This document shows, piece by piece, positions 1 to 64,000 of a stretch of 64,000 nucleotides of DNA. A model generated the notes under the pieces. That model had not been told where the DNA came from and searched no databases. It worked only from the letters and a program-made list of their open reading frames with translations. The stretch is from positions 1 through 64,000 of the IMG/VR virus record IMGVR_UViG_3300047382_000771; one strand, 5' to 3'. The position numbers were made by a program, and so were the translations under genes. The stretch's first letter is position 1; each line of letters begins with the position of its first letter. This stretch comes from a virus.

Positions 1-12
1 TCTGTTATCATA

Positions 13-444
13 TTAATACCAACAACTATAATAAACTCTATATTTTTTGTCAAGCATTTTTCTTGCTTGTTCTACAAGCATTAAATCGTTTTTCTTATAC
101 CAATACTCGTTTTCGGGAAATGGTTCATCATTTTCATCATTCCAAAAATAAGAATCACTACCCCAAAAGAAACCATTAGCTTCGGGGAATTCAAAATTAT
201 TGATAGCATATTCTAGTTCATCTATATCAGTAGAGGTTAATTGCAACTCAACGCAATTAAAAGCACTACCGAAACCTAATTCATCTTCAGTTAAGTCGGG
301 CATATTTGGACAACCCTTAGATTCCCACAAATTTTCCATCCAACCTTGTAAACGATTATGTTTGCGCCATTCCATTATTTGAACATCATCCTCACTATTC
401 CTCTTTCGAGGTGGACGAGCATAAGCGTATTGATCTAATCCCAT
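13..444 (-). CDS. Conserved phage hypothetical protein (MGLD-type N-terminus)
   Basis: The 143-residue protein opens with MGLDQYAYAR and is rich in Trp, Tyr and Glu, with a WRKHNRLQGWMENLW segment near residues 26-40. Small proteins starting MGLD-Y are common in phages, but I know no established function. The start is the ATG at 442-444; upstream is an A-rich stretch with only a weak purine ribosome-binding site. A class I promoter for the next gene to the left lies inside its 3' end (25-53). It is soluble, with no signal peptide or membrane segment. Existence is likely; function unknown. Confidence 0.75.
   Translation of the reverse strand: MGLDQYAYARPPRKRNSEDDVQIMEWRKHNRLQGWMENLWESKGCPNMPDLTEDELGFGSAFNCVELQLTSTDIDELEYAINNFEFPEANGFFWGSDSYFWNDENDEPFPENEYWYKKNDLMLVEQARKMLDKKYRVYYSCWY
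25..53 (-). promoter_or_regulatory. Class I sigma70-like promoter
   Basis: The -35 TTGACA (48-53) and -10 TATAGT (25-30) are separated by 17 nt on the minus strand. The promoter lies within the 3' coding part of the upstream gene. The first downstream ATG is at 9-11, so its gene is outside the window. Confidence 0.7.
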
Positions 445-479
445 AATAATTTCTTTCTACTTATTTGGCTTTAATTGTA

Positions 480-584
480 TTAGTCCCAATCGTTCATAAA
501 CAATATTAGAAAGAACATAATTGTCATTCCTATTGCTATTGCGACAGACAAAAGTTTGAAAATTTCTAAAATATCAGTTGTCAT
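480..584 (-). CDS. Small single-span membrane protein (34 aa)
   Basis: This short frame (ATG at 582-584, TAA at 480-482) encodes a protein whose residues from about 10 to 29 are almost entirely hydrophobic, followed by MNDWD. It overlaps the end of the preceding gene by 11 nt, which is typical of translational coupling in this genome. It resembles other phage micro-membrane proteins only in layout. A chance frame cannot be excluded. Confidence 0.45.
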   Translation of the reverse strand: MTTDILEIFKLLSVAIAIGMTIMFFLILFMNDWD

Positions 585-753
585 TTTTTTTTCTGAAAGT
601 TATTTTTTTAATGCAGGATATTGAATCTTCAGTAAAAGAGTTGAATATTTCAAAAGAATTAACTGCTTCGTTTTTTGACATACTTACAACCCTAGACTCA
701 TCAACTACATAATCGAATCCCTTATTTGTTTTAATTAATTCCATTTTTTTCAT
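574..753 (-). CDS. Hypothetical protein (59 aa)
   Basis: This is a small charged protein with no recognisable domain. An upstream in-frame GTG (766-768) would lengthen it by five residues, but the ATG at 751-753 (MKKMELIKTN) sits just after the stop of the preceding gene and is preferred. It is probably co-transcribed with that gene. Confidence 0.55.
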   Translation of the reverse strand: MKKMELIKTNKGFDYVVDESRVVSMSKNEAVNSFEIFNSFTEDSISCIKKITFRKKNDN

Positions 754-757
754 AATA

Positions 758-1402
758 TTAAAAGACACATTCTGTGAGTAATTCTTCTTCTGTCAAGCTA
801 GAAATGTCTTGCATTAAAGACCCATTCTTATATGGCACAACAACTTCAACTAAGAAATTTTTAATTGCGCGAGAAATTTGAGCAATCTCTTCCAAGTCTT
901 CAAATGACATATTATTGGCATCACCTTGTCCACCATAAGAAACACGATAACCTTCGTTAATGGGTGCAATTTTACCTGTCTTTTGAGAGTAGTAATTACC
1001 TTGACTATTTCTTGCCCAACTAGATTGTTGATGAAAACTTTGGATGTAAACAAGCACGTCAACTGAAGAAATACTATTACCTACGGAATTAGTTTTTGGA
1101 ATACTATCAATAAAATCTACATCGGCAGTTGGAAAATCTGTTTTTAAATCTTTCAACTTAACTTGGATAGAACGATAAACATCGCGCGACCAATGTTGAT
1201 AAGACTGACCATTCCAATGTTGTTTCGTTTCACCTTCACCCCCTAAGATTTGGCACATTTTTGAGTCACGATCCTGTTTCGAGGAATAACTTAAAAGATT
1301 TCCTTTGGGAACTAACTTTTTGGTTATGGTGTTGCTTTTGAAAACTACATCATTTGGTTGCCAACGATTCCAATTTACTTGTGATTGCGAGAAGAATTTC
1401 AT
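758..1402 (-). CDS. Hypothetical protein (214 aa)
   Basis: The protein is soluble and rich in Ser, Gln and Trp in its N-terminal half (WNRWQPND near residue 11, two QHW motifs near residues 61-70), with an acidic C-terminus. I do not recognise a family. Its last bases adjoin the next small gene. The start ATG follows an AAGAAA purine stretch that could act as a weak ribosome-binding site. Confidence 0.7.
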   Translation of the reverse strand: MKFFSQSQVNWNRWQPNDVVFKSNTITKKLVPKGNLLSYSSKQDRDSKMCQILGGEGETKQHWNGQSYQHWSRDVYRSIQVKLKDLKTDFPTADVDFIDSIPKTNSVGNSISSVDVLVYIQSFHQQSSWARNSQGNYYSQKTGKIAPINEGYRVSYGGQGDANNMSFEDLEEIAQISRAIKNFLVEVVVPYKNGSLMQDISSLTEEELLTECVF

Positions 1403-1456
1403 TTTATTTCTTGTGTTGATTGTTTATTTGTTAAAAACTAAATTATTACAGAACCA

Positions 1457-1624
1457 TCATTCGGAGTCAAGAGAAAAATTACAAAATTGATGTCCATACT
1501 CATCATAAAACGCTTGAACCACTTCAACCGCGTTTAATATTTTAAGATGTTCATCCGAGCTTTCACCTAATGCAGAAACTTCTGCTTCATTGATAACCAA
1601 AGATAATGCTTGTTCTAATTTCAT
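1457..1624 (-). CDS. Hypothetical acidic protein (55 aa)
   Basis: The frame runs from the ATG at 1622-1624 to the TGA at 1457-1459 and encodes an acidic helical protein (MKLEQALSLV...). The start lies exactly 6 nt after a -10 box, so the A of ATG is the predicted transcription start. That placement supports the frame as a real gene with a leaderless mRNA. Function unknown. Confidence 0.6.
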   Translation of the reverse strand: MKLEQALSLVINEAEVSALGESSDEHLKILNAVEVVQAFYDEYGHQFCNFSLDSE

Positions 1625-1630
1625 ATTTAA

Positions 1631-1659
1631 AGATTATTATGTTGAGTGCTTTTTGTCAA
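1631..1659 (-). promoter_or_regulatory. Class I promoter with stop codon in the -35 box
   Basis: The -35 TTGACA (1654-1659), a 17-nt spacer and the -10 TAATCT (1631-1636) precede the ATG at 1624 by 6 nt. The TGA stop of the upstream gene (1656-1658) is part of the -35 hexamer. Confidence 0.65.
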
Positions 1660-1856
1660 GATTTTTCTCCAAATAATTGATTCCACTCATCCTTAATTTC
1701 AATGTCGGGTACTTCATCTAAGCCTTGGACGCCATTCATTAATAACTCTATAATTTGACCCACATTCATATTCATTGCTTCCATTTCAGCAATATCATAA
1801 CGCATATCATCAATAGTGGGTTCACCCACTCTACATTGTCTTTCTGTTGTTCTCAT
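1656..1856 (-). CDS. Hypothetical acidic protein (66 aa)
   Basis: This small acidic protein, with MRYDIAEMEAMNMNVGQIIELLMNG near its middle, has no family I recognise. The ATG lies 5 nt after the stop of the upstream gene without a Shine-Dalgarno motif, which suggests coupled translation. It ends LFGEKS with a TGA that doubles as the core of the next promoter's -35 element. Confidence 0.6.
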   Translation of the reverse strand: MRTTERQCRVGEPTIDDMRYDIAEMEAMNMNVGQIIELLMNGVQGLDEVPDIEIKDEWNQLFGEKS

Positions 1857-1861
1857 AATTT

Positions 1862-2062
1862 TTATTCTGCTTCAGTTGTCCCAATAACTAACAACTTAAC
1901 ATCTTCACCATCTCCTGTCAAGTTGAAAGTTTCACAAATTTCACCAAAAATTTTACCATCTTCGGGGCGAATGCTAATCCAAGTGCAGTTGCCACTATCG
2001 TTATCCACTACATCCCAATCGTTTTCTTGTAGTAAAACTTTTTGCTCTTCAGTTAATTTCAT
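1862..2062 (-). CDS. Hypothetical protein (66 aa)
   Basis: This small acidic protein (MKLTEEQKVLLQENDWDV...) has no domain I recognise. It overlaps the end of the upstream 75-residue gene by 14 nt and lies 5 nt from the next start, so the three genes form one translational chain. Confidence 0.6.
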   Translation of the reverse strand: MKLTEEQKVLLQENDWDVVDNDSGNCTWISIRPEDGKIFGEICETFNLTGDGEDVKLLVIGTTEAE

Positions 2063-2276
2063 CTAATTCTTTCCAATCTATTTCGTCTGCTCTTATTTGC
2101 CATGCTACTTGCCCATTTGTGGGATCAGCATATTCAATATTAAAATCACAATCGTCAAGAGTTTTGTATGGATCATAACTCCTAACAATTTCTTCTGCTT
2201 CAGTTCTATTTTCTGCCTCTACATAAAAGCAATTAATTATTTTAACTCCAACGCAATATTCTCTTTTTTTATTCAT
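2049..2276 (-). CDS. DpnD/PcfM-like small protein (75 aa)
   Basis: The protein has the layout beta strand, then FYVEAENRTEAEEIVRSY, then an acidic tail. The VEA-x(4)-EAEEI pattern resembles small DpnD/PcfM-like proteins of phages and mobile elements, whose role is not known. Two neighbours (2875-3075 and 3353-3589) share the pattern, so these look like diverged paralogues. The A-rich leader lacks a clear Shine-Dalgarno sequence. Confidence 0.6.
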   Translation of the reverse strand: MNKKREYCVGVKIINCFYVEAENRTEAEEIVRSYDPYKTLDDCDFNIEYADPTNGQVAWQIRADEIDWKELDEIN

Positions 2277-2287
2277 TATTTTTTTCT

Positions 2288-2677
2288 TTATAAATCTCTA
2301 TTTAAATTATCAAGTCGCGCATCTTTCATAACTTGACTACCCCATTCAAATGGTGAGTTGTCAGTTAAGTCGCAAGCAATTTGTATATTAGTAACATTAT
2401 GCCATGCTTGATCTGCGAAAACACTTCCATCAGCATTAAGACTTGGTTGTTTGAACCATTTACGAGACTTCTTATAAGAAGCAATATGGCGTTCAATTAC
2501 TTCTATATCATCAGCAACGCAAGCTAAACGATGCCTAAGTTTGAAATTTTCTTTCTCTAAATCTTCGTTCTGTTCAAGTAAAGCTAACTTTTCATTTACT
2601 TCAGTCAATTTATTTTCATAAAATTGCTTGATAGAATCTTCGTAAGTTGGGTAATCGTCTCCTATTATTTCTTTCAT
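2288..2677 (-). CDS. Hypothetical coiled-coil protein (129 aa)
   Basis: Residues about 15-70 are highly charged and heptad-like (NKLTEVNEKLALLEQNEDLE...), predicting a coiled coil. The C-terminal half contains SYKKSRKWFKQPSLNADGS and DLTDNSPFEWGSQVMKDARL. I do not recognise the family. The ATG is 6 nt downstream of a -10 box, so its mRNA should be leaderless. Confidence 0.65.
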   Translation of the reverse strand: MKEIIGDDYPTYEDSIKQFYENKLTEVNEKLALLEQNEDLEKENFKLRHRLACVADDIEVIERHIASYKKSRKWFKQPSLNADGSVFADQAWHNVTNIQIACDLTDNSPFEWGSQVMKDARLDNLNRDL

Positions 2678-2683
2678 GCTCTT

Positions 2684-2712
2684 ACCTTATATTGATTGTT
2701 TTGAGTTGTCAA
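2684..2712 (-). promoter_or_regulatory. Class I promoter with stop codon in the -35 box
   Basis: The -35 TTGACA (2707-2712) is followed by TAAGGT (2684-2689) after 17 nt, or by TATAAG (2686-2691) after 15 nt. The ATG at 2677 is 6 nt beyond the 17-nt -10 candidate. The TGA of the upstream 54-residue gene lies in the -35 box. Confidence 0.6.
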
Positions 2713-2873
2713 GACTTTTTTCCTGTTAAGTATAATTGAATTTGCTTTCTAATATATATTGCAAGTTCGACTTGAATACTTGTGGACAACAAATTTGGCG
2801 AAACTACATGGTATCCATTGTCTTTTATATAATTATCAATACCTTCTATAATCTTTTTATCTAAATTATCCAT
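2709..2873 (-). CDS. Hypothetical small protein (54 aa)
   Basis: The frame starts MDNLDKKIIEGIDNYIKDNG and ends LTGKKS with TGA inside the next promoter's -35 box. It begins 1 nt after the stop codon of the upstream gene, which favours translational coupling. No domain recognised. Confidence 0.55.
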   Translation of the reverse strand: MDNLDKKIIEGIDNYIKDNGYHVVSPNLLSTSIQVELAIYIRKQIQLYLTGKKS

Positions 2874-2874
2874 A

Positions 2875-3075
2875 TTACATTTCGTAAGTTTGCTCCAAAT
2901 CTGCTTGAGCGTAATCCTCGCTAGTCATTGTGCATTGCTCACCAAAAATACTTAGTCCACCCTCTTCAACTAATATTTCGCGCGCCTCTTCTTCTGTTTC
3001 TGCTTGTATTTCATAAACGAAAGCAGTTGGCACAGAGAAAACAAAATATTTATCCTTTTTCTTTTGAGTCTTCAT
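2875..3075 (-). CDS. DpnD/PcfM-like small protein (66 aa)
   Basis: The protein reads KYFVFSVPTAFVYEIQAETEEEAREI: a beta strand, then an xxA-x(4)-EA helix start, as in the genes at 2049 and 3353. The tail is acidic. It overlaps the upstream AbrB-like gene by 26 nt. The family role is unknown. Confidence 0.6.
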   Translation of the reverse strand: MKTQKKKDKYFVFSVPTAFVYEIQAETEEEAREILVEEGGLSIFGEQCTMTSEDYAQADLEQTYEM

Positions 3076-3349
3076 CTTTAATATATTCTGATATTACATT
3101 TTCTATCCATTCATTGAAACTTAACCCTTGTTCATGGGCGTGTTGCATATATTTAAATAGATCATTGTCATCAAAGTCAAGCTGAATTGTTTCATATTTG
3201 ACTTTTTTAATAAGAAATCCACCATCTTGCTCGACAAATTTAATATCATCACCTTCTGCCCAACCTAAACGATTGAGTAAATCATCGGGTAAATCAAAAA
3301 ATAATTCACCATCAATATTTTCTTTAACTTCTAATTGTGATGTTTTCAT
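3050..3349 (-). CDS. AbrB/MazE-like swapped-hairpin protein (99 aa)
   Basis: Residues about 12-50 (GELFFDLPDDLLNRLGWAEGDD...FLIKK) match the SpoVT/AbrB/MazE beta-hairpin pattern: hydrophobic strand, LPDDLLxxLGW, EGD turn and a second strand. Such domains dimerise and bind DNA as repressors or antitoxins. The C-terminal half is helical, with FNEWIENVISEYI. No toxin-like partner is evident beside it, so I favour a transcriptional regulator of the early genes. It has a strong ribosome-binding site (GAGGGGAG). Confidence 0.6.
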   Translation of the reverse strand: MKTSQLEVKENIDGELFFDLPDDLLNRLGWAEGDDIKFVEQDGGFLIKKVKYETIQLDFDDNDLFKYMQHAHEQGLSFNEWIENVISEYIKDEDSKEKG

Positions 3350-3352
3350 AAG

Positions 3353-3589
3353 TTACTCCCCTCTAATATAAGCACCAAATTCATCATCGCTCATGCTAGA
3401 TGTTCCACCTTTAGGTTCACAAAGAACAACTTCCGCATTTTCTTTCCATGCTTCACTAATCTCCCAATCAGCGTCCATTTGAGAAAAAGCAATGTCTTGA
3501 GCTTTCGCAGGTGAATCAGCTTCAACTTCAAAAGTGCGATAAGTTGTGCTTGAGAATTCTACTTCAAATAATTTTTTTTCTTTTTTCAT
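3353..3589 (-). CDS. DpnD/PcfM-like small protein (78 aa)
   Basis: I choose the ATG at 3587-3589 (MKKEKKLFEVEF) because GAGGAA lies at Shine-Dalgarno distance; a longer frame to 3649 would run deep into the preceding gene. The segment TFEVEADSPAKAQDIAF repeats the strand-then-EA-helix pattern of two neighbours. A WEISEAW motif follows. Function unknown. Confidence 0.65.
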   Translation of the reverse strand: MKKEKKLFEVEFSSTTYRTFEVEADSPAKAQDIAFSQMDADWEISEAWKENAEVVLCEPKGGTSSMSDDEFGAYIRGE

Positions 3590-3593
3590 TGTA

Positions 3594-3959
3594 TTATTCC
3601 TCATATATATAAATTGGAGTATATTCGCCAACATGAGCGCCGTCAACATTAAAATGGAAAAAGTCTGTTGCGTCTCCTCGACTCATACCATCTCTTTCCA
3701 TAAATAATTCGATAATTTTACTAACAGAATAAATTGCAAGACCTTTCGTACTATAACCAATCAAGGCGTTATCTAAACCATCTGCCAATAATGCTTCGGG
3801 ATTAAATTCTGAAATATTTTCTTTTAATAGATTTACTCTATCCCTTTCGGCAAGCAAATTTTGAGTCTGATCTACTACCCTTAAACCTTCGTAGTATTCT
3901 TCTTCATCTTTCTTGCGTTGTAAATAATCTTGGTAATCTTGGTCTTCTTTTGGATTCAT
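3594..3959 (-). CDS. Hypothetical protein (121 aa)
   Basis: The N-terminal 30 residues are highly charged (DQDYQDYLQRKKDEEEYYEG), then the protein becomes mixed alpha/beta with a C-terminal YTPIYIYEE. No family recognised. The ATG follows a perfectly spaced TTGACA/TATAGT promoter by 6 nt, so a leaderless transcript is expected. Confidence 0.65.
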   Translation of the reverse strand: MNPKEDQDYQDYLQRKKDEEEYYEGLRVVDQTQNLLAERDRVNLLKENISEFNPEALLADGLDNALIGYSTKGLAIYSVSKIIELFMERDGMSRGDATDFFHFNVDGAHVGEYTPIYIYEE

Positions 3960-3965
3960 AGATGG

Positions 3966-3994
3966 ACTATAAAAAACAAACTAGATTATGTCAA
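3966..3994 (-). promoter_or_regulatory. Class I promoter with stop codon in the -35 box
   Basis: TTGACA (3989-3994), a 17-nt spacer and TATAGT (3966-3971) precede the ATG at 3959 by 6 nt. The upstream gene's TGA (3991-3993) is inside the -35 hexamer. This is one of the clearest examples of the module. Confidence 0.8.
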
Positions 3995-4182
3995 CGATAA
4001 TTTTGGTTTTTTTTAGATTCTTGCTCGTATAATAGATTGTCCATTAAATCAATAATCCCCCAAGCAACTTCTTCATCAATAGGTTGTGGTGGAGATTTTG
4101 AATCATGCCACACATGACTAAGCAAGTGATCTCTTTGTTGTTTAAGTAAATCGAAATTAATATTTATTGTTTTATTATTCAT
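3991..4182 (-). CDS. Hypothetical protein (63 aa)
   Basis: The small protein (MNNKTININFDLLKQQRDHLL...) has a helical core with WGIIDLMDNLLYEQE. The leader is A/T-rich with no Shine-Dalgarno motif. No family recognised. Confidence 0.6.
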   Translation of the reverse strand: MNNKTININFDLLKQQRDHLLSHVWHDSKSPPQPIDEEVAWGIIDLMDNLLYEQESKKNQNYR

Positions 4183-4206
4183 AGTTTTTGTTTATATATT
4201 TATTTA

Positions 4207-4452
4207 TTAAGAGTAATTTTCTAATAACCAATTCAAATGGTCTTTTAAATCGTAACAAAATCTTTCATCATTATCTTGTTCAGTCCAAAAAATTAATTGG
4301 TCTATTAAGGTTTTCATTCTGTCTTGAACTACCATCAAATCCTCCGTAGTAAAAGAATCGTTATTAACTATGTCTTCACCAATAAGAAGATTAGACTCAA
4401 CCAACTTCCTTAATCTTTTAGCCATTCTTGATTGACTATCTTGATTATCCAT
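4207..4452 (-). CDS. Hypothetical protein (81 aa)
   Basis: I take the ATG at 4450-4452 (MDNQDSQSRM), which follows GGGGTGG; an ATG four codons upstream is possible. The protein is helical and charged, with WTEQDNDERFCYDLKDHLNWLLENY at the C-terminus. It overlaps the upstream gene's end by 8 nt. Confidence 0.6.
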   Translation of the reverse strand: MDNQDSQSRMAKRLRKLVESNLLIGEDIVNNDSFTTEDLMVVQDRMKTLIDQLIFWTEQDNDERFCYDLKDHLNWLLENYS

Positions 4453-4636
4453 GATCCACCCCACAAACTATATCCTCAATTAAGTTGGAAATTTTTGAAT
4501 TAATATATGGTTCTAAATCTTTCATAATTCTTTCTGCCAAAATGTTTTGGGCAACTTCAGACTGCATATTTATTTGGCAAGAACCTGTGTCGCTACAAGC
4601 ATATCCTTTAATAGTATTTAAAATTATTTCTTTCAT
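4445..4636 (-). CDS. Hypothetical protein (63 aa)
   Basis: The start is the ATG at 4634-4636, which overlaps the TAA of the upstream gene as TAATG; a longer frame exists but is less likely. Sequence features are MKEIILNTIKGYA and a helical C-terminus. No known domain. Confidence 0.55.
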   Translation of the reverse strand: MKEIILNTIKGYACSDTGSCQINMQSEVAQNILAERIMKDLEPYINSKISNLIEDIVCGVDHG

Positions 4637-4845
4637 TAATCTTTGCAATATCTCTCTAAAGTTTCTAACCTACTTAAACCATCATCGAGCATAGCTAATG
4701 CTTCTTCTGCGTTTTTATAAAAATCTTCTGTTGAGTGATCGCCAATACCTACTGAGTTTGCCCCTAATAATTCAAGACTTAACTCGGCTTTAGCTATATC
4801 AGCTTCAGCAGAAGCACGTAACATATTATATAATTCTTTCTTCAT
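4636..4845 (-). CDS. Hypothetical helical protein (69 aa)
   Basis: This is an Ala/Glu-rich, wholly helical protein (MLRASAEADIAKAELSLELL...AEEALAMLDDGLSRLETLERY). The first gene of a TAATG-coupled pair. Function unknown. Confidence 0.6.
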   Translation of the reverse strand: MKKELYNMLRASAEADIAKAELSLELLGANSVGIGDHSTEDFYKNAEEALAMLDDGLSRLETLERYCKD

Positions 4846-4852
4846 AATTAAT

Positions 4853-4969
4853 TTATTCTCTACCTGTTAATATATACCATAACTGCAACCACATTAAAAA
4901 AAGAAACACGACTATGCAACCAAAAAAATCATAAATCGCAAAAAACTTAGCTTTTATTTTTTTCTTCAT
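4853..4969 (-). CDS. Small membrane protein (38 aa)
   Basis: The frame from the ATG at 4967-4969 encodes a basic N-terminus (MKKKIKAKF) and one strongly hydrophobic span of about 22 residues. This matches phage micro-membrane proteins in design. It overlaps the preceding small gene by 23 nt. Confidence 0.5.
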   Translation of the reverse strand: MKKKIKAKFFAIYDFFGCIVVFLFLMWLQLWYILTGRE

Positions 4970-5096
4970 CAGTTATAAATTCTACTTCGAGATGATCTTC
5001 ATTATTCATATCTCTCTCTATTGTAATTGTTATTTTTTTATTGTTAAATAATTTCCTTTTTATTAAAGCAAGTAAATTGTTATATGTAGTAAACAT
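4947..5096 (-). CDS. Hypothetical small protein (49 aa)
   Basis: The frame (MFTTYNNLLALIKRKLFNNKK...) begins 3 nt after the stop of the upstream gene and contains an amphipathic strand KKITITIERD. It is supported only by its tight packing with neighbours. Confidence 0.45.
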   Translation of the reverse strand: MFTTYNNLLALIKRKLFNNKKITITIERDMNNEDHLEVEFITDEEKNKS

Positions 5097-5099
5097 TAT

Positions 5100-5762
5100 T
5101 TATGAATCTAATCTTTTCATTTCATTCACCACATACTTGACAAAATTTTTAGACGCAACCTTATGTAATTTCTTGTCATTGTGACTACTATAAACATTAG
5201 AAATCAAGTCTTTAGCTTTATATGGGATACCTTTATTTAAACTCTGACATTGATTATATAATTCCACAAAATAAAAATAAGACCTTACGTCCAAATGCTT
5301 CATGTTACGATGACTTTGAATAAACTGCATAAACTTCTCGTTAGGAGCGTGAGGGGATGCCTGTTGATTTTGAGATTTTTTAGATACATCTGCGAATTTT
5401 ACTGCTCCACCTTTCACGTTAAAGCATAAACCTTGAGACTCTATGTATTTGGCGGGAATACTTTCAAAAATTTGAACCGCAACTACTTGTTTGTGGTCAG
5501 CTTTCTTATCTATTAGAGTAAATTCTTTACATTGCTTGTTTTTTAGAAATTTATCGTTGCGAATAAAATATTCGTAATATCTACCATTCGGTAGTTCGGG
5601 GTAGCTTGATCTGCAATGGGTCATGTTGCTTAGAACAATATTTTGACCACGTTGTTTTGTCAACCCTTTTTTGTCAAGATTTGATTTACTGCTAAAAAAA
5701 TAATAATGATTATACTTAGGCGTGTATGGAATTGTTTTAGATTTAACTATTTCTATGTTCAC
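5100..5762 (-). CDS. Hypothetical protein (220 aa)
   Basis: The protein starts with GTG overlapping the TAA of the upstream gene. It is basic, with YSSHNDKKLHKVASKNFVKYVV near the C-terminus and a middle region VVAVQIFESIPAKYIE. No family recognised and no membrane segment. Two TTGACA strings inside it are coding sequence. Confidence 0.65.
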   Translation of the reverse strand: MNIEIVKSKTIPYTPKYNHYYFFSSKSNLDKKGLTKQRGQNIVLSNMTHCRSSYPELPNGRYYEYFIRNDKFLKNKQCKEFTLIDKKADHKQVVAVQIFESIPAKYIESQGLCFNVKGGAVKFADVSKKSQNQQASPHAPNEKFMQFIQSHRNMKHLDVRSYFYFVELYNQCQSLNKGIPYKAKDLISNVYSSHNDKKLHKVASKNFVKYVVNEMKRLDS

Positions 5763-6007
5763 TTATTAAATAATTTTTGTCTGATTAACTTGAAAGCATA
5801 CTCGTCCTGCACCCTGCAACCATCAATTAGTTCATCTAATTGCTCTGATAGCACTCTATGGCAATCTTTAACCCCTTGGTCGTATCCTGCATCAACATCA
5901 TCCATAATCGTCTTGCTCATTTTGCGAGCTAAACTTTCTTGGGCGTCAGAATAACCTTTATTGTAACCTCTAGTAAAATAAATATCGCTATTAATCTCTT
6001 CGTGCAT
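5759..6007 (-). CDS. Hypothetical protein with GY-x2-GY repeats (82 aa)
   Basis: The N-terminal half contains FTRGYNKGYSDAQES, and VDAGYDQGVKDCHRV follows, an internal GY-x(2)-G pattern seen in several small phage proteins of unknown role. It starts 1 nt after the thyX stop and is therefore part of the thyX transcript. Confidence 0.6.
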   Translation of the reverse strand: MHEEINSDIYFTRGYNKGYSDAQESLARKMSKTIMDDVDAGYDQGVKDCHRVLSEQLDELIDGCRVQDEYAFKLIRQKLFNK

Positions 6008-6008
6008 A

Positions 6009-6632
6009 TTAATGTTTGTTAAAGGCTTCTAAGGTGTATTTGAATGGTTTACCTTCGATACTAGAAACTAATTCAAGCATTGTCAAGGATATTTCTCTTA
6101 TTTCTTTCTGTGCGTGTTCGCTACTTCTTAATTTTAAAAAGTTTGCAAAACTGCGCATATTAAAAGTGATGTCAGCTTGTATTTGAGAACTATAAGTCTT
6201 GAAAAATCTAGCAGACTCTTTAGCTCTTTTTCTTCCCAAGGTTGACTCTAACTCTTCTAAGCATAAATGGTACAACTTATTTCCCTCTGCATTAAAATCA
6301 AAAAGTTTTTGCTTCCATTTATTTGGAAAATCATCGGGGATGAAGAACTTATCTTCTTTTAACTCTTTATATCTAGCGGATTCAGCATTAATAGATGCTA
6401 TTCTATGCTTTAACAAATGTATGTGGCTTGCGATTTCAGTATCAACTAAAAAATGTACCATACCCTTCTCGAAAGGAGTTTCATGCCCATTCCCCCAAAG
6501 CATATCAATTAATTTCGGAATACGCTCTTTTTTTTCTTTAGTTAAATTGCGACTCGTACTCGTCCATGCAGAGCAAGCGATCACTTCGTCATTCCCATAG
6601 TAACCTAACAATTCGATCTTATTTTTCATCAT
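6009..6632 (-). CDS. thyX: Flavin-dependent thymidylate synthase ThyX
   Basis: ThyX makes dTMP from dUMP using methylene-tetrahydrofolate and FAD/NADPH, supplying thymidine for phage DNA. The signature motif appears as KHRIASINAESARY near residues 76-89 (family pattern RHR-x7-S), with HETPFEKG upstream in the dUMP/FAD-binding region and RSFANFLKLRSSEHAQKEIR near the C-terminus. At about 207 residues it is close to the usual family length. Two adjacent ATGs (6630-6632 and 6627-6629) are possible starts; the second lies 7 nt from a promoter -10. The dUTPase and dNMP kinase further right belong to the same pathway. Confidence 0.95.
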   Translation of the reverse strand: MMKNKIELLGYYGNDEVIACSAWTSTSRNLTKEKKERIPKLIDMLWGNGHETPFEKGMVHFLVDTEIASHIHLLKHRIASINAESARYKELKEDKFFIPDDFPNKWKQKLFDFNAEGNKLYHLCLEELESTLGRKRAKESARFFKTYSSQIQADITFNMRSFANFLKLRSSEHAQKEIREISLTMLELVSSIEGKPFKYTLEAFNKH

Positions 6633-6636
6633 CAAT

Positions 6637-6665
6637 ATAGTGCCATATTATGCCGTCTTTGTCAA
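6637..6665 (-). promoter_or_regulatory. Class I promoter before thyX
   Basis: TTGACA (6660-6665) with a 17-nt spacer leads to CACTAT (6637-6642), a weak -10, 4 or 7 nt before the two candidate ATGs of thyX. The intergenic stretch 6666-6775 shows nothing else I can name. Confidence 0.5.
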
Positions 6666-6775
6666 GATCAGAACTCCAAATCATTAACTTTTTGTATATA
6701 GGATAAAAAATAATCCCCATAAATTTAAAGTACAATAAGTTACTTATTAAATCTCCTAAAATAAATAATATTTTA

Positions 6776-7072
6776 CTAAAAAGGAGTCTCATCTTTATAC
6801 ATATTTGCTTGGAATTGTTGAATTTTTTTGTTTTTTGATATTTGATCTAAAATATTTTCAGAGAGATGACCTTGCATATTTTCTTGGTTTTCTTCATCAG
6901 TAAACCATTGATAATCTAAGTCGAAAATGCTATCAACATTTGATGGATGAAATCCTGCACTAACAAGCAGACCTTTGAATTGTTCTGCGAGATCGTAAAC
7001 ATTTGAACCATCAAAAGATTCGTCTGATTCAACACTATAAGTTTTATTATGTAATGTGAGAGATAGTTTCAT
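6776..7072 (-). CDS. Hypothetical protein (98 aa)
   Basis: This acidic protein (MKLSLTLHNKTYSVESDESFDG...) has helix-rich middle segments and FQANMYKDETPF at the C-terminus. It resembles phage proteins of unknown function with an N-terminal beta hairpin. It is probably co-transcribed with the gene to its right, 6 nt away. Confidence 0.6.
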   Translation of the reverse strand: MKLSLTLHNKTYSVESDESFDGSNVYDLAEQFKGLLVSAGFHPSNVDSIFDLDYQWFTDEENQENMQGHLSENILDQISKNKKIQQFQANMYKDETPF

Positions 7073-7078
7073 AATTAT

Positions 7079-7360
7079 TTAATTCCAATCGTAATCCGAA
7101 GAAATACCAAAAGCTAATCTGTCTTTCCAAGGATTCCCATATTTATCTTTTTTGCTTGGGTCAGTAATTTTTACAATGATGTTGTAACCTGCTACATCAT
7201 CTAACTGCTCACCATCAGTACAATATTCGCAATCCATATCTAAGGTAGCACTATCTGCAATCCAATCTTCTTCTTGGTAATCAAGAAAGCGAACAGGTAC
7301 AGATATATTATCTTCTACTAATTCTTTGCGAATTTTTAAATGACTATTTTCAACACTCAT
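7079..7360 (-). CDS. Hypothetical acidic protein (93 aa)
   Basis: The start chosen is the ATG at 7358-7360, which overlaps the upstream TGA as ATGA; the longer frame begins with an unlikely TTG. The protein has LDYQEEDWIADSATLDMDC in the middle. No domain recognised. Confidence 0.55.
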   Translation of the reverse strand: MSVENSHLKIRKELVEDNISVPVRFLDYQEEDWIADSATLDMDCEYCTDGEQLDDVAGYNIIVKITDPSKKDKYGNPWKDRLAFGISSDYDWN

Positions 7361-7533
7361 TTCCAATCTTTCTCCAATACGAATTTTTTACTAACACCAT
7401 TCATTCTAAATGCACGATTTTTAATATTTGCTTCATGTTTTGTTAATTTTCCAATACCAAGGTAAGCATAACTTGGTTCACTATTTGTGTCAATTAAAAT
7501 ATATTTATAAACCTTTGTGTTGTCGATATTCAT
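7357..7533 (-). CDS. Hypothetical protein (58 aa)
   Basis: This frame (MNIDNTKVYKYILIDTNSEP...) runs from the ATG at 7531-7533 to a TGA overlapping the next ATG. It contains SYAYLGIGKLTKHEANIKNR. It fills an otherwise empty gap in a tightly packed operon, which supports it. Confidence 0.6.
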   Translation of the reverse strand: MNIDNTKVYKYILIDTNSEPSYAYLGIGKLTKHEANIKNRAFRMNGVSKKFVLEKDWK

Positions 7534-7552
7534 TTAAGGTAATCAAATCCTT

Positions 7553-8128
7553 CTATTTTGCATATTCATGTTCCATTAATTGCTTGATTTTATCTCTAGC
7601 TTCACCCCAAAGTTGAGATTCGACTTTTTCATCAAATGCTTGTAATTTCATTATTCCATAACGATACCACACATCACATATCTTGTCAATGTTTTTATCA
7701 TCGGGTTTTACATTGTAATGATTCCAATTTTTTTCTCCATCAATTATTTCTTGCTCTATCCATTCAGCAGGGAAACCATTTGGAAAATACATAAGAGCAT
7801 TGTCGTTTGCAAACTTTCTAGCAAGAGATACAAAACTATCCTCTATTTCATGTGATTCATAAAGGTCTGCATCTTCATACCAAGACTCGTAGACACTAAT
7901 TTCAAATTGAAAAGTATCTTTGATGGCAACATATTCTTGCTCAAACTTTTGTCGATTATCGTCACCATGCTCTAATATGTCAAGAGTATGAGCTTTACCA
8001 TACCATTTCATATGTTTCATAACTCGACTATTATAAATAATCTTTTGAAACTCCTCAAGGAGTTCGTTATTAGACTTTGCAGTATATTGCGTTCTTCTAA
8101 AACTTACTGATAATCCTTCTCCGCTCAT
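7553..8128 (-). CDS. Hypothetical protein (191 aa)
   Basis: The protein is soluble and rich in Tyr, Trp and Glu (YESWYEDADLYESHEIED near residues 75-92). I do not recognise a family. Its ATG lies 8 nt from a consensus-like -10 box, so it heads a transcript with almost no leader. Confidence 0.65.
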   Translation of the reverse strand: MSGEGLSVSFRRTQYTAKSNNELLEEFQKIIYNSRVMKHMKWYGKAHTLDILEHGDDNRQKFEQEYVAIKDTFQFEISVYESWYEDADLYESHEIEDSFVSLARKFANDNALMYFPNGFPAEWIEQEIIDGEKNWNHYNVKPDDKNIDKICDVWYRYGIMKLQAFDEKVESQLWGEARDKIKQLMEHEYAK

Positions 8129-8136
8129 AATTAATT

Positions 8137-8165
8137 AATATAGATATGTAGGTAGATATTGTCAA
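8137..8165 (-). promoter_or_regulatory. Class I promoter with stop codon in the -35 box
   Basis: TTGACA (8160-8165), a 17-nt spacer and TATATT (8137-8142) precede the ATG at 8128 by 8 nt. The TGA of the upstream gene (8162-8164) lies in the -35 box. Confidence 0.75.
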
Positions 8166-8494
8166 GCTATTTCCAACTCTTTACTTTCGGGATGATAGAA
8201 AGCTAGAAACAATGTATGATCAGTATTAATGGAGTGATATTTATTATCTTCCGTAGGCGGATCAACAGAATAAACTTCGCAAGTCCAACTTCTATCGGGA
8301 TCATCCCATTCGGACATCATGTGGAAATTAAAATCAACAAAATTTCCGCCATCTAATTTCAGACTATTCCAATAATCAGTATTATCACCCTCTGTCTTTG
8401 CATCGTGTTGCAATTCAACTAAATGAACATGATCCAAAAACTTTTTTAATAAAATATCTTTGTATTTTTTTTCCAACTCTAAACAAGCTTGCAT
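8162..8494 (-). CDS. Hypothetical protein (110 aa)
   Basis: The protein has an amphipathic N-terminal helix (LELEKKYKDILLKKFLDHV), then beta-rich segments with FNFHMMSEWDDPDRSW. It belongs to no family I recognise. It begins next to the stop of the upstream gene. Confidence 0.6.
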   Translation of the reverse strand: MQACLELEKKYKDILLKKFLDHVHLVELQHDAKTEGDNTDYWNSLKLDGGNFVDFNFHMMSEWDDPDRSWTCEVYSVDPPTEDNKYHSINTDHTLFLAFYHPESKELEIA

Positions 8495-8496
8495 AT

Positions 8497-8760
8497 TTAC
8501 TTCACTTTCTTTTCGTTATTTAAATGGTTTTGGTCAAAAATGTCGTCTTCATCAAAGACTCTATGTTCTTGTTTGAAATTTTGATATTCCACCCACAACT
8601 TATCGTACAAAGTTTGGTGTAGTTGACTCATTCCAATTAACATATTTAATAACTCATCTTCTGTATATTGACGAGGAGCATCTCCAATCGCATACATAAG
8701 AATATCAATATTCTCTTGGATGTTGGACATATTACCCATTGCTTGTTCTAATTTATTCAT
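8497..8760 (-). CDS. Hypothetical helical protein (87 aa)
   Basis: This acidic helical protein (MNKLEQAMGNMSNIQENIDIL...) overlaps the end of the macro-domain gene by 8 nt. It has no recognised domain. Confidence 0.55.
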   Translation of the reverse strand: MNKLEQAMGNMSNIQENIDILMYAIGDAPRQYTEDELLNMLIGMSQLHQTLYDKLWVEYQNFKQEHRVFDEDDIFDQNHLNNEKKVK

Positions 8761-9256
8761 GGTATCTAACTATATATGTTTTAAATGATCTGTCAACTAA
8801 AATATCGTGAATCATTGTATTAATAATTCTTTTACTTCCACCCGCAAGACCGCAAGAGATGCCGTAGGGCAAGCCTAGAACCTTCTCTTCGTCATCGTGC
8901 TTACTTTGCCATTCAATATGATCTGCAACATTTTCTAGTGCAACATAAAATGCTTCGTAATTAACTGCTCTTTTGCCCCCAACTTTATCTTGCGTATACA
9001 TATTATATACCCCTTTATTTTGAGTGGCATCAGCCCATGCGAAACTAAAGTTACCCAATACATTTTTATCTTCCATCATCGCATGGCAATCAGCCGAGTA
9101 TGCTTCGGGGTAAGTGTGCTTTATATCAAGAGCAATACCTGCGCCCATAACATTATGAGTATTGCAGGAATGAGCGATGTAATCCAACCCATGAAAGTGC
9201 ATCTTTAATAAGTTACCCTCAATAATTTCTATATTTTCACATAATATGTCTGTCAT
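8753..9256 (-). CDS. Macro domain protein (ADP-ribose binding)
   Basis: Residues about 12-45 read EGNLLKMHFHGLDYIAHSCNTHNVMGAGIA, the macro-domain start: a strand, an N-rich loop and the GxG loop that holds ADP-ribose. Residues about 127-140 contain LPYGISCGLAGG, the second glycine-rich loop. Related macro domains hydrolyse ADP-ribose-1''-phosphate or remove ADP-ribose from proteins or nucleic acids. At 167 residues it is a single domain. In a phage it could reverse host ADP-ribosylation used in defence, but that is inference. Its mRNA should be leaderless, with the ATG 6 nt after the -10. Confidence 0.8.
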   Translation of the reverse strand: MTDILCENIEIIEGNLLKMHFHGLDYIAHSCNTHNVMGAGIALDIKHTYPEAYSADCHAMMEDKNVLGNFSFAWADATQNKGVYNMYTQDKVGGKRAVNYEAFYVALENVADHIEWQSKHDDEEKVLGLPYGISCGLAGGSKRIINTMIHDILVDRSFKTYIVRYHE

Positions 9257-9262
9257 AATTGT

Positions 9263-9291
9263 AAATTAGTATATAAACAATGATGTGTCAA
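9263..9291 (-). promoter_or_regulatory. Class I promoter with stop codon in the -35 box
   Basis: TTGACA (9286-9291) and TAATTT (9263-9268) are 17 nt apart, and the macro-domain ATG follows 6 nt later. The TGA of the nuclease gene (9288-9290) is part of the -35 element. Confidence 0.65.
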
Positions 9292-9758
9292 GAAAATTCC
9301 CAACATTCTAAATCTTTTTTAATGTCAGATATAACTACCATAGTAATTAAATCTTGCCTACCATAACGTTGGTAATATCTATACTTTGCATCCCTACTAT
9401 ATTGAACAAATTCTTGGTCAGTAACTTTGGATTTTACCCAAGAAAGCAAGTCGCTCCTTCTTACTATTAGGAAATGATCTTTTTGCTCAAACGCAATGTA
9501 ATCAGCTTTACCCAAGAGAGAACCATCTTTTCCTCTTACATTTTTTAACTCCAACCAAGTTATATTATAGTCTAAATTAGAGTCTGATCTACTTTTTTTT
9601 CTTGCCCCTTTAACATCGACTAAAGATACTTTTCGCGTTTTTGGGTTGGTTATTTGCCAATCCCAATGTTCGTAAATATCTTGATCTCTAGTGGCATGGT
9701 TGAGTTCGTAATTTTTAGAATTACATATTTGTGAGAATCTTAGTTCTGCTTTGTCCAT
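9288..9758 (-). CDS. PD-(D/E)XK-like nuclease (156 aa)
   Basis: The segment YEHWDWQITN...VSLVDVKGARK (residues about 29-54) fits the core of a PD-(D/E)XK nuclease: an acidic strand, then DVKG as the D-x-K element. WLELKNVRGKDGSLLGKADYIAF follows with a further acidic residue and a K-A-D-Y strand typical of the fold. Such enzymes cleave or resolve DNA; the exact substrate cannot be read here. Its ATG is directly next to the uvdE stop codon, so it shares the uvdE transcript. Confidence 0.6.
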   Translation of the reverse strand: MDKAELRFSQICNSKNYELNHATRDQDIYEHWDWQITNPKTRKVSLVDVKGARKKSRSDSNLDYNITWLELKNVRGKDGSLLGKADYIAFEQKDHFLIVRRSDLLSWVKSKVTDQEFVQYSRDAKYRYYQRYGRQDLITMVVISDIKKDLECWEFS

Positions 9759-10760
9759 TTATTTTAATAAGTTATCTCTAAGAAGTTTGATTGCTTTATC
9801 TTTACCTTTTACTTCACATTCCCATTTAGCAGGTTTGTCGGGTTCAATCGCAATGTAAGGTGGGCAATTTCCTAAAGCAAAATACTCTGCATGAGCGCGA
9901 GGTTTTTCGGGAGTGCCTTCTGACCAATGAAAAACAGGGGCAATAAAATATCCTTCGCTATCACCTTGAGCAACCCATGTATGCGCGCAACGTTCTGCTT
10001 GAAATCCAACACTACCATCTTCTGATGGATTGCAATAGTCGTGCAAGTTGTCGTAGCAAACAGGAATATTAACGCCATGAACTGCAAACAAATACTCGCT
10101 AAATTTAATGCAATTATCTACATTGAAGAAACCTTTGTCTTCGTTCTCGATAGTAAGACGATTGTAAACACCTTTGTCGCACATGGAAAGATTGCGAAAA
10201 AATCTAGTAGCAACAACCTCTAATGTTTCGTCACCTTTAGGATTGTAATTAATATGAATGTTCATTGGGGCAGTATGATCTTGAGGTAAGCCTATTTTGT
10301 CAAGCACACTAGCTTGCATATTTAATTCCCCAATAGTTCTGCGAACTGCGTCGGGATTTGTAGATGCAAGAACATTAAATTGATCGGGGTGAGAACCCAT
10401 ACTTATGCCGTTCTCTCTAGCAGTTTTACCTACTTGTTTTAATTCTTGGTTAATTTGCTCAATATCGGGCAATTCATCAAGAGAAATCTCCAAAGTTTCA
10501 TCGGTAACGAGAGGAAAAAGAGCAGAACTAACACGATAATGCCCGATATTTGACTTAGCACAATGACCGACAATAGATTCAGTAACAACAACATTGTGCA
10601 AAATTCTACTAGATAGCTCCTTAATTGCTTCATTTCTACCTATACTTACACAAAGATCGTTAAATCTTTTGCGTGTCATAGTACGAAAAGAATATTCTTT
10701 TTTATCTATATCCTTTAGTTGTTCACTAATGCAAGTTAAGCCTAGAATTTGATGTGTCAT
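9759..10760 (-). CDS. uvsE: UV-damage endonuclease (UvdE/UvsE), intact
   Basis: UVDE is a TIM-barrel, metal-dependent endonuclease that nicks 5' of UV photoproducts and starts an alternative excision repair. All the expected metal-ligand positions can be matched: H74 (GHYRVSS), H124 (GSHPDQF), H169 (NIHIN), E205 (TIENEDKG), D237 and H240 (CYDNLHDYC), H278 (FHWSEG), H290 (RAHAEYF) and E316, with K318 beside it. At 333 residues it is near the usual family length. It heads its own transcript, with its ATG 6 nt after the -10, and the nuclease gene follows directly. A degenerate paralogue lies at 31069-32190. Confidence 0.93.
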   Translation of the reverse strand: MTHQILGLTCISEQLKDIDKKEYSFRTMTRKRFNDLCVSIGRNEAIKELSSRILHNVVVTESIVGHCAKSNIGHYRVSSALFPLVTDETLEISLDELPDIEQINQELKQVGKTARENGISMGSHPDQFNVLASTNPDAVRRTIGELNMQASVLDKIGLPQDHTAPMNIHINYNPKGDETLEVVATRFFRNLSMCDKGVYNRLTIENEDKGFFNVDNCIKFSEYLFAVHGVNIPVCYDNLHDYCNPSEDGSVGFQAERCAHTWVAQGDSEGYFIAPVFHWSEGTPEKPRAHAEYFALGNCPPYIAIEPDKPAKWECEVKGKDKAIKLLRDNLLK

Positions 10761-10766
10761 TTTGTT

Positions 10767-10795
10767 ACAATACTTGAGATGTATTCATTTGTCAA
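10767..10795 (-). promoter_or_regulatory. Class I promoter before uvsE
   Basis: TTGACA (10790-10795), a 17-nt spacer and TATTGT (10767-10772) lie 6 nt before the uvsE ATG. The region is divergent with the plus-strand gene at 10818, for which I see no equally good promoter. Confidence 0.75.
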
Positions 10796-10817
10796 GCGTT
10801 TTTGTGTACTAATATGT

Positions 10818-11057
10818 ATGGAGATAAACGAAATTATTATTTTGGGGATTGGCACTTTGGTATCAGTTATAGCTTTTTATTTAAAAAGAGAGGCTTTAAA
10901 AATAGAAAGAGTGCATAACGATTTGAGAAAGATGGAAATAGATTTAGCTAAAAACGATGCTAGAGATGCTGAAAGATGGATTCAGATACAAAAACTTTTA
11001 GAAGACCGCAGGATTGATGCTATTAAAATATTTGAAAAAATAAATAATTTAAAATAA
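10818..11057 (+). CDS. Membrane-anchored coiled-coil protein (79 aa)
   Basis: The ATG at 10818 gives a hydrophobic span at residues about 5-21 (IIILGIGTLVSVIAFYL), then a long charged coiled coil to the C-terminus. The layout, one N-terminal membrane anchor plus a helix, is that of an Rz-like inner-membrane spanin or a membrane-scaffolding protein. It is the first of three touching plus-strand genes, the only plus-strand genes I accept. Alternative roles include superinfection exclusion. An upstream ATG (10749) would cover the divergent promoter and is unlikely. Confidence 0.65.
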   Translation: MEINEIIILGIGTLVSVIAFYLKREALKIERVHNDLRKMEIDLAKNDARDAERWIQIQKLLEDRRIDAIKIFEKINNLK

Positions 11058-11140
11058 TGATCGATCTAACTATGGTAGAGGTTTTTAGTTATGCAATGAT
11101 CAGTTGTATAATCCTTTGTTGGATATTTGAAGAAAGTTAA
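11057..11140 (+). CDS. Micro-membrane protein (27 aa)
   Basis: The ATG overlaps the TAA of the preceding gene as TAATG. The peptide (MIDLTMVEVF...) has one hydrophobic stretch, AMISCIILCWIF, and ends EES. It is too short for database-style recognition, but perfect coupling on both sides supports it. Confidence 0.45.
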   Translation: MIDLTMVEVFSYAMISCIILCWIFEES

Positions 11141-11242
11141 ATGGAGAAAGATTGGTATTGGATTGTCTCTCTGTTATTATTTTTCTTAGAAAGAGAGGCT
11201 ATTATGGAAATATGTTTTCTAATCATTAGTTTAATCCTTTAA
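11141..11242 (+). CDS. Micro-membrane protein (33 aa)
   Basis: The ATG follows the TAA of the preceding gene with no gap. The peptide (MEKDWYWIVSLLLFFLEREA...) is hydrophobic at both ends with a charged EREA centre. Its 3' end overlaps the convergent gene at 11226-11513 by 17 nt. Confidence 0.45.
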   Translation: MEKDWYWIVSLLLFFLEREAIMEICFLIISLIL

Positions 11243-11513
11243 GGATATTATCTAATTCTTCCAATGTTACCTCTTCACCTTTATCGCAATCTTCGCAAAA
11301 TTTACCAAATTTAATTTCATCAGCATATAAAATATTGTAAGAAGACTTTTGAGCATCGTCAAGCATTAACCTTAATGTAGTAAGTAAATCTTTGACATTG
11401 TAATCTTCAATTTCGGGTTTTTCGCTATGCGCGCATATATCCCCATCGTCATTATAGATGACCTCGTAAAGACCATAGCAATCTCTATTTTTAATTATTC
11501 TGTAATTCCACAT
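11226..11513 (-). CDS. Conserved hypothetical protein (95 aa)
   Basis: It begins MWNYRIIKNRDCYGLYEVIYNDDG, a beta-sheet pattern I associate with small proteins common in phages and of unknown function. A helical C-terminus follows, with CEDCDKGEEVTLEELDNIL. It probably ends the HPF transcript, with two small genes in between. Confidence 0.65.
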   Translation of the reverse strand: MWNYRIIKNRDCYGLYEVIYNDDGDICAHSEKPEIEDYNVKDLLTTLRLMLDDAQKSSYNILYADEIKFGKFCEDCDKGEEVTLEELDNILKGLN

Positions 11514-11514
11514 A

Positions 11515-11604
11515 TTAAGATTTGTTGTGCCAAAGATTATAAACAGAGATAGAAAATAAGGTCAAACCTAAAATACAAGCAAAGTAAAACATTAAATTAT
11601 CCAT
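11515..11604 (-). CDS. Micro-membrane protein (29 aa)
   Basis: The ATG at 11602-11604 overlaps the end of the preceding frame. The peptide (MDNLMFYFACILGLTLFSISV...) is one membrane span with NLWHNKS at the end. Position and coupling support it; its size keeps confidence moderate. Confidence 0.45.
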   Translation of the reverse strand: MDNLMFYFACILGLTLFSISVYNLWHNKS

Positions 11605-11767
11605 CGTTTTCAATTTCTCTTACATGGTCTACTGCCAACTCTTTGCATTTTTGAACCACTTCGGGGTGATTTAATTCAACCCAATATTTTATGATTTTAT
11701 TTTGGTAATACAAAACCAAATCTTCATTAGAATAATTTATTTGAGGATTATTTGTTTGCGTTTTCAA
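11597..11767 (-). CDS. Hypothetical small protein (56 aa), TTG start
   Basis: An open frame (K-T-Q-T-N-N-P-Q-I-N-Y...) ends at the TAA at 11597-11599 and includes HPEVVQKCKELAVDHVREIEN. The only reasonable start is the TTG at 11765-11767, inside the HPF gene's end, which would mean coupled translation. The start is uncertain. Confidence 0.4.
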   Translation of the reverse strand: MKTQTNNPQINYSNEDLVLYYQNKIIKYWVELNHPEVVQKCKELAVDHVREIENDG

Positions 11768-12065
11768 TAGTCAATTTTCTTTTAGTTCTTTCAGTTCTAG
11801 CTCTACGACGTAAACCCCTGTCCAACTTATTAGTTAAGTCATCAATAGCTTTGAAAGGGTTGTCGCTATGAGCAGACAATATTATATTTTTCCCTTTCAA
11901 TTCCAAGTGACCTTTGGCAGTAAAGCCATCAGATTTAGAGATGTTAATACTAGCAGTTATTATGCGACTTTGATGGGTGAATAATTTATTAAACTTCTGT
12001 TCTATGACAGATTTAAGTTCTTCACCAATAGACATATTTAAGCCCGATATATTAATTTTATTCAT
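11748..12065 (-). CDS. hpf: Ribosome hibernation promoting factor (HPF/YfiA-like)
   Basis: The 105-residue protein matches short HPF in length and pattern: MNKINISGLNMSIGEELKSVIEQKFNKL at the N-terminus (beta strand then helix), KGHLELKGKNIILSAHSDNPFKAIDDLTNKLDRGLRRR next, and a basic tail. Bacterial HPF binds the decoding region of the 30S subunit and inactivates ribosomes as dimers. The basic helix (RRRARTERTKRK) is the expected rRNA-contact surface. It lies 6 nt after the GHKL ATPase gene and so is co-expressed with it. A phage copy could silence host translation or preserve ribosomes; which one is inference. Confidence 0.85.
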   Translation of the reverse strand: MNKINISGLNMSIGEELKSVIEQKFNKLFTHQSRIITASINISKSDGFTAKGHLELKGKNIILSAHSDNPFKAIDDLTNKLDRGLRRRARTERTKRKLTIENANK

Positions 12066-12071
12066 ATGAGA

Positions 12072-14657
12072 TTAATTTTTAGTTAATTTAGAATCTAATG
12101 AAACCTTCATTACTTGAGACATTTTAATTAACTCTTCTTGGGTTTCACTTGAATAATGAGAAGTGCTAATAATTATTTGACTCTCATTGGCTTCGATTTT
12201 TCTCTTAATGTCAACCTCGTAACCCCTAGCACAAGTTCTATACCAATCATGAATAGCTTGATCTACAAAGTCTTTTGCATTTGGGTATTCTTTCTTTAAT
12301 TTGTTCCTCATGGATTTAACACTAACATGATCCAAATTCAAAACATACCTTCTATCATCACCATTAGACTCAAAGCCAATAAGATCGTTACTAGACATTC
12401 TAATTGGATCAATTCCAGACTCTTGATCGCAATTAACCAACCTAAGAACCTCAAATTTAGAACATTGATCTTCCTTGATCGGGTGCAAGTCAAAATCACC
12501 ATCATTAGACCTAGTAGTATTTCTCTTTCTAGGTTTAGGGTTATTTGAGGATTTTTTGCTCCCAATTTTAGATTCACGTAAAACATTTTGACATTCAAAC
12601 TCAAACTCAAATGTATCGAAGTGATGCTTGCTTGAGGCATTTGGAAAGATAGAGATTCTACACTTAAACGCATCCATTGCAGAGCATTTAGCATCCCTCA
12701 CCACATTAAATGTTACTATCCCTTCCTCATTAGCATTCCAACATACATTCTCTAACGAAGACCAATCTTCAGAGTCTAACCCTGCAACATGGAACTCAAA
12801 TCCGATACCATGCTTTTCGTAGAAAGACTGCTTTGCATCACTATTGACTTGGATATGAAAAGTATTAGCATTTAGATCAATCTCCTTGCGAACACCTTCG
12901 TATTCAGTAGAGGCACTAAAATTTTTAGTAATCAAGTGCATTTCGGTCAATAAGGCTTTTAATTTCTTATTGGAATCATCTGCACCACAATCTCCACCAA
13001 AAAGACCATTAGTATCTGTGCAAGTTTTGGGGGTTTTTCCCTTGGTCTTACCTAAAGACTTTTTAGCTTGAGCGAAGAATTTTTGAAACAAATCGTTTTT
13101 CTCCTTGGTTTCTTTAAAAACCAATGATTGATGATATTCCAAGGCATCATGCTTTTGCTTTGAACTTTTAACAGATTCGATGATTCTTTTCCTTACAGAA
13201 TCAAAGAAACTACCCCTCAATGTCTCTCTGTCAACAGAGTGCATCTCAGCTTTTGCATCCAAGGTCAATCCATTTAAATCAATATAACCTATCGTGTAAT
13301 CAGATAAAATACCAAACTCCCAATCCTTATTTAAGGAGCTTTTAGGTTCAACCCATTGCCATTGAGTTCCGAGTTTCCAACCCACTCCACCTAAACCTTC
13401 TAAGAAGCCTTTGCTATTCTTACCTACCCATTCTTTAAAGAAGTAGAATTTACCTGTCACTTCACCATACTCAGTTTGGAGAGAAATTGGATATTCAGAA
13501 AGATACCTGTGATTTTGATTGCCATACCTACCAATACTATGATTAGGATTCAAATGAGCCTCAAGACCACAATACGCAGTTAAATCATCTCCGTGCATCT
13601 TGCCCGATTTTTCTTTGTTGTAAAGAGGTTGGATCATATTAATTGGTACAGAATTGAATGGAGTCATGAATTTAACTGCACTAGCGAGTTTTGCATTTTC
13701 TTTCAAATTTGGTTTAGCCGTACCCGAAACTGATTGCAATTTCTCATTAATGTTAAAGTCAAACAAACGAATCCAAGTTCCATACTCCATTGAGTCGAAG
13801 CCATACTTTTTTAACTTGACATGACCAACAGCAACATCACCCATGGACACATCCAAGGATTCTGATGAAAAATGGGGCACTTTACCATTTATAGTCAAGT
13901 AAACTAAAGCAAATTTTTTGGTGGAAGTTTTATTTGTAATACCCCAACTCATCAATTCGCTAGGAGCTAACTTCATGATCGGCACAAAACTCCAATGGTC
14001 AGCATGAGGCTTGCTTTCATCATAGCAAGAAGGGGCAGGTTTACTCATGATCGTGTTGATGGAGTGTCCCTCTCCAAAATTAAATCCACCTAATCCACCT
14101 CTTGAAAACTGACCCGAAAGAAAAGGTTTATCGTCTTTGATGCTATCTCCTGTCGAAAGAAATGTATTTTCAAAATCACAATGAGCTACACCACAACCTT
14201 TGTCGAGAAAACTGATCGTTGGGTTTGGGCTTTTCTCGTTGATCTTAGCATTTTCCATAACCACTAATGTCTCTTGAATCGACTTAATTTTTTCTTCTGC
14301 CAAATCAGCCCAATCAGAAGCCCCGAAATACCTCTCCATTGCTTTTGCGACACTTTGTGGAGCATACTTAGACGTAGGGTCTATCCCCTCTTGCAAGCAA
14401 TACTTCATCATTACCGCATCTTGAGAGTTAATTATTTTCTCGATCAATGCAAGTAAAGCAACCTTATTTGCAGATGTAACACTACTAGCGTTCCCAGGAT
14501 CATCGCCAAAAAATTTCCACTCAACTAAGTTGCCCTCGATATTGGTGGAGGCTTTATTTAAACCATAAGGTTTAATGATCTTATCCCAAAAGTCTTGCTC
14601 GTTTTTGCAAGATGCGCTTAATTTAGCAAAATGTAATGATAATTCTTGTTCTGTCAT
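12072..14657 (-). CDS. Large GHKL ATPase (Hsp90/MutL/MORC-type), 861 aa
   Basis: Three GHKL nucleotide-binding motifs are visible near the N-terminus: motif N as E73-x3-N77-x2-D80-A, motif G1 as D152-K-G154-C-G156, and motif G2 as G182-QFSRGGLGGF (glycine lid, residues 182-192). This is the Hsp90, gyrase B, MutL and MORC fold, which dimerises on ATP binding and acts as a clamp or gate. The remaining roughly 650 residues match nothing I can name; a Lys-rich linker lies near residues 520-560 and there is a basic patch SNNPKPRKRNTTRSND. The upstream partner is an HTH-like DNA-binding protein and the downstream gene is HPF. Related large GHKL proteins are linked to DNA restriction and anti-phage systems. 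Its role here is undetermined. Confidence 0.8.
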   Translation of the reverse strand: MTEQELSLHFAKLSASCKNEQDFWDKIIKPYGLNKASTNIEGNLVEWKFFGDDPGNASSVTSANKVALLALIEKIINSQDAVMMKYCLQEGIDPTSKYAPQSVAKAMERYFGASDWADLAEEKIKSIQETLVVMENAKINEKSPNPTISFLDKGCGVAHCDFENTFLSTGDSIKDDKPFLSGQFSRGGLGGFNFGEGHSINTIMSKPAPSCYDESKPHADHWSFVPIMKLAPSELMSWGITNKTSTKKFALVYLTINGKVPHFSSESLDVSMGDVAVGHVKLKKYGFDSMEYGTWIRLFDFNINEKLQSVSGTAKPNLKENAKLASAVKFMTPFNSVPINMIQPLYNKEKSGKMHGDDLTAYCGLEAHLNPNHSIGRYGNQNHRYLSEYPISLQTEYGEVTGKFYFFKEWVGKNSKGFLEGLGGVGWKLGTQWQWVEPKSSLNKDWEFGILSDYTIGYIDLNGLTLDAKAEMHSVDRETLRGSFFDSVRKRIIESVKSSKQKHDALEYHQSLVFKETKEKNDLFQKFFAQAKKSLGKTKGKTPKTCTDTNGLFGGDCGADDSNKKLKALLTEMHLITKNFSASTEYEGVRKEIDLNANTFHIQVNSDAKQSFYEKHGIGFEFHVAGLDSEDWSSLENVCWNANEEGIVTFNVVRDAKCSAMDAFKCRISIFPNASSKHHFDTFEFEFECQNVLRESKIGSKKSSNNPKPRKRNTTRSNDGDFDLHPIKEDQCSKFEVLRLVNCDQESGIDPIRMSSNDLIGFESNGDDRRYVLNLDHVSVKSMRNKLKKEYPNAKDFVDQAIHDWYRTCARGYEVDIKRKIEANESQIIISTSHYSSETQEELIKMSQVMKVSLDSKLTKN

Positions 14658-14675
14658 AATTATAAGTAATAAATA

Positions 14676-15881
14676 TTATTGGTGATTGACGTAATTTAAA
14701 ACTGCCTGTTGGCATGATTTGCTGAGAGAAGACACTTTAACCGATAATGGTTGGTTGTCTTTAGTAAAAGTAATGATGCAATCGTAATCCAAGTCATCAA
14801 TATTGTCAAGAGAATTCTTGTCTAATTTCAAATCCATAGGATTTCCATGCACAGACCAAGGGTAATCATCAGAAAAAATTGACTCATTATTTTTGCCTTC
14901 AAATTCTATTTCTGATTGAGAAGCATCAGTTGGATTATCGAACATATCTCCATACAAATGATGTATGTATTCCTTGTGCCTCTGCACAACAAAAGACTCC
15001 GTAATATCGTAAAAGTTTAATTTTAACTTATCTGTATTTGGATGATAGTGCGGATCAATTTTATCGCCCAAATCCATCCAATTAACAAACTTTTCTACAT
15101 AGTTGCGACTACAACGACCTTCTTCCTTTCTAATAATGCTCATGATGTCTGTAAAAGTTAAACGATTTCCTTGTATTTCTTTGATCCCTCTATGGAAATT
15201 TAAATACGCAGTAGTAGAAATTTGTCTCTCTTTTTCCTCAATGCCTTTGTAGTATTCATCGAGAACTTTTTGCTTGTCTTCTATGTAAAAGTAAGTTTCC
15301 CCTTTATAAGAGACTCTTTTTAATTTAGAGCAATCTCCACCCAATAACCTTCCAACAGGAGCATGACTTGGTTTCACGTTTAACCATGAGCATATTTCTT
15401 TTAAGGAATAGTGGTTTGGAGGTAATCTCTTAACGCGAGGAGGTTTACCAATTTTCACCATGTATGATTTGTAATGCTCACCAAACTGCCTTTTTGTCAC
15501 CTTCAAATATTTGCGACCATGCCTAATAGTTGAGGGAATATTAAATGCCTTTGCGATTTTATTTACTAAATTAGTAGAACCTTTTGCAATACCCAAGTAC
15601 GCCGTGCATTCTTGTAAGCTCAAGCAACCATCATAAGATGGAGCTTCACTTCTATTCCTAGTAACCTTGGCAGGAGAATTAGTTTTTGGAGTTGAATCTT
15701 CGTGCTTGATCTCAGATTCTTCTTTGATGGATTGAACCTTATTTGAGACATCTGTAATATCAATATCAGTAGTTGGGTTGCTTTCACCAATTTGTTTTTC
15801 AAGACGAAGTTTCTGCAACTCTACTTCTAAAAGTTCTTTTTTTAATTCTAATATGCGAAGTTCGGAATCTGTATTATTCAT
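14676..15881 (-). CDS. Helix-turn-helix-repeat protein, partner of GHKL ATPase (401 aa)
   Basis: I start at the ATG at 15879-15881 (MNNTDSELRI), 10 nt after a promoter; a longer frame would start inside the -35 box. The N-terminus is coiled coil (LRILELKKELLEVELQKLRLEKQ). Two segments look like excisionase/MerR-type winged helices: LSLQECTAYLGIAKGSTNL and YSLKEICSWLNVKPSHAP, and a possible third lies near FTDIMSIIRKEEGR. The C-terminal 100 residues are acidic. It is 18 nt from the GHKL gene, so I infer it targets the ATPase to DNA. I do not recognise a named family. Confidence 0.65.
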   Translation of the reverse strand: MNNTDSELRILELKKELLEVELQKLRLEKQIGESNPTTDIDITDVSNKVQSIKEESEIKHEDSTPKTNSPAKVTRNRSEAPSYDGCLSLQECTAYLGIAKGSTNLVNKIAKAFNIPSTIRHGRKYLKVTKRQFGEHYKSYMVKIGKPPRVKRLPPNHYSLKEICSWLNVKPSHAPVGRLLGGDCSKLKRVSYKGETYFYIEDKQKVLDEYYKGIEEKERQISTTAYLNFHRGIKEIQGNRLTFTDIMSIIRKEEGRCSRNYVEKFVNWMDLGDKIDPHYHPNTDKLKLNFYDITESFVVQRHKEYIHHLYGDMFDNPTDASQSEIEFEGKNNESIFSDDYPWSVHGNPMDLKLDKNSLDNIDDLDYDCIITFTKDNQPLSVKVSSLSKSCQQAVLNYVNHQ

Positions 15882-15891
15882 AATGGTTGGT

Positions 15892-15920
15892 ATGTTAAAT
15901 AAGTTTTTTGAAAAAGTCAA
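15892..15920 (-). promoter_or_regulatory. Class I promoter of the GHKL operon
   Basis: TTGACT (15915-15920), a 17-nt spacer and TAACAT (15892-15897) lie 10 nt before the ATG at 15881. It should drive the HTH-like protein, the GHKL ATPase, HPF and small downstream genes. Confidence 0.65.
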
Positions 15921-15943
15921 CAACAATTTTAAAAATTTAAAAA

Positions 15944-16120
15944 TTATAATGGGTCTCTGTTTATTTCTATGATAAATTCCCTTATTTTATGCTCTAAATG
16001 TTTTGCATAATTGGCTAAACTCAAGATACCATTATAGTACCTTTGTCTGTCTTCTTCGTGATGTAACGATGCCTCTATAAGAGTCTGTTTAATTATGTAA
16101 TCTATGTCTTTTGTGTCCAT
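15944..16120 (-). CDS. Hypothetical protein (58 aa)
   Basis: The ATG at 16118-16120 overlaps the TAA of the RuvB-like gene as TAATG. The protein (MDTKDIDYIIKQTLIEASLHHEEDR...) is helical and charged. It is likely to be made with the RuvB-like ATPase and could be an accessory subunit, though no family is recognised. Confidence 0.6.
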   Translation of the reverse strand: MDTKDIDYIIKQTLIEASLHHEEDRQRYYNGILSLANYAKHLEHKIREFIIEINRDPL

Positions 16121-17043
16121 TATAATACCTCACATACTTTGCGACCGAAACGAGTAATTTTTCTCTTACCATCAATTTCAATCAAGTTTTTATTTAATAA
16201 ATAAAGTTCATGATCTCTCTGTAAAGCAGTTTTGCTTAAACCAACTTTAGCAGATATGCCTGTTAAGGTAGACTCATTTACTTGTTTAAGAAATTTAAGA
16301 ATTTGTTTTTCTATATGACTAAGACCGAATGGTAAAATGCCCACCTTGTCTTGTAAGTCTCTAAAGTTGTCTAATGAAAATTGATTTGACTCATTCGCCC
16401 CACAATACAATGCAATCTCTTTAGCTCTTTTGACTGCACTACGAGCATTTCCACGTATAGTTGTAGCAACCTCTTGTATGCAACCTTCTTCAAAATCGAC
16501 ATCGGGCGAGCAAAGCTCAACAATTTCTGAAAGCTCTTCTTCATCGTAAGGTTCAAAATCAATGTTTGTGAGTCTGTCTTTTAATGGAGGAAAAATTTTA
16601 TCAGTTTCGGTTGTTGCAAAAATAAAAGTTTGTTGCATAAAGTTGAATTCAAAGTTCATCCCGTTCCACTCAAAATTTTTACGAGAGTTAGCCTCTGCAT
16701 TAAAGATAGTTAAGAATGCCATTGTCAAATCCGTAGGCAAAGCATGGCACTCATCGAACAAGATGGTCACCTCATTGTCAGCTATAAGAGGTAAGAAAAT
16801 TTGCTCAAAAAACTGCTCATTATTCTTAATTGTTGAGCAATTTAACTCTATAAAAGCCCTCTTCTCTCCATCTTGGTTGTAGAGGTTTTTAGCAAATGCT
16901 TTTGCAAACTCTGTTTTACCTAAACCTTTAGCACCCGCCATTAATAGAAATGGCGCTTGAGATGTTTTGTGGAAAGCATCAAGATAAAAAGATAATTTTT
17001 TCTTAACAGCTACTTGTCCTACTAAATCGGGAAAATAATTCAT
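16120..17043 (-). CDS. RuvB-like AAA+ ATPase (307 aa)
   Basis: The protein has the RuvB architecture. Walker A is GAKGLGKTEFAKAFA near residues 37-51, Walker B is TILFDECHALP near 92-102, and the sensor 1 strand is FIFATTETDKIFPPLKDRL. A RGNARSAVKRAKEIA segment matches the RuvB sensor 2 region, and a winged helix follows (GISAKVGLSKTALQRDHELYLLNKNLIE). RuvB drives Holliday-junction branch migration with RuvA; no RuvA is present in the window. A clamp-loader-type role is a weaker alternative. The start is the ATG at 17041-17043, just after the upstream stop, rather than an in-frame TTG at 17052. Confidence 0.75.
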   Translation of the reverse strand: MNYFPDLVGQVAVKKKLSFYLDAFHKTSQAPFLLMAGAKGLGKTEFAKAFAKNLYNQDGEKRAFIELNCSTIKNNEQFFEQIFLPLIADNEVTILFDECHALPTDLTMAFLTIFNAEANSRKNFEWNGMNFEFNFMQQTFIFATTETDKIFPPLKDRLTNIDFEPYDEEELSEIVELCSPDVDFEEGCIQEVATTIRGNARSAVKRAKEIALYCGANESNQFSLDNFRDLQDKVGILPFGLSHIEKQILKFLKQVNESTLTGISAKVGLSKTALQRDHELYLLNKNLIEIDGKRKITRFGRKVCEVL

Positions 17044-17044
17044 T

Positions 17045-17275
17045 TTAATCAAATTTTGTAATTTTATATTCTATCTTAGGAGTTTCCTCCTTATTTAAAT
17101 CGATAACCTTAGATTGTGGTTCTAAGGGTATGGGGCTAACATAGTCTTGTCCTGTCAAGGCGTCAAGCCATTTCTTACATACGACAACTTTTGTTTTGCG
17201 ACCTACCCAATCGCCAAGTTCTTCATAACTAATTTCAATATATGGGCTATAACCCTTTGGTCTTCCTCTATTCAT
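17045..17275 (-). CDS. Hypothetical basic protein (76 aa)
   Basis: It begins MNRGRPKGYSPYIEISYEELGDWVGRKTKVVVCKKWLDAL, with an AT-hook-like RGRPKG motif at residues 3-8 suggesting minor-groove DNA contact. It is the first gene of the RuvB-like unit and ends 1 nt before that gene's ATG. Function unknown; DNA binding is inference. Confidence 0.6.
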   Translation of the reverse strand: MNRGRPKGYSPYIEISYEELGDWVGRKTKVVVCKKWLDALTGQDYVSPIPLEPQSKVIDLNKEETPKIEYKITKFD

Positions 17276-17284
17276 AATAATGTG

Positions 17285-17313
17285 ACATTAAACAGATAAA
17301 TAATAAATGTCAA
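17285..17313 (-). promoter_or_regulatory. Class I promoter with stop codon in the -35 box
   Basis: TTGACA (17308-17313), 17 nt, then TAATGT (17285-17290); the ATG at 17275 is 9 nt downstream. The TGA of the upstream gene (17310-17312) is inside the -35 box. Confidence 0.65.
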
Positions 17314-17678
17314 CCCAAAACGTCATCGAATTCAGATTTTTGTTTATTAATCTGATGGATCAAAGTGCAGGTCACATTTTTTAAAGACAAAAGACTTTCG
17401 ATGTCAACCTCTCTTTCGGCAGGTATATCTACCAAGTCTCTATGCAAAGTAACCAACTCATCTAAAGCATCTGATTGTTTTTTATATAAAACAATTAAAT
17501 AATCGCAAGAAGAATAAAGTTTTTTCTTCATTCTTTTCCTCTGCGCTCTTGAAGGAAAGTTATTTTTATCAAAGAAATTACTTAATGTTGAGATGCAATC
17601 TGTGTGTTTCTTTTCTTGGTTTGAGCATTCTAAAGTAAAAAAATCAAAAGTATCCCAAGCAAGTTTTAATTTATCCAT
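17310..17678 (-). CDS. Hypothetical helical protein (122 aa)
   Basis: I start at the ATG at 17676-17678 (MDKLKLAWDTFDFF), which overlaps the upstream TAA as TAATG; a longer frame would cover 90 bases of the upstream gene. The protein is helical with a basic PSRAQRKRMKKKLYS patch. No family recognised. Confidence 0.6.
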   Translation of the reverse strand: MDKLKLAWDTFDFFTLECSNQEKKHTDCISTLSNFFDKNNFPSRAQRKRMKKKLYSSCDYLIVLYKKQSDALDELVTLHRDLVDIPAEREVDIESLLSLKNVTCTLIHQINKQKSEFDDVLG

Positions 17679-17851
17679 TAAAGAAATTTGTGAAGAATCT
17701 CCAATTCCGATAAGCCTACATATTTGGCGAAGTAAGAACAGAAATTCGCAACTTCTTTGCGACTCCAATCTTCCTTGTTAATAATATTACCTACTTGAGT
17801 ATATTGGCGATTATGCCATAAGTCTGTGAGTTTGATGTGTTCAGTATTCAT
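17678..17851 (-). CDS. Hypothetical small protein (57 aa)
   Basis: The frame starts MNTEHIKLTDLWHNRQYTQV and contains NKEDWSRKEVANFCSYFAKYVG, perhaps a small helical fold. Its stop overlaps the next ATG. A class I promoter candidate is just upstream. Confidence 0.55.
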   Translation of the reverse strand: MNTEHIKLTDLWHNRQYTQVGNIINKEDWSRKEVANFCSYFAKYVGLSELEILHKFL

Positions 17852-17859
17852 AATATGCA

Positions 17860-17888
17860 ATCATTGCAAAAAACTGAAACTTTGTCAA
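17860..17888 (-). promoter_or_regulatory. Class I promoter candidate next to tRNA-Thr
   Basis: TTGACA (17883-17888) is followed 17 nt later by AATGAT (17860-17865), a poor -10, 8 nt before the ATG at 17851. It starts 12 nt beyond the tRNA 3' end. The strong -35 and the fixed spacing are the reasons for listing it. Confidence 0.4.
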
Positions 17889-17899
17889 ACAAAAAAAAC

Positions 17900-17975
17900 T
17901 GGAGCCACCTGTCAGAGTCGAACTGACGACATCCTCATTACAAGTGAGGCGCTCTACCAACTGAGCTAAGGTGGC
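17900..17975 (-). tRNA. tRNA-Thr (anticodon TGT)
   Basis: The minus strand folds as a cloverleaf: acceptor GCCACCT pairs with AGGTGGC, the D arm contains AGCTCAGTTGGTAGAGC, the anticodon stem CTCAC/ATGAG encloses CTTGTAA with anticodon TGT, and the T arm has GTTCGA. A 3' CCA is encoded, giving 76 nt. It reads ACA/ACG-type threonine codons. It lies between two short early genes. Confidence 0.95.
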
Positions 17976-17994
17976 GTAATAATATATTTATATA

Positions 17995-18246
17995 TTATTG
18001 TGAAGAGTCACTTTTATCAAGTATTTTTACCTTATTTTCGTCCCTTGCTTTTAAATAATGTATCCAAAAAAAATGAAACGCAACATCATCATCATTCTCT
18101 AACGCCCTCATTAACTCTAAAGCATAAAGATATTCCCAATCCCTATCTACTTCTTTAAATTCAGTATCTATCGGTTTGGGTGATTTATTTATTTGTTTAG
18201 TCTGACATCCAAAACAAACCATTAAAATAATAAATAAAAATCTCAC
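17995..18246 (-). CDS. Small secreted or lipoprotein-like protein (83 aa)
   Basis: The N-terminus MRFLFIILMVCFGCQTKQ is hydrophobic with a Cys at residue 14 preceded by Gly, compatible with an atypical lipobox (VCFGC). The rest is acidic with YLYALELMRALENDDD. It may be a periplasmic lipoprotein, but the -3 position is not canonical. The start is GTG, 5 nt after a -10 box. Function unknown. Confidence 0.55.
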   Translation of the reverse strand: MRFLFIILMVCFGCQTKQINKSPKPIDTEFKEVDRDWEYLYALELMRALENDDDVAFHFFWIHYLKARDENKVKILDKSDSSQ

Positions 18247-18251
18247 ATTAT

Positions 18252-18280
18252 ATGTTACACATTGCGGAAGCCTGAGTCAA
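18252..18280 (-). promoter_or_regulatory. Class I promoter with stop codon in the -35 box
   Basis: TTGACT (18275-18280), 17 nt, TAACAT (18252-18257); the GTG start follows 5 nt later. The TGA of the upstream gene (18277-18279) lies in the -35 hexamer. Confidence 0.6.
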
Positions 18281-18720
18281 GTATCTTCAGGAAATATATG
18301 CCAATGATTATTTAAATCATATAAATCCGTATGTTTTAAATTAAAAAGTTGGTAATGAGTACGTGTCGGGTCTTCCATGTCTGCGGTTATTTCAGATATA
18401 TAGAACCCCTCAACATCCCCCCCTCTGACATGAAAAAAATTTATAGAGCAATCCAAATCACCCAAAATAATATGCTCTACCTCTATAATAGGTTTAGCGT
18501 GCTTTAATTCTTTATTTAATAAATCAATAAAATCATAATCAATATTATCGCTAATTCTAACACTTTCGCTAACTTTTAAATTAGAATCAATAGATATAGC
18601 GCTATATATTAATAATTTATCAACATATAATTTGTGAAAATCTTCTAATTTATCGTAGAACGATTCAAAGACATCGTCAGCTCCATTTGAAGAAAAAATA
18701 TGATAACCTATTCTTTGCAT
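18277..18720 (-). CDS. Hypothetical protein (147 aa)
   Basis: This beta-rich soluble protein has INFFHVRGGDVEGFYISEIT in the middle and DLNNHWHIFPEDT at the end. I do not recognise the family. It overlaps the end of the HNH gene by 13 nt. Confidence 0.6.
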   Translation of the reverse strand: MQRIGYHIFSSNGADDVFESFYDKLEDFHKLYVDKLLIYSAISIDSNLKVSESVRISDNIDYDFIDLLNKELKHAKPIIEVEHIILGDLDCSINFFHVRGGDVEGFYISEITADMEDPTRTHYQLFNLKHTDLYDLNNHWHIFPEDT

Positions 18721-19295
18721 TTATCCCTGTATGTAAGTATTTTTTGGCATAAAATAAATAATTCATCAACACTCAAGTCTCCTTTAGCAAAATTAGCTTC
18801 CCTTAAACAAACTCCAAGATTACTAAGGTCATTAGTCCCGCCTTTTGAACTTGGAACTATATGATCTAAATTATACGTTGAAGGTTTATTTAAATCAATT
18901 TTTTCTCCAGTTAGATAGCAGACGGGGTTTTCTCCTAGCTTATTTATTACATCTTTGCAGGTGTAATTTTTATTTATACTATTAACAATCGTATTTGTAT
19001 GATTGCCCGATTTACAAGGCTTACGTTTAAATGTTCTAAATTTAGATTGGAGTGCTTTGTAATTAGCCCTAGAGCATCTAGTTCTGAAATTAGAAACTTT
19101 TTTACATAAAGGATTGCGATTTTTTGTAAAATTTTTAACCCGCTCTTTTTCTGTTCCATCTTTTCCACAATGATAACTTATTACAGACTTCGAGCATTGA
19201 AGTGTCTTTGATATTTCATTGTAAGTCTTTCCTTTTTTGCGGAGTTTAATTATGTCGTCTTTAATGCTCCTATTATTTAGACGCCTTTTGTTCAC
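18708..19295 (-). CDS. HNH endonuclease with N-terminal helix-turn-helix (195 aa)
   Basis: Residues about 10-42 (SIKDDIIKLRKKGKTYNEISKTLQCSKSVISYH) form a helix-turn-helix. Residues about 125-175 contain the HNH core: CYLTGEKIDL, then YNLDHIVPSSKGGTNDLSNLGVCLREANFAKGD, giving Asp-His, Asn and the final helix. The zinc-knuckle cysteines are only partly present. HNH nucleases in phages are homing or DNA-processing enzymes. The start is GTG, overlapping the upstream TGA as GTGA. It lies in the unit that also encodes a sigma factor. Confidence 0.85.
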   Translation of the reverse strand: MNKRRLNNRSIKDDIIKLRKKGKTYNEISKTLQCSKSVISYHCGKDGTEKERVKNFTKNRNPLCKKVSNFRTRCSRANYKALQSKFRTFKRKPCKSGNHTNTIVNSINKNYTCKDVINKLGENPVCYLTGEKIDLNKPSTYNLDHIVPSSKGGTNDLSNLGVCLREANFAKGDLSVDELFILCQKILTYRDKCKE

Positions 19296-19498
19296 GATTT
19301 TTTTTGTTTTTGCTTACTTTTGATTGATTCTATAATGCATCTTGCCCCGTGTTCGTTTTGGGTCATTAAGGCTTCCCCGTTTGTCATCATTATTTTATAC
19401 ATTTGCTTCCCCATATGAACCCTTTCTTTAACATACACCACCTGCTTGGGATTTATATGGTAAATTTCTTCATTAGCATCTTCTATCGTGATCATCAT
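19292..19498 (-). CDS. Hypothetical protein (68 aa)
   Basis: The frame (MMITIEDANEEIYHINPKQVVYVKERV...) is a small beta-sheet protein with a Lys-rich end. Its sheet pattern and ANEEIYHINPKQVVYV recall LytTR-like or other small all-beta domains, but the match is weak. It lies between the sigma gene and the HNH gene. Confidence 0.5.
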   Translation of the reverse strand: MMITIEDANEEIYHINPKQVVYVKERVHMGKQMYKIMMTNGEALMTQNEHGARCIIESIKSKQKQKKS

Positions 19499-20053
19499 TT
19501 ATTTGTATAATTTCGAGTTGTTTTTTAGTCTTTGGATAACCCTTCTTTTATATGTATAAAATTGGGAATCCTTGGTTAATTTCATTGCGTAAACAATGTC
19601 TGCTTTAGACCAACCTTTAAGTTGGTATTCAAAAAATTCTTTTTCACGCGGAGGCATTAATTTATTTTTAATTTCATGCAAAATCTTCATCTGCTCTTCG
19701 TGTAATTCTCGTTTTAATATAGAATCAAAAGGCATTTTGCTTTCAACATGATGGAGGGAGTGAGCAAATGAATCTTCTGAATAATTTTCGTGTTCTTTAT
19801 TGCGTTTTTTTGCTGTTAAATAACCCATTATTTGCCAATGCAATATTGAGAACGCCCATCCATAAAAATTTCCACCATCCTTATAATCAGATTGTTTATT
19901 AATAATTATATTTAAAGTGTTTTGAACTACATCTTCAGCATCTTGTTTGTTGAATATTTTAGATTTAGCTTTACAGAGTAAAGGTCTGTGAACCATTGAA
20001 ATTTTATCCTCATAGCATATTGAATTATTTATTCTGTTTTTGAGGTCGCTCAC
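19499..20053 (-). CDS. ECF-type sigma-70 family factor (184 aa)
   Basis: Region 2 is visible as KAKSKIFNKQDAEDVVQNTLNIIINK with FYGWAFSILHWQIMGYL, matching the ECF sigma2 pattern AEDVVQ-x-T and F-x-GWAF. Region 4 is represented by LMPPREKEFFEYQLKGWSKADIVYAMKLTKDSQFYTYKRRVIQRL, a helix-turn-helix in the usual place. Length fits ECF factors. It would redirect host RNA polymerase to a phage promoter class. The GTG start overlaps the upstream TGA. It belongs to the unit behind the palindrome promoter at 21247. Confidence 0.8.
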   Translation of the reverse strand: MSDLKNRINNSICYEDKISMVHRPLLCKAKSKIFNKQDAEDVVQNTLNIIINKQSDYKDGGNFYGWAFSILHWQIMGYLTAKKRNKEHENYSEDSFAHSLHHVESKMPFDSILKRELHEEQMKILHEIKNKLMPPREKEFFEYQLKGWSKADIVYAMKLTKDSQFYTYKRRVIQRLKNNSKLYK

Positions 20054-20298
20054 TTGATGGTATCTATTGTGATGTCAATACTATTGTTCTTATTTCGATC
20101 AATTATAATTGAAATTGAATTGTTGTTTTCTGAAAACAAGACTTGGTGAGCAATATTAACTAATTCTTTAAGGTTACTGTTTTTATGAAAAGAACCTGGA
20201 TAGTAATTAGGTTCATTATATATAATATTTAAAAGTTTTTGCAAATGAGTAGAATCTTTATTATTTGGCAAATCTTCGTTCATATTTTTGCTTATCAT
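20050..20298 (-). CDS. Hypothetical protein (82 aa)
   Basis: The protein (MISKNMNEDLPNNKDSTHLQK...) has an Asn/Ser-rich C-terminal half with SISIIIDRNKNNSIDITIDTI. It sits directly before the sigma gene and overlaps both neighbours. An anti-sigma role is possible by position only. Confidence 0.5.
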   Translation of the reverse strand: MISKNMNEDLPNNKDSTHLQKLLNIIYNEPNYYPGSFHKNSNLKELVNIAHQVLFSENNNSISIIIDRNKNNSIDITIDTIK

Positions 20299-20534
20299 GG
20301 TAGAATAATCCTATCTATGTCGTGTTCTAATTCGTAATTATCCCAATAATCATGGTCATATTCACTATATTTTATATCATTAAATAAATAAAATGTTTCT
20401 TGCTTTAAGACTTTGGATATGAGAATATAACCCACCGCAATCCCTTCGGGAACTCGACCACTAGAATTAATATATTCAAAGCATTCATCATAGCCGTGTT
20501 CGGAATAAATTATTTGATCAGAATTTATTTGCAT
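20295..20534 (-). CDS. Hypothetical acidic protein (79 aa)
   Basis: This acidic, Tyr-rich protein (EHGYDECFEYINSSGRVPEG) has no domain I recognise. It overlaps the next ATG as ATGA. Confidence 0.5.
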   Translation of the reverse strand: MQINSDQIIYSEHGYDECFEYINSSGRVPEGIAVGYILISKVLKQETFYLFNDIKYSEYDHDYWDNYELEHDIDRIILP

Positions 20535-20536
20535 TC

Positions 20537-20782
20537 TTATTGATAGTAAATTGACTCGTATTCATCAATTATTTTAGACCTGTCTTCCCATTTTTGGGAA
20601 TATGGATTATATTTTTCAATGCTAATGTTTTGAACCCAAGTTTTTTTATGCTTAATAGTCTCTATGTGGAAATGGAATGCTTGACCCGCAGTTTCAGCCA
20701 TGTAGTAATGATAACTATCGATAGCTGAGTGTTCGGAACCCGCATTGTATTTTATCCTATATTCGAATAATTTTTCATTCAT
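20537..20782 (-). CDS. Hypothetical protein (81 aa)
   Basis: I start at the ATG at 20780-20782 (MNEKLFEYRIKYNAG), close to the upstream stop; the longer frame begins inside the neighbour. The region RIKYNAGSEHSAIDSYHYYMAETAGQAFHF has the small phage beta-helix pattern of unknown role. Confidence 0.55.
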   Translation of the reverse strand: MNEKLFEYRIKYNAGSEHSAIDSYHYYMAETAGQAFHFHIETIKHKKTWVQNISIEKYNPYSQKWEDRSKIIDEYESIYYQ

Positions 20783-20957
20783 CGGTAGGATTCCAATAAA
20801 TATCTTCAAACAAAACCAAGTGAACCAAGTCACCTTGATCTACATCAACTCCTATTGGCATCCCTTCTCCGACAACAATATCAGAATCTTTATAAAAAAA
20901 TTCTTCATGTTCTGTCGCATAAACTATATCTACTTTATTTGGCACTTTTCCGTTCAT
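20775..20957 (-). CDS. Hypothetical acidic protein (60 aa)
   Basis: The frame (MNGKVPNKVDIVYATEHEEFFYKDSDIV...) is a small acidic protein of unknown function, 3 nt downstream of the preceding gene. Confidence 0.5.
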   Translation of the reverse strand: MNGKVPNKVDIVYATEHEEFFYKDSDIVVGEGMPIGVDVDQGDLVHLVLFEDIYWNPTDE

Positions 20958-20960
20958 ATT

Positions 20961-21239
20961 TTATAAAAAAGCCATTTGGCTTTCGTCTTCGCGTTCGTGT
21001 TCGCGTTCGTGTTCTTCAATATCATCTAAAGGCTCTGTACTTTTAACTTTATTTGGCACAGTCTTGTTCCTAAACCAATTACGTTGAGCTATACGCACAA
21101 GAAAGCGAACAAAGGCGAAAGCATAGGTTTTATTTAATTCAATAATACCTTCTGTGCCGTCATGGTTATGGAGGATGAATACTTTTCGCTCCTCGTCCCA
21201 CTCAAAAGTGGCGTGTTTAAGTTCCTTACTAATCTTCAT
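20961..21239 (-). CDS. Hypothetical protein, first gene behind operator-promoter (92 aa)
   Basis: The protein has a central hydrophobic-basic helix (AFAFVRFLVRIAQRNWFRN) and an acidic tail with an EREHEREDE repeat. No family recognised. It is preceded by a class I promoter whose -10 lies in a perfect inverted repeat ending at the ATG, so it heads a regulated unit that reaches the ECF sigma and HNH genes. Confidence 0.6.
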   Translation of the reverse strand: MKISKELKHATFEWDEERKVFILHNHDGTEGIIELNKTYAFAFVRFLVRIAQRNWFRNKTVPNKVKSTEPLDDIEEHEREHEREDESQMAFL

Positions 21240-21258
21240 GTGGTATAATATACCACAT
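21238..21258. promoter_or_regulatory. Operator-like perfect palindrome at a start codon
   Basis: Two 10-nt arms (plus-strand ATGTGGTATA and TATACCACAT) flank a single central A. The palindrome covers the -10 box and includes the start codon of the gene at 20961-21239. A repressor dimer bound here would block both transcription and start-site access. Confidence 0.65.
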
Positions 21259-21275
21259 TATAATAATAATATCAA
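21247..21275 (-). promoter_or_regulatory. Class I promoter with operator overlap
   Basis: TTGATA (21270-21275), 17 nt, TATATT (21247-21252). The ATG is 7 nt downstream, so the transcript should be nearly leaderless. The palindrome at 21238-21258 covers the -10. Confidence 0.7.
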
Positions 21276-21283
21276 GAAAAAAA

Positions 21284-22906
21284 TTAAGATAAACTTGTTA
21301 TTTGGACAGATGCATTCTGCCCATTATTTAATCCATTACCTAAAACCCTTGCGATTTGGTTGTTAGCCATAGCAATGTCTCTTACACTAGTCTCGGAGTT
21401 AAACCTTGAGACCCCAGCGCTTCTTAATGTTAAGGTGACTCCAGAAAGATTTAAAATTGTACATTCAAAGCCTGCACCATATTGACCATTTAAAGATATA
21501 ACATTACAACCTGCATCAGCCCTGATTATATTATTAGCTTGAGAATACTCTACAGTAAAGTTGGCAGATCTAAGATCAAATGTAGGTCTTGGGGATATTA
21601 ATTTAGTAATAGTCCCCGAATCTTTAATTGATAAAGTTTTACTTGTGGTGTCGTAAAGTAATTGGCCACTATCTACAAAATCATGAATACTTCTAGCAGG
21701 GTCAACTTGCCAAGAGCCGTTCCTGTAAACCCATGTAGTGTTAGACTCAATATCAAACACATAATTATTTAATGCAGGGTCAGGGGCGGCAGTAGTTGTA
21801 GACGCAGCTGTCGCAGGAGCATTTAAAAATAAATCACCCCAACTACAAAGACCTTGAGATTGAGCCATGAGCCCCCAGTTAGTTGGGGTTTGAAATTGAG
21901 TTAAGTCTGAGTCAGTTGTTAAATCTATCGTGCAAAGTTCAGTTCCCCATGCAGCGTCATCCCAAGCTGGAGCATTACTTAAGTTGTCAATAGCCCAAAT
22001 TTTAACATAATCAGGTCTTCTTTCTATTTTAAGAGGGCAGCCAGCATAGCCGCTCCAGCCAGCTCCGCCTGCGGAATTAGCGAAAGCATCTGAAAAACCT
22101 GTTTGGATATTAAATAAAGTTTTAGCCCCAGGTAAACCATAATTATATTCCACACGAATACCAGACCAACTGCCTGAGCCAGTATTAAGAGCTCTATGAA
22201 CACTAATGTAAGAATCAAAGGGGGTTTGAGCGGCAGGATCATTGGGAGCTCCTCGATTTAGGGCTATGACCCAACCTATGATATCATCATCGCGACCAGT
22301 AGACTTGGCAACAATCATTGCGTCATAAGTATCAAATGAATCTATACTCGCAAAACCAATAGTACTAATAGAATTAATTGTCTGACTGATCTCATTACTA
22401 CTATTTAAGGACCATGTACCTTCTTCGTTATTACCATCATTTCTCTCTCTGCCGCCATGGTTGCCTATTACATCTATGCGATGATCATTAGTACTGCTAG
22501 TATAAGAAAAACGATAGAAATTAGCAAGAATATCACCAAAACTAGCATTGATTCTCTCAAGATTAGAGAATTGACTAAAATTTAATTGGTTAGTAGTAGG
22601 AGACGCTGCAGCTTTAATTAAAAGCTTTTTATTTTTTACATCCGTAGTTCCCAGACCTTCGTAAATTAAATGCTCGCCATCATTAGAACTAGTTGGAAGC
22701 GATAAAACAGGCTGACCATTAACAGTTGGTGTTGTGCCAAAATTAATGCCACCTCCGCCTCCGCCTCCGCCACCAAATGCAGCCGAGACTAAGTCAGATA
22801 CTAAACATTTCTTAGTGACATGAGGTGTCGCAGAAGTTGAATAGGGTACGAAATCTGTAGGCGCAGGAGCAGCCTGAACTAAATCGCTAATCTTAGTAAA
22901 CGACAT
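21284..22906 (-). CDS. Tail fibre / adhesin (540 aa)
   Basis: The N-terminus (MSFTKISDLVQAAPAPTDFVPYST) is followed by a run of nine Gly near residue 46, a flexible joint that other fibres in this window also carry. The middle is beta-rich with a lectin-like segment around YNYGLPGAKTLFNIQTGF and IERRPDYVKIWAID (residues about 235-300), recalling concanavalin-like folds. The C-terminus resembles fibre tips (SVRDIAMANNQIARVLGNGLNN). It is encoded apart from the main adhesin cluster, behind the oxygenase and sigma-like genes. Role inferred from composition and layout. Confidence 0.7.
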   Translation of the reverse strand: MSFTKISDLVQAAPAPTDFVPYSTSATPHVTKKCLVSDLVSAAFGGGGGGGGGINFGTTPTVNGQPVLSLPTSSNDGEHLIYEGLGTTDVKNKKLLIKAAASPTTNQLNFSQFSNLERINASFGDILANFYRFSYTSSTNDHRIDVIGNHGGRERNDGNNEEGTWSLNSSNEISQTINSISTIGFASIDSFDTYDAMIVAKSTGRDDDIIGWVIALNRGAPNDPAAQTPFDSYISVHRALNTGSGSWSGIRVEYNYGLPGAKTLFNIQTGFSDAFANSAGGAGWSGYAGCPLKIERRPDYVKIWAIDNLSNAPAWDDAAWGTELCTIDLTTDSDLTQFQTPTNWGLMAQSQGLCSWGDLFLNAPATAASTTTAAPDPALNNYVFDIESNTTWVYRNGSWQVDPARSIHDFVDSGQLLYDTTSKTLSIKDSGTITKLISPRPTFDLRSANFTVEYSQANNIIRADAGCNVISLNGQYGAGFECTILNLSGVTLTLRSAGVSRFNSETSVRDIAMANNQIARVLGNGLNNGQNASVQITSLS

Positions 22907-22914
22907 GACAAATA

Positions 22915-23046
22915 CTAAGAGTCAGATTCTTGTGGTTCTGCCGACTCTTCGTTTTCGGGTTCTTCGTCTGGTTGAGGCTCGGAAGGCCCGCTGTGTGGAA
23001 TTTTTTTAGATTCTAGTGGTTTATTTGTTGTGAAAAAGTTTCTCAT
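22915..23046 (-). CDS. Small acidic protein (43 aa)
   Basis: The frame MRNFFTTNKPLESKKIPHSG continues into a Pro/Glu-rich acidic tail. The ATG at 23044-23046 overlaps the upstream gene's TGA. It may be a chaperone-like or attachment peptide for the adjacent fibre; this is speculation. Confidence 0.5.
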   Translation of the reverse strand: MRNFFTTNKPLESKKIPHSGPSEPQPDEEPENEESAEPQESDS

Positions 23047-23297
23047 TGAGCTTCAGGGTTTACACTAGTAGTTACACGCGGTTCACTAGTTTCGCCCTTT
23101 TCAGCTGCTTCTTTTTCACGTTCAAGAATTTCAGACATAATTTTTTTAAGCTCTTCTTCTCCTAGAGTCTCTACTCTTTCTCTAGCCAAATGAATGCTGT
23201 AATGCTTTGCGGCTGCTACGAGCCCGTTTAAATTAAATGAGTTTAAAAACTCATTAGCAATAGTAACTGTAATCTTTTCGATTTCTTGATCTGTCAT
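23043..23297 (-). CDS. Hypothetical helical protein (84 aa)
   Basis: The protein is helical (IEKITVTIANEFLNSFNLNG..., then EELKKIMSEILEREKEAAEKG). It overlaps the oxygenase stop and the next small gene. No family recognised. Confidence 0.55.
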   Translation of the reverse strand: MTDQEIEKITVTIANEFLNSFNLNGLVAAAKHYSIHLARERVETLGEEELKKIMSEILEREKEAAEKGETSEPRVTTSVNPEAQ

Positions 23298-23908
23298 GAT
23301 AAATATATTATACGAGAAAGTGGACGTTTTTCAACTAAATATTTAGGGAGATACATAAAATTCCCAGCAACAATGCTTCTGTTTTCCCCATCATTGTGAG
23401 GAACATGGTGGCGTACCCAAGATGGAAAAACCAGCATTTTTCCAGGAACAGGCTTGATAGATAAGTCTTCTTCCCCAAAAACTAAAGGCGAGGAACCTTC
23501 TGGGCAGTTAACAAAAAAAACAAAAGACCAATGACAAGGCAAATGACTATGCGAGGACTGAAACGCCCCAACAGGATAATACTGAGCCCAGAGAGAATTT
23601 ACCTCAAGAGCGAATTCACTATTATTGCAATGCTGTATTAAATTATTATATTTAATATCATCTCCGAATTTATTTAAAGATGTGTCGCTTATTTTGTCGC
23701 CAAAAGAATTTATTATTTTTAAAGCTAAACTTGCAATATGCTTGAACTCTGGGCAGAAATGCCTCCACTCTGTCATAATTGCACCCATATTAAAGGTTCG
23801 TGAATTATTTATTATGATTTCATGCAAATACGCCAAACTAAAAGGCAAGTTCTCGACGTCTTCTGAGATTATTTTACAGCTTTGGGAGCAAATTAAGTCA
23901 GTTGCCAT
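23294..23908 (-). CDS. 2OG-Fe(II) oxygenase family protein (204 aa)
   Basis: Residues about 118-185 hold the double-stranded beta-helix core: QSSHSHLPCHWSFVFFVNCPEG, then VPGKMLVFPSWVRHHVPHNDGENRSIVAGNF. The HSH, the later H in RHHVPH and the R in NRSIV match the iron and 2-oxoglutarate ligands of the phage-common 2OG-Fe(II) oxygenase family (putative prolyl-hydroxylase-like). Such enzymes hydroxylate proteins or nucleic acids. Its place between a sigma-like gene and a fibre operon suggests protein modification of a fibre, but that is inference. It starts 5 nt after the sigma stop. Confidence 0.75.
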   Translation of the reverse strand: MATDLICSQSCKIISEDVENLPFSLAYLHEIIINNSRTFNMGAIMTEWRHFCPEFKHIASLALKIINSFGDKISDTSLNKFGDDIKYNNLIQHCNNSEFALEVNSLWAQYYPVGAFQSSHSHLPCHWSFVFFVNCPEGSSPLVFGEEDLSIKPVPGKMLVFPSWVRHHVPHNDGENRSIVAGNFMYLPKYLVEKRPLSRIIYLS

Positions 23909-23913
23909 GAGGG

Positions 23914-24630
23914 CTATGCAGTTGATTTCAATGAAGTATTAAACTTCGACCTGTACTTTGCACGTTTTGGGCCGAATAAATAATTAACAGAAGCCATGCC
24001 TTCTTTAATTACGGTATCTTCAGACTTAGATATTGACCCCTTTTTAATGTGACAGGATATTCTCTCATTTATTTCTTGGACGCAAACGGATATAGCTTGG
24101 TGAGTAATGCCTATAGCATCACCTACTTCATCAAACGTGTTGCCTTTCATAACAAATTCAAGAACAACTTTTTGCCTCTCAGATAGAAAGTGGCTGTAAT
24201 CAAAAATCCATTTTTTTAAATTTTCATATCTTTGGCTAGCGTCTAGTTTTTTGAACTCTGGATCTTCTTCTGCTTGGGTAGAGCATATTAATTCAAAATA
24301 TGTTGTCTCTTCAGGCCCAGTACCAGCATGAGTATCTACCTTTAAGTTGGAATATTTTTTGTCTTTTGGGGTGCATCCATCGGCAGTCCATTTGATATAA
24401 TTTCTAGCATAAGAATATGCTATTTTTTTAAAGTTATTAAAATCGATAACCCCTTTTTTTTCTATTAGTTTCTGCCTGTCTCTAACTAAGGCTCTATTAA
24501 CTTCAGATAAAACTTCTGAGTGACCTAATAAATGGTTAGAGAACCTATGCTTTCCAATAATTCTCGCTAGATCATCTTGGTAATCAACGAGCCATTTGTC
24601 GAATTCTTTATTTAATTCAATTTGATTCAT
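23914..24630 (-). CDS. Sigma-like RNA polymerase factor (238 aa)
   Basis: The C-terminal part contains FLSERQKVVLEFVMKGNTFDEVGDAIGITHQAISVCVQEINERI (residues about 145-188), a clear sigma region 4 helix-turn-helix. The N-terminal half (LLGHSEVLSEVNRALVRDRQK...FNNFKKIAYSYARNYIKW) fits region 2 loosely. About 50 residues follow region 4. It would be the second phage sigma-like protein in the window and a candidate reader of the late motif. It overlaps the upstream gene by 14 nt. Confidence 0.7.
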   Translation of the reverse strand: MNQIELNKEFDKWLVDYQDDLARIIGKHRFSNHLLGHSEVLSEVNRALVRDRQKLIEKKGVIDFNNFKKIAYSYARNYIKWTADGCTPKDKKYSNLKVDTHAGTGPEETTYFELICSTQAEEDPEFKKLDASQRYENLKKWIFDYSHFLSERQKVVLEFVMKGNTFDEVGDAIGITHQAISVCVQEINERISCHIKKGSISKSEDTVIKEGMASVNYLFGPKRAKYRSKFNTSLKSTA

Positions 24631-25462
24631 AATTTAAACATCTCTTGACTATTCTTTTGGAGGTACATAATTCTGTGGCTATTTTATTGTTGCTGTAACC
24701 TTTATTTTTTAGTTCTAAAACTTTTGGCCTAAGAAGTTTGTCTTTTTCTTCTTTAGTTTTTTTGTAATATTTAGAAAGAGAAGCTTTGCGTTTAACCTCT
24801 GAACCAGCATAGTTATGAAATTTACTAACAGGAGGCGGGAAATCTTTGGACCAATTTACCTCTACGAATTTAGTCTTCATCAATTTTCTCAAATACCTTG
24901 GGCTAACCCCAACATGAGAAGCAGCCTCTGTCCTATTATTATTACAAAAGGATAAAGCTAATTTTATTTTATCCCTTAAAGCATCGCGCTCTTTTTTTGG
25001 CCAAGGCTTCCACTTGCCATCGTAAATCATGTAAGGCTTTTTTTCTTCTGATGGAGAATAAACTTCAAACTTAGAATGGTTATCTTTGAAATAAAAATTC
25101 TTAGGACTTTTTTGAGACCCAAAACGATTTGTATACCCTTTAGGTCTCGCTTTTAAAAATTTAAACAAAATATTAGCACTATTTGGGAAAGCACACTTGT
25201 GAATATGCTCCCAATCCAATACTGTTAGTTTTAGATTATTTATAGTAGAATTAACTTTTAATAAATTGCAGGTGTATGCTTTGATCTTATGTCGAGCATT
25301 ATCTTCTTTCACCTTTTTGAGTAAGATTTTTTTAGCTAAAACGGAGGACATGGCCTTTATGATAACTTTGTAATCTCTTTCGGTATCGTCAGTATATACT
25401 TCTGTATACTGAATATTCCAGTATTGATCGTAAGAGTATTTAATAGGTTCTTTTTTAGGCAT
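24617..25462 (-). CDS. DNA-binding protein with two helix-turn-helix motifs (281 aa)
   Basis: The start is the ATG at 25460-25462 (MPKKEPIKYSYD), 6 nt after a -10 box. Two helix-turn-helix segments are visible near the C-terminus: NRTEAASHVGVSPRYLRKLMK (Fis-like) and LKNKGYSNNKIATELCTSKRIVKRCL. The middle is basic with WDWEHIHKC-type residues. It is the first gene of a unit with the sigma-like gene, so it is likely to be a regulator. Family not recognised. Confidence 0.65.
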   Translation of the reverse strand: MPKKEPIKYSYDQYWNIQYTEVYTDDTERDYKVIIKAMSSVLAKKILLKKVKEDNARHKIKAYTCNLLKVNSTINNLKLTVLDWEHIHKCAFPNSANILFKFLKARPKGYTNRFGSQKSPKNFYFKDNHSKFEVYSPSEEKKPYMIYDGKWKPWPKKERDALRDKIKLALSFCNNNRTEAASHVGVSPRYLRKLMKTKFVEVNWSKDFPPPVSKFHNYAGSEVKRKASLSKYYKKTKEEKDKLLRPKVLELKNKGYSNNKIATELCTSKRIVKRCLNYESN

Positions 25463-25468
25463 GAGCAA

Positions 25469-25498
25469 AGTATATCATATATGACGCAGTATTGTCAA
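25469..25498 (-). promoter_or_regulatory. Class I promoter with stop codon in the -35 box
   Basis: TTGACA (25493-25498), an 18-nt spacer and TATACT (25469-25474) lie 6 nt before the ATG at 25462. The TGA of the upstream gene (25495-25497) is part of the -35 box. Confidence 0.75.
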
Positions 25499-25626
25499 GA
25501 CTTTTTCTTTTTCCAATTTATTTTATCGTAATTTTTTTTATAATCTTTAGAAAATATATTTCTAGGAGAGTCCCCTTTTCCATTTTGAGGCTTTGAGGCT
25601 TTGGTATTTGTTTTTTTCTTACTCAT
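25495..25626 (-). CDS. Small basic protein (43 aa)
   Basis: The frame MSKKKTNTKASKPQNGKGDS is very basic and ends KINWKKKKS with TGA. The ATG overlaps the upstream gene's TGA as ATGA. It may bind nucleic acid. Its stop lies inside the promoter of the next gene. Confidence 0.5.
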   Translation of the reverse strand: MSKKKTNTKASKPQNGKGDSPRNIFSKDYKKNYDKINWKKKKS

Positions 25627-25793
25627 TTCCACTTACAATAAGATGGGTCTTCTATTCTTTTTCTACGCATGTAATCTCGTTTTTGAGCCCTTCTTTTCTC
25701 AAGATTATCTTCATCGTACTTTTTTTGAGCTTTCTTTTGGGCTTGTTTTCCTTTTTGCGTTTTTGAGTATTTTGTTTGAGGGTTTGATTTCAT
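25623..25793 (-). CDS. Small basic protein (56 aa)
   Basis: I start at the ATG at 25791-25793 (MKSNPQTKYSKTQKG), because a longer frame would overlap most of the dNMP kinase. The protein is a basic helix (AQKKAQKKYDEDNLEKRRAQKRDYMRRKR), suggesting nucleic-acid or ribosome contact. It lies 10 nt after the kinase stop. Confidence 0.55.
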   Translation of the reverse strand: MKSNPQTKYSKTQKGKQAQKKAQKKYDEDNLEKRRAQKRDYMRRKRIEDPSYCKWK

Positions 25794-25803
25794 GTATAGT
25801 CCA

Positions 25804-26397
25804 CTATTTGGCTGGTTCAGTTTGGAAATTTTTTTTGATATCTGATTTTTCAAAGAAACCAGATTGCAAAATATGGCCCACACACTTAGAGGGGAAGTCT
25901 TCATCGAATGTTGGCCAAGATATTTGGTAATCAATGAAGCTTTTAAATAATTCATACTGTTCTGACTCATCCTTGTTTGCTGGCCCAATCCCTTCTCTGC
26001 GCATATTAATTAATGCCCCGCCTTTAGATTTAATCCATTGAGCTTCGTTCAAGAACCTGACATCAGTAATAAAAACATATTTATCATTCTGTAAGTTATA
26101 ATCTACCCCAAAGTTAATTTTGTCTATCCAGCAATTAGGGTTTAGTTTTCTTCTTATTTCTGTACCATAAGTTACAAGAAGTGGTCTTATTATTTTTTTT
26201 TCTGAATCCTTTGTAGCGAAAGCAGATATGCCTGTATGCTTAAGCAAAAGATCATCTAGCTCTTCTTTTAAAGCATCGGCAAAGGAATAACGCACTACTG
26301 AATCGTTAGGGTCAGTAAGAACTTCTTTGCAGCATTGATAAAAAGTATCTTTGCCAGAACGAGCAAAGCCTGATATTCCAATTAATTTATTCTTCAT
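25804..26397 (-). CDS. Deoxynucleoside monophosphate kinase (197 aa)
   Basis: The N-terminal P-loop is GFARSGKDTFYQCC (residues about 10-23), the signature of T4 gp1-type dNMP kinases, which phosphorylate dTMP, dGMP and modified dCMP. Further signs are FADALKEELDDLL, GTEIRRKLNPNCWIDKI and FITDVRFLNEAQWIKSKGGALINMRREG, the usual helix and LID regions. Length is close to the family. It serves the same pool as ThyX and dUTPase. It overlaps the upstream gene by 11 nt. Confidence 0.9.
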   Translation of the reverse strand: MKNKLIGISGFARSGKDTFYQCCKEVLTDPNDSVVRYSFADALKEELDDLLLKHTGISAFATKDSEKKIIRPLLVTYGTEIRRKLNPNCWIDKINFGVDYNLQNDKYVFITDVRFLNEAQWIKSKGGALINMRREGIGPANKDESEQYELFKSFIDYQISWPTFDEDFPSKCVGHILQSGFFEKSDIKKNFQTEPAK

Positions 26398-26602
26398 CTA
26401 AATCTATATCGCTTTCAAACTCAACATTACCCTCACCGCAAAGCTCTTCAATTTTCTCCTGCAGAGCCCCAATCATTGTTATTGTATTTAAATTATACTC
26501 ATCTATGTATCTATATACTAAATTGTCTAGATCCATACGAAAAGAATCTGTTTCTTCATCGTAATCTTTGGGTCCACTTATGTAAAAATCATCATCGCTC
26601 AT
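26387..26602 (-). CDS. Hypothetical acidic protein (71 aa)
   Basis: The protein (MSDDDFYISGPKDYDEETDS...) is strongly acidic with a central helix, LVYRYIDEYNLNTITMIGALQEKIEEL. Its ATG is 5 nt from a consensus TATAAT box. The tail is ESDIDLDEE. Function unknown. Confidence 0.6.
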   Translation of the reverse strand: MSDDDFYISGPKDYDEETDSFRMDLDNLVYRYIDEYNLNTITMIGALQEKIEELCGEGNVEFESDIDLDEE

Positions 26603-26607
26603 AAAAT

Positions 26608-26636
26608 ATTATAATATATAGTCCACTATTTTTCAA
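26608..26636 (-). promoter_or_regulatory. Class I promoter with perfect -10
   Basis: TTGAAA (26631-26636), 17 nt, TATAAT (26608-26613); the ATG is 5 nt downstream. The gap between the methyltransferase stop and the next gene holds nothing else. Confidence 0.75.
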
Positions 26637-26656
26637 GTTAGCGTTTGGAAAATTTT

Positions 26657-27769
26657 TTAGGCTTTGCGTTTTTTAGGTATAGACTGCAGTAAAGATAAAC
26701 ACATCTTAGGTAAAAAAAGTTCGCCTAATACTTTTCTTATGAAATTTTGACTGTATTTATATTTAAATGTTCCATCATCCTGCTTTGTCGCAAATTTATC
26801 TAAGCAATTGCTTGGTAGCCCGCACAGAGCAAGTAATTCACGCACAGATAAAACTCTAGCATCGGATTGAGTTCCATCACGTAAAGGTAAACCTGGATGC
26901 ACATTGTTCTGGCTTGATATAGACCCATTAGTCATAGTGACTGTAGGGGACGGATCGTTCCATGAAATTCTTTTGTATGTTGTCTTGAAACCTTTAATCA
27001 TCCTCTTCTTCCCGCCTTCTATGATGTGTGGAAAATGAACTTTATTGTCGAAAGCTGTTTGCCCCTCTGGAGTATGGCTCATCCATGTTATATGATTAGA
27101 GTTGTGTTTAGATGCAAAGTGCCAAGGATATTTTGATTGCTCCCCACTCTCCAGAGAAGGAAATTGGTTAGTGTCACCTATGACATCTTTTACTTTTAAA
27201 ATACCAGAATCAGCTTTAGGGTGTTCCCATAAGCCGTTTTCTGATATCAAGCAAATGCTTCTGCTTCTAGATTGGGCTGTACCAAAATGTTTACCATTCA
27301 GAACTTTTACTTTACAGTTATAATTTGAAGGTATTATTTTATTTATAAAATCTATAATTTTAATAGGGCTATCTTCGTGATTTATATATGTGTTTGGCAT
27401 TGCTGGAACATTTTCTATCAACATGTATTTAGGTTTCAGTTGATTAAATATATCCATAGCATAAATAATTAATTTATTCCTAACATCGTCTGTTGCTCTT
27501 TGGGCATTAGCAATGCTCATTCCTTGACAAGGAGGGGTTGCCATAATTAAATCTATTGGCCCAGATTTTTTAGACGCGTCTATAATACTATTTCTAACGT
27601 CTTCTTTACAAATATCCCCACAAATAGTGCTTGTGGAATCTTCGTAAAAATCATTATAAAAGTCTACTCGATCTTGGAGTAGTTCATTCATGACCACAAC
27701 ATCAAAACCGTTCTCTTTCAAGAAGAACTCACCAAAACCTACATTTGCGAATAAAGATAAAACTTTCAT
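26657..27769 (-). CDS. C5-cytosine DNA methyltransferase (370 aa)
   Basis: The order of motifs is complete: motif I LSLFANVGFGEFFLKENGF, motif IV TPPCQGMS with the catalytic Cys near residue 80, motif VI LIENVP, motif VIII QSRSRSICL, then the TRD region and motif IX/X (PSPTVTMTNG, ARVLSVRELLALCGLP...YSQNFIRKVLGELF). It transfers methyl from SAM to C5 of cytosine, probably to protect phage DNA. No cognate restriction enzyme lies beside it. It is expressed from the promoter embedded in a terminator at 27782-27822. Confidence 0.93.
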   Translation of the reverse strand: MKVLSLFANVGFGEFFLKENGFDVVVMNELLQDRVDFYNDFYEDSTSTICGDICKEDVRNSIIDASKKSGPIDLIMATPPCQGMSIANAQRATDDVRNKLIIYAMDIFNQLKPKYMLIENVPAMPNTYINHEDSPIKIIDFINKIIPSNYNCKVKVLNGKHFGTAQSRSRSICLISENGLWEHPKADSGILKVKDVIGDTNQFPSLESGEQSKYPWHFASKHNSNHITWMSHTPEGQTAFDNKVHFPHIIEGGKKRMIKGFKTTYKRISWNDPSPTVTMTNGSISSQNNVHPGLPLRDGTQSDARVLSVRELLALCGLPSNCLDKFATKQDDGTFKYKYSQNFIRKVLGELFLPKMCLSLLQSIPKKRKA

Positions 27770-27781
27770 ATATATAAAAAA

Positions 27782-27810
27782 AGAGGGACGACCATTATAG
27801 TCGCCCCTCT
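27782..27810 (-). terminator. Rho-independent terminator whose loop holds a -10 box
   Basis: On the minus strand AGAGGGGCGAC pairs with GTCGTCCCTCT (11 bp with one G-U), with a 7-nt loop, followed by a run of seven T. The loop TATAATG contains the -10 of the next promoter. It lies after the 86-residue holin-like gene and should stop transcripts arriving from upstream. Confidence 0.85.
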
Positions 27811-27822
27811 CTTAAAAGTCAA
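27794..27822 (-). promoter_or_regulatory. Class I promoter inside the terminator loop
   Basis: TTGACT (27817-27822), 17 nt, TATAAT (27794-27799) for the methyltransferase gene, ATG at 27769. A transcript starting about 7 nt after the -10 lacks the 5' arm of the hairpin, so it escapes termination while read-through transcripts are stopped. Confidence 0.8.
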
Positions 27823-27834
27823 GGATAAAAACGA

Positions 27835-28095
27835 TTATTTATCCTTAGAACATTGGCCTCCGTCGCAACTGAGTTTGCCGATTAAAGCAACCACAAGTAC
27901 CAAAGTGATAAAAGAAGTGAAATTAGCTCCAGTTCCCACAAAACCTTCAAGTAGGCCTTGTAGATTACCGATTACATTCACAGGAGCAGAAGCTCCAAAC
28001 ACTGCTTGGACTACAACGAGGAGCCCAAGGACGCTAAGTAGGGTAGCGGCAATACCTTTGATTGCGCAACTAATTTTTTGTAATGTATCCTTCAT
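27835..28095 (-). CDS. Holin-like two-span membrane protein (86 aa)
   Basis: Two hydrophobic segments are at residues about 12-35 (IKGIAATLLSVLGLLVVVQAVFG) and 59-76 (NFTSFITLVLVVALIGKL), with a soluble loop and a charged CSKDK tail. This resembles class II holins and other phage membrane proteins. No endolysin is identified nearby, so lysis is inference. It is followed by the terminator and lies 25 nt from the outer-membrane protein gene. Confidence 0.55.
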   Translation of the reverse strand: MKDTLQKISCAIKGIAATLLSVLGLLVVVQAVFGASAPVNVIGNLQGLLEGFVGTGANFTSFITLVLVVALIGKLSCDGGQCSKDK

Positions 28096-28120
28096 ATTTA
28101 TTTATATATTAGGGGTTAAG

Positions 28121-28768
28121 TTAGAATTGAAAGGTTAAAGCACCGCCAAAAACGAATTCACGCTCGATATCGTCAGAATCAATGAGGTCAACAGACAAAC
28201 CAAGGTCTACACCTGCTCCAATTTGGCGAGCAAGCCCTGCACCAACAGAATAATAAGTGCGTTCATCTGACTCAGTAACCTCAGTGTTACCAATTGAGGC
28301 GTCCACATCAAGAGAAACACTCTTAAGATCAAAACTATGAGAGAGTCCGCCTTCGTAGGTAAAGAGTTCGTCATCTACATTCCTGTAAATAGTTACCGAA
28401 GGATTCAAGATGATGTTGGAAGTAGCTTTTACAAAAACTTCAGACAAAGCTTCTCCAGGAACATCCTCGTAATGACTAAAACCACCATAAAAAGCGATCA
28501 ATCCATCAGAGAAAGATTTTCCAGCTGCAGCGGAAAGGCCATAGCTATCAGCGCCTTGGTCTACAGATTGGTTAGTGCATGCATGAAGCAGTGTGTCAAG
28601 CCCAAGAATATTTGTATCGAAATCGATCTTGGACTGAAATGACTCAAGGGCTTTCTGCTCTCCCCGATAGAAAAAATCGGAAGCATAGCCAATACTTGCT
28701 GAACTAGCTAAGGCGGCGTTAGTAATAAGCCCGAAGGCTGAGAATAATGACAATAATTTAGTCTTCAT
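28121..28768 (-). CDS. Outer-membrane beta-barrel protein, Gcw_chp-like (215 aa)
   Basis: The N-terminus (MKTKLLSLFSAFGLITNAALAS) is a signal peptide cleaved near ALA-S, followed by IGYASDFFYRGEQKA, which matches the SDY-x-FRG pattern of the Gcw_chp/TIGR02001 outer-membrane family. The rest alternates beta strands and the C-terminus ends ALTFQF, a terminal Phe as in Bam-inserted barrels. A phage-encoded outer-membrane protein implies a Gram-negative host and could alter or mask the phage receptor. It is co-transcribed from the dUTPase side. Confidence 0.8.
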   Translation of the reverse strand: MKTKLLSLFSAFGLITNAALASSASIGYASDFFYRGEQKALESFQSKIDFDTNILGLDTLLHACTNQSVDQGADSYGLSAAAGKSFSDGLIAFYGGFSHYEDVPGEALSEVFVKATSNIILNPSVTIYRNVDDELFTYEGGLSHSFDLKSVSLDVDASIGNTEVTESDERTYYSVGAGLARQIGAGVDLGLSVDLIDSDDIEREFVFGGALTFQF

Positions 28769-28774
28769 AATAAT

Positions 28775-28954
28775 TTATTTGGATTTGATACTTTTTGTTA
28801 AGTGTTCACCTACATTTCCGAAAGAGTAAATGCCAAAAATCCACATGGCTAATTCACTCCAACCCGCAAAGTCGGCTCTACCTAAAAAAAGTGCTAATGT
28901 TGCAAGTGCAAAAACAATTGCAGCAAAGATTAATTTTCTACTTCTAAGATTCAT
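28775..28954 (-). CDS. Small holin-like membrane protein (59 aa)
   Basis: The frame MNLRSRKLIFAAIVFALATLALFLG continues with GWSELAMWIFGIYSFGNVGEHLTKS, two hydrophobic spans. The pattern (basic start, hydrophobic span, then W...Y-x2-GNV) resembles small phage holin-like proteins. The ATG overlaps the upstream TGA as ATGA. Confidence 0.55.
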   Translation of the reverse strand: MNLRSRKLIFAAIVFALATLALFLGRADFAGWSELAMWIFGIYSFGNVGEHLTKSIKSK

Positions 28955-29487
28955 GATATTCTAATTTCTTTCCAGTTTACTAGGTTAGCTTTAACTTGAT
29001 CCCTTATGTGACGCTGCTTAGTGTTGAGTTGGCTTTTACCGCTTTTAACTTCTATAAAAGTTATCTCGTCTTCACCAAACGAAATATAATCGATTGGTTT
29101 ACCAAGGAAGCTACACTGTTCGGGTTCAAAATCAAACTGATCTAAAAAAGGAGCTAATGTTTCAGCTATATGACCAAGCCGAACTTCGCTACTCTTTTTT
29201 TGGTGTGTTATTTTTTTAAGTTTCTCAGTTTTTTCAGCAAGTTCTTCTTCTAGGTCTTTATTAGTTTGAATTAAATATGATTCTTTATATTGTAATTCTC
29301 GCCTGTAATCTTCTATAGATTTTTGCTGTTTACTGAGGTATTCTTGAGATTCTTGAAATTGATTTCTTAAAAAATTGTTTTGTTTTTCTAAGAGATCGGC
29401 GTTAGATTGTTTTTTCTTTAAAAAATATATTGTATAACTTAAGTATATAATACAAGTAACGAGTAAAATTTCAAATAAAAAATTCAA
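28951..29487 (-). CDS. Membrane-anchored PD-(D/E)XK nuclease, Holliday-junction-related (178 aa)
   Basis: Residues about 5-22 (FEILLVTCIIYLSYTIYF) form a membrane anchor, and 25-100 a long coiled coil. The C-terminal domain reads VRLGHIAETLAPFLDQF, FLGKPIDYISFGEDEITFIEVKSGKSQLNTKQRHIRDQVK, with D, E-x-K and a Q/R-rich helix as in the Holliday-junction-resolvase-related family (Endonuc_Holl). The D-x(n)-EVK active site is intact. Anchoring a nuclease to the membrane is unusual; substrate unknown. Confidence 0.75.
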   Translation of the reverse strand: MNFLFEILLVTCIIYLSYTIYFLKKKQSNADLLEKQNNFLRNQFQESQEYLSKQQKSIEDYRRELQYKESYLIQTNKDLEEELAEKTEKLKKITHQKKSSEVRLGHIAETLAPFLDQFDFEPEQCSFLGKPIDYISFGEDEITFIEVKSGKSQLNTKQRHIRDQVKANLVNWKEIRIS

Positions 29488-29490
29488 ATT

Positions 29491-29739
29491 TTACTTTTTA
29501 GTAATAGACAAAATCCTGTCATGTCTAAAAGATCTAACTGATTTTCTTGCAAAACAGTAAGCCTTAAAACCTGCGTTATCTCTATGCTCATTCTTATTTC
29601 CGAAAGAATTGTATAGATTTATATTCCCTATGAGATATGTTTTTGTTTTGTTGTTATTGTTTTTGTAAACAATATAATATTTGTTAGTGAATAATTTCGA
29701 TCTAAGATCGTGGTATTTGTTGATAATTGATTTAATCAT
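29491..29739 (-). CDS. Hypothetical basic protein (82 aa)
   Basis: The protein (MIKSIINKYHDLRSKLFTN...) is rich in Lys and Asn, with YYIVYKNNNNKTKTYLIGNINLY and an AFARKSVRSFRHDRI-like C-terminus. It could bind nucleic acid. No domain recognised. Confidence 0.5.
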   Translation of the reverse strand: MIKSIINKYHDLRSKLFTNKYYIVYKNNNNKTKTYLIGNINLYNSFGNKNEHRDNAGFKAYCFARKSVRSFRHDRILSITKK

Positions 29740-29938
29740 TTAAGTTTATATTATTTGTTTCGCAATAGGCAACACTGTAGCCAGTTTTAAAAGAGAACTT
29801 ATCAACAAAAAAGCAAGCCAAGATAATTCCAGCAGCTCTATATATATCCAAGCCTGAATTGTAAAATAAAAGAATTGCGATTATGACATATGGGCAAAAC
29901 TTATTTAAAGCATAATTTATAAAGTATGTATTATTCAT
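29732..29938 (-). CDS. Small membrane protein (68 aa)
   Basis: Hydrophobic stretches near residues 15-27 (CPYVIIAILLFYN) and 33-43 (RAAGIILACFF) suggest two short membrane spans. It overlaps the next gene by 8 nt. Function unknown. Confidence 0.5.
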   Translation of the reverse strand: MNNTYFINYALNKFCPYVIIAILLFYNSGLDIYRAAGIILACFFVDKFSFKTGYSVAYCETNNINLND

Positions 29939-29940
29939 AT

Positions 29941-30372
29941 TTATCTTCCTGTACTGCCAAAGCCGCCTTGACCTCTGTCTGAATTAGACAAATTTTCCGA
30001 CTCTAACATTTCTATTTTTGGTAATTTAATAAAAACTATTTGACCAATCTTATCTCCTTGTTGGTATCCTGTAGTGGTTTGATCATGAGAAAACCTTAAC
30101 ATGACTTCTCCTCTATAGCCACTATCTATAACTCCAACAGCATTTCTTAATGAATGTCTGGTTTTAGATATGCTAGATCTAGGAAAAACTAAACCTACAT
30201 AACCCTTTGGTATCTCGAAGGAAATACCAGTCCTAGCTTGAACATAAAGACTTGAGTCTCCATCAGAGGGGTATTCTAAAGAAATAGCAGTTAAGTCAAA
30301 CCCTGCGTCAGAATCATTAGCTCTAGCTGGGGGTTGAGCCAACTGATGTAATTTTTTATATTTTATTTCCAT
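29941..30372 (-). CDS. dut: dUTP diphosphatase (dUTPase, 143 aa)
   Basis: All five motifs of trimeric dUTPases are present: DSDAGFDLTA (motif 1), FPRSSISKT (2), GVIDSGYRGEV with the catalytic Asp (3), QGDKIGQIVF (4) and RGQGGFGSTGR (5, the P-loop-like C-terminal arm). It splits dUTP to dUMP and PPi, keeping uracil out of DNA and supplying substrate to ThyX. Length matches the family. The start ATG touches the upstream stop. Confidence 0.97.
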   Translation of the reverse strand: MEIKYKKLHQLAQPPARANDSDAGFDLTAISLEYPSDGDSSLYVQARTGISFEIPKGYVGLVFPRSSISKTRHSLRNAVGVIDSGYRGEVMLRFSHDQTTTGYQQGDKIGQIVFIKLPKIEMLESENLSNSDRGQGGFGSTGR

Positions 30373-30587
30373 TATCTAATCCTATAAGGCTCCGATGTGC
30401 GAACGATAGAGATATTATTTTTTTCGTGAGGACTATACTTGCTCACCATAGATACAAGTTTGGCAGCCCTTAATTCTGCCTCAGGTTGCGTGGTATAATT
30501 TTTCTCTTCTACCCTGCGACCTCCGCGTGTTACAACAAAATAAGGATTTGATCCTTTTTCTAAATTCTTAGTGCGAACATTAATCAT
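30372..30587 (-). CDS. Hypothetical basic protein (71 aa)
   Basis: I start at the ATG at 30585-30587 (MINVRTKNLEKG), 10 nt after a -10 box; a longer frame would start inside the -35 box and run through the promoter. The small protein has YFVVTRGGRRVEEKNYTTQPEAELRAAKL. Function unknown. Its stop overlaps the dUTPase start. Confidence 0.6.
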   Translation of the reverse strand: MINVRTKNLEKGSNPYFVVTRGGRRVEEKNYTTQPEAELRAAKLVSMVSKYSPHEKNNISIVRTSEPYRIR

Positions 30588-30597
30588 AATAGAAAGC

Positions 30598-30626
30598 ATT
30601 ATAGGGCAAATTTTATTAAAAGTCAA
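30598..30626 (-). promoter_or_regulatory. Class I promoter with perfect -10
   Basis: TTGACT (30621-30626), 17 nt, TATAAT (30598-30603), 10 nt before the ATG at 30587. It lies 18 nt beyond the tmRNA 3' end and probably drives the dUTPase-to-membrane-protein run. Confidence 0.75.
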
Positions 30627-30644
30627 GACTTTTTTAAAAAGAAA

Positions 30645-31043
30645 TGGTGGACGTGGCGGGAGTTGAACCCGCGTCTTTAAAGCTTCAAGCGTTCACTTCT
30701 ACAAGCTTAGTCTATTTTTTTTAAAGTTATGATATAGACATCCAACTACTCGTTTTAATTATTCACTCAAACTTGAGGACCCCGAATAATCAGTGGTGCA
30801 GTTTTTAAAACTAGTAAAAATTTATCAGTTTTTACAGATAAATGACCCACATATTCTTATCTGTGTCAGATTATATGAGTTGGCAGGTGTTAAGCTGCCA
30901 TTTCGAGACCAAGCTCAATAGAGTCAAGGTCTACAACACGCTGAGAAGATTCTGCATGTATAAATTTGCGCCTTATTTAGGAGCCAGACGCACTCCTGCT
31001 TGCCATGAACCAATCCAATTTAAATCGAATCCAGAACACGCCC
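30645..31043 (-). ncRNA. ssrA: tmRNA (ssrA), one-piece
   Basis: The 5' end GGGCGTGTTCTGGATTCGA and the 3' end GCCACGTCCACCA form the tRNA-like domain: GGGCGTG pairs with CACGTCC over 7 bp, and the T arm has GGGTTCAACTCCC. A CCA is encoded. Pseudoknot 1 is visible: AGGAG pairs with CTCCT, and TGCGTC pairs with GGCGCA. The tag frame starts at GCA (30953-30955) and runs to TAA at 30890-30892, giving 21 residues that start AESSQRVVDL and end LGLEMAA, with the usual C-terminal Ala-Ala degradation signal. It rescues stalled ribosomes and tags peptides. It lies between the degenerate UvdE and the dUTPase run; phage-encoded tmRNAs are known but uncommon. Confidence 0.95.
30890..30955 (-). other. tmRNA tag-peptide reading frame
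   Basis: The resume codon GCA at 30953-30955 follows pseudoknot 1 at the expected distance. The frame ends GAA-ATG-GCA-GCT-TAA at 30890, encoding EMAA at the tag end. A competing GCA (frame ANLYMQNL...) overlaps the pseudoknot 3' strand and ends SVL, unlike known tags. Confidence 0.8.
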
Positions 31044-31068
31044 ATAAAATGTAAAAGAACAAAAAAAA

Positions 31069-32190
31069 TTATTGAGAACTAGTGAATTGAACATCTCCAC
31101 CTTGGGAAACTATATCACTTCTTCTAGCTGACTCATACAATGCATTGTAGTTATCAGAAACTTTCCTGTACTTCCTGCGAGCAATCTCAAGCAATGCATC
31201 TTCAGACATTCTAGATGGAGCATCTGGGCCCATTAATTTAATAATGGCGATATCTTTATCTGTAACATCTACTTCCCATTTAATCTGGTAACCAAAATCT
31301 GGTATGGGTTGAGATAATTCTTTAGCATGAGCACGAGAACCTGGCTCTTTAGATTCAGACCAAGTAAATACAGGTACTACTCCATTCCAAGTTTCGTGAA
31401 AAGCTCCCACATTAACTTGTTGGTCAACTGTGGCCCCAGCGACTTTGGAAGGGTTGAGTTCGTCGAATAAATTATTATAAGCCAAGGGGAAACCGAAGTC
31501 ATGTTCTTCGTAGCAATATACGTGAAAGTATTTAAATAATCCAAATGCACTCCAAGATCCAGAGTCTGCATTTTTAAGCACTAACCTTTTCTGAGTATTG
31601 CTATCTAATAATTTAAAATTTTCATAGAACCTATCGACAAAATCACAATATGCTTCGTGGTTTTCTGCATCAGGCTGGGAGCTTAAATGCAAGGAGATTG
31701 GGGAAGAAATATTTTCTTGAGCTCCTATTTCATCTAAGAACCAGGAGTAAAAATTAAGTTCTTTTATGGATTTTTCAACAATAGAATCATCCGAATCTAT
31801 CAACTTACAAAACTTATCTGGCTGAATGGAAATAGAAACACCTTTTGTGATCGATGTTCTTCCGATATTTTTTATACCTTCAGACAATAAAGACTGATTC
31901 GGTAAGTTTGAGAAATCAATATCGAAAGAAGAATCAGCCAACAATCCAAACACAGAAGTGTTTAGTCTGTAATGATCTATATCGTTTGCCCTGCAGAAAT
32001 CTAATATTCGAACAGTTAGTTCGAGATTAGATAAAACTTGATTAGATAAAACCTCTAAAGCTTCTGACTCGCCCTTCTCTGAAGATAAGGCAGCGAACTG
32101 CTTACGAGTCATCGCTTTAAAGGTGTTTAAAGATGCATCTTCTTCTTGAAGATGCTTTGAGACGCAGATTAATCCATATTTAGTATTCAT
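31069..32190 (-). CDS. Degenerate UvdE paralogue (373 aa), probably non-catalytic
   Basis: The protein aligns along its length to the intact UvdE at 9759: YGLICVSKHLQ, HYRLNTSVFG, SISIQPDKF, SLHLSS, LVLKNADSG, AYNNLFDELNP, FTWSES and SRAHAKE are the matching blocks. Of the nine ligand positions, H124, E205, D237, H240 and H278 are replaced by Q123, K206, N239, F242 and T276; H73, H168 and H288 remain, and E316 is D308. K318 is T310. Metal-dependent cleavage is unlikely. A roughly 50-residue C-terminal tail is extra. It is preceded by the late motif, so it may be a structural or DNA-binding virion component. Confidence 0.85.
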   Translation of the reverse strand: MNTKYGLICVSKHLQEEDASLNTFKAMTRKQFAALSSEKGESEALEVLSNQVLSNLELTVRILDFCRANDIDHYRLNTSVFGLLADSSFDIDFSNLPNQSLLSEGIKNIGRTSITKGVSISIQPDKFCKLIDSDDSIVEKSIKELNFYSWFLDEIGAQENISSPISLHLSSQPDAENHEAYCDFVDRFYENFKLLDSNTQKRLVLKNADSGSWSAFGLFKYFHVYCYEEHDFGFPLAYNNLFDELNPSKVAGATVDQQVNVGAFHETWNGVVPVFTWSESKEPGSRAHAKELSQPIPDFGYQIKWEVDVTDKDIAIIKLMGPDAPSRMSEDALLEIARRKYRKVSDNYNALYESARRSDIVSQGGDVQFTSSQ

Positions 32191-32199
32191 AAGAATACT

Positions 32200-32206
32200 T
32201 ACACTT
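32200..32206 (-). promoter_or_regulatory. Class II (late-type) motif
   Basis: Minus-strand AAGTGTAA lies 9 nt before the ATG of the degenerate UvdE gene. The same motif precedes adhesin genes. Confidence 0.4.
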
Positions 32207-32459
32207 AAATTAAGTCTGGTTCTTCTACTACTTTAGGCTCAGGAGCTGCAGAGGAAGATTCTCCTTGAGGTTTCTGTTTATAGATCCTAAAATCAGGAGC
32301 TTTTGCGTTCTCTTCTTTATATTTATTCTTGAAGACAATAACTTTCTCTCCATTCATGGTACCTGTTAAGTATTTGGTACCATCTTGCTTTTGATTTACC
32401 CAAAGGGCGCCGACTTCACGATCATCCCATTCATTCTTTTCTTTATCTTTATCTGACAT
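32205..32459 (-). CDS. DUF736-like small protein (84 aa)
   Basis: Residues about 15-62 read REVGALWVNQKQDGTKYLTGTMNGEKVIVFKNKYKE...PDFRIYKQ, matching the short beta-barrel DUF736 pattern (GALW, YLTG, VFKNK, PDFRIY). Members are small phage and plasmid proteins of unclear role, possibly nucleic-acid binding. The Pro/Glu-rich tail is disordered. It lies between the deoxyribosyltransferase-like gene and the degenerate UvdE. Confidence 0.65.
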   Translation of the reverse strand: MSDKDKEKNEWDDREVGALWVNQKQDGTKYLTGTMNGEKVIVFKNKYKEENAKAPDFRIYKQKPQGESSSAAPEPKVVEEPDLI

Positions 32460-32466
32460 AGTAGTA

Positions 32467-32538
32467 TTAGTATTTACGAATTAAAACAAAGGCCACAATT
32501 AGACCTATTAAAAAATTAAACAAAATCATATCCGCCAT
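32467..32538 (-). CDS. Micro-membrane protein (23 aa)
   Basis: The frame MADMILFNFLIGLIVAFVLI ends RKY and is almost entirely hydrophobic. The ATG lies 1 nt from the upstream stop. Only location and hydrophobicity support it. Confidence 0.4.
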   Translation of the reverse strand: MADMILFNFLIGLIVAFVLIRKY

Positions 32539-32539
32539 A

Positions 32540-33076
32540 TTATCTAAACTCTTTTCTCAAGAGTCTCCATCTATCTGAATCAATATTTTTTGTACCATTA
32601 TCAATAGCATACAACATTTTTATGATTTCGTCAAGCGAATTATAAATATATTTATGAGGCAACATTCCTAACATCCATAAGGGAGCCTTTGATTTACCAC
32701 CTTCCATGCTTACAAAAACTGGTTTTTTTTCTCTTACCGCTGTAACAATTTCTTCTGCGCTCCCCCAACTTGCAACATCTGGAACAAGATGAGCTATAAT
32801 AAAATCACTTCTGTCTACAAGATTTAAATCATAAGCCCTGACTGTTTTCATTTTGTCAGCAACTAATTCATAATTTTCATCCTGCATCCATTTTTCCATA
32901 AGCATACGAGAGCCTTCATCCTCTTCGACATCTTTCATGAAAGGTTTTTCGTAGGGATTGAAACAAGTGATAGAAAGCTTAGATAACTTTTTTGTTACTT
33001 CTTGCCTCCAGTCTCGCCCACTCAGATACTGCATGTGGCCAACCAAATAAGTTTTGGTTTTGTATAATAAATTCAT
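32540..33076 (-). CDS. Nucleoside 2-deoxyribosyltransferase-like protein (178 aa)
   Basis: The N-terminus KTYLVGHMQYLSGRDWRQEVTKKLSKLSITCFNPYEKP is typical of the deoxyribosyltransferase-like fold: beta strand, G-x-M-x(5)-DWR, FNP. RAYDLNLVDRSDFIIAHLVPDVASWGSAEEIVTAVREKKPVFV contains the conserved D, D-x-I and GSAEEI with the catalytic Glu. Such enzymes exchange bases on 2'-deoxynucleosides or act in nucleoside and NAD metabolism. Common in large phages. Its promoter contains a palindrome reaching into the ATG. Confidence 0.8.
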   Translation of the reverse strand: MNLLYKTKTYLVGHMQYLSGRDWRQEVTKKLSKLSITCFNPYEKPFMKDVEEDEGSRMLMEKWMQDENYELVADKMKTVRAYDLNLVDRSDFIIAHLVPDVASWGSAEEIVTAVREKKPVFVSMEGGKSKAPLWMLGMLPHKYIYNSLDEIIKMLYAIDNGTKNIDSDRWRLLRKEFR

Positions 33077-33093
33077 GCTACATATAGTAGCAT
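33075..33093. promoter_or_regulatory. Operator-like palindrome at a start codon
   Basis: Arms ATGCTAC and GTAGCAT flank a 5-nt centre ATATA. The palindrome covers the -10 box and two bases of the ATG of the gene at 32540-33076. Confidence 0.55.
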
Positions 33094-33112
33094 CAATAAA
33101 CTAAAATGTCAA
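33084..33112 (-). promoter_or_regulatory. Class I promoter with operator overlap
   Basis: TTGACA (33107-33112), 17 nt, TACTAT (33084-33089); the ATG is 7 nt downstream. Confidence 0.7.
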
Positions 33113-33129
33113 GTATTTTTTGTTTGCTG

Positions 33130-36100
33130 CTAAGCGGAAACTCGATAATGCTGGTAAATTGTCGTTTCGGGATTACCCGCAGCCATAGCTGAAAAAGGGT
33201 ATGGGTAGCAAGTTAAAATATTAGAGCCTACACCTCTTTGGTAGGTATTCCAATAACTGTCATTTGTCATATATAAAGCCATAGACTTACTTGGCCCTTC
33301 ACCTTCTCTTTTAAACCAAGCAGAGAAGCCCCAGCTACCTCCTACATGCAAGTCACTCATGTCACTAGGAAATGCTAATTGCGTTCTGAATTTAGTAGTG
33401 CTTGTGGTTGAACCATATAGCGGATCGGCACCTCTGCCATAATTAGTTAACCCATTTAATTCATCCCAAACTTGTGTTTTTGTATAATCATTAGGCCCAG
33501 GGTTATGAAGGTTCATATCGCTTTGAAATGGGTGGTAGCCAGAACTACTAACTTTACCTGTACCAACTTGAAAAACTTTTTGATTGTTATGACGCCCGCT
33601 ATTTGGACCAGAAACTCTTAATGTAAAACCACTAGGAGCTCCTACAATATTACCCGATGGGTTTAGTTCATTTTTGTAACCATAAGTTCCAACTGCAGCA
33701 CCACTTGGGATATTGAAACCTGAAAAAGCGCCAGTAAATTCAGCCTTATATTTTACTTTGTTTAATAAACCTGAACTCCAGCCAGTAGATATTAGACCGT
33801 TCGAGCCATTGTACATTTCGTCAACATCATTTTGGAAAATTGGCGAATCAAAGAAAACGGGTTGATCGATAACACCATTAAAGCAATTATCAATAGACCA
33901 AGAAGAATGTTGAGAGGCTCCTACTCCCCATCTCACGGCCCCAAAGCGAGAAGCATCGTAACTATACCTAGGCGAATAAGTATTGGTCTGTGAGCCCGAT
34001 CCTTTGTGCCAACTAGTATGAACAGCTACAGGGAGCCCGTTAACCCACATTACAACTCTTCTGTCATCTTGTGAGAATGCAATATGATACCATTCCCCAG
34101 TTATGAATTGCTCATAAGGACCTGTGCCAACTGATTTGACGGTACCTGGCCTATAACTATAAGCACTAGATGTAATTACACCGTCAGTATAAGTATCTTC
34201 ATCGGTATCACCTGTATTGGTTGTGACAGCCTGTAACGAGGTACTGTTTGAAACACTAGAAGTGGGAGGCTCCGTTAACCCAGTCTCTTCCCAAGTTGTA
34301 GTTGCTCCTGCAGGTATGCCTGAAACTCCACATCCATCAGCGGTAAATGCAAATACTTCACCATAACCAATACTTACTCCAGCTGAATGGCTGGTTATGG
34401 TAGCATTGCCACTAGCATCAGCGGTATGGTTAGAAGTTGTTGACAATATTGGGTAATTAGTTGTATCTTGACCAGTATTGTACTCTATGATAGCTTCTGA
34501 AGTTCCAGCAAGTATAGAGCTATTTACATCAAGTCCAGAAAATAATGGATGCCAACCTTGGGGAATGTATGTTTGATCAGCTAGCATACTGCTTATTTTA
34601 TAAGCAGGATCAGAACCAGTTCTAGTAAAGTTTCCTGTCGCAAATATTCCATAGTAAGATAAAATTTGGTTGATAGCTACAGGAAAAACAGGAGCATGGT
34701 CGGTAGTCATATATGACCCACCTCCACCATCTATGAAGTTTAAGAATCCATCAATAAATGCTTGTGGTAGATATGCTATAGAGGAACTATGTCCATTAGT
34801 CTCACCATTAACACCTACATAAATAATTAAATCATAATTGTTGAAATAATCTGTCCACTGTTGAGTGGTGCTGTGTAAATTCTCAATAGCATCGTGATGC
34901 AGCCATGTATTTCCTGCGCCTGTATTAACGGGGAGTTGCTCAAAAGTATAGCCAGCATGTTCAGATATATACTTAAATCCATGATAAAATTTATGAGCAC
35001 CATAATATGGAAAAGGTGAAGACCCTGATATACCATTTTTATAGTCGTTGATATATAAAATTTTATTGGTTTTATTTGTGCTTCTTGATAAAAAATTTAT
35101 ATTATTATATAAAAAAGACCATTGAGCTGGTATGTTTGAGGAATCATAAATACTGCCACCTCCTGCTAGAAATGATTCTTCTGTGGTGGTCCATTGGGGA
35201 TCGCCACCTATATTAATTCCTGCAGAATGTGATGACCAACTAGTGCCATCACCATAAGTTGGAACAATAGCTGGAGGAAGGTAACCTACATATTTTAACA
35301 TGCCACCATCAACTGTAATTTTTCCCCCATTTGGTGCGGCAGATCTAATTATGCCTAAGAAGGGATCCCCCTGTTCGTCGTCAGCTAAAGTAGAAAAAGA
35401 TCCTCTGATTCCACTAGAAGTAGCATATTCAGAAATAGTTATTAAAGAATTTGGCCTTGCACCAGTTACTGTAACTGTTTGAGTTGAGTCTCCGTCGTCT
35501 GCTATAGAAATAGATGCCGAAGAACAAGGGTCCGTAATAATAGCCCCCGAACTACCAGCTGAACCTACCGATGTATCAAGCAAGCCTGTAATTCTTAACC
35601 TAGCATAATATGTAGTATCTGGACTAAGGTCGGAAAATGCTACAGAAGCTAGAAGTGTTGGGGATGAAATTGTTTTAGCTATACTTGAAAAGTTTGAATC
35701 TGTCGCCAGCTCATAGTGAAAAGTCGAAAATCCTGCAGCAGGCATGGTTTGCCCAGTAGTTTCAGCAAAATCAAAACCCAAATCATTTTGACCAACAAAA
35801 TTAGATGTAGCTGTAGTGGTTGCTGCAAGCGGATTAAATGCAACAGCAGTTACATTAGAATATGGACTGTCTCCGTACTGAGAGCTGTCAGCTTTTACTC
35901 TATAATAATAAGTGGTTCCCGCAGTTAAATTTGCGGCTGCAGTGTTATAATTATTAGTATAAGATGTACTGTTTGCTGCAAGATGAGCTATATTGGAAAA
36001 CCCTGCGGTACTAGAGGTAGAACTTCTTTCAACCGTAAAACTATCTTCAATAAGAGTATTATCTTGGAATGAAATTTGTATCGATGTGTTTACTTGGCTT

Positions 36101-38166
36101 GCAGAGATAACTTGAGGAGCATTCATGCCAGCTTGAGTAGTAGCAGAAACAGCGGTAGACCAACTACTTACACCGCTGGTATTTTTAGCTCTTATTCTCC
36201 ATTGGTATGTGGTTGCTTGAGTTAAACCGATGTGTGAATATGTAGCAGAAGTTTGAGGCGAAGTAAGTGAGTTTGTAGCTGATGCGTAAGTATTACCTCC
36301 GTCAGAGCTAAATTCTAATTCAAAACTATCTTCATTTGTATTAGTGTCTGTAAAACTAATATCTACCTGTTCATGAGAAACTACGGTCGCCGATGTTATC
36401 GTAGGAGCGGTAAGATCGTCTAGAGTCGTAACAGTTACAGTGGTAAAACTAGATGTTGCGTCCGAATTATAGCCTCTAATCTGATAATGATAGGTATAAT
36501 TAGCAGTTAAATTGGTATCTGAGAAACTAGTTGTATTCGCAGCAAGATCAGCAAGAGGTCCATATGCCCCATTACCTGTTGCTCTTTGTAGGGTGAATCC
36601 ATCTTCATTGTTCGATGTATCAGTCCAAGAGAGTGAAATTGTTGTGTTTGATGTTGGCACTGCAGTTAAATTACTGGGTGCAGAAAGTGAGTTTGTTGTT
36701 GTGGCGCTATCCGTAGCTGTATTTGAGTCACCAGAAGTGTTGAAGCTACGAACTTGGTAGTGGTAGGTTGTATTAAATGTTAACCCAGTGTCAGTATAAG
36801 TTGTGGCACCTGAATTTAAGGTGTCTATGTCAGTATAATTTATTCCGTCCGTACTTCTCGCAATTTTAAAACCGTCTTCATTGTCCGATGTATCAGTCCA
36901 AGACAGTGAAATTGTTGAGTTTGATGCCGCAGTAGCACTGAAACCAGTAATGTCTGACAAAGTGTCCGTGGTAGTAAAGGAGCCACTGAGAGCTGAAGAA
37001 CTGCCTGATGAATTTGTAGCTATAACCTGAAAAGAATAACTATTATCTGTCACTAAGGATCCCCAGGTATAACTAGTCGTTCCTGCTGGCAGATTTACGG
37101 ACCCAATAGACTGCATACTGTTATCTGCATCAAAGCCGTTGATAGTAAACCCATCTTCATTGATAGAGTTATCAGTCCACTGCAACCCTATACTAGTATT
37201 TGTAATGCTTGTAGTAACCAAGTTTGTTGGTGCAGAGAGTGAGTTTGTTGTTGTGGCGCTACCATCGACTGTATTTGAGTCGCCAGAAGTGTTGTAGCCA
37301 CGAACTTGATAATGATAAGTAGTATTGAATGTTAAACCAGTGTCAGTATAAGTTACAACATCTGGACCTACAGTATCTATGTCGGTATAATTTATCCCAT
37401 CTGTGCTTCTTGCAATTTTAAAACCATCTTCGTTAACGGTATTATCTTGCCAATTTAACTCAATAACAGAGTTGCTAATAGGTGTAACAGTTAAACCGCT
37501 TGGACTAAGTAAATCATTAGTTGTAGTAGCACCAAGTACAGCTGGAGCACTTGTGTCATCAGTATTATATCCAATGATTCTATAATGATATGTCGTATCA
37601 TATGTTAACCCTACATCATTGTAGCTAGTAGCATCACTAGGTAGATCAGCTATTTCAGTAAAAGGTCCTGTAGCAGAAGTTGATCGTTCAATTTTGAATC
37701 CATCTTCGTTGTTAGAATTGTCTATCCATGCAAGAGATATACTGCTATTGGATGTACCTGTTGCTGACACTGGGGTTGGAGGCGCAACTAAATTAAGGGT
37801 TGTAATTGTAATTACATCAGAAAAATCACTAACTTGCCCAGCAGGATAATCACCTTTAATTCTATAATAATAGGTAGTGTTATGTGATAAAGCATTATCT
37901 ATAAGACTCTGTTGATTTGGTCCGACAGTTAATGTAGTAAGGTCAACGGTAAAAGCTGCATCTAAGGCTCTTTCAATAACAAATTGAAGCTCGATACCAG
38001 AGTCATCGGTCCAAGATAACTGAGTTTCAGTGTTGCTATTAGCTACTCCTGAAGGATTTTTCGCTGCAACACGAGTCCAAATAACTTGGGCTCCTTGAGC
38101 AATTTTTTCAGCTTTAATATTGCCAACAAAAGCTCGTGCTTGATTGTCTCCTAGTGCCCAGGTCAT
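33130..38166 (-). CDS. Giant fibronectin type III tail fibre / adhesin (1678 aa)
   Basis: The first 60 residues are a fibre attachment region (MTWALGDNQARAFVGNIKAEKIAQG). Eight FN3 repeats of about 95 residues follow to about residue 770, each with an LSWTDNS-x-NEDGFKI strand and a TTYxYRI-x-Y pair. A mixed region with an alpha/beta, hydrolase-like segment (LYINDYKNG...DLIIYVGVNGETNGHS..., residues about 1030-1220) comes next. A LamG-like lectin domain (EWYHIAFSQDDRRVVMWVNGLP) sits near residues 1345-1460. FN3 and LamG domains bind carbohydrates or proteins, so this is most likely a receptor-contact fibre. Two repeats share nearly identical strands, showing recent duplication. Confidence 0.85.
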   Translation of the reverse strand: MTWALGDNQARAFVGNIKAEKIAQGAQVIWTRVAAKNPSGVANSNTETQLSWTDDSGIELQFVIERALDAAFTVDLTTLTVGPNQQSLIDNALSHNTTYYYRIKGDYPAGQVSDFSDVITITTLNLVAPPTPVSATGTSNSSISLAWIDNSNNEDGFKIERSTSATGPFTEIADLPSDATSYNDVGLTYDTTYHYRIIGYNTDDTSAPAVLGATTTNDLLSPSGLTVTPISNSVIELNWQDNTVNEDGFKIARSTDGINYTDIDTVGPDVVTYTDTGLTFNTTYHYQVRGYNTSGDSNTVDGSATTTNSLSAPTNLVTTSITNTSIGLQWTDNSINEDGFTINGFDADNSMQSIGSVNLPAGTTSYTWGSLVTDNSYSFQVIATNSSGSSSALSGSFTTTDTLSDITGFSATAASNSTISLSWTDTSDNEDGFKIARSTDGINYTDIDTLNSGATTYTDTGLTFNTTYHYQVRSFNTSGDSNTATDSATTTNSLSAPSNLTAVPTSNTTISLSWTDTSNNEDGFTLQRATGNGAYGPLADLAANTTSFSDTNLTANYTYHYQIRGYNSDATSSFTTVTVTTLDDLTAPTITSATVVSHEQVDISFTDTNTNEDSFELEFSSDGGNTYASATNSLTSPQTSATYSHIGLTQATTYQWRIRAKNTSGVSSWSTAVSATTQAGMNAPQVISASQVNTSIQISFQDNTLIEDSFTVERSSTSSTAGFSNIAHLAANSTSYTNNYNTAAANLTAGTTYYYRVKADSSQYGDSPYSNVTAVAFNPLAATTTATSNFVGQNDLGFDFAETTGQTMPAAGFSTFHYELATDSNFSSIAKTISSPTLLASVAFSDLSPDTTYYARLRITGLLDTSVGSAGSSGAIITDPCSSASISIADDGDSTQTVTVTGARPNSLITISEYATSSGIRGSFSTLADDEQGDPFLGIIRSAAPNGGKITVDGGMLKYVGYLPPAIVPTYGDGTSWSSHSAGINIGGDPQWTTTEESFLAGGGSIYDSSNIPAQWSFLYNNINFLSRSTNKTNKILYINDYKNGISGSSPFPYYGAHKFYHGFKYISEHAGYTFEQLPVNTGAGNTWLHHDAIENLHSTTQQWTDYFNNYDLIIYVGVNGETNGHSSSIAYLPQAFIDGFLNFIDGGGGSYMTTDHAPVFPVAINQILSYYGIFATGNFTRTGSDPAYKISSMLADQTYIPQGWHPLFSGLDVNSSILAGTSEAIIEYNTGQDTTNYPILSTTSNHTADASGNATITSHSAGVSIGYGEVFAFTADGCGVSGIPAGATTTWEETGLTEPPTSSVSNSTSLQAVTTNTGDTDEDTYTDGVITSSAYSYRPGTVKSVGTGPYEQFITGEWYHIAFSQDDRRVVMWVNGLPVAVHTSWHKGSGSQTNTYSPRYSYDASRFGAVRWGVGASQHSSWSIDNCFNGVIDQPVFFDSPIFQNDVDEMYNGSNGLISTGWSSGLLNKVKYKAEFTGAFSGFNIPSGAAVGTYGYKNELNPSGNIVGAPSGFTLRVSGPNSGRHNNQKVFQVGTGKVSSSGYHPFQSDMNLHNPGPNDYTKTQVWDELNGLTNYGRGADPLYGSTTSTTKFRTQLAFPSDMSDLHVGGSWGFSAWFKREGEGPSKSMALYMTNDSYWNTYQRGVGSNILTCYPYPFSAMAAGNPETTIYQHYRVSA

Positions 38167-38167
38167 T

Positions 38168-38506
38168 TTAAATAATAATATAAAGTGTTAACGGATCTTT
38201 ATTCACAAGGTTATCGTAATCAGTTTGGCTAATCCTATACATACCAGTAACTTGACTACCAGCAGATGCAACATAATTCGAACTATTTAATAATTGATCA
38301 TTGGAAGTAGGTACTTGACTTACGAAAGCTAAGTCTTGACCTGCAAATTGCGGGTTAGAGCCTCCTCCAACTGTTATATCTTGATTAGATATTGTTATTT
38401 TATTATTAAAGACGGCATCTTTAAAAAATCCAGACCCCCAATTATTACCTGGGAGACCTAAAGATCCTTCACCGTCAGCGACTGGAATTATATTTTTAAT
38501 TGGCAT
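38168..38506 (-). CDS. Fibre-associated small protein (112 aa)
   Basis: The N-terminus (PIKNIIPVADGEGSLGLPGNNWGSGFF) and the C-terminus (ISQTDYDNLVNKDPLTLYIII) are shared with the next gene. The DG-GS-LG and NWG...FF motifs also start the 425-residue protein at 47417. It is probably a short attachment or tip module of the fibre complex. Confidence 0.6.
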   Translation of the reverse strand: MPIKNIIPVADGEGSLGLPGNNWGSGFFKDAVFNNKITISNQDITVGGGSNPQFAGQDLAFVSQVPTSNDQLLNSSNYVASAGSQVTGMYRISQTDYDNLVNKDPLTLYIII

Positions 38507-38519
38507 GACAAATTTTTAT

Positions 38520-38900
38520 TTAATTAACTACTATGTAAAGTGTATTTGAATCCTTAGTTGGAAGAGCATCATAGTCTGTTTGTGTGATCTTTAAAACGTT
38601 TGTGATATTATCAGAAGCTACATACTCAGCGTGATTTTGGAGTTGGCTTATGTCCGTAGGAATGATTGATGCAAAAGCAATGTCGTCTTGTATAATGGGG
38701 GTAACTGGATCAGCCTCCAGAGAATAACTTAAGGTAGAGGCGGATGTAGAATAAAATTTACCATAGTTAGTGTCAAATGAATCCATAATTCTGAAAGAAT
38801 TTTCGAAATCACCATGGTTAAACATTCCAGAAGCCCATGCCCGATCTGGTAAACCTAAACTACTATCGCTACCATTGGGGGTTATGTTTTGAATACTCAT
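38520..38900 (-). CDS. Fibre-associated small protein, paralogue (126 aa)
   Basis: It shares the N-terminal SIQNITPNGSDSSLGLPDRAWASGMF and the C-terminal ITQTDYDALPTKDSNTLYIVV with its neighbour. The C-terminal DYD...KD-x2-TLYIV hairpin is the strongest marker of the family. Its ATG is 19 nt after a late-type motif. Confidence 0.6.
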   Translation of the reverse strand: MSIQNITPNGSDSSLGLPDRAWASGMFNHGDFENSFRIMDSFDTNYGKFYSTSASTLSYSLEADPVTPIIQDDIAFASIIPTDISQLQNHAEYVASDNITNVLKITQTDYDALPTKDSNTLYIVVN

Positions 38901-38919
38901 AATTTATTACATTATATAA

Positions 38920-38926
38920 TACACTT
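38920..38926 (-). promoter_or_regulatory. Class II (late-type) motif
   Basis: Minus-strand AAGTGTAT lies 19 nt before the ATG at 38900, followed by an AT-rich TTATATAAT. Confidence 0.4.
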
Positions 38927-38934
38927 AAAAACTC

Positions 38935-40701
38935 TTAGGGATTCTTAAAAGTAATATTTTCTAAGTCTTCTATCTCGAACGCATCATCAAAGTTGACTGT
39001 ATCTGTAAAGGTATTAGCATTTAATTGTAATGTTTCTGGGTCATATTGTGAAAAATATTTTGACTTGAAACCATTGGTTGAACCAACGAAAGATTGTAGA
39101 GAAGCTGAATCACTATTTGTTGTAAAAAATGAATTACCACTCTCGGTTGAAGTTATTTCAGGCTTACAAAGTATCCAGCCAGGAGGTAATGTAAAGACAG
39201 TATCGAATGGTATAGTTGTGGTCTCTCCATTTGGACCTATAAGCACAACAGGGAACGGAAATGGTCCCATTGTAAGTGGTGTTGGGGGATTACTTGTATT
39301 TTTAACCAAAATGTATGGAGGTGTCATAAGCCCACCTATAGTAACCGAAGTTCCACTGTCAGTAACCAAGGGGTCTTGAGTAAATGGAACTGTGGTTCCT
39401 AGTGCATCAGGTATGCCATCCCCATCTGCGTCTAGAATTTCTCCAAAGAAAACAGTGTCAGTCGGCTCAACTGAAATCATTTTATCTTTTTGAAAAACTG
39501 TTAATCCTCCTGAAGTTGAAATAATAACACCAGAATTTTTTGAAAGTATACTGTATTTTCTTCCTAGCCCGTTGTATGAACCATTATCATGTGTGACAAA
39601 TAAACTTTTCACATTAATAGCAGTAACAATGTCATCCGTGCCGTCACCGTCAACATCAAAGGTGAAGTCGCCTACCGTGTATCCAGCTGGAATATCAACA
39701 GGATTAGGTAGTGAATCCGCATCACTATCAATTAAACTATCTCCAAAAAATACTGTGTCATTTGGTGCAAGTTCAATAGATTCACCCGCACTAAATATAA
39801 CCACTTCACAATTAGTAGTAATAATGATTCCATGTTTCTTAGCTGACAACGAGAATGTTGTTAAGCTAGAATTTGTAGATCCGCTGTCTACATTAGTTAA
39901 AAACAAAGATGGATTGACTCCAGTACATGTTGAAAAATCTCCAGCCCCAGGATAACCTGCATCTAAATCTACTCCGTCAGGTATACCATCTCCGTCAGCA
40001 TCGCTGAATGTACCAAAGAATACAACTGTAGATGGAGTGTAATCTATAATATCTCCTGCCGCAAAATAACCGATAGAGCCGTCTGGATTGATTGAAAAAC
40101 CTCCGTCCTTAGCTGTAATTTTTACAGAGGTAGTTGTGTCGTTTCTAGAGCCATCCCCATTTAGAGGAGAAAGCAATAAAGAGGGATCTATATTTCCCCC
40201 ATCAAAAGGACCTGAACCTGCATAGTTTACATTAGTATCAAAAGGATCTACTATGCCGTCGCCATCAGAATCAACATAGGTTCCGCAAAACATTGTAGCT
40301 TTGGGTGGGAAATCAAAAACATCTCCTGGTTGAAAGAAGTGTAAGCTGCCATCAGCCAAAATTAAAAGCCCTTCGCAATCTGAGGTTTTTATAGATGTGA
40401 CTGTACTATTGTTAACGAGACTTTTTCCAACTGGATTTAAATAATCATTCATTGGAATGATATATCCATCTGGGTTTGTGTAAGGCCCGCTGCCAGGATA
40501 GTCAGCTACAGTTTCAGGGTCAAATTCGTCAGGTATGCCATCAAAGTCAAGATCGTAACTGTCGATGGGTAGTTTTGCCATGAAGGGGTCGTAATAAACC
40601 CATCGCCCACCACGATAAACTCCTAATTTATTCTTGGGAACATTAAAATAATTACCTCCTTCATAAGGAACGCTGGGCCAGTCACTAACAATATAAATCA
40701 T
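38935..40701 (-). CDS. Thrombospondin type-3 repeat adhesin (588 aa)
   Basis: At least five D-x-D-x-D-G-x2-D repeats are seen (DLDFDGIPDEFDPE, DSDGDGIVDPFDT, DADGDGIPDGVDLD, DSDADSLPNPVDIP, DVDGDGTDDIV). They alternate with beta-rich units ending PxDTVFFG. TSP3 repeats bind calcium and stiffen stalks. The C-terminus carries NTFTDTVNFDDAFEIEDLENI. It is a paralogue of the protein at 48730 in general plan and probably part of the adhesin brush. Confidence 0.75.
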   Translation of the reverse strand: MIYIVSDWPSVPYEGGNYFNVPKNKLGVYRGGRWVYYDPFMAKLPIDSYDLDFDGIPDEFDPETVADYPGSGPYTNPDGYIIPMNDYLNPVGKSLVNNSTVTSIKTSDCEGLLILADGSLHFFQPGDVFDFPPKATMFCGTYVDSDGDGIVDPFDTNVNYAGSGPFDGGNIDPSLLLSPLNGDGSRNDTTTSVKITAKDGGFSINPDGSIGYFAAGDIIDYTPSTVVFFGTFSDADGDGIPDGVDLDAGYPGAGDFSTCTGVNPSLFLTNVDSGSTNSSLTTFSLSAKKHGIIITTNCEVVIFSAGESIELAPNDTVFFGDSLIDSDADSLPNPVDIPAGYTVGDFTFDVDGDGTDDIVTAINVKSLFVTHDNGSYNGLGRKYSILSKNSGVIISTSGGLTVFQKDKMISVEPTDTVFFGEILDADGDGIPDALGTTVPFTQDPLVTDSGTSVTIGGLMTPPYILVKNTSNPPTPLTMGPFPFPVVLIGPNGETTTIPFDTVFTLPPGWILCKPEITSTESGNSFFTTNSDSASLQSFVGSTNGFKSKYFSQYDPETLQLNANTFTDTVNFDDAFEIEDLENITFKNP

Positions 40702-40726
40702 TTTTTCTTATTTCTATAGGATTATT

Positions 40727-40733
40727 TACACTT
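40727..40733 (-). promoter_or_regulatory. Class II (late-type) motif
   Basis: Minus-strand AAAGTGTAAATAATCC lies 25 nt before the ATG at 40701. Confidence 0.4.
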
Positions 40734-40764
40734 TAAAAATTAACATCGGGAAACTAATGCTTCA

Positions 40765-43700
40765 TTAACTAGCCATTCCTATCAAAGGAGAAGTGGGGCG
40801 AAGCGAAAAATTGCCATTATCTGGACCAACAAATTTAGGATCAAAATCATAAATAATAATACCGTCTGGACCACTTAAATATTCAGTAATTAATGATCCC
40901 CTGTAAGGCTTGTCTGCTTCGTCAATACCAAAAGTACCTCTGACACCATAAATACAAGTATTATGTATTAAATAATTAGCAGTAGAGGTTGTTACTTTTA
41001 CATTTGATACAAATCCAAGATTGCTGCCATGGCCAGAACTGTTGTGACTATAAGACATTTTTTCATTTCCATAAAGAATGCAATTTTTCACTAAAACAGG
41101 ACCGTTAGGAGGGCCATGACTCCAGGCACCGACACCTCCACTACCAACGAGAAAGAGCGTATTCGATATGGGTGTATTTTTGCCAACATAAAAAGTGCAG
41201 CCAATTAAATTCATTCGATCAATAGCTACAAAGCCTGAAGAATTATTACCCCCCGTAGATGTTGACCCCCAAGTACAATCAATTGTACAGTTTTTAAGCT
41301 CCGAACCATCAGCAGCACTTCTGCAAGAACCTGCTGAAGACCCACCTATTGCTGCGCTCTTATTATTGGTTACGGTGCCTTGAAAATTACAGGATTCAAT
41401 TTTAAAAACAGAAAGACTTGTACTTGCCTCAATTGAAAGTAAGCTGTATGTGCCCCGTAGGTTTGTAAAATTAAAATTGTTTAGCCCAGTCTCTAGTGCC
41501 CCTGTGTCTGATAAGATAATCCCATAACCATTATTGCCATCAATATTACAATAAGAAGCAGGTTTATAATCTCTGCCTCCAGGCAAAGTCAGATTAGACG
41601 ATAAAGTTAATTCTTGATTGACGATATATATAGTGTCGCGATTAATGGATGCTGTATGAGCCGCCGCAACAGTTAGCATGGCTGTGGCTGGAGTCTTTCC
41701 ATCGTTAGCATCGTCACCATTAACCAAGTCAACATACCATCCTGATGCTGATTCGCTATAAGTTTGTATGCCCCCAATTAATTCAGAACTTGGACGAAGT
41801 CTATAGTCTGTTTCAGAAATAAAAGCGGGTATCTCTGTGCCGATAAAATCATCGCTAGATGGGGTTGATGAAAGGTTGACATTGTAGTAAAAATTTGAAC
41901 CGCCAGTAGGGGCCCTGTGCCATAAAGTAGTCGATCCAGTGCCTATATGTATAGTATTTTTAACAGAAAAATTTGTTGTACTGTTTAAACCTTGATTGGA
42001 GGTCCCATAGATATTTGCAGCAGAACGTTTGCAGATAAAAGTGCAGTTTTCGATAATTGCTTCTCTGAAAGTGTCTTGATTGTAGTCTCCACCAAAAACA
42101 AGAGCATTAGTTGATTTACCTGTTATGGTACTATTTTTGATCGTAGCAGAAGAACCCCCCAAGAACCAGCCTCTAGTTGTAGCACTGGAATTTATGCTGT
42201 CATCAGTTTGCTCAATATTGCAAGATCCAATATCTAAGTGCCCCCTCATATATATAAGCCCGTAACTAGTACTAAAACCATTATACCGAAGAGTTAAATT
42301 CTTTATAGAAAAAGAAGTACAGTCTGGACCATAAAAGAAAGCATTATAACTGGTTCCAGTAGCACCTGTCGAAAAAATTATAGTGTTTTTAGTATTTTCA
42401 CCTATGATTTTAAGGTCAGCAGCTAAGTCCGACTCTTGACGAGGCAGCGTGTGAGTTCCGTTTTTGACAAGCAATGTCCCTGATACGTGTAGTGAAGCAA
42501 GAAAATTATTGTGAGGATTATCATAACTACCAACACCACGAGTAACAACAATTTCATTACTCATATTTGGATGTGGAGCTTGACACTCATATCTATAGAC
42601 ACCTTCTCTAAGAGTGCTAAAAGTTAATATGCCACCACTTTCTTGAGCTATCAATGCACCACTAGAATCTTTAATACCGATAGGATGCCCGCCCGTATTG
42701 TTTGTGAAAATTAAAGTGTCCCCAGTTTTAACATCAAGTTTTGGATCTGTGCCTGTAGCATCACCACTAAATGTATAGTTGTTTCCATCTCCGCTATCTA
42801 GGGAATAGTTACGTGTGGCAAATGTAGGTGTATGATTAGAGTCATACCAAAATCCTTCAGGGTATTCTAGTGATAAAGAATCTTTTGGTTGGTATCCACC
42901 AATCAAGGGGGAAGTTGGGCGTAAAGAAAGATTACTTTCATCTGCGTTAATAAATTCTGGATTAGTTGTTATGCCTCCAGATAAATTATTATTTATAACT
43001 CCTCCTGTATCTGAATCGTTTTCCAAATAAAAACTATTTGTTCCTTCAGTTATAGTACCTAAACGGCTTAAGCTTTGAGTTGGGTGTCCGTCTTGTAAAT
43101 ATTTAATATGGAATATATTATTCTTGAGAGTTATATCTCCACAGTTATATATTAAGTTATATTGACTATTTTTAACTCTAATATAAAAAGTATTATTTTC
43201 AAAAACAGAACCACTACCACCAGAAAGGCTAAATAAGTAGGAAGGGCCCTTGTATTGATAGTCAAAAACACAACCCCTTATATAGCCACCATTCCAAGAG
43301 CCACTTAATGTACGAGTCCAAAGTCCACTTGATGGCTCTTGCTTGAGTGGGGATAATGTCCCCCAAGGCGTTTCTTGTGTGGATATGCAAGAGTCTAAAT
43401 TATGCTTAAACCCTGTGCCATAAGTACCAGGTATAACATTAGTTTGTACGCTGTTGTAAAAAACTACATCCTTCCATGTTACATTGCTTCCTGCCCAGTA
43501 TGCACAATTAACAATGATGTATGCCTTGTGCCTGTTTTTTGCTTGGATAGTACAATTATTTGGCCACCACATGGCATATGTTGAGTAGTCCCAAGTGTAT
43601 CTGCCATCTCCAAGAATGATGGTGCCGCCTGCGCCGTCTGCTTGGTAGATAGCATTGCCACCAATAGGATTATCTGGCGTCCATGTTCCTAGCTCTTCAG

Positions 43701-44007
43701 CAAGAAAATTAACAGTACTAGAGCTTGTTCCATGAAGAGTCCATTCGCTGTTATTTATTACCCGAAGGTTAGTGGTCGAATCAATGAGTAAAAAAGGGTA
43801 CTCTTTACTTCCTGCAGGTGCCCAATCTGTAGGATTGTTTTGAGGCTCTGTGGTTGAGTTGTTGCTATTTATGCATACGAAAATTCTATTTCTAGAACCA
43901 TCAAAATAATCTACCCTGTCCCCAGGGTTATAGTTTGTTGACCCAAGATCATCCCAGGTGCTTCGTGAATAATTTGATGTGACCTCTACATATACAGTTT
44001 TGCTCAT
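40765..44007 (-). CDS. Beta-helix tail spike with embedded cupredoxin domain (1080 aa)
   Basis: The N-terminus (STWDDLGSTNYNPGDRVDYFDGSRNRIFVCINSNN) is a chitin-binding-type (CBM5/12-like) module. Two right-handed beta-helix regions follow, each with a terminal FSLRPTSPLIG or YRLRPSSELIGG motif. Between them, at residues about 400-488, sits a plastocyanin-like domain with the four type-1 copper ligands H441, C475, H479 and M482 (GGHPI and YECQAPHPNMS). Such a domain would bind copper and perhaps sense or exchange electrons. It is a close relative of the next gene. Confidence 0.8.
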   Translation of the reverse strand: MSKTVYVEVTSNYSRSTWDDLGSTNYNPGDRVDYFDGSRNRIFVCINSNNSTTEPQNNPTDWAPAGSKEYPFLLIDSTTNLRVINNSEWTLHGTSSSTVNFLAEELGTWTPDNPIGGNAIYQADGAGGTIILGDGRYTWDYSTYAMWWPNNCTIQAKNRHKAYIIVNCAYWAGSNVTWKDVVFYNSVQTNVIPGTYGTGFKHNLDSCISTQETPWGTLSPLKQEPSSGLWTRTLSGSWNGGYIRGCVFDYQYKGPSYLFSLSGGSGSVFENNTFYIRVKNSQYNLIYNCGDITLKNNIFHIKYLQDGHPTQSLSRLGTITEGTNSFYLENDSDTGGVINNNLSGGITTNPEFINADESNLSLRPTSPLIGGYQPKDSLSLEYPEGFWYDSNHTPTFATRNYSLDSGDGNNYTFSGDATGTDPKLDVKTGDTLIFTNNTGGHPIGIKDSSGALIAQESGGILTFSTLREGVYRYECQAPHPNMSNEIVVTRGVGSYDNPHNNFLASLHVSGTLLVKNGTHTLPRQESDLAADLKIIGENTKNTIIFSTGATGTSYNAFFYGPDCTSFSIKNLTLRYNGFSTSYGLIYMRGHLDIGSCNIEQTDDSINSSATTRGWFLGGSSATIKNSTITGKSTNALVFGGDYNQDTFREAIIENCTFICKRSAANIYGTSNQGLNSTTNFSVKNTIHIGTGSTTLWHRAPTGGSNFYYNVNLSSTPSSDDFIGTEIPAFISETDYRLRPSSELIGGIQTYSESASGWYVDLVNGDDANDGKTPATAMLTVAAAHTASINRDTIYIVNQELTLSSNLTLPGGRDYKPASYCNIDGNNGYGIILSDTGALETGLNNFNFTNLRGTYSLLSIEASTSLSVFKIESCNFQGTVTNNKSAAIGGSSAGSCRSAADGSELKNCTIDCTWGSTSTGGNNSSGFVAIDRMNLIGCTFYVGKNTPISNTLFLVGSGGVGAWSHGPPNGPVLVKNCILYGNEKMSYSHNSSGHGSNLGFVSNVKVTTSTANYLIHNTCIYGVRGTFGIDEADKPYRGSLITEYLSGPDGIIIYDFDPKFVGPDNGNFSLRPTSPLIGMAS

Positions 44008-44009
44008 TA

Positions 44010-47000
44010 CTATAATCCTTTGCCAATTAATGTCGAAGTTGGTCGTAAGTTGAATTTATTACTATCTGGGTCTACAAATTTTGGGTCAACTCCGAATAAA
44101 TTATTTTTTGAATTCAGTATTTCCGTATGATCATGGCTGCTATAAACTGGGCTAACCCCATTAAAACAATTGTTTTTTATATTAGGTAATTTAGAGGAAT
44201 TGTTCGTTCCTATGCTGGCTGCTCCATTTGGTATGTGAATAATATTGTTTTGAAATATTCTTTGGTTTTGAGAATAGTTAGTTCCGAAAATTAACGAAGG
44301 AGATACATATGTGCCATTGGCAGCGTTTCTTCCATTAAAAGTTGTAATGCCTGCGGGAATGTAAAATGTGCAATTTTTCCAACTCCATGCTCCATGATAT
44401 TGATCATCCGCAAAGCTGTCTCCTCCACATAATAACCCACCAGCATGGTCAAAAGCAATAGAGATCTCACAATTTTCCCAATGCATCGTAGAGGAATATA
44501 TGTTTCTGCCGCCACCTGTCCACGGGTAAGTGGTGCTTGATGCAGTATTTATATGCCCTAAGAATTTACAATTTTTAAAGGTACAAGACCCTAAGCCAGC
44601 TGAACCAGATACAGAAGTTATCATATTTCTTGTAGCATTATCTGCACCTATCATATTATTAAATTGGATACCAGTAAAGGTAGTATCTAGATCTAGGAAT
44701 GCCCCAATCGAAGGCCCTGGAACTGTACCCCCATATGGTTTGTATGCGAAAATATTACTTGGGTCCAATTTTGCATCAAATATAACTTCATTTATTGTCT
44801 CTGCAATATAATTGTAGCCCGCACAAGTATAAGCATACCATACATTTGAGCTGACATTTGATGACGGGCTCCTGCCAAACGATGTAGTCCAGTCGTATGT
44901 TCCGTTTATTATTATAATAGTTGATCCATAAGGAACTCCAGCATTAACAATTTCCTTAAATTCATTAAACGGACCAGCGTCTCCATGAGCACTCATTGAG
45001 GAAGCATCTTTTTGTGAGCCGTCTCCATTGTATGCATTACCTGGCTGGAGATAGTAGACATTAGTGGGTTCTGCCGTTAACCCTCCTATCGCTGGAGAGT
45101 CAGCACGCAATCTAAGGTCTTCAGATCCCGCAATTGTTTGAACGAATGAAGGGTCAGCTGTACTATTGAGATCCATATCCGCAGGGAGCCGTGTGAAAGA
45201 ATCAGTAGTGGAATAAAAGATACAACTAGAAAACACTCCAGTTGAGGGGTTATTGGAATAAAAATCCCCTCCAACATTACTGTAAAATATGCAATTTTTA
45301 ATTGAAGAACCGTTATTAACGCTAAAAGCACCGCCTACCATAAGTGGACTTGGACCGCTGTGAACATAATTATACCCACTAAGCTTGCAAAATGTACAAG
45401 ACTGAACATCGTAAGCAATCTTACTAGTGCCATTTAGAAACGCTCCACCAGGACCATTATTATCTGACAATGGTACATTAAATTGGCAGCCTGAGAGCTT
45501 GAATGAATATCCGTCAGGTAGATGACTTGTAAAATAATCAAATACACTTGAATTAATACCAGCGCCCAACTCAGCGGTAATGTTTACAGATTTGGCGCTA
45601 AAACTTTTCCAATGAGCACCCGAGAATAAACCCCTATTAAGATAACTAGAAGTATTATTTATATGAATAGTAATATTCTCTAGATTAAGTGGGGTTTGTG
45701 ACTGAGGGCCGCCAGTAAAGAGCGAGGTCCCCACATAAAAAGCTGAATAAGAATTAAAATTATTCCCAGTGGTTAACCTTGAATTATGGTTTTCTCCGAT
45801 AAAATACAAGCCGCCTGAAAAAGCTGAAGATATACCAGTGCTAGTCGAGTATCCAGTTCCTGGATACCAAGACATCAAATGATCCCCCTCCTTAAATAAA
45901 AGAGTCAGTTTTGAATCGAAGTAACCAGCATCTATTGCATCATGATAGCTCTCGAAAGGATTATTATAAGAACCAAGAGTACCTTGTGATACCACTATGT
46001 CACCTCTCATGTTTTGATGTCCAGAAACTGTACATTGATAGTAGTATGTGTCTGCGTATTTTGGAGTGAATGTAGTTGTACCTCCAGATTCAGAAGCTAC
46101 TTCAAGTCCTTGGCTATTGTAAATTGCAAGGGGGTGACCTCCAGTATTATTTGCAAAAGTTAATGTGTCTTGAATGTTGACATTAAGTGTTGGGTCTGAT
46201 CCTGTTTCATCACCGCTAAATGTATAATTTGTTCCGTTACCACTATCTAGGCTAAAGGTATGTGACGCTTGCACTGGAGTATGGTTATGGTCCACCCATA
46301 CTCCATCTGGGTATTTTTTAGATAAAGAACTTTCGTCTTTAATTCCACCAATCAATGGAGAGGACGGCCTTAAAGAAAAATTACCTTTACTAGAATCCAC
46401 AAATCCAGGGTCTAAATATTGGAAATCATCAGTAACCTCCGTGAAAGTATTAGCGTCAGAAGCTGAATATAATATATTAGATTCACCTATATTATTTGAA
46501 TGTGTTATATTAATCGGTCCAGTAGAGGTGTACCCCAGGTGGGTCGCATAAAAAATACAACTCTTTACATAGGGGCTTTTGCTAAGATTGCTAGAACCGT
46601 AGAAAAGTGGGCTATAGTTATTGCCGCTACCAAAGCCCAGGGCAAATGTAGTATTTTCCCAAATAGGACGCTCTCCTTCATGTAGCGTCGTGCCATTGCC
46701 AAATAATGGGGCAGTTGCATTAGGGAAATATAAAAGCGTATCTTTAAATGATGTATGATTAGCATTACCAATCCTGAAGTCATTACCATTTGCTGGCCCA
46801 TAAGGGCAATCTTCATCAGTTAATTTACATTGTTTAAAAAATATTTTAGAATTACTTTCTATAAGTTTAATACTACTACCTCCACCCATTATTAAATTAA
46901 TTCCAGTAATTTCACTTCTATGAGTAGTTAAGCTGTTTCCATAATGAATATAATGATAATTAAAATAGAAATGAGTAATGGTCACCTGACCTGTATTTAA

Positions 47001-47417
47001 CGCTGTGTAATCAAGACCATCGACACATAAAGCACTAGTGGGTTGAAAGTATTCACCATCTTCTAGTATAATCTCCCCAGGCACGGTGCCATCTTCAGTT
47101 GCATGAGCCCAAACTGCCCCTCCGCTACCTAGATACCTACCATTAATTGATTCAAGATAAACTTCGCCCAAAGTGTGACTATCTAATCTACCATCGCCCG
47201 CATAATATGGGTATTCTTTACTACCTATCCTAGCCCAATAAGCGTCTCCGTTTGTCTGAGGAATAGAACTGGAATGAGACTGAATACATGTATAGAGTTT
47301 TTTGTAAGCTCCATCATCATATGTAATTCTATCACCTACATTATAACTTGTCGCACTGTCCCATACGCTGTTTGACCATTCAGATGACGGTACTCTCTTG
47401 ATGTAAATTTTAGGCAT
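44010..47417 (-). CDS. Beta-helix tail spike with embedded cupredoxin domain, paralogue (1135 aa)
   Basis: The architecture repeats the neighbour: an N-terminal CBM5/12-like module (WDSATSYNVGDRITYDDGAYKKLYTCIQ), a beta-helix, a cupredoxin with H428, C462, H467 and M470 (GGHPL, YYQCTVSGHQNMRG), then more beta-helix with FNLRPTSTLIG at the end. The ligand pattern C-x4-H-x2-M is complete. The genes are 2 nt apart, so both spikes are made from one transcript. Confidence 0.8.
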   Translation of the reverse strand: MPKIYIKRVPSSEWSNSVWDSATSYNVGDRITYDDGAYKKLYTCIQSHSSSIPQTNGDAYWARIGSKEYPYYAGDGRLDSHTLGEVYLESINGRYLGSGGAVWAHATEDGTVPGEIILEDGEYFQPTSALCVDGLDYTALNTGQVTITHFYFNYHYIHYGNSLTTHRSEITGINLIMGGGSSIKLIESNSKIFFKQCKLTDEDCPYGPANGNDFRIGNANHTSFKDTLLYFPNATAPLFGNGTTLHEGERPIWENTTFALGFGSGNNYSPLFYGSSNLSKSPYVKSCIFYATHLGYTSTGPINITHSNNIGESNILYSASDANTFTEVTDDFQYLDPGFVDSSKGNFSLRPSSPLIGGIKDESSLSKKYPDGVWVDHNHTPVQASHTFSLDSGNGTNYTFSGDETGSDPTLNVNIQDTLTFANNTGGHPLAIYNSQGLEVASESGGTTTFTPKYADTYYYQCTVSGHQNMRGDIVVSQGTLGSYNNPFESYHDAIDAGYFDSKLTLLFKEGDHLMSWYPGTGYSTSTGISSAFSGGLYFIGENHNSRLTTGNNFNSYSAFYVGTSLFTGGPQSQTPLNLENITIHINNTSSYLNRGLFSGAHWKSFSAKSVNITAELGAGINSSVFDYFTSHLPDGYSFKLSGCQFNVPLSDNNGPGGAFLNGTSKIAYDVQSCTFCKLSGYNYVHSGPSPLMVGGAFSVNNGSSIKNCIFYSNVGGDFYSNNPSTGVFSSCIFYSTTDSFTRLPADMDLNSTADPSFVQTIAGSEDLRLRADSPAIGGLTAEPTNVYYLQPGNAYNGDGSQKDASSMSAHGDAGPFNEFKEIVNAGVPYGSTIIIINGTYDWTTSFGRSPSSNVSSNVWYAYTCAGYNYIAETINEVIFDAKLDPSNIFAYKPYGGTVPGPSIGAFLDLDTTFTGIQFNNMIGADNATRNMITSVSGSAGLGSCTFKNCKFLGHINTASSTTYPWTGGGRNIYSSTMHWENCEISIAFDHAGGLLCGGDSFADDQYHGAWSWKNCTFYIPAGITTFNGRNAANGTYVSPSLIFGTNYSQNQRIFQNNIIHIPNGAASIGTNNSSKLPNIKNNCFNGVSPVYSSHDHTEILNSKNNLFGVDPKFVDPDSNKFNLRPTSTLIGKGL

Positions 47418-48694
47418 TAGAAATAGCCTCCGTCAATCAATAAAGGAGCTGGGTTGGCACCAATAGAAGGAGACTGAAAACCCTGCCTGATCGGTAATCC
47501 ATTTGTGCCAAGACTGTCACTGTCCCCGTTAATCACTGAATAAGATTCTCCATCTGTATGCACAAACTCGATATCTGAAGGAGTGTCGCCATCATCAACT
47601 TTAACAGCTATACCTAAAGCAATCGCATTGTTGGCGCTGACTTCTTCTTCACCCCCAACCAGGTGAGCTACTCTATTACCAGCTGTATCAGTTGTAAATA
47701 AAATAAAAGAACTTTCATCAGAATAAATCCTTGTATCAACTGGGTTGATGGCGTGAGCCCCAATATCAGTAGCACCTTTAACTTTAAAGTCGTTGAATCT
47801 ATACCATCCAGATTCTAACCCATAATCACCTGTAGTACCAATAACAAAACGTTGTTCGTCAGTTAAGAGCTTGAACACTAGATCTTGATCTATACCTGTT
47901 AGAACATTGGATGTACCTAACCCTAATTTATCAGCAGTTAAAACTGTAACAGCATTACCTTCTGCATCTTTTACCTGTGGGATTTCGTTGAAAAACAAAG
48001 ATTTAGGGTTATCTGGATCTGGTTTTAATTCGACTTCTCCAACTTTAAGGCCAGAAGGACCGAGTAATAGCCTACCATTGCCATCGGTATCTAAAGATAT
48101 ACTCTCTGCGCCACCAAGGACAATACCTGATGGAAAATTGACAGTGGTTCCATTGGAACTTAGTACGGCATCGCCAAGGTGTAAGGAATTGTTTGTTAGA
48201 TACAAATCTCTAACCTTATTAGTTGGGCTTCCGATATCATATGCTGCATCTGACTCAGGAAGAATAGAACTATTAAATGTTAGTTGATCTGAATCGATTT
48301 TAAGGGATCCCGAGTGCTGAGTTACAGAACTCTGAGTGATGTTAGTGTCAGGTACATTTACCCACGTTACTGCAGAGCCAAGATCGTTTAGCTCAGTAAA
48401 TGATGTCAAGAAACCCTGTGCGCTAAGGTCGCTGATTTGACTAGCTGACAAGGTAAGAGATGCTTCGTGCTGAGTTACAGAGCTCTGAGTAATGTTAGTG
48501 TCGGGTACATTTACCCATGTTACTGCAGAGCTAAGATCGTTTAGCTCAGTGAAGCCAGTTAATACTGGGTTGCCTTCTAAGGTTAAGTCTGTTAAGAAGT
48601 GACCACTTTTAAAATAAGCGTCACCCCATGCCTGAGTAGAGATACCTATGCCTCCCTCTCCGTCTGATCTTGGTATTAAATTTTTAGTAGCCAT
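47417..48694 (-). CDS. Fibre protein with internal repeat (425 aa)
   Basis: The N-terminus ATKNLIPRSDGEGGIGISTQAWGDAYF belongs to the small fibre-module family. Two near-identical units, FTELNDL-x-SAVTWVNVPDTN with NITQSSVTQH, follow. The middle is beta-rich with a FPSGIVLGGAESISLDTDGNG segment, and the C-terminus ends QSPSIGANPAPLLIDGGYF. Its ATG is 22 nt after a late-type motif. Confidence 0.7.
   Translation of the reverse strand: MATKNLIPRSDGEGGIGISTQAWGDAYFKSGHFLTDLTLEGNPVLTGFTELNDLSSAVTWVNVPDTNITQSSVTQHEASLTLSASQISDLSAQGFLTSFTELNDLGSAVTWVNVPDTNITQSSVTQHSGSLKIDSDQLTFNSSILPESDAAYDIGSPTNKVRDLYLTNNSLHLGDAVLSSNGTTVNFPSGIVLGGAESISLDTDGNGRLLLGPSGLKVGEVELKPDPDNPKSLFFNEIPQVKDAEGNAVTVLTADKLGLGTSNVLTGIDQDLVFKLLTDEQRFVIGTTGDYGLESGWYRFNDFKVKGATDIGAHAINPVDTRIYSDESSFILFTTDTAGNRVAHLVGGEEEVSANNAIALGIAVKVDDGDTPSDIEFVHTDGESYSVINGDSDSLGTNGLPIRQGFQSPSIGANPAPLLIDGGYF
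48314..48397. repeat. 84-bp direct repeat, copy 1
   Basis: This copy and copy 2 at 48467-48550 differ at only a few bases over 84 bp and encode the duplicated unit of the 425-residue fibre protein. The high DNA identity suggests a recent duplication. Confidence 0.85.
48467..48550. repeat. 84-bp direct repeat, copy 2
   Basis: See copy 1 at 48314-48397. The two copies are separated by 69 bp. Confidence 0.85.
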
Positions 48695-48716
48695 AGTTGT
48701 TGAAGTTTTATTTTAT

Positions 48717-48723
48717 TACACTT
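48717..48723 (-). promoter_or_regulatory. Class II (late-type) motif
   Basis: Minus-strand AAAGTGTAATAAAATAAA lies 22 nt before the ATG at 48694. Confidence 0.4.
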
Positions 48724-48729
48724 TATATT

Positions 48730-50166
48730 TTAAATTATTGGATTGTTTTTTGGGATAATGTCTCCATTAGAGTCTTCTTCGAAATACTGATAGCTGTCAG
48801 AAGTAGAACTGTAAGCACCGTCTCTTGGCATGTAGGAATCAGATCCAGATTCCTCCCAGAATTGTAAGCCAGTATTATCAGTAAACGATACAGTCCTTAG
48901 GGCGAGACTACCATTGAGATCCTCAAACCATTGTATGGAGGATGAAGATACTGGAGATGGTGGTGTTGGAGTTACCCCTAAACTAGTGTTAGCAACATTA
49001 ACGAAAGTAGATTGATTTGTGAATAAAACAAATCCAGGAGGAATGATATGGGAACCAGGTATTGGCACCAAGACTGTTACTGATCCATCTGGACCCACTA
49101 AAATAGAAGGTTCCGAAAGTTGAATAGAGATTGGAAGCCCAGTGTCATTAATTGATCCGCCATCAGGGTTAGATAGGTAATCTTTAATATTTACAGAAGC
49201 ACCGCTCGATGTAGTGAAGGGGTCCGATGTATATGCAGGAGTTGGCTGACCGAGAGGAGATGTTGAATTACCTACATCTCTAAACATAGTGCAACCTGGA
49301 TTAATGGTCACCTTTCCTGGCATAAAATAAGTGACAGATCCATCGTCACAAACAATAATTCCAGCATCCACTGTTTCTATATTAATTGGAGAACCTCCGC
49401 CATTAAAAGAACCGCTATCTGGATTAGATATCAAGGAAGTGATATTGACGGAACTACCCCCAGCCGTAATGAAAGGGTCAGATGTATACGCAGGATTTGG
49501 TTGGGGTAATGGGGATGATGTTTTCCCTGAGTCTTGGAATAAGACCCAACCAGGAGGTATGGACGCGGCCCCTGGACCAATAAAATATTTGATTTCTCCG
49601 TTCGGCCCAATAATTAACCCTGAAGAATGAACGAATACAGTAATAGGGTCATTTGTATTATTTAATGTGCCTGAATCAGGATTATCAAGTAGGGAATCAA
49701 TATCAACCGATACACCCCCACTAGTTATATAAGGAGCGGGAGGAGAATATCCTACGGTAGGCAAAGCAGCTATGCCCAATAAATCTGGATCTCTAAAGTT
49801 GAGTATGCCGTCTCCGTCTGAATCACCTATCGGATCAATGTAGTTACCTAAGTAACTGTTAGTTAGCCCATCAGGCATCCAAACAGGGTAAGTTACCCCA
49901 GGAGGTGGTGGGCCTAATTCGGCCAGTCCATAAGCTGTAGCCGTACCTGAAGGCGACTTTTGTTTAGCTAGTAATTCAGAAGTAAGTAAAGGGTAGTAGC
50001 CTGCTATAGAAATAACATCAACTTCTTTGGGGACATAAACCGCTTGAAATTTTTGTTTTCCAGAGGGAGTATTTAATAAAACCTCTCTAGTGCTCCTATT
50101 ATAATATATTACCCCATCCTGTATATCTCCTTGTGGAAATTGAGAAACTTTATAAATAGTGGCCAT
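48730..50166 (-). CDS. Repeat adhesin with one TSP3 motif (478 aa)
   Basis: The N-terminal 110 residues are a fibre attachment domain (KVSQFPQGDIQDGVIYYNRSTREVLL). The calcium motif DSDGDGILNFRDPD follows near residue 119. Three tandem units of about 80 residues then run, each with YTSDPF-x-T-x-GG-x-SVNI and a GP-x-G-x-V or CDDGSVTYF strand. The C-terminus has IQWFEDLNGSLALRTV. It shares its plan with the protein at 38935. Confidence 0.7.
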   Translation of the reverse strand: MATIYKVSQFPQGDIQDGVIYYNRSTREVLLNTPSGKQKFQAVYVPKEVDVISIAGYYPLLTSELLAKQKSPSGTATAYGLAELGPPPPGVTYPVWMPDGLTNSYLGNYIDPIGDSDGDGILNFRDPDLLGIAALPTVGYSPPAPYITSGGVSVDIDSLLDNPDSGTLNNTNDPITVFVHSSGLIIGPNGEIKYFIGPGAASIPPGWVLFQDSGKTSSPLPQPNPAYTSDPFITAGGSSVNITSLISNPDSGSFNGGGSPINIETVDAGIIVCDDGSVTYFMPGKVTINPGCTMFRDVGNSTSPLGQPTPAYTSDPFTTSSGASVNIKDYLSNPDGGSINDTGLPISIQLSEPSILVGPDGSVTVLVPIPGSHIIPPGFVLFTNQSTFVNVANTSLGVTPTPPSPVSSSSIQWFEDLNGSLALRTVSFTDNTGLQFWEESGSDSYMPRDGAYSSTSDSYQYFEEDSNGDIIPKNNPII

Positions 50167-50175
50167 ATTTATTTA

Positions 50176-50182
50176 TACACTT
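50176..50182 (-). promoter_or_regulatory. Class II (late-type) motif
   Basis: Minus-strand AAGTGTATAAATAAAT lies 9 nt before the ATG at 50166 and also contains TATAAATA, the T4 late promoter core. Confidence 0.5.
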
Positions 50183-50217
50183 GTTTTGCAGCGAAACTGC
50201 AATTATTTTAATAAAAC

Positions 50218-50243
50218 AAAAAGCCTCCTAAGGGAGGCTTTTT
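50218..50243. terminator. Rho-independent terminator, bidirectional
   Basis: AAAAAGCCTCC pairs with GGAGGCTTTTT around a 4-nt loop, giving T-runs on both strands. It follows the fibre gene at 50269-50949. Confidence 0.9.
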
Positions 50244-50268
50244 ATTAATTCGTTTGTGTTAAACAGAA

Positions 50269-50949
50269 TTAAGCGTATAAAGCTCCGCTAAAATCGGCGA
50301 TATCACCAAGATTTTTATACCCAGCCACATCACTGTCATCGTAAAGATGGACTCCACTAACTTTGATTTCGCCAGGAGTAACTGTAAAAGTTGTGGAACT
50401 TGCTGTGTCGGAAGAATCAGCTGTACCAACAACAAATTTAGAATCAGAATGATCCCAGATAAAAACTTGGTTGTCAAAAGAAGAACCTCTGTTAAAAAAG
50501 AAACCAGCGTCATTGGTGTAGCTGGCTCCAGCTCCATCTGAAAGCTCTATAACATTGTCTTCAATCGAGGAGTTGGTTGTGGATAATGTAGTAGTTGTGC
50601 CATTAACCGTAAGGTTGCCCCCAATGACAATGTCATTGGTTACATTTGCAGCGTCAACATAAAGTGTTCCAGCATCATAACTAAAACTGGCAGAATCATT
50701 AGCGAGAACATTGCCAGTTGTAAAAACGATTCCTCCATCTACATCTAAATTTGTACCTTTGAAACTTGCTGATTCAATAAGGGTTCCAGTTAAACCCGCA
50801 GAGAATGTTTGGCCAGCGGTAAAGTTATTTTCCGTAGCAAAAATAGAGGTATTATTATTACTGATAGCATTGCTAATTTCTGTGGAAATTTTATCGTTCG
50901 TTAATTGACCAATCTTGTAAAAGATTGAAGCGGTGTCTGGGTTAGCCAT
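50269..50949 (-). CDS. Fibre protein with shared attachment module (226 aa)
   Basis: The first 30 residues (MANPDTASIFYKIGQLTNDKISTEISNAI) match the first residues of the protein at 53646, a module I infer to anchor fibres. The rest is a beta-rich repeat (GNLTVNGTTTTLSTTNSSIEDNVIELSDG) typical of phage fibre shafts. The C-terminus is DIADFSGALYA. The gene ends at a clear terminator. Confidence 0.7.
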   Translation of the reverse strand: MANPDTASIFYKIGQLTNDKISTEISNAISNNNTSIFATENNFTAGQTFSAGLTGTLIESASFKGTNLDVDGGIVFTTGNVLANDSASFSYDAGTLYVDAANVTNDIVIGGNLTVNGTTTTLSTTNSSIEDNVIELSDGAGASYTNDAGFFFNRGSSFDNQVFIWDHSDSKFVVGTADSSDTASSTTFTVTPGEIKVSGVHLYDDSDVAGYKNLGDIADFSGALYA

Positions 50950-51035
50950 GATAATTAGTTAGTTATTTTTTTGTTTGTTAAAAAAAGGTTAGTTAATAAA
51001 AGGTACACAAAAATTTTATTTTTTTTCTTTTTATT

Positions 51036-53546
51036 TTATAAAAGTCCTGGAATTAAATTTGTTTTCTTTTGAATAGAATTAATTTTTACGTTCGCATTTA
51101 ATGAAGTTTCGATTTGAGGTTGAATGTTTGTAACCAAGGATCCAGTATCTAAGGAGAGAGGGTAATCTCCTTGCGCCCCATAAAGTACACTTGCTCCATC
51201 CTTCCTGAATAATCTACCACCAGATATATTTACTGCGGTATTTCCGACGTTCTGAATTTTTACATCCGCAATATTTTGGTCTATTTGATAATTACTTCCA
51301 TCAATCGCTTGCACTACACCAAACCACTTGTCCACCCCATCTGATGTGGTTTGCGAATATACCAAGAAGGCATAAATCTCTTGAACTGTAGCATTACCGT
51401 CAGTCTCACTTAAATCAATACCCATGGGGGTATTAGTGTAGTCGGCAGTGAAGGTGGTTATTAGGCTAGCATCTATACCGTTTGTATTATATATATTGTC
51501 AGGCTGTTGATTTACTTGGAATACAATGCCTGTCGTTGTTGCTACCCCAGTTTGTACAAATGGTAACAGAGCTGTTGGCCCCACTACACATGTCACACGA
51601 AGTCTGACGGTATCTCCTACCGCTATCTGCGATGCAGTATATGTTCCTGAGACATCAATAAATGGATCGGTTGATGAGTACTTGATGTTAACGACTTCTG
51701 CGTCCTTAGTTACATTATAAATCTGCACCCGTGATGTACCCTCTATATTTTTTACTTCCCAGGGGAGAACCGTGGTCGATCCAAATGTACCAATGACTTC
51801 TGCCCCATTACTGAGAGTAGTTGTTCCAGTGGTTGTTATATTTCCAATGTAGGTAGTGGCTTTGATTGTTAAAGTGTTGCCACTTATCGCAAGTACCGAA
51901 CCTGCGCTTGCGTCCACCACCACATCATAAGAGCCCGCATTAATGGTGTTACCATCACGAGAAACCAAGGTATTGGCCTCTCCTGCATAATTATCCGCTA
52001 AGTAAGCCTTTGCCCTGTTGTAGAACTTCTCAGGCGTATCGATTACTGAGTACGCATCCGTAGTTGCTCTTGTGTCAGTAATTAGTGCATCGTCAAATAA
52101 TACCCAATCAACTGCGAGTTCTCCTAATCCTTTAAGTGCTTGTGTTGAGGTGGACAATGAGTGCCCATAAGAGCAAAACTTAAATGTGAAATCGTCTGCG
52201 TTAGAATTGGAATCAGACCTTCTGTCTACACGATAAAAGCCCCCAAAGTTAGCAGTGTCCCAGTCTGAGTAAGATGGTTGTGCGTTATTGGTACTACTTA
52301 CTCTCCATCTCCCACCCGATAAATGTATTCCATATTCAGTAGCACCATCAGAGTCATTAGTGGTGTACTCATGGACTTGCACTCCAGTCAGAACTTCAAA
52401 TTTAGCTATATCACCACTAGCATCTGTAGTCTTATTGTAAATCTCTGAGGTGCTATAATCATAAATCATGTCACCATTCGCATCTACAACTCCTCTGGTA
52501 ATTGGCGAGTCTCCAGATGCAGTGTATCCATTGACAGTATCAAACGCCTTACTCTTAACAAATGTTGCATTCTTTGCGTATGCGGATGGGTTGTCTTCAA
52601 GGTATAATTTTACCCCCTCAATTGCAGTTCCGCTTGCATTCTTAATATTAAATGAAACTTCTTTTTTTGTAACAACTACACCTCTTTGCCCAGTTGAACC
52701 TCTTGTGTCCCTCCACATCTTAACAATGTCACTACCAGTTGCAGAATTTATAACTTCGTATTCACGATGGCATTGATTATTTTGCCCATCTGAACCAATG
52801 TCGTAATCATTAATATTCTGCGAAACATCAAATTCTCGCAATGTGTGATATGAAATTACACCTTGGTTGATGACCTCGCCAATAGACGAGTTTGCAAAAT
52901 TAAATGTCGCACTAAATGCAGGAAGTAAAACTGCAACCCCATCAAATGTTCCATTAAATGAACCATTGGCATTACCGAATGGATTTCTCCACTCTAGTGA
53001 TGATGTTGTGCCTCGCCAAGTAGTGCCAATGACATCTAGGGTCATAGAACCAGTGCATGGTCTACCAGTCAGAATAACTCCACCTCTACCAACGAAAGTA
53101 GAACCTCCACCTCCACCTCCCATACAAGCATCACTTGGATGCCAGTTAGAAATCCTAGCTCCTGCAAAGATTAAACCTGTGCTTTTAGAATTAGTAGATG
53201 TACCTCTAGTTGCATTGGTTCTAGTAGTCCCGTAGTAATAATAAGCTGGATTCGCATTCGTCCCGCTAATACTTATAGCGTTTGTTGCATCAGCATTTGA
53301 TAGCCCTGCATTCGTGTGCCGAAGGATAAGTATCTCAGTATCTGGATTATGATACAATGTGCCTTTGATGACTATCTTTACTGTAGGTGCAATTTCGTAA
53401 ACATCTATATGGCTTTCATTTATGTAATGAGTTACGCCTGTTAATCCGATTAACCCACTAAGGTCATTCTCAGTTGTTCCTGATGTTAACTCTAAAATAT
53501 TTCTATTACCCGATGAGTGGGTGGAAGCTTTGTAAGTCCAGGCCAT
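51036..53546 (-). CDS. Tail fibre-like adhesin (836 aa)
   Basis: The N-terminus (MAWTYKASTHSSGNRNILELTSG) is followed by glycine-rich MGGGGGGSTFVGRGG near residue 145 and long beta-rich parts. A VSFNIKNASGTAIEGVKLYLEDNP segment recalls Ig-like or carboxypeptidase-regulatory folds. The C-terminal IQPQIETSLNANVKINSIQKK is a helical tip. I cannot name the enzymatic content. Next to the 24-residue frame at 53546. Confidence 0.65.
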   Translation of the reverse strand: MAWTYKASTHSSGNRNILELTSGTTENDLSGLIGLTGVTHYINESHIDVYEIAPTVKIVIKGTLYHNPDTEILILRHTNAGLSNADATNAISISGTNANPAYYYYGTTRTNATRGTSTNSKSTGLIFAGARISNWHPSDACMGGGGGGSTFVGRGGVILTGRPCTGSMTLDVIGTTWRGTTSSLEWRNPFGNANGSFNGTFDGVAVLLPAFSATFNFANSSIGEVINQGVISYHTLREFDVSQNINDYDIGSDGQNNQCHREYEVINSATGSDIVKMWRDTRGSTGQRGVVVTKKEVSFNIKNASGTAIEGVKLYLEDNPSAYAKNATFVKSKAFDTVNGYTASGDSPITRGVVDANGDMIYDYSTSEIYNKTTDASGDIAKFEVLTGVQVHEYTTNDSDGATEYGIHLSGGRWRVSSTNNAQPSYSDWDTANFGGFYRVDRRSDSNSNADDFTFKFCSYGHSLSTSTQALKGLGELAVDWVLFDDALITDTRATTDAYSVIDTPEKFYNRAKAYLADNYAGEANTLVSRDGNTINAGSYDVVVDASAGSVLAISGNTLTIKATTYIGNITTTGTTTLSNGAEVIGTFGSTTVLPWEVKNIEGTSRVQIYNVTKDAEVVNIKYSSTDPFIDVSGTYTASQIAVGDTVRLRVTCVVGPTALLPFVQTGVATTTGIVFQVNQQPDNIYNTNGIDASLITTFTADYTNTPMGIDLSETDGNATVQEIYAFLVYSQTTSDGVDKWFGVVQAIDGSNYQIDQNIADVKIQNVGNTAVNISGGRLFRKDGASVLYGAQGDYPLSLDTGSLVTNIQPQIETSLNANVKINSIQKKTNLIPGLL

Positions 53547-53620
53547 TATGCGTAATCCTTTGTAATAGATGAGACATTACCATCCCCATCGTATGCTATT
53601 GTTTTAAAAATTAAATTCAT
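53546..53620 (-). CDS. Micro-protein resembling the C-terminus of the next fibre (24 aa)
   Basis: The frame MNLIFKTIAYDGDGNVSSIT ends KDYA. Its DGDGNVSSITKDYA matches the end of the fibre at 53646 (VDGNLKTVTRTYA). It may be a duplicated remnant or a leader peptide for the 836-residue fibre: its TAA overlaps that gene's ATG as TAATG, and a late-type motif lies 17 nt upstream. Confidence 0.4.
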   Translation of the reverse strand: MNLIFKTIAYDGDGNVSSITKDYA

Positions 53621-53637
53621 AATCAACTTATATTATA

Positions 53638-53644
53638 TACACAT
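53638..53644 (-). promoter_or_regulatory. Class II (late-type) motif
   Basis: Minus-strand ATGTGTATATAATATAA lies 17 nt before the ATG at 53620. Confidence 0.4.
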
Positions 53645-53645
53645 A

Positions 53646-54485
53646 TTACGCATATGTTCTAGTAACTGTTTTGAGGTTCCCATCCACATTATAAACTAAT
53701 TGTTTTGTTAGTGTGGCCCCCGTTACAACATCGGTGATTAATATTTGTGTTAAATCACCGCTGGTGTACGTAAATGCTTTGGTGAAAAGCTTTGTGGTTT
53801 TGGTGTTGTTCAACCAAACATCTATAGTGTCCACATCACCATCAACAGTATATGAAATTTCGTGGTAATATGTGGATAACCGAGATTTATAATCAAGATC
53901 AATTAAATTAGTACCTGGCTCACTAAAGCGAGTGGGACCATTGGGTAGATGATCTTTGAGGATGGCGGCAGTATCGCTACCCTCCTCTGACACAGTTAAA
54001 TTAACTGAAGAGAAATTGACAACTTGGGGTGTAGAATGGTTATAGTCTGTATAAAGAGTGGCACCCGAAGCTGCACTTGGGATAGAGTTAGGTTCATTTT
54101 CATCAGTTACATAGTACAATATATCATCATGAACGATGAACTCATTAGCAGCAGGAGTGTCGCCAGCACTAGCGACTCGAGTTAATGCGGCAGCTTCTGT
54201 TTCGTCAACTATGTCAAACTTTATAACACTAATGTTTTGAGTATTATCACTAGCATCAACGGATGCAAGAAAGTTGCCAGCAACCGTAATTGTTAAAACG
54301 GTGATATCTGTAAGGTCTACTAATGGATATATGTCAACTGAAACTGTAGCGTCTGTAGGAAGACCTGCTGTGCCGCCTCCGCCACCTCCGCCGCCTGTAA
54401 CAGCGTTAGCAACTTCCGATGCAATTTTTTGCTTGGTTAGTTGCCCGATTTTATAAAAAATAGAATTTGTATCTGGATTTGGCAT
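53646..54485 (-). CDS. Fibre protein with shared attachment module (279 aa)
   Basis: The N-terminus MPNPDTNSIFYKIGQLTKQKIASEVANAVTG is shared with the protein at 50269, followed by a run of eight Gly. The remainder is a beta-rich domain with DVWLNNTKTTKLFTKAF and a C-terminal YNVDGNLKTVTRTYA hairpin. Probably a short fibre or spike base. Confidence 0.7.
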   Translation of the reverse strand: MPNPDTNSIFYKIGQLTKQKIASEVANAVTGGGGGGGGTAGLPTDATVSVDIYPLVDLTDITVLTITVAGNFLASVDASDNTQNISVIKFDIVDETEAAALTRVASAGDTPAANEFIVHDDILYYVTDENEPNSIPSAASGATLYTDYNHSTPQVVNFSSVNLTVSEEGSDTAAILKDHLPNGPTRFSEPGTNLIDLDYKSRLSTYYHEISYTVDGDVDTIDVWLNNTKTTKLFTKAFTYTSGDLTQILITDVVTGATLTKQLVYNVDGNLKTVTRTYA

Positions 54486-54504
54486 CAGTATATTATAATA
54501 TTAA

Positions 54505-55308
54505 TTATGTTTTTGTAAAGTATGCCGTCACTAATTTTTCACCGTGCATAGTTACGGTTGTTGTTGAAGAAAATGAGTCAGCTATGTTTTCTCCAGACCA
54601 GTGATTGAATGAATATCCAGGTAGGGCAGAAGCAGATATGTTGGCGGTGGAGCCACTAAGGTAAAGATTAGATGAGTCGGAGACTGACGCAAGTCCCCCT
54701 TTTCTTGCTGTAGTAATCAGCCTAAACTCGTACTCAAACTGATTACCTGTTATGCCATCATTAAAATGTTCAATCATTCTATTATCGAGAGATTGAGCTG
54801 AGAACAAAGCATATTCTAATGCATCGTCTTTAGTTTTAATGTGGTCAGGATATAATGAGCCGTCATGAGTAAACGCAGTATCAGCTTCAGATGATTGAGA
54901 TATTTCATTTGAAATATAATTAGCTATAGTTACTCCTTGCACTCTCAAATCTCCCTCGACAGCAAGGCCAGCTCCGCCAATCATAATTCCAGAAGTAGGA
55001 TCGTCAGATATACTACTACCTCCTATGTATATGGTGTCTGGATTAAAGTAAGCATCTCCAGTAACATATAGGTCATTATTTAATCGTACATCCCCATTAA
55101 AATAAGATTGGCCCTGGACTGAAAGATATCCATTAATATCAGCATTTGTAATCCCGTGACCTACTAAAGTACTAGGTATAGAAGCTAAATCACTAAAAGA
55201 AATAGTGTCAGGCACAGCATCCCAGCTAGTACCGTTCCAGATATAGTTCCTTCCTGCTTGGCTTACAGTGTCATTTAAGGATGGGTTTGATGGAAATTGT
55301 ATGGCCAT
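54505..55308 (-). CDS. Fibre with InlB B-repeat-like C-terminus (267 aa)
   Basis: The N-terminus (AIQFPSNPSLNDTVSQAGRNYIWNGTSWDAV) is a widespread phage tail-fibre head motif. The middle is beta-strand shaft (YFNGDVRLNNDLYVTGDAYFNPDTIYIGG). The C-terminus GGLASVSDSSNLYLSGSTANISASALPGYSFNHWSG...TVTMHGEKLVTAYF fits a divergent InlB/Listeria-Bacteroides repeat. It probably binds a host surface component. Confidence 0.75.
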   Translation of the reverse strand: MAIQFPSNPSLNDTVSQAGRNYIWNGTSWDAVPDTISFSDLASIPSTLVGHGITNADINGYLSVQGQSYFNGDVRLNNDLYVTGDAYFNPDTIYIGGSSISDDPTSGIMIGGAGLAVEGDLRVQGVTIANYISNEISQSSEADTAFTHDGSLYPDHIKTKDDALEYALFSAQSLDNRMIEHFNDGITGNQFEYEFRLITTARKGGLASVSDSSNLYLSGSTANISASALPGYSFNHWSGENIADSFSSTTTVTMHGEKLVTAYFTKT

Positions 55309-55318
55309 TGTTATAGAT

Positions 55319-55325
55319 TACACTT
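55319..55325 (-). promoter_or_regulatory. Class II (late-type) motif
   Basis: Minus-strand ATAAGTGTAATCTATAAC lies 10 nt before the ATG at 55308. The GTGTAATCTATA core is identical to the one before 62099. Confidence 0.5.
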
Positions 55326-55351
55326 ATTTAATTGTTTTTATATTAATAGTT

Positions 55352-56836
55352 CTAAGTTATCTGAGAATTATCTGTAGTCCTATACCAGGAGCCATTATAA
55401 TGGTATGCCATAACCTGCGTATTTGTAGTGGAACCGTCTATGACTAGAGCTAGGGTTCCATCTTTAATAGAGGTAGGTAAATCTAATTTATTATAAACAA
55501 GAGGGGTGGATACTGTTTTAATTTCATCTTGCAATAAAGTAATATCGTCAGACAGGGATATAAAATTAGCTAAAGATTCCCCGCTGACCGTTATTAAGTC
55601 ATCGGCGGCTGCACCAATAGTCCCATCAACTATCGAGTCTGATAACTGCTGTAAATCGTCTGATAAAGCTATGAAATTAGCTAAAGCTTCCCCACTAACA
55701 TTAATCAAATCAGATGTAGCGGCCCCAATACTTCCATCAGAAACAGCTCCCGATAGTGCATCCAAGCTATTAGATAATGAAGCTATGCTAGCCACAGACC
55801 TGCCACTAAGAGAGTCGAGCCCTGATTCAATTCCGTACTGTTGGTCTAAAATTTGACCAAAAGTAGCTATTGTTCTACCGCTGAAATTTTCGAGACTATT
55901 ATCTACCTCGTAGATGTCTCCAATTAATTTACCAAAAGAAGCTACCGATCTACCGCTTAAAGAATCTAGATTATTGTCTAAATCGTATATGTCATTTTGG
56001 AGTAGCCCAAATGTAGAAACCGTTCTACCGCTTAAATAGTAAAAAGCATCATCAATGTCAATATATTCATCAAGATCGTTTTTAATATATACATTGTCTG
56101 CATAAAATTCTTTACCACTTATATCTCCTTGGACCGTGTAATCTAAAACTTCCGTTACATGAGTTTTACCTGTTACATATAAGTCTCCAGAAATATAAAC
56201 ATTTTCAGCATAGAACTCGTCAAACTTTCCACTAGCACCACTTGTGATTCCTAAATCATAGTTATAAATATAATTGGGTACGCCAGCTAATCTGTCACCA
56301 CTATTGAATTGAACATGGTAATCTTCGCCTGCGGCATAATCACGGGGTTGACCCAAGTATGCAATTTGTAACCAATCAGTATCATTATTGTCGCCTGTTT
56401 TTTCGTAAATATCGCTTGTAGATAGATCTAAAAAATGTGCCCCTCTAATACCTGCAGCCTTATCGCTTTTCCCTACACCAGTAGGAGGAGCAAAATCCCA
56501 AATAAGGGGTTTTCTATTGCCCAAGTTAGCACTAACAAAATCTTCAAAAGGTAAATTAGCACCGCCACCTGCGCCTCCTTGGCCAACTTGAATTGTTGTG
56601 TTTACCCACTTAGAGCCATCGTAAACTAAGACTTCCCCAGGAGAGGCATTAAGTGCATCTACATTACCTATTTGGTTAATCGAGTTAACAGATGGGCTAC
56701 CTGCTGGAAAAGCATCCACCCATTGTTCGCTATCACCGTCACCGTAATATATTTTTAGTTTACCAGCATCACTCTCCCACCAAAGATCTCCTGTTTGGGG
56801 GGTTAGGGGTGCATCATCTTGAATAGAAATAGCCAT
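55352..56836 (-). CDS. Coiled-coil fibre with heptad-like repeats (494 aa)
   Basis: The N-terminus (PLTPQTGDLWWESDAGKLKIYYGDGDSEQWVDA) is a common fibre head motif. From residue about 265 on, repeats of LDSLSGRSVASFG, LENFSGRTIATFG and VSGEALANFIALSDDL alternate, predicting a trimeric coiled-coil stalk. The C-terminus VMAYHYNGSWYRTTDNSQIT is a short tip. The gene is adjacent to the protein at 56836. Confidence 0.75.
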   Translation of the reverse strand: MAISIQDDAPLTPQTGDLWWESDAGKLKIYYGDGDSEQWVDAFPAGSPSVNSINQIGNVDALNASPGEVLVYDGSKWVNTTIQVGQGGAGGGANLPFEDFVSANLGNRKPLIWDFAPPTGVGKSDKAAGIRGAHFLDLSTSDIYEKTGDNNDTDWLQIAYLGQPRDYAAGEDYHVQFNSGDRLAGVPNYIYNYDLGITSGASGKFDEFYAENVYISGDLYVTGKTHVTEVLDYTVQGDISGKEFYADNVYIKNDLDEYIDIDDAFYYLSGRTVSTFGLLQNDIYDLDNNLDSLSGRSVASFGKLIGDIYEVDNSLENFSGRTIATFGQILDQQYGIESGLDSLSGRSVASIASLSNSLDALSGAVSDGSIGAATSDLINVSGEALANFIALSDDLQQLSDSIVDGTIGAAADDLITVSGESLANFISLSDDITLLQDEIKTVSTPLVYNKLDLPTSIKDGTLALVIDGSTTNTQVMAYHYNGSWYRTTDNSQIT

Positions 56837-59529
56837 TATAATTCAGATATTAAGTATTTTGCTGGTGTACTAGTGTCAGCATTTGCGGCCCTAGATAAAA
56901 AATCAAGGTTGAAAAAGAATGATCCTGTGCTAGATATTAAACCATCTCCAGAGCAAATAGTAAATCCATCATCAATATCCATTCTGATTGAAATTTCAGG
57001 GCCAACGGTTTGTGACGGATCTCTGTAATAATAGTCCGTTCCCCCATTTGGCCCCGCCCCAGCTTCACTTAAGTTTTCCATTGATACATTCAAGGGGTTT
57101 GTAACTGTTGTACCTATGTCGCCCAATCCTTGAAGTAAGGAGTGCGGATGTACTGAGATTGTTCTCTCTGTGAATCCAGAAATTTGATAAGAGGTTGGTG
57201 TGGATGTGAAAGTTTCTACTCCAGCTAAGTTTTTCCCGCTTGCTGTAAAATCAAAAACGCCTTTAAGGTCTGAATCTTTAACAAGTATTTCAAAATTATT
57301 ATCAGTTAGGGATGTTCCTTGAGATTTTTGAATTAAAATTGATTGAGGGGATTGATCTGGACTTAATTCCAGTGAAGGATTTTCGTACATTTCTTGGTCT
57401 GATTCCAATGAGAAAGTATAATTTTCACCATTTAGCGAGCTTACTAGGGCACTTGGTAGGTTGATGGAAAACTCTATAGGTTTGGAAGCAATATTAACTA
57501 CAAAAGAATCTTCTAGAACCAAGCCATTAGTTGTTTTAGTTAATAGAACCTTAACATTTGGTACACTTATATTGTAAGTAGAAGGGTTAATGCAATTAAT
57601 AACTTTTAAGTCAAAATCTACACCTGGGTCAGGAATGTCTAAGTCCCCATCAATAGATGTATATAAAATATTATCAAAATTAGATGTTGAAACATTAACA
57701 GCACAGCTATCACCTGGCCCCAAAGCAAGATTAGGTAAAATGTAGGATATATTATTTAATGTAAAAGATGGGCCAATTTGATCTAGATTAGCTGTATTAC
57801 TTGATGTTGTTGTGTCTGAAAGTGTATTGTGGGTATTTTTAGCAACCATAGTCACAGACTGCACCCCAGTTCTAGTAGAAGAAACCGTTACGGGTACATT
57901 AACTACATATATGTCATTGCCATTATCAGTAACTAATGTTGGGTCAGAAGTATAACTGTTGGTAAAAGCTGTTTGGCTACCGTCAGAAATACCACTGTCC
58001 TCAACAGAGATTTGAATAGAGTCTATACTGACTCCTTGGGTATCTATAGTAGTAGATACATGCACCGTGTCTCCAGCCTTAAGATCTGCGGTACCCACTA
58101 AGTGTGGGCTGACCGACTGTACTGCTGGTAAAGTGATTTCACAATCAGTAATAGATGGACCGTTAGCTATTTTTATAGTTGTTTCTTTAGAGTCCGTAGC
58201 TCCATTAAACCGTCTTGCTGAGGATAGTCTCAGATTAGGAGATTCATTAAATATGCCAGCTGAATAAGAAACTGTTTTAGGATCTTGATATATATCTAAG
58301 CCTAAAACTAATATATCAGTAGCATTAACTTGTAGATTTAAATATTCCACAGTATCGCCATCGTTTGAATCCCAGTTTAATATAGAGTGAACTACATCAA
58401 TGCTTTCACCTTCTCTTAAGCCGTCTGATCTTCCGTTGTAATCAGTAATTGGCTGAAATATAATATCAGGATACAGTTGATCTAATAAACGAGTTGAATT
58501 TACCCCTGGAAAATTGTCAGCAGTAGATTGGGTAGTGCCTGTAGTTCCAAGGTTACTAATTGACCTAATTGAAACACCAAGATCCCCAACCCTGTCCGAA
58601 ACTGTCACTGGTATAGTCGCCCTTTTTATCCCTGCGCCCATCTCTATCAACGGGTAAGAAGTAAAATCTATGTGCTCAGCTAAACCTTCGTCAAAAACTT
58701 CTATACCTGAAGGTTCTTGAAGGACATCGTGGTATAAATTAAAATCATAATCTACAAAAATATTTATAATATCTCCATGTTTTAATGCAGATTCGCCAAG
58801 ATTTTCTCCAGGCCTTGGTGTTGCAAGAGCTATATCATCTATAAAAATATTAGTAGCAGTAGGTCCTGGACCCATTTCGATTACATCAATATAACCAGAG
58901 GATTTTAAAATATATGGATCTCTACCATTTTCAGCGTTCCATGCAACTTCATTTCTGCCACTAATTATGCCTGTCCTTGGATAAAATGCTTCACTAGAAG
59001 AGCCATTAATTCCGTCGATGGTTCCTTCAAACCTCCTAGACATTTCACCAAACTCTGTAATATTTGATAGCGGAATAACGCTCTCTTGTATGTAGCCAGT
59101 ACCTATATAATCACTAAATGTTCCATCCCATCTAGATGAAACTTGCAGTGAATTAGCTGTGTTAACATAAATTCCTGACAAAACGGTATTTGGTGTCGGG
59201 GTATGGTCGTAGTAAATCGGTATAATTGGACCTTGATCATTTTTTACATCATGTATGAAATAGTGGGTTTGCTGTAATGCTGCAAATCCAGATCTAAATT
59301 CATCACGATTATCCATAGCGATACCGCTAACAATATCGATTTTATTTTCTAAAATTTGTCCTGTAGCAACTAGCTGGCCAGAGAGATCTCCAATTTGACC
59401 AGTGATTGGGCCAATGACACCAGAATATGGGATTTGGTAATTATTAGCCTGAGTAGCTACAACAAACCTGTGATCTCCAATGGGTTCCGTTAACGGAAGA
59501 TCTGTGATTTTCCTATTAGGAGTAGCCAT
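56836..59529 (-). CDS. Large adhesin with Ig-like domains (897 aa)
   Basis: The N-terminus (TPNRKITDLPLTEPIGDHRFVVATQANNYQIPYSGV) is a fibre attachment motif. Several beta-sandwich segments follow, for example GDTVHVSTTIDTQGVSIDSIQISV and GDSCAVNVSTSNFDNILYTSID, resembling bacterial Ig-like folds. The C-terminus has PEISIRMDIDDGFTICSGDG. It ends at the start of the next gene, so it is polycistronic with it. Confidence 0.7.
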   Translation of the reverse strand: MATPNRKITDLPLTEPIGDHRFVVATQANNYQIPYSGVIGPITGQIGDLSGQLVATGQILENKIDIVSGIAMDNRDEFRSGFAALQQTHYFIHDVKNDQGPIIPIYYDHTPTPNTVLSGIYVNTANSLQVSSRWDGTFSDYIGTGYIQESVIPLSNITEFGEMSRRFEGTIDGINGSSSEAFYPRTGIISGRNEVAWNAENGRDPYILKSSGYIDVIEMGPGPTATNIFIDDIALATPRPGENLGESALKHGDIINIFVDYDFNLYHDVLQEPSGIEVFDEGLAEHIDFTSYPLIEMGAGIKRATIPVTVSDRVGDLGVSIRSISNLGTTGTTQSTADNFPGVNSTRLLDQLYPDIIFQPITDYNGRSDGLREGESIDVVHSILNWDSNDGDTVEYLNLQVNATDILVLGLDIYQDPKTVSYSAGIFNESPNLRLSSARRFNGATDSKETTIKIANGPSITDCEITLPAVQSVSPHLVGTADLKAGDTVHVSTTIDTQGVSIDSIQISVEDSGISDGSQTAFTNSYTSDPTLVTDNGNDIYVVNVPVTVSSTRTGVQSVTMVAKNTHNTLSDTTTSSNTANLDQIGPSFTLNNISYILPNLALGPGDSCAVNVSTSNFDNILYTSIDGDLDIPDPGVDFDLKVINCINPSTYNISVPNVKVLLTKTTNGLVLEDSFVVNIASKPIEFSINLPSALVSSLNGENYTFSLESDQEMYENPSLELSPDQSPQSILIQKSQGTSLTDNNFEILVKDSDLKGVFDFTASGKNLAGVETFTSTPTSYQISGFTERTISVHPHSLLQGLGDIGTTVTNPLNVSMENLSEAGAGPNGGTDYYYRDPSQTVGPEISIRMDIDDGFTICSGDGLISSTGSFFFNLDFLSRAANADTSTPAKYLISEL

Positions 59530-59531
59530 GA

Positions 59532-62099
59532 CTAGGAGCTCTTTTTAATTGTTTCTACTTGCCTTTTAAGAGAGTCTATTTCCCTTTGTTGGTCTTTAAG
59601 AGCCTCTATTAAAACGGGTATTAATTTATGATAAGAAACAGCCAGGTTACCTTCGGAATCATTACCTACTGCATCAGGAAAAACTGATTGGACATCTTGA
59701 GCAATAACACCTATATCTTTTTTCCCCGCAAGATCTAAAGGAGCATCTTCAGTCCATACAAACTCGTAACCAGAAATTTTAGAGACTTTGTCTATAGCAT
59801 TGGTTAGAAACTTTAAATTAGATTTTAATCTCTTATCAGATGTGAATAAACTAGGTTCAGTCCCTGCGTTCCAATTGGTTATAGATAGAGTTCCGTCCGC
59901 TGCAACAGAAAGACCATTGCCTGGTTTGACTGTGCCTACTGCAGCAGCTGTTGCGACTGCAACACTGGCAGCGAGAGTTATTTGGGTGTCCGATGCTTGG
60001 TCGGCTGTAAAAGTTCCAACTTGAGTTCCTGATCCATCAACAAATGTTAGTGTTCCATTGTTGGGGGCAGGAGGATCTGGTACAGTGATCGTTGTGTTGG
60101 TCGATTGGTTTGCTGTAAAGTTACCTAGTACTGTGCCAGAATTTGTTGTTATACTTAATGTCCCATCGTTGGGGGTGTCAGGCACCGTGACAGTTGAGTC
60201 TCCATTTTGGTTAGCGGTGAATGTCCCAAGTGTTGTGCCACTTTGGTTTTGGACTGTTAATGTTCCATCCTTAATATCAGAAAGTAAAGCTACTTGACTG
60301 CCGTTCCATAATAAATCAGTAGTTGTAACCTTAAGAACTTCAGACCAATTTGATCCGCTGTCGCCACTGGTTTCAAAAGAAAAGCCTGCATTAGTATTAA
60401 AGGGTCCATCGACAAGGGTGAATTGCTGCCAAGAACTACCTTCTCTGTTCCTTAGTGTGACATCTCTACCATCCACTCTCCCTGTACTTGTAATAATATT
60501 GCCAGGAGAAATATTTGTGTTAGTCTGACCAAAAGCTATGTTGCCTAAGTTATCAACAACAAGTGGGTTTGGTAATGTCGCTCCATTATCAGTTGTTGTT
60601 CCAATAGCTATATTGTTTAAATCTGAAGCTATAGCGGCAGTAGCTGCTCCAGAACTCGCGCCTCTTAAATAAAGCGAGGGTGTATTTGAAACTCCGTCAA
60701 TACATAGCAGATCTTGCATGAAAGAAAAGCCACCGATTACTTTAAATTTAGATGTACCAATTGGTGTGGTGCCCGCAACAATATCTCCAACTGATACATT
60801 GCCAGTGGAATCTATAGATATCCTAGGGGAAGCAGTGGTTGAAATATGGAAATAAGATGAAGTAGTTGTCCCTATATATGAGTCATTAAAATCCCCAACC
60901 TCTACCTTCAATTCTGTAGATGAATTTTTAATTCTCAAACCATTATTACCATCCGCGCCCCCTTCATTAACTGTTGAGTCAATCCAGGAACTGGGATTAT
61001 TGTCATTTAAACCAAGTTTACCTAAGCTCGTGATGCGAGCCCTCTCTGTGGCACCATCAATGCCTGCAGTAGAATTATTTAAAGTAGTATGAAAAACTAA
61101 TGCACCATCTTCGGCATTATTTGTGTTTGTTTCGATGGCCCCACCAATAAAAGCATATGGCTTATTAGCTTCAGAGTTAGATGAATGTCCAAAATTGAAA
61201 GAAACCCCAACCATGTCTCCTTCAATAGAACTAGGTTTTTCAATAAAAATTGGAGCATTGTCTCCAGCATAAACGTGGAGTTGAGTTGATGGTTCTTCTG
61301 TATGAATCCCTACTAAACCATCTTTAACTATAAATTGGCCAGATTGAAAGTCGTCAATTAAAAATTGTATTCCATCTTCGTAACTAATGTTTAACTTGCC
61401 TGTTGGTGCTGCGCCTGAACCCATATGTATATTACCAGCAGAATTAGCCCAAAAAAATGTTTCATTAGCTGAAGCTAAACCCGCGTCTAATCTTATCAGT
61501 GGCACATTGTCTTCTGCACCATCCCTGGTTCTAGCATCTATATATAAACCAGAATGGCTAGCATTTAATGCTGTATTAATGTATTGCCTATAATTATAGT
61601 GGTTGCAGGAGTTTCTGTAATCATTAAAGTGATTACCGCCAACAATAATAGAATCTGAAAAACATCCCGTTACTGATTTTAAATTTTTTGCAATAGAATG
61701 GTCTGAGGTTAATAATGTAAATGTCCCGCTATTACCAAAAATCTCATCAACATAAGTATTTTCTAATAAATATGTATCACCACTAACCCTTAAGTTGTCT
61801 TTTATGTACATACCTTCTCCTGAAGCTATATACATTTTGGTGTCACCACCTATGTCAAATTTTAAATCTCTTGCGTCTGTAGGATCAAAGAGGCCTATGT
61901 GTAATGCCTCATCATTCCCAGAAAAAGGGTATAACCCTCCGAACATTTCGTCTTTTAGGTCAACTGAAAGACGCTTAAAATCCCATTTATAGTTCCTTGC
62001 ATTAACGTCGGAACTGACCCCACTAGCTACTACAAAATAAGTATGAGAATCTCCTGAACCGTAAAAATCTTCAAACTGACTAATTTTTTTATCTGCCAT
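59532..62099 (-). CDS. Tail fibre with C-terminal S74 intramolecular chaperone (855 aa)
   Basis: The N-terminus ADKKISQFEDFYGSGDSHTYFVVASGV is a phage fibre head. The shaft includes three tandem units built on GTL-x6-G-x-x-GTFTA and VPD. The C-terminal 102 residues, from S754, form a peptidase S74 domain: SDKRLKSNLKFL, GYEFVW, DIGVIAQDVQSVFPDAV, YHKLIPVLIEALKDQQ. In this family the fibre trimerises and the chaperone is cut off at the Ser of SDKR, releasing the mature tip. A coiled coil (REIDSLKRQVETIKK) ends the protein. Confidence 0.9.
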   Translation of the reverse strand: MADKKISQFEDFYGSGDSHTYFVVASGVSSDVNARNYKWDFKRLSVDLKDEMFGGLYPFSGNDEALHIGLFDPTDARDLKFDIGGDTKMYIASGEGMYIKDNLRVSGDTYLLENTYVDEIFGNSGTFTLLTSDHSIAKNLKSVTGCFSDSIIVGGNHFNDYRNSCNHYNYRQYINTALNASHSGLYIDARTRDGAEDNVPLIRLDAGLASANETFFWANSAGNIHMGSGAAPTGKLNISYEDGIQFLIDDFQSGQFIVKDGLVGIHTEEPSTQLHVYAGDNAPIFIEKPSSIEGDMVGVSFNFGHSSNSEANKPYAFIGGAIETNTNNAEDGALVFHTTLNNSTAGIDGATERARITSLGKLGLNDNNPSSWIDSTVNEGGADGNNGLRIKNSSTELKVEVGDFNDSYIGTTTSSYFHISTTASPRISIDSTGNVSVGDIVAGTTPIGTSKFKVIGGFSFMQDLLCIDGVSNTPSLYLRGASSGAATAAIASDLNNIAIGTTTDNGATLPNPLVVDNLGNIAFGQTNTNISPGNIITSTGRVDGRDVTLRNREGSSWQQFTLVDGPFNTNAGFSFETSGDSGSNWSEVLKVTTTDLLWNGSQVALLSDIKDGTLTVQNQSGTTLGTFTANQNGDSTVTVPDTPNDGTLSITTNSGTVLGNFTANQSTNTTITVPDPPAPNNGTLTFVDGSGTQVGTFTADQASDTQITLAASVAVATAAAVGTVKPGNGLSVAADGTLSITNWNAGTEPSLFTSDKRLKSNLKFLTNAIDKVSKISGYEFVWTEDAPLDLAGKKDIGVIAQDVQSVFPDAVGNDSEGNLAVSYHKLIPVLIEALKDQQREIDSLKRQVETIKKSS

Positions 62100-62112
62100 A
62101 TCAAGTATAGAT

Positions 62113-62119
62113 TACACAT
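62113..62119 (-). promoter_or_regulatory. Class II (late-type) motif
   Basis: Minus-strand ATGTGTAATCTATACT lies 13 nt before the ATG at 62099. Confidence 0.5.
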
Positions 62120-62143
62120 AATTGGCAAAAAGTTTTAAACTAA

Positions 62144-64000
62144 TTATGATACTTTAAATTTTATTTCAGAATTCGATAGGTAGAAATCAAAATTTATAGA
62201 TGTATTTACATTTTTATTTAAAACATAAGAAGATAGTGGAGACTCTATGTTTTTCTTAATTATTCTATCTAAAGGCCTAGCTCCCATGTTTTCTTTTCTT
62301 GCTAATTCACATATATATTGTACGGAATCTTCATCTAAAGATAGGGAGATATCTCTTTTTTTCAGTTTCTTTTTTAGAGAAGAGATTTTGCCATTTAATA
62401 TTTTAATAAAAGATTCTTGTGGTAAGTTCTCGAATAAAATAATCTCATCAAGCCTATTGCAAAGTTCTGGGCTTAATAATTTTATAGCTTCTTCTCTGAC
62501 TTCTTCTTCTTTTGTATTATTTGACTGGCTAAACCCGAGACTGGTTTTGGTTAAAAGGTGAGCCCCTATGTTACTAGTTAATATAATAACACAATCTTTA
62601 AAATACGCTTTGCCGCCAAACTGATCTTCTATCTCACCTTCCTCTAAGATTTGTAATAATAATTGCTGGACATCTCTATGAGCTTTCTCTATTTCATCAA
62701 AAATTAAAACACAGTGTGGGGTTTTTTTAACTTTTTCTATTAAGAATCCCCCCTCTTCATAACCCACATAGCCAGGAGAAGAGCCTATAAGCTTTGATGA
62801 GGATATTTTTTCAGAGTACTCAGACATATCTAGTCTGATGACTTTTTTAGAATCTCCAAAAAACTTTTCAGCTAAAACTTTGCCAGTATAGGTTTTGCCA
62901 GTACCTGTTAGACCTAGAAATAAAAATGAAGATATTGGTTTGTGGTTATCCTTAATGCCTAATTTTGACCTACCTATGCTATCCACTATGGAGTCAATAG
63001 CAGATGGTTGACCTATAACTTGAGATTTTAGGGAACGTTTTAAATTATTTAAATTAAACGAAGATGATTTATTGATATGCTCTACTGGCACCTTTGTTTT
63101 TTTAGCGACTATAGACTCAATCAGGTCTATTGATATGGTTCTATCTATAGATTTTTCCCATTTGTTGTATTCATCTTCGTATCTATCCAGTAAGCTTTCC
63201 TCTAGTTTAGCATTAATTTCAGGCTCATAACTTAAGTCGTAGAGCTGGGATTCTATTTGAGATAAAGAGGAAGGTTCGGTTAGATTAAATATTTTTAAAC
63301 AAGAGCCAGCCTCATCCATTAAATCGATGGCTTTATCAGGGAAATATTTAGTTGGCAAAAACTCTTCAGCCAAATCCACAATTTTCTTCAAGCATGTTTT
63401 GGAGTATTTTACATCATGGAATTCTTCGTATGATTTTTTAATTCCATTAAGTATTTCTAGGCACTCGCTTTTGTTGGGCTCATCAACAAACACAGGTTCA
63501 AGCCTTCTGTTCAAAGCCATATCTTTTTCTATGCTTTTTTTATACTCTGGATATGTAGTGGCGGTAATTAGTTTGATTTGACCCCTAGCGAGAGCTGGCT
63601 TTAATATATTAGCAGCATCCAATGCCCCCTCCGCACTCCCCGCACCAATCAAGGTATGAGCCTCGTCAATAAATAAAATAATATTAGAATCAGAAACCTC
63701 TGAAATTAAGTTTTTTAATCTTTGCTCGAATTGACCTCTATATTTAGTGCCAGCAACCATTGATGCTATATCGACAGCATAAACTTCAAAATTTTGCAAG
63801 AAAGATGGGCAGCGTTTAGCCACAATTAGATTAGCTAGACCTTCCACACATGCAGTTTTACCTACGCCAGGGTCACCAATTAAAATGGGATTGTTTTTAT
63901 TTTTTCTACCCAAGATTTCGAAAATTCTATTAACTTCAGAGTCACGACCTATGACTTTATCAATCTTGCCCCTCGATGACATTTCATTTAAATTAACACA
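62144..64000 (-). CDS. ClpA/ClpC-type double AAA+ unfoldase, 5'-partial
   Basis: Two AAA+ modules are present: D1 with GDPGVGKTACVEG and LFIDEAHTLIGAG, and D2 with GLTGTGKTYTGKVLAEKF, RLDMSEYSEK, GSSPGYVGYEEGG and FDEIEKAHRDVQQLLLQILEEG. The D1-D2 joint is short, so it lacks the long middle domain of ClpB. The loop TKTSLGFSQSN carries LGF where ClpA/ClpC place their ClpP-binding tripeptide. The frame stays open to the edge (CVNLNEM before MSSRGKIDKVIGRD), which matches the conserved linker before D1, so the true start lies beyond the window. It should unfold proteins, perhaps with a host or phage ClpP. Confidence 0.85.
   Translation of the reverse strand, partial: CVNLNEMSSRGKIDKVIGRDSEVNRIFEILGRKNKNNPILIGDPGVGKTACVEGLANLIVAKRCPSFLQNFEVYAVDIASMVAGTKYRGQFEQRLKNLISEVSDSNIILFIDEAHTLIGAGSAEGALDAANILKPALARGQIKLITATTYPEYKKSIEKDMALNRRLEPVFVDEPNKSECLEILNGIKKSYEEFHDVKYSKTCLKKIVDLAEEFLPTKYFPDKAIDLMDEAGSCLKIFNLTEPSSLSQIESQLYDLSYEPEINAKLEESLLDRYEDEYNKWEKSIDRTISIDLIESIVAKKTKVPVEHINKSSSFNLNNLKRSLKSQVIGQPSAIDSIVDSIGRSKLGIKDNHKPISSFLFLGLTGTGKTYTGKVLAEKFFGDSKKVIRLDMSEYSEKISSSKLIGSSPGYVGYEEGGFLIEKVKKTPHCVLIFDEIEKAHRDVQQLLLQILEEGEIEDQFGGKAYFKDCVIILTSNIGAHLLTKTSLGFSQSNNTKEEEVREEAIKLLSPELCNRLDEIILFENLPQESFIKILNGKISSLKKKLKKRDISLSLDEDSVQYICELARKENMGARPLDRIIKKNIESPLSSYVLNKNVNTSINFDFYLSNSEIKFKVS

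Follow-up and report, generated by a model that had tools for sequence, protein, structure and literature searches.

The minus strand of this phage DNA carries promoters whose -10 elements end only a few nucleotides before an ATG, which raises the question of where the resulting mRNAs begin and how they are translated. The DNA analyzed here (the window) comprises bases 1-64000 of a 200,094-base IMG/VR virus record, IMGVR_UViG_3300047382_000771, termed G000 in the group comparison. Window positions 1-161 are near-identical to the opposite end of the record (199934-200094). The phage belongs to a widespread, abundant, and uncultured marine lineage of large/jumbo phages. Its terminase is at best about 22% identical to those of known phages, and no cultured relative was found. 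A search of bacterial genomes gave no match and thus no host, and searches with other proteins for a cultured relative or a host likewise gave none. The 861-aa protein encoded at 12072-14657 had no detectable relative.

Sequence sets and scans

Relatives were collected by a terminase search of IMG/VR that recovered at least 181, of which 80 were kept as terminase loci. The group set consists of the record and seven longer related IMG/VR records (839 kb in total); one of them, G006, was covered over 57 kb. Stretches of T4, KVP40, HTVC008M, P-SSM2, and P23-45 (269 kb) served as control phages. Within the window, TTGACA was allowed at most one mismatch, the spacer was set to 16-18 nt, A2 and T6 of the -10 element were fixed, and an ATG-started ORF of at least 40 codons was required. 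The annotation-free scan of the group searched for TTGACn-N17-TAnnnT followed by an ATG-started ORF and recorded the gap between the -10 element and the ATG as a histogram. Promoters were scored by TTGACA/TAnnnT, from which the host's own sigma consensus may differ. Called gene starts combine the output of a simple caller with homology. An EM-fitted promoter matrix drifted into a loose AT-rich model, and its counts beyond the gap-6 peak were discarded.

Early-type promoters

At gaps of 3-11 nt, the window scan found 24 promoter positions that serve 25 start sites; four other 9-nt gap bands held 4, 14, 4, and 5 start sites. Dropping the weak ones leaves about 18 convincing promoters, essentially the same set as the roughly 18 minus-strand TTGACA/TATAAT-like promoters close to ATGs that the first-pass annotation had listed. 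The ATGs are located at 1624, 2677, 3959, 5624, 8128, 8760, 9256, 10760, 15881, 17275, 21239, 23297, 25462, 26602, 30587, and 33076, and probably at 6629/6632 and 54485 (Table 1). A spacer of 17 nt, once 18 nt, had been claimed; 17 nt is indeed the usual length and 18 nt occurs at 25462, but the spacer is 16 nt at 8760, 23297, and 54485. The start codon was also said to lie often exactly 6 nt past the -10 element, which applies to seven of the window's ATGs (1624, 2677, 3959, 9256, 10760, 25462, and 54485). Both exceptions named at the outset are real: the promoter embedded in a terminator at 27822-27794 has a gap of 24 nt, and the edge case at 25-53 belongs to a gene that is complete at the record's other end, with its ATG 13 nt past the -10 element.

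Table 1. Early-type and late-type promoters in the window, with the distance between the -10 element and the ATG (gap) for the early type.
Positions	Strand	Type	Motif	Gap (nt)	Gene or remark
1624..1659	-	early	TTGACA-N17-TAATCT	6	ATG 1624
2677..2712	-	early		6	ATG 2677; G002 homologue likewise gap 6
3959..3994	-	early	TTGACA-N17-TATAGT	6	ATG 3959
8128..8165	-	early	TTGACA-N17-TATATT	8	ATG 8128; protein MSGEGLSVSFRRT, start shared by the homologues found
8760..8796	-	early	TTGACA-N16-TATAGT	8	ATG 8760; pattern recurs before G001-G003 homologues
9256..9291	-	early	TTGACA-N17-TAATTT	6	Macro-domain-like gene
10760..10795	-	early	TTGACA-N17-TATTGT	6	UvdE-like endonuclease gene; G001 gap 6, G002 gap 7
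10803..10818	+	late	TGTGTA-N9-ATG		before a short plus-strand ORF, back to back with the early promoter at 10795
17275..17313	-	early		9	ATG 17275
21239..21275	-	early	TTGATA-N17-TATATT	7	
23297..23334	-	early	TTGAAA-N16-TATAAT	9	
25462..25498	-	early	TTGACA-N18-TATACT	6	ATG 25462
26602..26636	-	early	TTGAAA-N17-TATAAT	5	
27794..27822	-	exception	TTGACT-N17-TATAAT	24	terminator-embedded, leadered; cytosine methyltransferase-like gene
30587..30626	-	early	TTGACT-N17-TATAAT	10	ATG 30587
32190..32205	-	late	AGTGTA-N9-ATG		second UvdE-like gene
33076..33112	-	early	TTGACA-N17-TACTAT	7	nucleoside deoxyribosyltransferase-like gene; G001 gap 6
50166..50181	-	late	AGTGTA-N9-ATG		
54485..54519	-	early	TTTACA-N16-TATAAT	6	within structural region
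55308..55324	-	late	AGTGTA-N10-ATG		
62099..62118	-	late	TGTGTA-N13-ATG		

The first-pass annotation had proposed a comparison with shuffled sequence and a whole-genome motif search, and both bear its claim out. Promoters with at most one mismatch at gaps of 3-10 nt occur eight times genome-wide, against 0.03 expected from dinucleotide-shuffled upstream regions. When the search was extended to the 839-kb group, the annotation-free histogram showed a sharp peak with 63 cases at gap 6, followed by 17 at gap 7, 13 at gap 8, and about 1.3 at each other gap. The control phages gave one case at gaps 5-8 and no peak. In six of the seven relatives, TTGACA has a peak 28-31 nt ahead of the start codon; the 57 kb of G006 show no such early peak. 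Across called genes, TTGACA lies 26-34 nt upstream of 155, against 51-75 in control bands, and in 81 of the 155 the distance is exactly 29 nt. Aligning these 81 genes reveals a -10 element (T 0.67, A 0.88, nnn, T 0.89) behind a 17-nt spacer, 6 nt before the ATG; 91% of them have a pyrimidine at -1. After de-duplication, 36 of 40 gap-6 genes carry the -1 pyrimidine, compared with 58% of all genes. The usual initiator consists of a pyrimidine at -1 and a purine at +1, which fits the A of the ATG as the first transcribed base. Early-type starts are ATG in 59 called genes and GTG in one, and the direct pattern scan agrees (63 ATG, 2 GTG). Farther along the record, a perfect promoter with a gap of 9 nt precedes the gene of the protein at 83341-84357, which we take to be ribonucleotide reductase small-subunit-like; for the G002 homologue the gap is 7 nt.

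IMG/VR pattern scans serve as samples only and not as total counts; in one such sample of contigs with a perfect promoter followed by ATGA, an ORF of 50 codons or more opens in 101 of 133 cases when the gap is 6, compared with 27 of 122 when it is 13. From this excess it follows that the early arrangement is present elsewhere too, at lower density.

A second, late-type promoter class

Upstream of the minus-strand genes between 31 and 179 kb of the record, the top words are of the AAGTGTAAT-type. They define a second, group-specific promoter class with a DGTGTA core that the first-pass annotation had missed; it is probably late, judged from the genes it serves. For 33 called genes, all with T or C at -1, DGTGTA stands exactly 9 nt before the start; the background is 0.33 per position. 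The annotation-free count of DGTGTA-N9-ATG in the group is 35, with a -1 pyrimidine in 34. The 80 terminase loci hold 106 cases (-1 pyrimidine in 105), though many of these loci are homologous and the counts are not independent. No 9-nt peak appeared with scrambled motifs, in the IMG/VR sample, or in the control phages. The gene after the terminase keeps this spacing although its upstream DNA has diverged: in 40 of 46 distinct upstream regions the motif lies at exactly 9 nt, 43 of 46 have T or C at -1, and none of the 46 has a Shine-Dalgarno (SD) sequence, while the encoded proteins are 50-100% identical to the query. Late-type starts of called genes comprise 51 ATG and 4 GTG, with a caller that favours ATG. 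In the part of the literature covered, neither this marine group nor the DGTGTA promoter was described.

The late promoters of T4-type phages have a TATAAATA core and are read with the sigma factor gp55. The DGTGTA class resembles them in being a short, single-block promoter just before the gene. It differs in its core and in the modal AUG spacing, which is fixed at 9 nt, and phmmer found no gp55 homologue. G000 encodes four sigma-like proteins, one of which (record 167977-168720) passes an NCBIfam cut-off. G001, G002, and G003 each encode a sigma-like protein that matches the same family, and on these two grounds the 167977-168720 protein is the best candidate reader of DGTGTA. The sigma-like genes at 19499-20053 and 23914-24630 were rejected as late sigma factors because they have no homologue in the relatives.

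Shine-Dalgarno sequences and leadered genes

SD sequences precede 11-23% of genes in the group, against 39-53% in the control phages except P-SSM2 (21%). They are concentrated in genes that lie far from their promoter: 11 of 24 long-gap early genes have one, compared with 5 of 60 at short gaps, and the late class shows the same split (9 of 25 against 1 of 55). The DUF932-like gene, of the early class, occurs in both forms. A gap of 6-8 nt is present in 32 of its 40 distinct homologues, always without an SD-like match. The other eight, all at no more than 61% identity, have the promoter at 33-39 nt, and four of them have an SD-like match. The gap distribution is bimodal and without intermediates, so the gene offers a natural experiment on a change of initiation mode. 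In the MSGEGL gene, the start is kept in 22 distinct upstream regions without SD, of which only 10 pass the promoter threshold at gaps of 5-10 nt.

By geometry, G000 has about 53 leaderless-type genes among 212, G001 about 67 among 219, and G002 about 39 among 171; presumably each opens a transcription unit. For many genes no promoter was recognised, and a minority are leadered with SD-like sequences. Since such leadered genes coexist with the others, the phage does not rely on leaderless initiation only.

Proposed mechanism and alternatives

Leaderless transcription units are very probably a main expression mode of this phage group, achieved through two promoter types. The leaderless mRNAs that the first-pass annotation had deduced have gained strong support from the 6-nt spacing, the -1 pyrimidine, conservation, the near-absence of SD sequences, and the second promoter type. 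Leaderless mRNA is the best explanation because two unrelated promoter types converge on the A of the AUG as +1. In the proposed mechanism, the host sigma-70 RNA polymerase would read the early-type TTGACA-N17-TAnnnT promoters, and a polymerase of other specificity, probably phage-directed, would read the late-type DGTGTA core. Both types would start transcription at, or a few nucleotides from, the A of the AUG, and the resulting 5'-AUG mRNAs would leave no room for an SD sequence. Messages with a 5'-terminal AUG are bound by 70S ribosomes or require IF2, whereas IF3 disfavours them. Host ribosomes would be expected to translate them by leaderless initiation, either as 70S monosomes or through the 30S subunit with IF2; initiation of this kind reportedly resists kasugamycin. 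It is likely, on the sequence evidence, that leaderless mRNA is the default output of host sigma-70 together with a phage sigma factor reading DGTGTA-N9-ATG, and that about a quarter of the genes and most recognisable promoters bypass SD.

The transcription start could instead lie 1-10 nt upstream of the AUG and produce a short SD-free leader. We consider this unlikely. Gaps of 7-13 nt do occur in both promoter classes, and a wobble of the transcription start by 1-2 nt is known; nevertheless, the modes are sharp, at 6 nt for the sigma-70 type and at 9 nt for the late type, and with about 90-100% pyrimidine at -1 they fit the A as +1. The 5' ends are predicted from promoter geometry, with a possible error of 1-3 nt, and leaders of a few nucleotides may occur at gaps of 8-13 nt.

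The phage might also remodel host ribosomes with its HPF and tmRNA to favour leaderless mRNAs, a reading for which we see only a slim chance. Genes for both are located in the window, and phage phiYS40 reportedly alters the amounts of IF2 and IF3 in its host upon infection (PMC3594737). None of the seven relatives, however, has an HPF homologue, and within the group tmRNA is confined to G000 and G001. Neither tracks the leaderless trait, which speaks against them as its cause and leaves the link that the first-pass annotation drew to them unsupported. No initiation-factor homologue was found among the proteins scanned. Unmodified leaderless initiation in the host would suffice, and phage-modified ribosomes would not be required.

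It is exceedingly improbable that a downstream in-frame AUG with its own SD is the real start and the promoter-proximal AUG goes unused. A few genes, such as the one at 8497-8760, have extra AUGs within 30 nt, but the residues counted from the first AUG are conserved: all MSGEGL homologues compared begin with MSGEGLSVSF or close variants, and the proteins encoded after the terminase share a MPRKYTK-like N-terminus. Finally, a functionless artefact, produced by AT-rich sequence or by picking start codons beside a -10-like hexamer, is refuted by the spacing scans: chance TAnnnT is common at the genome's 36% GC, yet the annotation-free gap histogram has a single sharp peak that shuffles and control bands fall short of and control phages lack, and the spacing is kept in homologues despite divergence of the surrounding DNA.

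Relation to known leaderless systems

Leaderless transcripts on the scale predicted here have a precedent in the Thermus thermophilus phage phiYS40, in which most middle and late transcripts are described as having no leader and IF2/IF3 as being shifted (PMC3594737). The genome examined here is likewise that of a large phage, and by geometry many of its transcripts, from both promoter classes, would have no leader and would have to be accepted by host translation. In phiYS40, however, these are middle and late genes in a Thermus host, whose phylum is rich in leaderless genes. The unrelated marine group has sigma-70-type and late-type classes side by side, and full -35/-10 promoters. In phage AR9, by contrast, leaders of 26-491 nt were found (PMC5312081).

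Bacteria, too, are known to have leaderless genes, whose TAnnnT stands about 12 nt upstream of the start codon (Zheng 2011, PMC3160421), and the pattern of a -10 element adjacent to the ORF has been tested in Deinococcus-Thermus (PMC12340547). The phage promoters resemble these TA-led genes in having TAnnnT a few nucleotides before the start, and the leaderless inference is of the same type. As in that class, the -10 element would place +1 on the start codon, SD sequences are scarce, and AUG is preferred. The surveys concern cellular genomes, and the -10 element of Deinococcus-Thermus often works without a -35 element, whereas the phage group combines a strong -35 element with a second, non-sigma-70 class of equivalent geometry. 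The cI gene of lambda is an isolated leaderless phage gene whose mRNA starts at the AUG. Lambda has been named as the first leaderless case (PMC3160421), but this concerns a single gene, unlike the dozens of genes and two promoter classes of the phage group.

Significance

Leaderless mRNA is usually seen as a phage oddity, and the main precedent on a genome scale comes from phages of Thermus. In this marine lineage, for which at least 181 terminase relatives were recovered, the predicted trait amounts to a quantitative design rule that is conserved and extends to two unrelated promoter types. The rule suggests that much of the gene expression of these phages would depend on an unusual start of protein synthesis. 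It also offers a simple way to predict where transcription starts from sequence only, and gene callers that rely on SD sequences may misplace starts in such genomes. Given the gap-6 peak in the sample of IMG/VR contigs, phages in general may have the trait more often than is recognised.

Genome ends and encoded features

The first and last bases of the 200-kb record form a near-identical direct terminal overlap of ~161 bases (window 1-161 against record 199934-200094), which suggests that the record is a complete genome of ~199.9 kb, circular or circularly permuted. Four sigma-70/ECF-like proteins are encoded in this one phage (Table). Sigma-like proteins are also encoded by the related IMG/VR records G001-G003, in which close relatives of the two window proteins were not found. 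For the 861-aa protein, no Pfam, PHROG or phage match and no IMG/VR relative were found. The one-piece tmRNA carries an unusual, long tag, AESSQRVVDLDSIELGLEMAA; G001 also has a tmRNA, whose tag is GNKNRVKAFGLKAKKLALAA.

Table. Coordinates of features in the window and the full record
Feature	Location	Strand	Rfam score
UvdE-like UV endonuclease gene	window 9759-10760	-	
861-aa protein	window 12072-14657	-	
Sigma-70/ECF-like protein	window 19499-20053	-	
Sigma-70/ECF-like protein	window 23914-24630	-	
tmRNA, complete	window 30645-31043	-	124.8 bits
UvdE-like UV endonuclease gene	window 31069-32190	-	
Sigma-70/ECF-like protein	record 95466-96035	+	
Sigma-70/ECF-like protein	record 167977-168720	-	

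Promoter arrangements

The two UvdE-like genes are divergent from each other and have leaderless-type promoters, one early-type and the other late-type. At window 10760-10818, two leaderless-type promoters stand back-to-back, an early one on the minus strand and a late one on the plus strand, with their ATGs ~57 bases apart. At the gene that follows the terminase, the late-type DGTGTA motif is preceded by repeated ACTTTT blocks (e.g. TAACTTTT...TAGACTTTT) spaced ~14-16 nt. These blocks occur in nearly all relatives (L010-L089) and are possibly a -35-like or activator site.

Among assorted viral contigs sampled from IMG/VR (L134-L253), 101 of 133 perfect sigma-70 promoters with ATGA 6 nt after the -10 hexamer lead into an ORF of at least 50 codons, and a pyrimidine occupies -1 in 92 of these 101. 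Leaderless phage genes may therefore be widespread.

Follow-up and report, generated by a model that had tools for sequence, protein, structure and literature searches.

A putative fused terminator and promoter at phage gene junctions

Results

A terminator-like hairpin and a predicted promoter on the same bases

On the minus strand of a contig from a large uncultured phage, between a gene for an 86-aa membrane-protein-like product and a C5 DNA methyltransferase gene, we identified an element of about 45 bp that is likely an intrinsic terminator fused with a sigma70-type promoter. The arrangement of its parts is observed directly; termination, initiation, the use of host sigma70 and the start site are inferred. 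The element lies in the window, namely the whole 64,000-nucleotide stretch of DNA that was analyzed, which belongs to a record of 200,094 bases.

The components of the element are collected in Table 1. The promoter-like sequence TTGACT-17-TATAAT matches the consensus at 11 of 12 letters. On the minus strand, TATAAT is followed by the 11 nt GGTCGTCCCTC and then by the T-run, which ATATATATG separates from the methyltransferase ATG (27769-27767). An earlier note on this DNA had described an 11-bp hairpin with seven T, a 7-nt loop containing TATAAT, and TTGACT 17 nt upstream, and all of these are present in the sequence: read manually, the stem has 11 pairs, including one G-U, and closes on the loop TATAATG. 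The energy model assigns -24.2 kcal/mol to the 35-nt hairpin (z -7.2), and none of 200 shuffles was equally good. RNA from about 27787 onwards is instead predicted to have no fold (0 kcal/mol), in agreement with the further claim that the hairpin is out of reach for a transcript starting past the -10, which has no 5' arm. From the predicted start, the methyltransferase leader would measure about 20 nt, with no obvious Shine-Dalgarno sequence detectable by eye. The label 'holin-like', which the note had given to the 86-aa gene, is not backed, as neither PHROGs nor Pfam returned a match for this gene. The only Rfam matches in the window were tRNA and tmRNA, with no known leader or riboswitch family at the element.

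Table 1. Parts of the element and its flanking genes, in window coordinates.
Feature	Position	Strand	Remarks
86-aa membrane-protein-like gene, upstream	27835..28095	-	no PHROGs/Pfam profile match; relatives exist
-35 hexamer TTGACT	27822-27817	-	12 nt past the end of the 86-aa gene
Terminator hairpin	27813-27779	-	16 pairs, loop UAA (energy model); covariation
-10 hexamer TATAAT	27799-27794	-	occupies hairpin loop and innermost pairs; 17-nt spacer to -35
Predicted transcription start	27786..27789	-	5-8 nt past -10, within 3' arm; inferred from promoter geometry
T-run, seven T	27782-27776	-	terminator U-tract and start of methyltransferase leader
C5 cytosine DNA methyltransferase, 370 aa, downstream	26657..27769	-	PF00145, E 7.4e-41 from residue 1; phrog_116

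A second stem-loop, AAGGATAAA...TTTATCCTT (window 27821-27846, minus strand), straddles the 86-aa gene's stop codon; the last letters of its 3' arm are the TT that opens the -35. Arms resembling it were seen by eye in four related loci (L003, L004, L007 and L011).

We compared the components with their chance level. Between positions 20000 and 36000 we counted 9 terminator-like sites, against a mean of 8.8 in shuffled sequences; the class as a whole therefore provides no evidence, whereas the composite hairpin, the strongest of the 9, does. Promoter-like sites numbered 71 in the window, with 54 expected. TTGACT and TATAAT separated by 15 to 19 nt were found twice in the window (0.14 expected), and only two such sites, both on the minus strand, occur in the whole record. 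The composite scan of the window returned exactly one element and did not flag the other strong TTGACT-17-TATAAT site (30626-30598, minus strand), which indicates that this phage does not build every promoter as a composite. That other site begins 18 nt past the end of a tmRNA gene (30645-31043, tag AESSQRVVDLDSIELGLEMAA). As judged from sequence comparison, it is conservation in relatives that puts the element beyond chance.

Relatives at the same gene end

Nine loci were returned when the 86-aa protein served as the query. In five of them (L003, L004, L007, L009 and L010) the methyltransferase gene comes next and the element is present; in the other four (L005, L006, L008 and L011) a different gene comes next and an ordinary terminator takes the place of the element. 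The single methyltransferase protein used as a query detected no relatives, while a six-row methyltransferase alignment returned 69 loci, most of which are more distant homologues without a composite. These methyltransferase loci contributed L014, L015, L029, L030 and L036 as further carriers of the element. L030 and L036 are near-identical across it, and L015, which has a weaker T-run, was missed by the initial filter. A search for the same design in relatives, as the earlier note had advised, thus found it there, and all 11 element sequences, window included, have a relative of the 86-aa gene directly upstream. When proteins of named phages were searched, only relatives with less than 60% identity were found.

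In another five loci (L019, L020, L022, L025 and L040) the relative of the 86-aa gene lies 1.6-2.1 kb from the methyltransferase gene and ends in an ordinary terminator; most of these loci have a promoter-like sequence further on, as seen by eye. In L243 the element is flanked by the 86-aa gene and by a 71-aa gene that elsewhere lies beyond the methyltransferase gene, with no methyltransferase in between. The scan from which this locus came had the promoter as a selection criterion, which makes the locus a biased addition to the tally. Overall, 21 ends of the 86-aa gene were examined, 12 with a composite and 9 with an ordinary terminator whose loop contains no -10 (two were folded and the others judged by eye). 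Past several of these 9 terminators lies a promoter-like sequence that is separate from them, again by eye. The composite is present at all 11 ends where the methyltransferase gene comes next and at only one of the 10 where it does not (P-value 3e-5, Fisher test, not corrected for relatedness).

The tight layout is not universal, since in L029 a leader of about 75 nt separates the element from the methyltransferase start. Past the composite of L029, at 2871-3000, a long-loop inverted repeat (CTAACCTTA...TAAGGTTAG) with seven T precedes the methyltransferase start and represents a possible attenuator.

Conservation of pairing and of promoter letters

The 11 element sequences, again with the window among them, were aligned (alignment A3). 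In the stem, 97.6% of the 165 cells pair, compared to 82.9% after shuffling, and 11 of the 15 pairs underwent two-sided changes (5.2 in shuffles). Covariation reached 0.691, compared to 0.352 in shuffled alignments, and was as high in none of 500 shuffles; all pairing measures drop when the register is slid. In the -35 region, CTTGACTT is invariant in all 11 rows, the spacing to the -10 is always 17, and the -10 reads TATAAT in 10 rows and TATTAT in the remaining one (L007). The letters of the stem vary while their pairing holds, so that the dyad is not conserved as a protein site would be. Two layers of constraint thus appear to act on the same bases, one on pairing and the other on promoter letters and spacing.

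The terminator role is likely to be conserved because of the compensatory changes, the kept U-tract and the ordinary terminators of the nine relatives without a composite. Similarly, the promoter role is likely to be conserved because both hexamers and their distance of 17 nt are preserved and the methyltransferase start follows directly in most loci. The dual role that the earlier note had attributed to these few bases is supported to this extent, with termination and initiation themselves remaining inferred.

The conserved U-tract bears on the idea that the site is a promoter only, whose hairpin acts as DNA, either as a cruciform or as a single-strand hairpin promoter. The dyad is long and phage N4 has hairpin promoters, which lend this idea some appeal. 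However, both sigma70 hexamers at 17 nt and the U-tract suit ordinary signals, and relatives without the promoter still have the hairpin and the T-run, so that of all the readings considered we give this one the least credit. No match to the single-subunit RNA polymerase (PF00940) was found in the phage, but none was found in any control genome either.

Recurrence in viral contigs

We scanned viral contigs for TTGACT-17-TATAAT followed after 10 to 16 nt by T7, without requiring a hairpin, and the resulting counts are samples rather than frequencies. With duplicates removed on a key of 50 letters, 27 of the 88 unique TTGACT sites among the matches listed have a loop overlapping the -10 and a 3' arm that enters the T-run, when 0.74 are expected if the variable parts are shuffled. 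With a 45-letter key, and again among the matches listed, the hairpin surrounds the -10 in 26 of 87 unique TTGACT sites (0.14 expected from shuffles) and in 21 of 96 unique TTGACA sites (0.12 expected). For TTGACA an earlier test had given 20 of 97; the difference is due to a slightly different hairpin test and to one site near a contig end that was dropped. Under a common test that is independent of the tail, 47 of the 183 listed viral sites with promoter and T7 have a hairpin around the -10.

No such hairpin was found at any of the 117 listed viral sites with A7 instead of T7, at any of the 114 T7 sites among the matches listed from prokaryote genome contigs (many of them Clostridia), or at any of 18 unique sites with the promoter reversed and T7; these 18 are what remained, once duplicates were removed, of the 31 stretches that an exhaustive scan had found. 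Fisher tests on the listed matches give P-values of 8e-12 for the comparison with A7 and 1e-11 for that with the prokaryote genome sample, without correction for relatedness. Since the hairpin is absent from all three controls, it belongs to the T-run. Chance overlap of a terminator with a promoter was rejected on the grounds of conservation together with these same controls, as far as the matches listed go.

A closely related possibility is that the element is merely a terminator, that TTGACT and TATAAT are there by chance, and that expression of the methyltransferase relies on read-through or on a start at some other place. Terminators are dense in phage DNA, which is A+T rich, and promoter-like sites exceed expectation in the window, as reported above. 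This reading nevertheless fails to account for a -35, spacer and -10 that are kept while the stem letters change, for nine relatives with a terminator devoid of promoter hexamers at the same gene end, and for the empty prokaryote genome sample among the matches listed, and we regard it as highly unlikely.

The composites are not confined to one gene pair. Near-identical contigs inflate their number. We grouped the genes around the 46 composites among the matches listed (26 of 87 and 20 of 97) into families. These composites precede 22 downstream-gene families, and the 43 that have an upstream frame fall into 23 upstream clusters. In 43 of the 46, with up to 200 nt permitted, an upstream frame of at least 40 aa ends between -4 and 29 nt before the -35, and in 35 of the 46 the start of the downstream frame that was chosen is no more than 61 nt away from the -10. 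Ten downstream representatives were scanned: seven match a family of named function (exonuclease, found twice, nucleotidyltransferase, MazG, dCMP deaminase, single-strand-binding protein and endonuclease), two match families of unknown function and one has no match. Two further downstream representatives match proteins that are annotated in named phages as clamp loaders and DNA ligases. The ten upstream representatives include a sliding clamp, a UvsX-like recombinase, MazG, a tail fibre and a phosphate-transporter subunit, and three of them have no match. Unexpectedly, many unrelated junctions between phage genes share the design, and, as far as sequence alone can tell, it seems to have arisen at many.

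The composite is not universal, because neither stretches of seven named isolates nor pieces of five other records held a convincing one. Only weak matches were detected in the stretches, not whole genomes, of Melnitz, T4, DLP_6, S-SM2, Vibrio 496E54-1, PVP-SE1 and HTVC008M, and in smaller pieces of the records of S-SKS1, P-SSM2, S-SRM01, AG-345-F15 and Mel-JY01. The initial pattern scan found no composite at its own pattern sites. A looser filter returned 7 look-alikes in 0.82 Mb of genome contigs, including L487, in which each hexamer agrees with the consensus at 5 of 6 letters.

Hairpins around the -10 also occur apart from T-runs. At 123 unique promoter-like sites chosen without a T-run, we observed 8 hairpins of at least 7 bp around the -10, compared to 1.8 expected in shuffles, and none of the 8 had a nearby T5. 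On this basis a minor operator-like class may exist. The excess is relevant to the possibility that the dyad over the -10 is an operator, bound by the methyltransferase or by a repressor of the phage that thereby turns off its own promoter, with the T-run being incidental. Some C5 methyltransferases do repress their own promoters, and in L020 and L025 an inverted repeat without a T-run was seen by eye around the -10, just before position 3001 and upstream of a related methyltransferase gene. Against an operator, it is the pairing and not the stem letters that is conserved, L243 keeps the composite with no methyltransferase at that place, and, among the matches listed, the hairpins vanish when A7 replaces T7. 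Moreover, the genes downstream are of many families, and the PF00145 match leaves no N-terminal DNA-binding extension to be seen. Varying stem letters, the A7 control among the matches listed and L243 led us to reject an autoregulatory methyltransferase operator as the main reading, and we consider it improbable for this site. In L020 and L025 the methyltransferase ATG follows so closely that a leaderless mRNA is possible.

Other features of the phage

The 200-kb record contains exactly two copies of the motif TAGTGGACTATA, at window positions 25795-25806 and 26617-26628 (minus strand). The second copy lies just upstream of the 71-aa gene, and a similar stretch precedes the 71-aa gene in L243; this motif is possibly a phage-specific promoter or operator. 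Two proteins resembling sigma factors or regulators (window 19499-20053 and 23914-24630, minus strand) gave sub-threshold matches to Sigma70_r2 and a GerE-type helix-turn-helix, and phage-encoded sigma factors are possible. There are two UvdE-like UV endonuclease genes on the minus strand, one of which (31069-32190) matches PF03851 and the other (9759-10760) was judged by eye. The same 21 bases are found in one orientation near both ends of the record (G000:C1 27-47 and 199960-199980), which hints at a terminal repeat and hence at a complete or circular genome.

Discussion

If the element is the fused terminator and promoter that we propose, a polymerase arriving from the 86-aa gene would copy both arms, the RNA hairpin would form, and most transcripts would end in the U-tract. 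A polymerase recruited by TTGACT-17-TATAAT would instead start a new RNA within the 3' arm, at about 27789-27786. Without the 5' arm, this RNA would form no hairpin, pass the T-run unterminated and express the methyltransferase. The same base pairs would in this way insulate one unit and start the next. Lying no more than 20 nt into the new RNA, the T-run could cause slippage, and the hairpin could slow promoter opening or bind a regulator. A polymerase that stops in the U-tract sits on the promoter of the following unit, and strong flow from upstream could therefore occlude this promoter.

In its parts the element resembles known signals. Like an intrinsic terminator, it has a G+C-rich hairpin followed by a U-tract shortly past a stop codon, but its loop and innermost pairs carry a -10 placed 17 nt from a -35. 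Both hexamers are those of a sigma70 promoter, except that the -10 sits in a terminator loop and the predicted transcript enters a U-tract. The tandem arrangement seen by eye in L019, L020, L022 and L040 serves the same two jobs at the same gene end, with the promoter-like sequence beyond the terminator rather than superimposed on it. Close or overlapping terminator-promoter pairs probably exist singly. Our searches of the open-access literature turned up no account of a recurrent phage element in which the two are superimposed, and isolated older cases are possible.

It is also conceivable, and in our opinion rather doubtful, that phages widely use such sites for a hand-over, in which the polymerase that releases the upstream RNA keeps or picks up sigma70 and restarts at the superimposed promoter. 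If so, downstream output would be tied to upstream termination flux, even though the units yield two separate mRNAs that are at no point connected. According to one study (Kang et al. 2020, PMC6978380), E. coli polymerase in vitro mostly stays on the DNA after termination, slides along it and is able to restart at promoters close by. The study reports restart on a downstream unit after 37% of terminations, or 55% with added sigma70, and states that restart would depend on the distance between terminator and promoter and had not yet been observed in vivo. The templates used there were built for the purpose and tested in vitro, whereas the composite is natural and has essentially zero distance.

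Conclusions

The fused terminator and promoter would be a compact device for ending one transcript and beginning another that needs no regulator. The nascent RNA itself would distinguish two kinds of polymerase, with the hairpin forming only when the RNA began upstream. Synthetic circuits may gain a very small insulated part from such an element, which may also offer a natural test of polymerase recycling at zero distance. It would also affect how phage operons are drawn, as a predicted terminator may be the promoter of the next unit.

Follow-up and report, generated by a model that had tools for sequence, protein, structure and literature searches.

A cupredoxin domain with a type-1-type ligand set in a putative phage tail spike and its relatives in tail proteins of marine phages

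RESULTS

Two adjoining putative tail spikes are built from similar units

The window analyzed here is a stretch of 64,000 nucleotides of viral DNA that corresponds to positions 1 to 64,000 of the IMG/VR virus record IMGVR_UViG_3300047382_000771. Its minus strand carries two adjoining genes for putative tail spikes, referred to as spike A and spike B, both of which contain a cupredoxin domain. The corresponding features are as follows:

40765..44007, minus strand: putative tail spike of 1080 amino acids (spike A) bearing the domain; assigned from the open reading frame, a sub-threshold DUF5123 match and the tail-fibre-like cluster
42892..44007, minus strand: spike A unit 1, approximately residues 1-372, last motif LSLRPTSPLIGG
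42532..42840, minus strand: cupredoxin domain, spike A residues 390-492; assigned by AF2, VIA-align and the leave-out HMM
41770..42531, minus strand: spike A unit 2, approximately residues 493-746, last motif YRLRPSSELIGG
40768..41769, minus strand: spike A unit 3, approximately residues 747-1080, from the comparison with relative L012
44010..47417, minus strand: spike B, a paralogue of spike A of 1135 amino acids that adjoins it
45972..46292, minus strand: second cupredoxin domain (GGHP...YYQCTVSGHQNM), in spike B

Spikes A and B are 33% identical, and in both proteins each unit is closed by an LRPxSxLIG-like motif and the cupredoxin domain is placed between unit 1 and unit 2. Unit 1 of spike A opens with a CBM5/12-like stretch, as judged from its likeness to spike B. 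The CBM5/12 matches, as well as a DUF5123 match to spike A residues 268-367 (E 9.4e-6), are below threshold; taken together with the residue pattern, they suggest that the units are beta-helical and carry small modules at their heads. An earlier note on this DNA had located the domain between beta-helix regions. Its location between repeated units of a putative spike is confirmed, and a beta-helical nature of these units is plausible, the predicted model of spike A residues 1-760 being of low confidence (mean pLDDT 49.7).

Comparison of the whole of spike A with PHROGs gave no significant match, and searches of viral contigs with full-length spike A and then spike B retrieved no relatives either time. 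Between 47 and 62 kb, the strand that encodes spike A carries tail fibre-like, sheath-like, and S74-chaperone genes, and the spike A gene forms part of this tail gene cluster. Downstream of the spikes, a 1678-amino-acid protein (33130-38166, minus strand) combines seven fn3 stretches with an unassigned C-terminal part.

The terminase of this phage shares only about 22% identity with the best phage records, indicating that the phage is not closely related to the domain-bearing cyanophages described below and comes from a lineage that has no close relatives among annotated phages. A PhoH-like gene is found near the very divergent terminase large subunit (L091 6184-6906; G000 terminase at 164814). 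The window also contains a tmRNA gene (30645-31043, minus strand; tag AESSQRVVDLDSIELGLEMAA), which adjoins a UvdE-like endonuclease gene (31069-32190), a tRNA-Thr(TGT) at 17900, and a gene for a ClpA/ClpB-type AAA protein (62144-63982, minus strand) that belongs to PHROG 4871, ATP-dependent protease, and whose best matches, at 41-45%, are mostly phage records from human faeces.

A cupredoxin fold is predicted for residues 390-492 of spike A

The earlier note had proposed a cupredoxin domain within the 1080-residue spike, at 42540-42825, i.e., residues 395-490, and had named fold prediction as a check. The proposal is borne out by several lines of evidence. An HMM built exclusively from the domains of other viruses, excluding both the window and the copies found elsewhere in this genome, recognized the spike A domain with 59.3 bits (E 8.1e-18), which rules out a chance motif. 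The AF2 model of residues 390-492, based on an alignment of 49 sequences, is all beta, with a mean pLDDT of 92.6, and corresponds to a Greek-key beta-sandwich of the cupredoxin type. Foldseek returned 227 matches to the PDB at E<=1e-3 for this model; among the matches listed there are exclusively copper proteins or cupredoxin-fold domains, including nitrite reductases, rusticyanin, amicyanin, and plastocyanin. The best VIA-align superimposition was with the N-terminal cupredoxin domain of 2dv6 (Z 12.2, rmsd 2.0 A over 93 residues), followed by rusticyanin and auracyanin with Z 9-10.

Named sequence families capture the domain less readily. On its own it scores 20.0 bits against PF00127 (Copper-bind), just below the gathering cut-off of 21.2, while 10 of 11 relatives match this profile at E<=1, and its 20.8 bits against the amicyanin model TIGR02657 fall short of the equivalog cut-off of 110.2. 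We conclude that residues 390-492 of spike A almost certainly form a cupredoxin domain.

The type-1 ligand set is complete and conserved

The four candidate ligands are located as follows:

42685..42687, minus strand: H441, first histidine ligand (GGHP); profile alignment and family conservation
42583..42585, minus strand: C475, cysteine ligand ending a beta strand; alignment and AF2 model
42571..42573, minus strand: H479, second histidine ligand, located in the loop that follows C475; profile alignment
42562..42564, minus strand: M482, axial methionine ligand; profile alignment

The complete type-1-type site that had been proposed at these four residues was correctly positioned. In profile alignments each of them is matched to the corresponding ligand of plastocyanin 2plt and 2dv6, so that a full set of His, Cys, His, and axial Met/Gln is present in the right register. 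The AF2 model (in which H441, C475, H479, and M482 are residues 52, 86, 90, and 93, respectively) places the four residues in a type-1 arrangement along the chain: H441 immediately precedes the strand 54-57, C475 is at the end of a strand, and H479 and M482 are in the loop that follows. A CuA site was dropped from consideration, as a second Cys is absent.

Among 112 distinct complete domains, drawn from viral contigs and cyanophages, the set HCHM was found in 93 and HCHQ in 10. All four ligands are among the eight columns with the highest conservation in the family, at an overall identity of about 30%. Neither the second His nor the Met was part of the search patterns, and their conservation is therefore not a search bias. 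Cys was lost in 6 of the 112 domains, and all six of these have also lost the second His. On the tree, ligand losses correspond to about five changes, two of which are on well-supported branches, so that the joint loss of Cys and second His, read from these sequences, is suggestive but involves too few independent events for significance.

Axial Gln ligands are known from stellacyanin. In a WCHYHTGQG subgroup (L030 3304-3588, L080 6978-7265, and eight others), which occurs as an additional copy in long proteins with several cupredoxins, Gln replaces the axial Met. A 3087-amino-acid ORF, observed in L047 and L048, contains five cupredoxin-like stretches, at least one of which has lost the ligand set (HSAM).

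The domain is present in three copies and travels as part of a cassette

The domain of spike A had been announced as a first copy, and two more were indeed found. The second is that of spike B, and the third is encoded further along the same 200-kb virus record, at 172.9 kb, where it is fused to an apparent lectin-type sandwich (a LamG-like sequence, as judged by eye) and is neighbored by genes that match virion structural PHROGs. Loop lengths differ among the three copies (C-x3-H-x2-M, C-x4-H-x2-M, and C-x2-H-x3-M), and each retains a ligand set nonetheless.

The cupredoxin domains of spikes A and B are 53% identical over their whole length, whereas the flanking units can be aligned only in part, at 26-42%. 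At the sequence level, the cupredoxin is thus the best conserved part of the two spikes. Further information comes from the relative L012. One of its genes combines a unit 1 that is A-like (46% identity to A, 29% to B) with a cupredoxin that is B-like (78% to B, 58% to A) and a subsequent B-like unit 2. In the preceding L012 gene, unit 3 follows directly after unit 1, without a cupredoxin. This mixture of A-like and B-like parts, together with the cupredoxin-less neighbor, indicates that the domain travels as part of a cassette.

The domain recurs in tail proteins of marine phages

The earlier note had treated a copper site in a spike as an exceptional setting. This view was not upheld, since the domain recurs in many marine phage tail proteins, including gp9 baseplate connectors. 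One scan of viral contigs yielded 75 domain loci, and among annotated phages 61 records contain the domain, nearly all of them Synechococcus or Prochlorococcus phages. In annotated phages it is often found as the C-terminal part of the baseplate wedge-tail fibre connector, gp9. It is present in gp9 of S-SM1, P-SSM4, and S-CAM8 with the ligands kept, and the tail spike of P-SSM2 has two copies, again with the ligands kept in both. In the podovirus P-GSP1 the domain-bearing gene adjoins a tail fibre gene.

The domain is matched by PHROGs 677 (baseplate wedge tail fibre connector), 15006 (tail fibre), and 4636 (tail spike), none of which names copper. The match to PHROG 677 is confined to profile positions 308-408 of 412, and spike A is therefore not a gp9-type protein. 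Capture of a plastocyanin gene was considered and rejected: the domain is embedded in larger proteins, and matches to PHROG 515 (PetE) were confined to 2 of 11 relatives and were weak. No cellular relatives were retrieved from genome contigs in a search started from the three-copy alignment; its patterns were narrow, so that such relatives may still exist. A full-text literature search, with preprints and many subscription journals outside its scope, found no paper that describes the domain in its title or abstract. The fold and the site are well known, but their recurrent use as a tail module is apparently undescribed.

DISCUSSION

A proposed structural or adhesive module that may carry copper

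We propose that the spike A domain is one copy of a mobile tail module, inserted into or appended to tail proteins by marine tailed phages, that has an intact type-1-type site and a structural or adhesive use; we give this reading an even chance. The site is very probably capable of holding copper, and copper binding in the virion is predicted and appears rather probable. For the putative role itself, structural or adhesive rather than redox, the case is evenly balanced. That the cupredoxin is conserved rather than variable and recurs in tail proteins argues for a general tail function and not for the recognition of one host protein.

The bacterial host cytoplasm, in which tails are assembled, contains almost no free copper. 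Because of this scarcity, we infer that copper is loaded after release from the host: the chain would fold in the reducing cytoplasm with its site empty and would acquire its copper from the environment once the cell has lysed. The bound metal might then clamp the loop following C475 to the H441 loop and stiffen the exposed beta-sandwich. Situated at the head of unit 2, the module may keep the receptor-binding parts of the spike apart or serve as an adhesive between them, in parallel to the carbohydrate-binding-module-like stretch that heads unit 1 of spike B. Copper would not be needed in every family member, because some have lost the site while keeping the sequence signature of the fold.

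These losses also agree with a different explanation, according to which the cupredoxin fold is an Ig-like sandwich that serves for adhesion or spacing only and the site is a relic, empty or holding zinc in the virion. The six of 112 domains without Cys and second His have retained the sequence signature of the fold, Ig-like sandwiches are frequent in tail proteins, as illustrated by the fn3 stretches of the neighboring 1678-amino-acid protein, and a host cytoplasm nearly devoid of free copper fits an empty site. However, a relic would be expected to decay, yet H, C, H, and M rank among the most conserved columns of a family with about 30% identity, and the three copies of this genome have kept them through changes in loop length. 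We thus consider a relic site unlikely, albeit a reading to be taken seriously.

The location of the domain in marine phage tail proteins also brings to mind the iron Trojan-horse proposal for HxH motifs in marine phage tail fibres (PMC11705849). By analogy, a copper-loaded domain could feed the copper uptake of the host surface, or scavenge copper from seawater, and so promote attachment. No link to a copper receptor was found, and the domain is the conserved part of the spike and also occurs on gp9, a connector and not a receptor-binding tip, which makes a Trojan horse improbable.

In known cases, type-1 sites are mostly electron-transfer sites. Given this precedent and the complete ligand set, the domain could exchange electrons with a host surface protein, or sense copper or redox state and trigger a change in the tail. 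Against this stand the lack of a partner among the window genes examined, the fact that no conserved docking surface was identified, and the observation that, where cyanophages require an electron carrier, they encode plastocyanin (PetE) as a protein of its own (PMC3037559); a redox role is accordingly judged quite improbable. The uses suggested in the earlier note, namely, copper sensing, cross-linking, and docking to a host electron-transfer protein, received no finding in their favor. Lastly, spike and domain might be secreted or host-surface proteins of infection instead of virion parts, as could be argued from the missing significant PHROG match of the spike, but the genes belong to a series of tail-fibre-like and sheath-like genes and the relatives comprise gp9 connectors and annotated tail spikes, so that this is highly improbable.

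Implications

Extending the mobile-module reading to the family, we tentatively raise the possibility that marine phages employ copper-loaded type-1 sites as a standard tail module, in gp9 connectors, spikes, and fibres, with the metal needed for stability or attachment. If true, virions would represent an unrecognized pool of protein-bound copper. If the sites hold copper, the tails of abundant marine phages would be copper proteins, which would be relevant to attachment, to the stability of the tail, and to the cycling of copper in the sea. Cultured carriers such as S-SM1, P-SSM4, S-CAM8, and P-SSM2 make the copper question directly testable on virions. This work may also be helpful for annotation, as it identifies a cupredoxin inside proteins now labeled "hypothetical" or merely "baseplate connector."

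Comparison with known systems

The fold of the spike domain is common to the small blue copper proteins plastocyanin, amicyanin, and rusticyanin (PF00127), which also share its ligand order, H...C-x(n)-H-x(n)-M, and the location of the ligands where the penultimate strand ends. The spacing between C and H is variable in the phage domains, as it is among the known small blue copper proteins. The context of the first ligand differs, being H-P in the spike domain and H-N in plastocyanin and amicyanin, and, unlike these small proteins, the spike domain is embedded in a large tail protein. The best structural match, the N-terminal cupredoxin of the Hyphomicrobium denitrificans nitrite reductase (2dv6/6tfd), has ligands that align with those of the spike, but it forms part of an enzyme with a catalytic core, and the spike has no such core.

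Among phage proteins, the C-terminal approximately 100 residues of gp9 (PHROG 677) are the same domain with its ligands intact, whereas the body of gp9 is absent from the spike, in which the domain is internal and not C-terminal. The T4 gp37-type HxH fibres and the fibre of alterophage R22Y (PMC11705849) likewise have a metal site in a tail adhesin. These fibres bind iron, have another fold, and recruit their ligands from trimeric motifs, whereas the ligands of the spike domain are all contributed by one chain.
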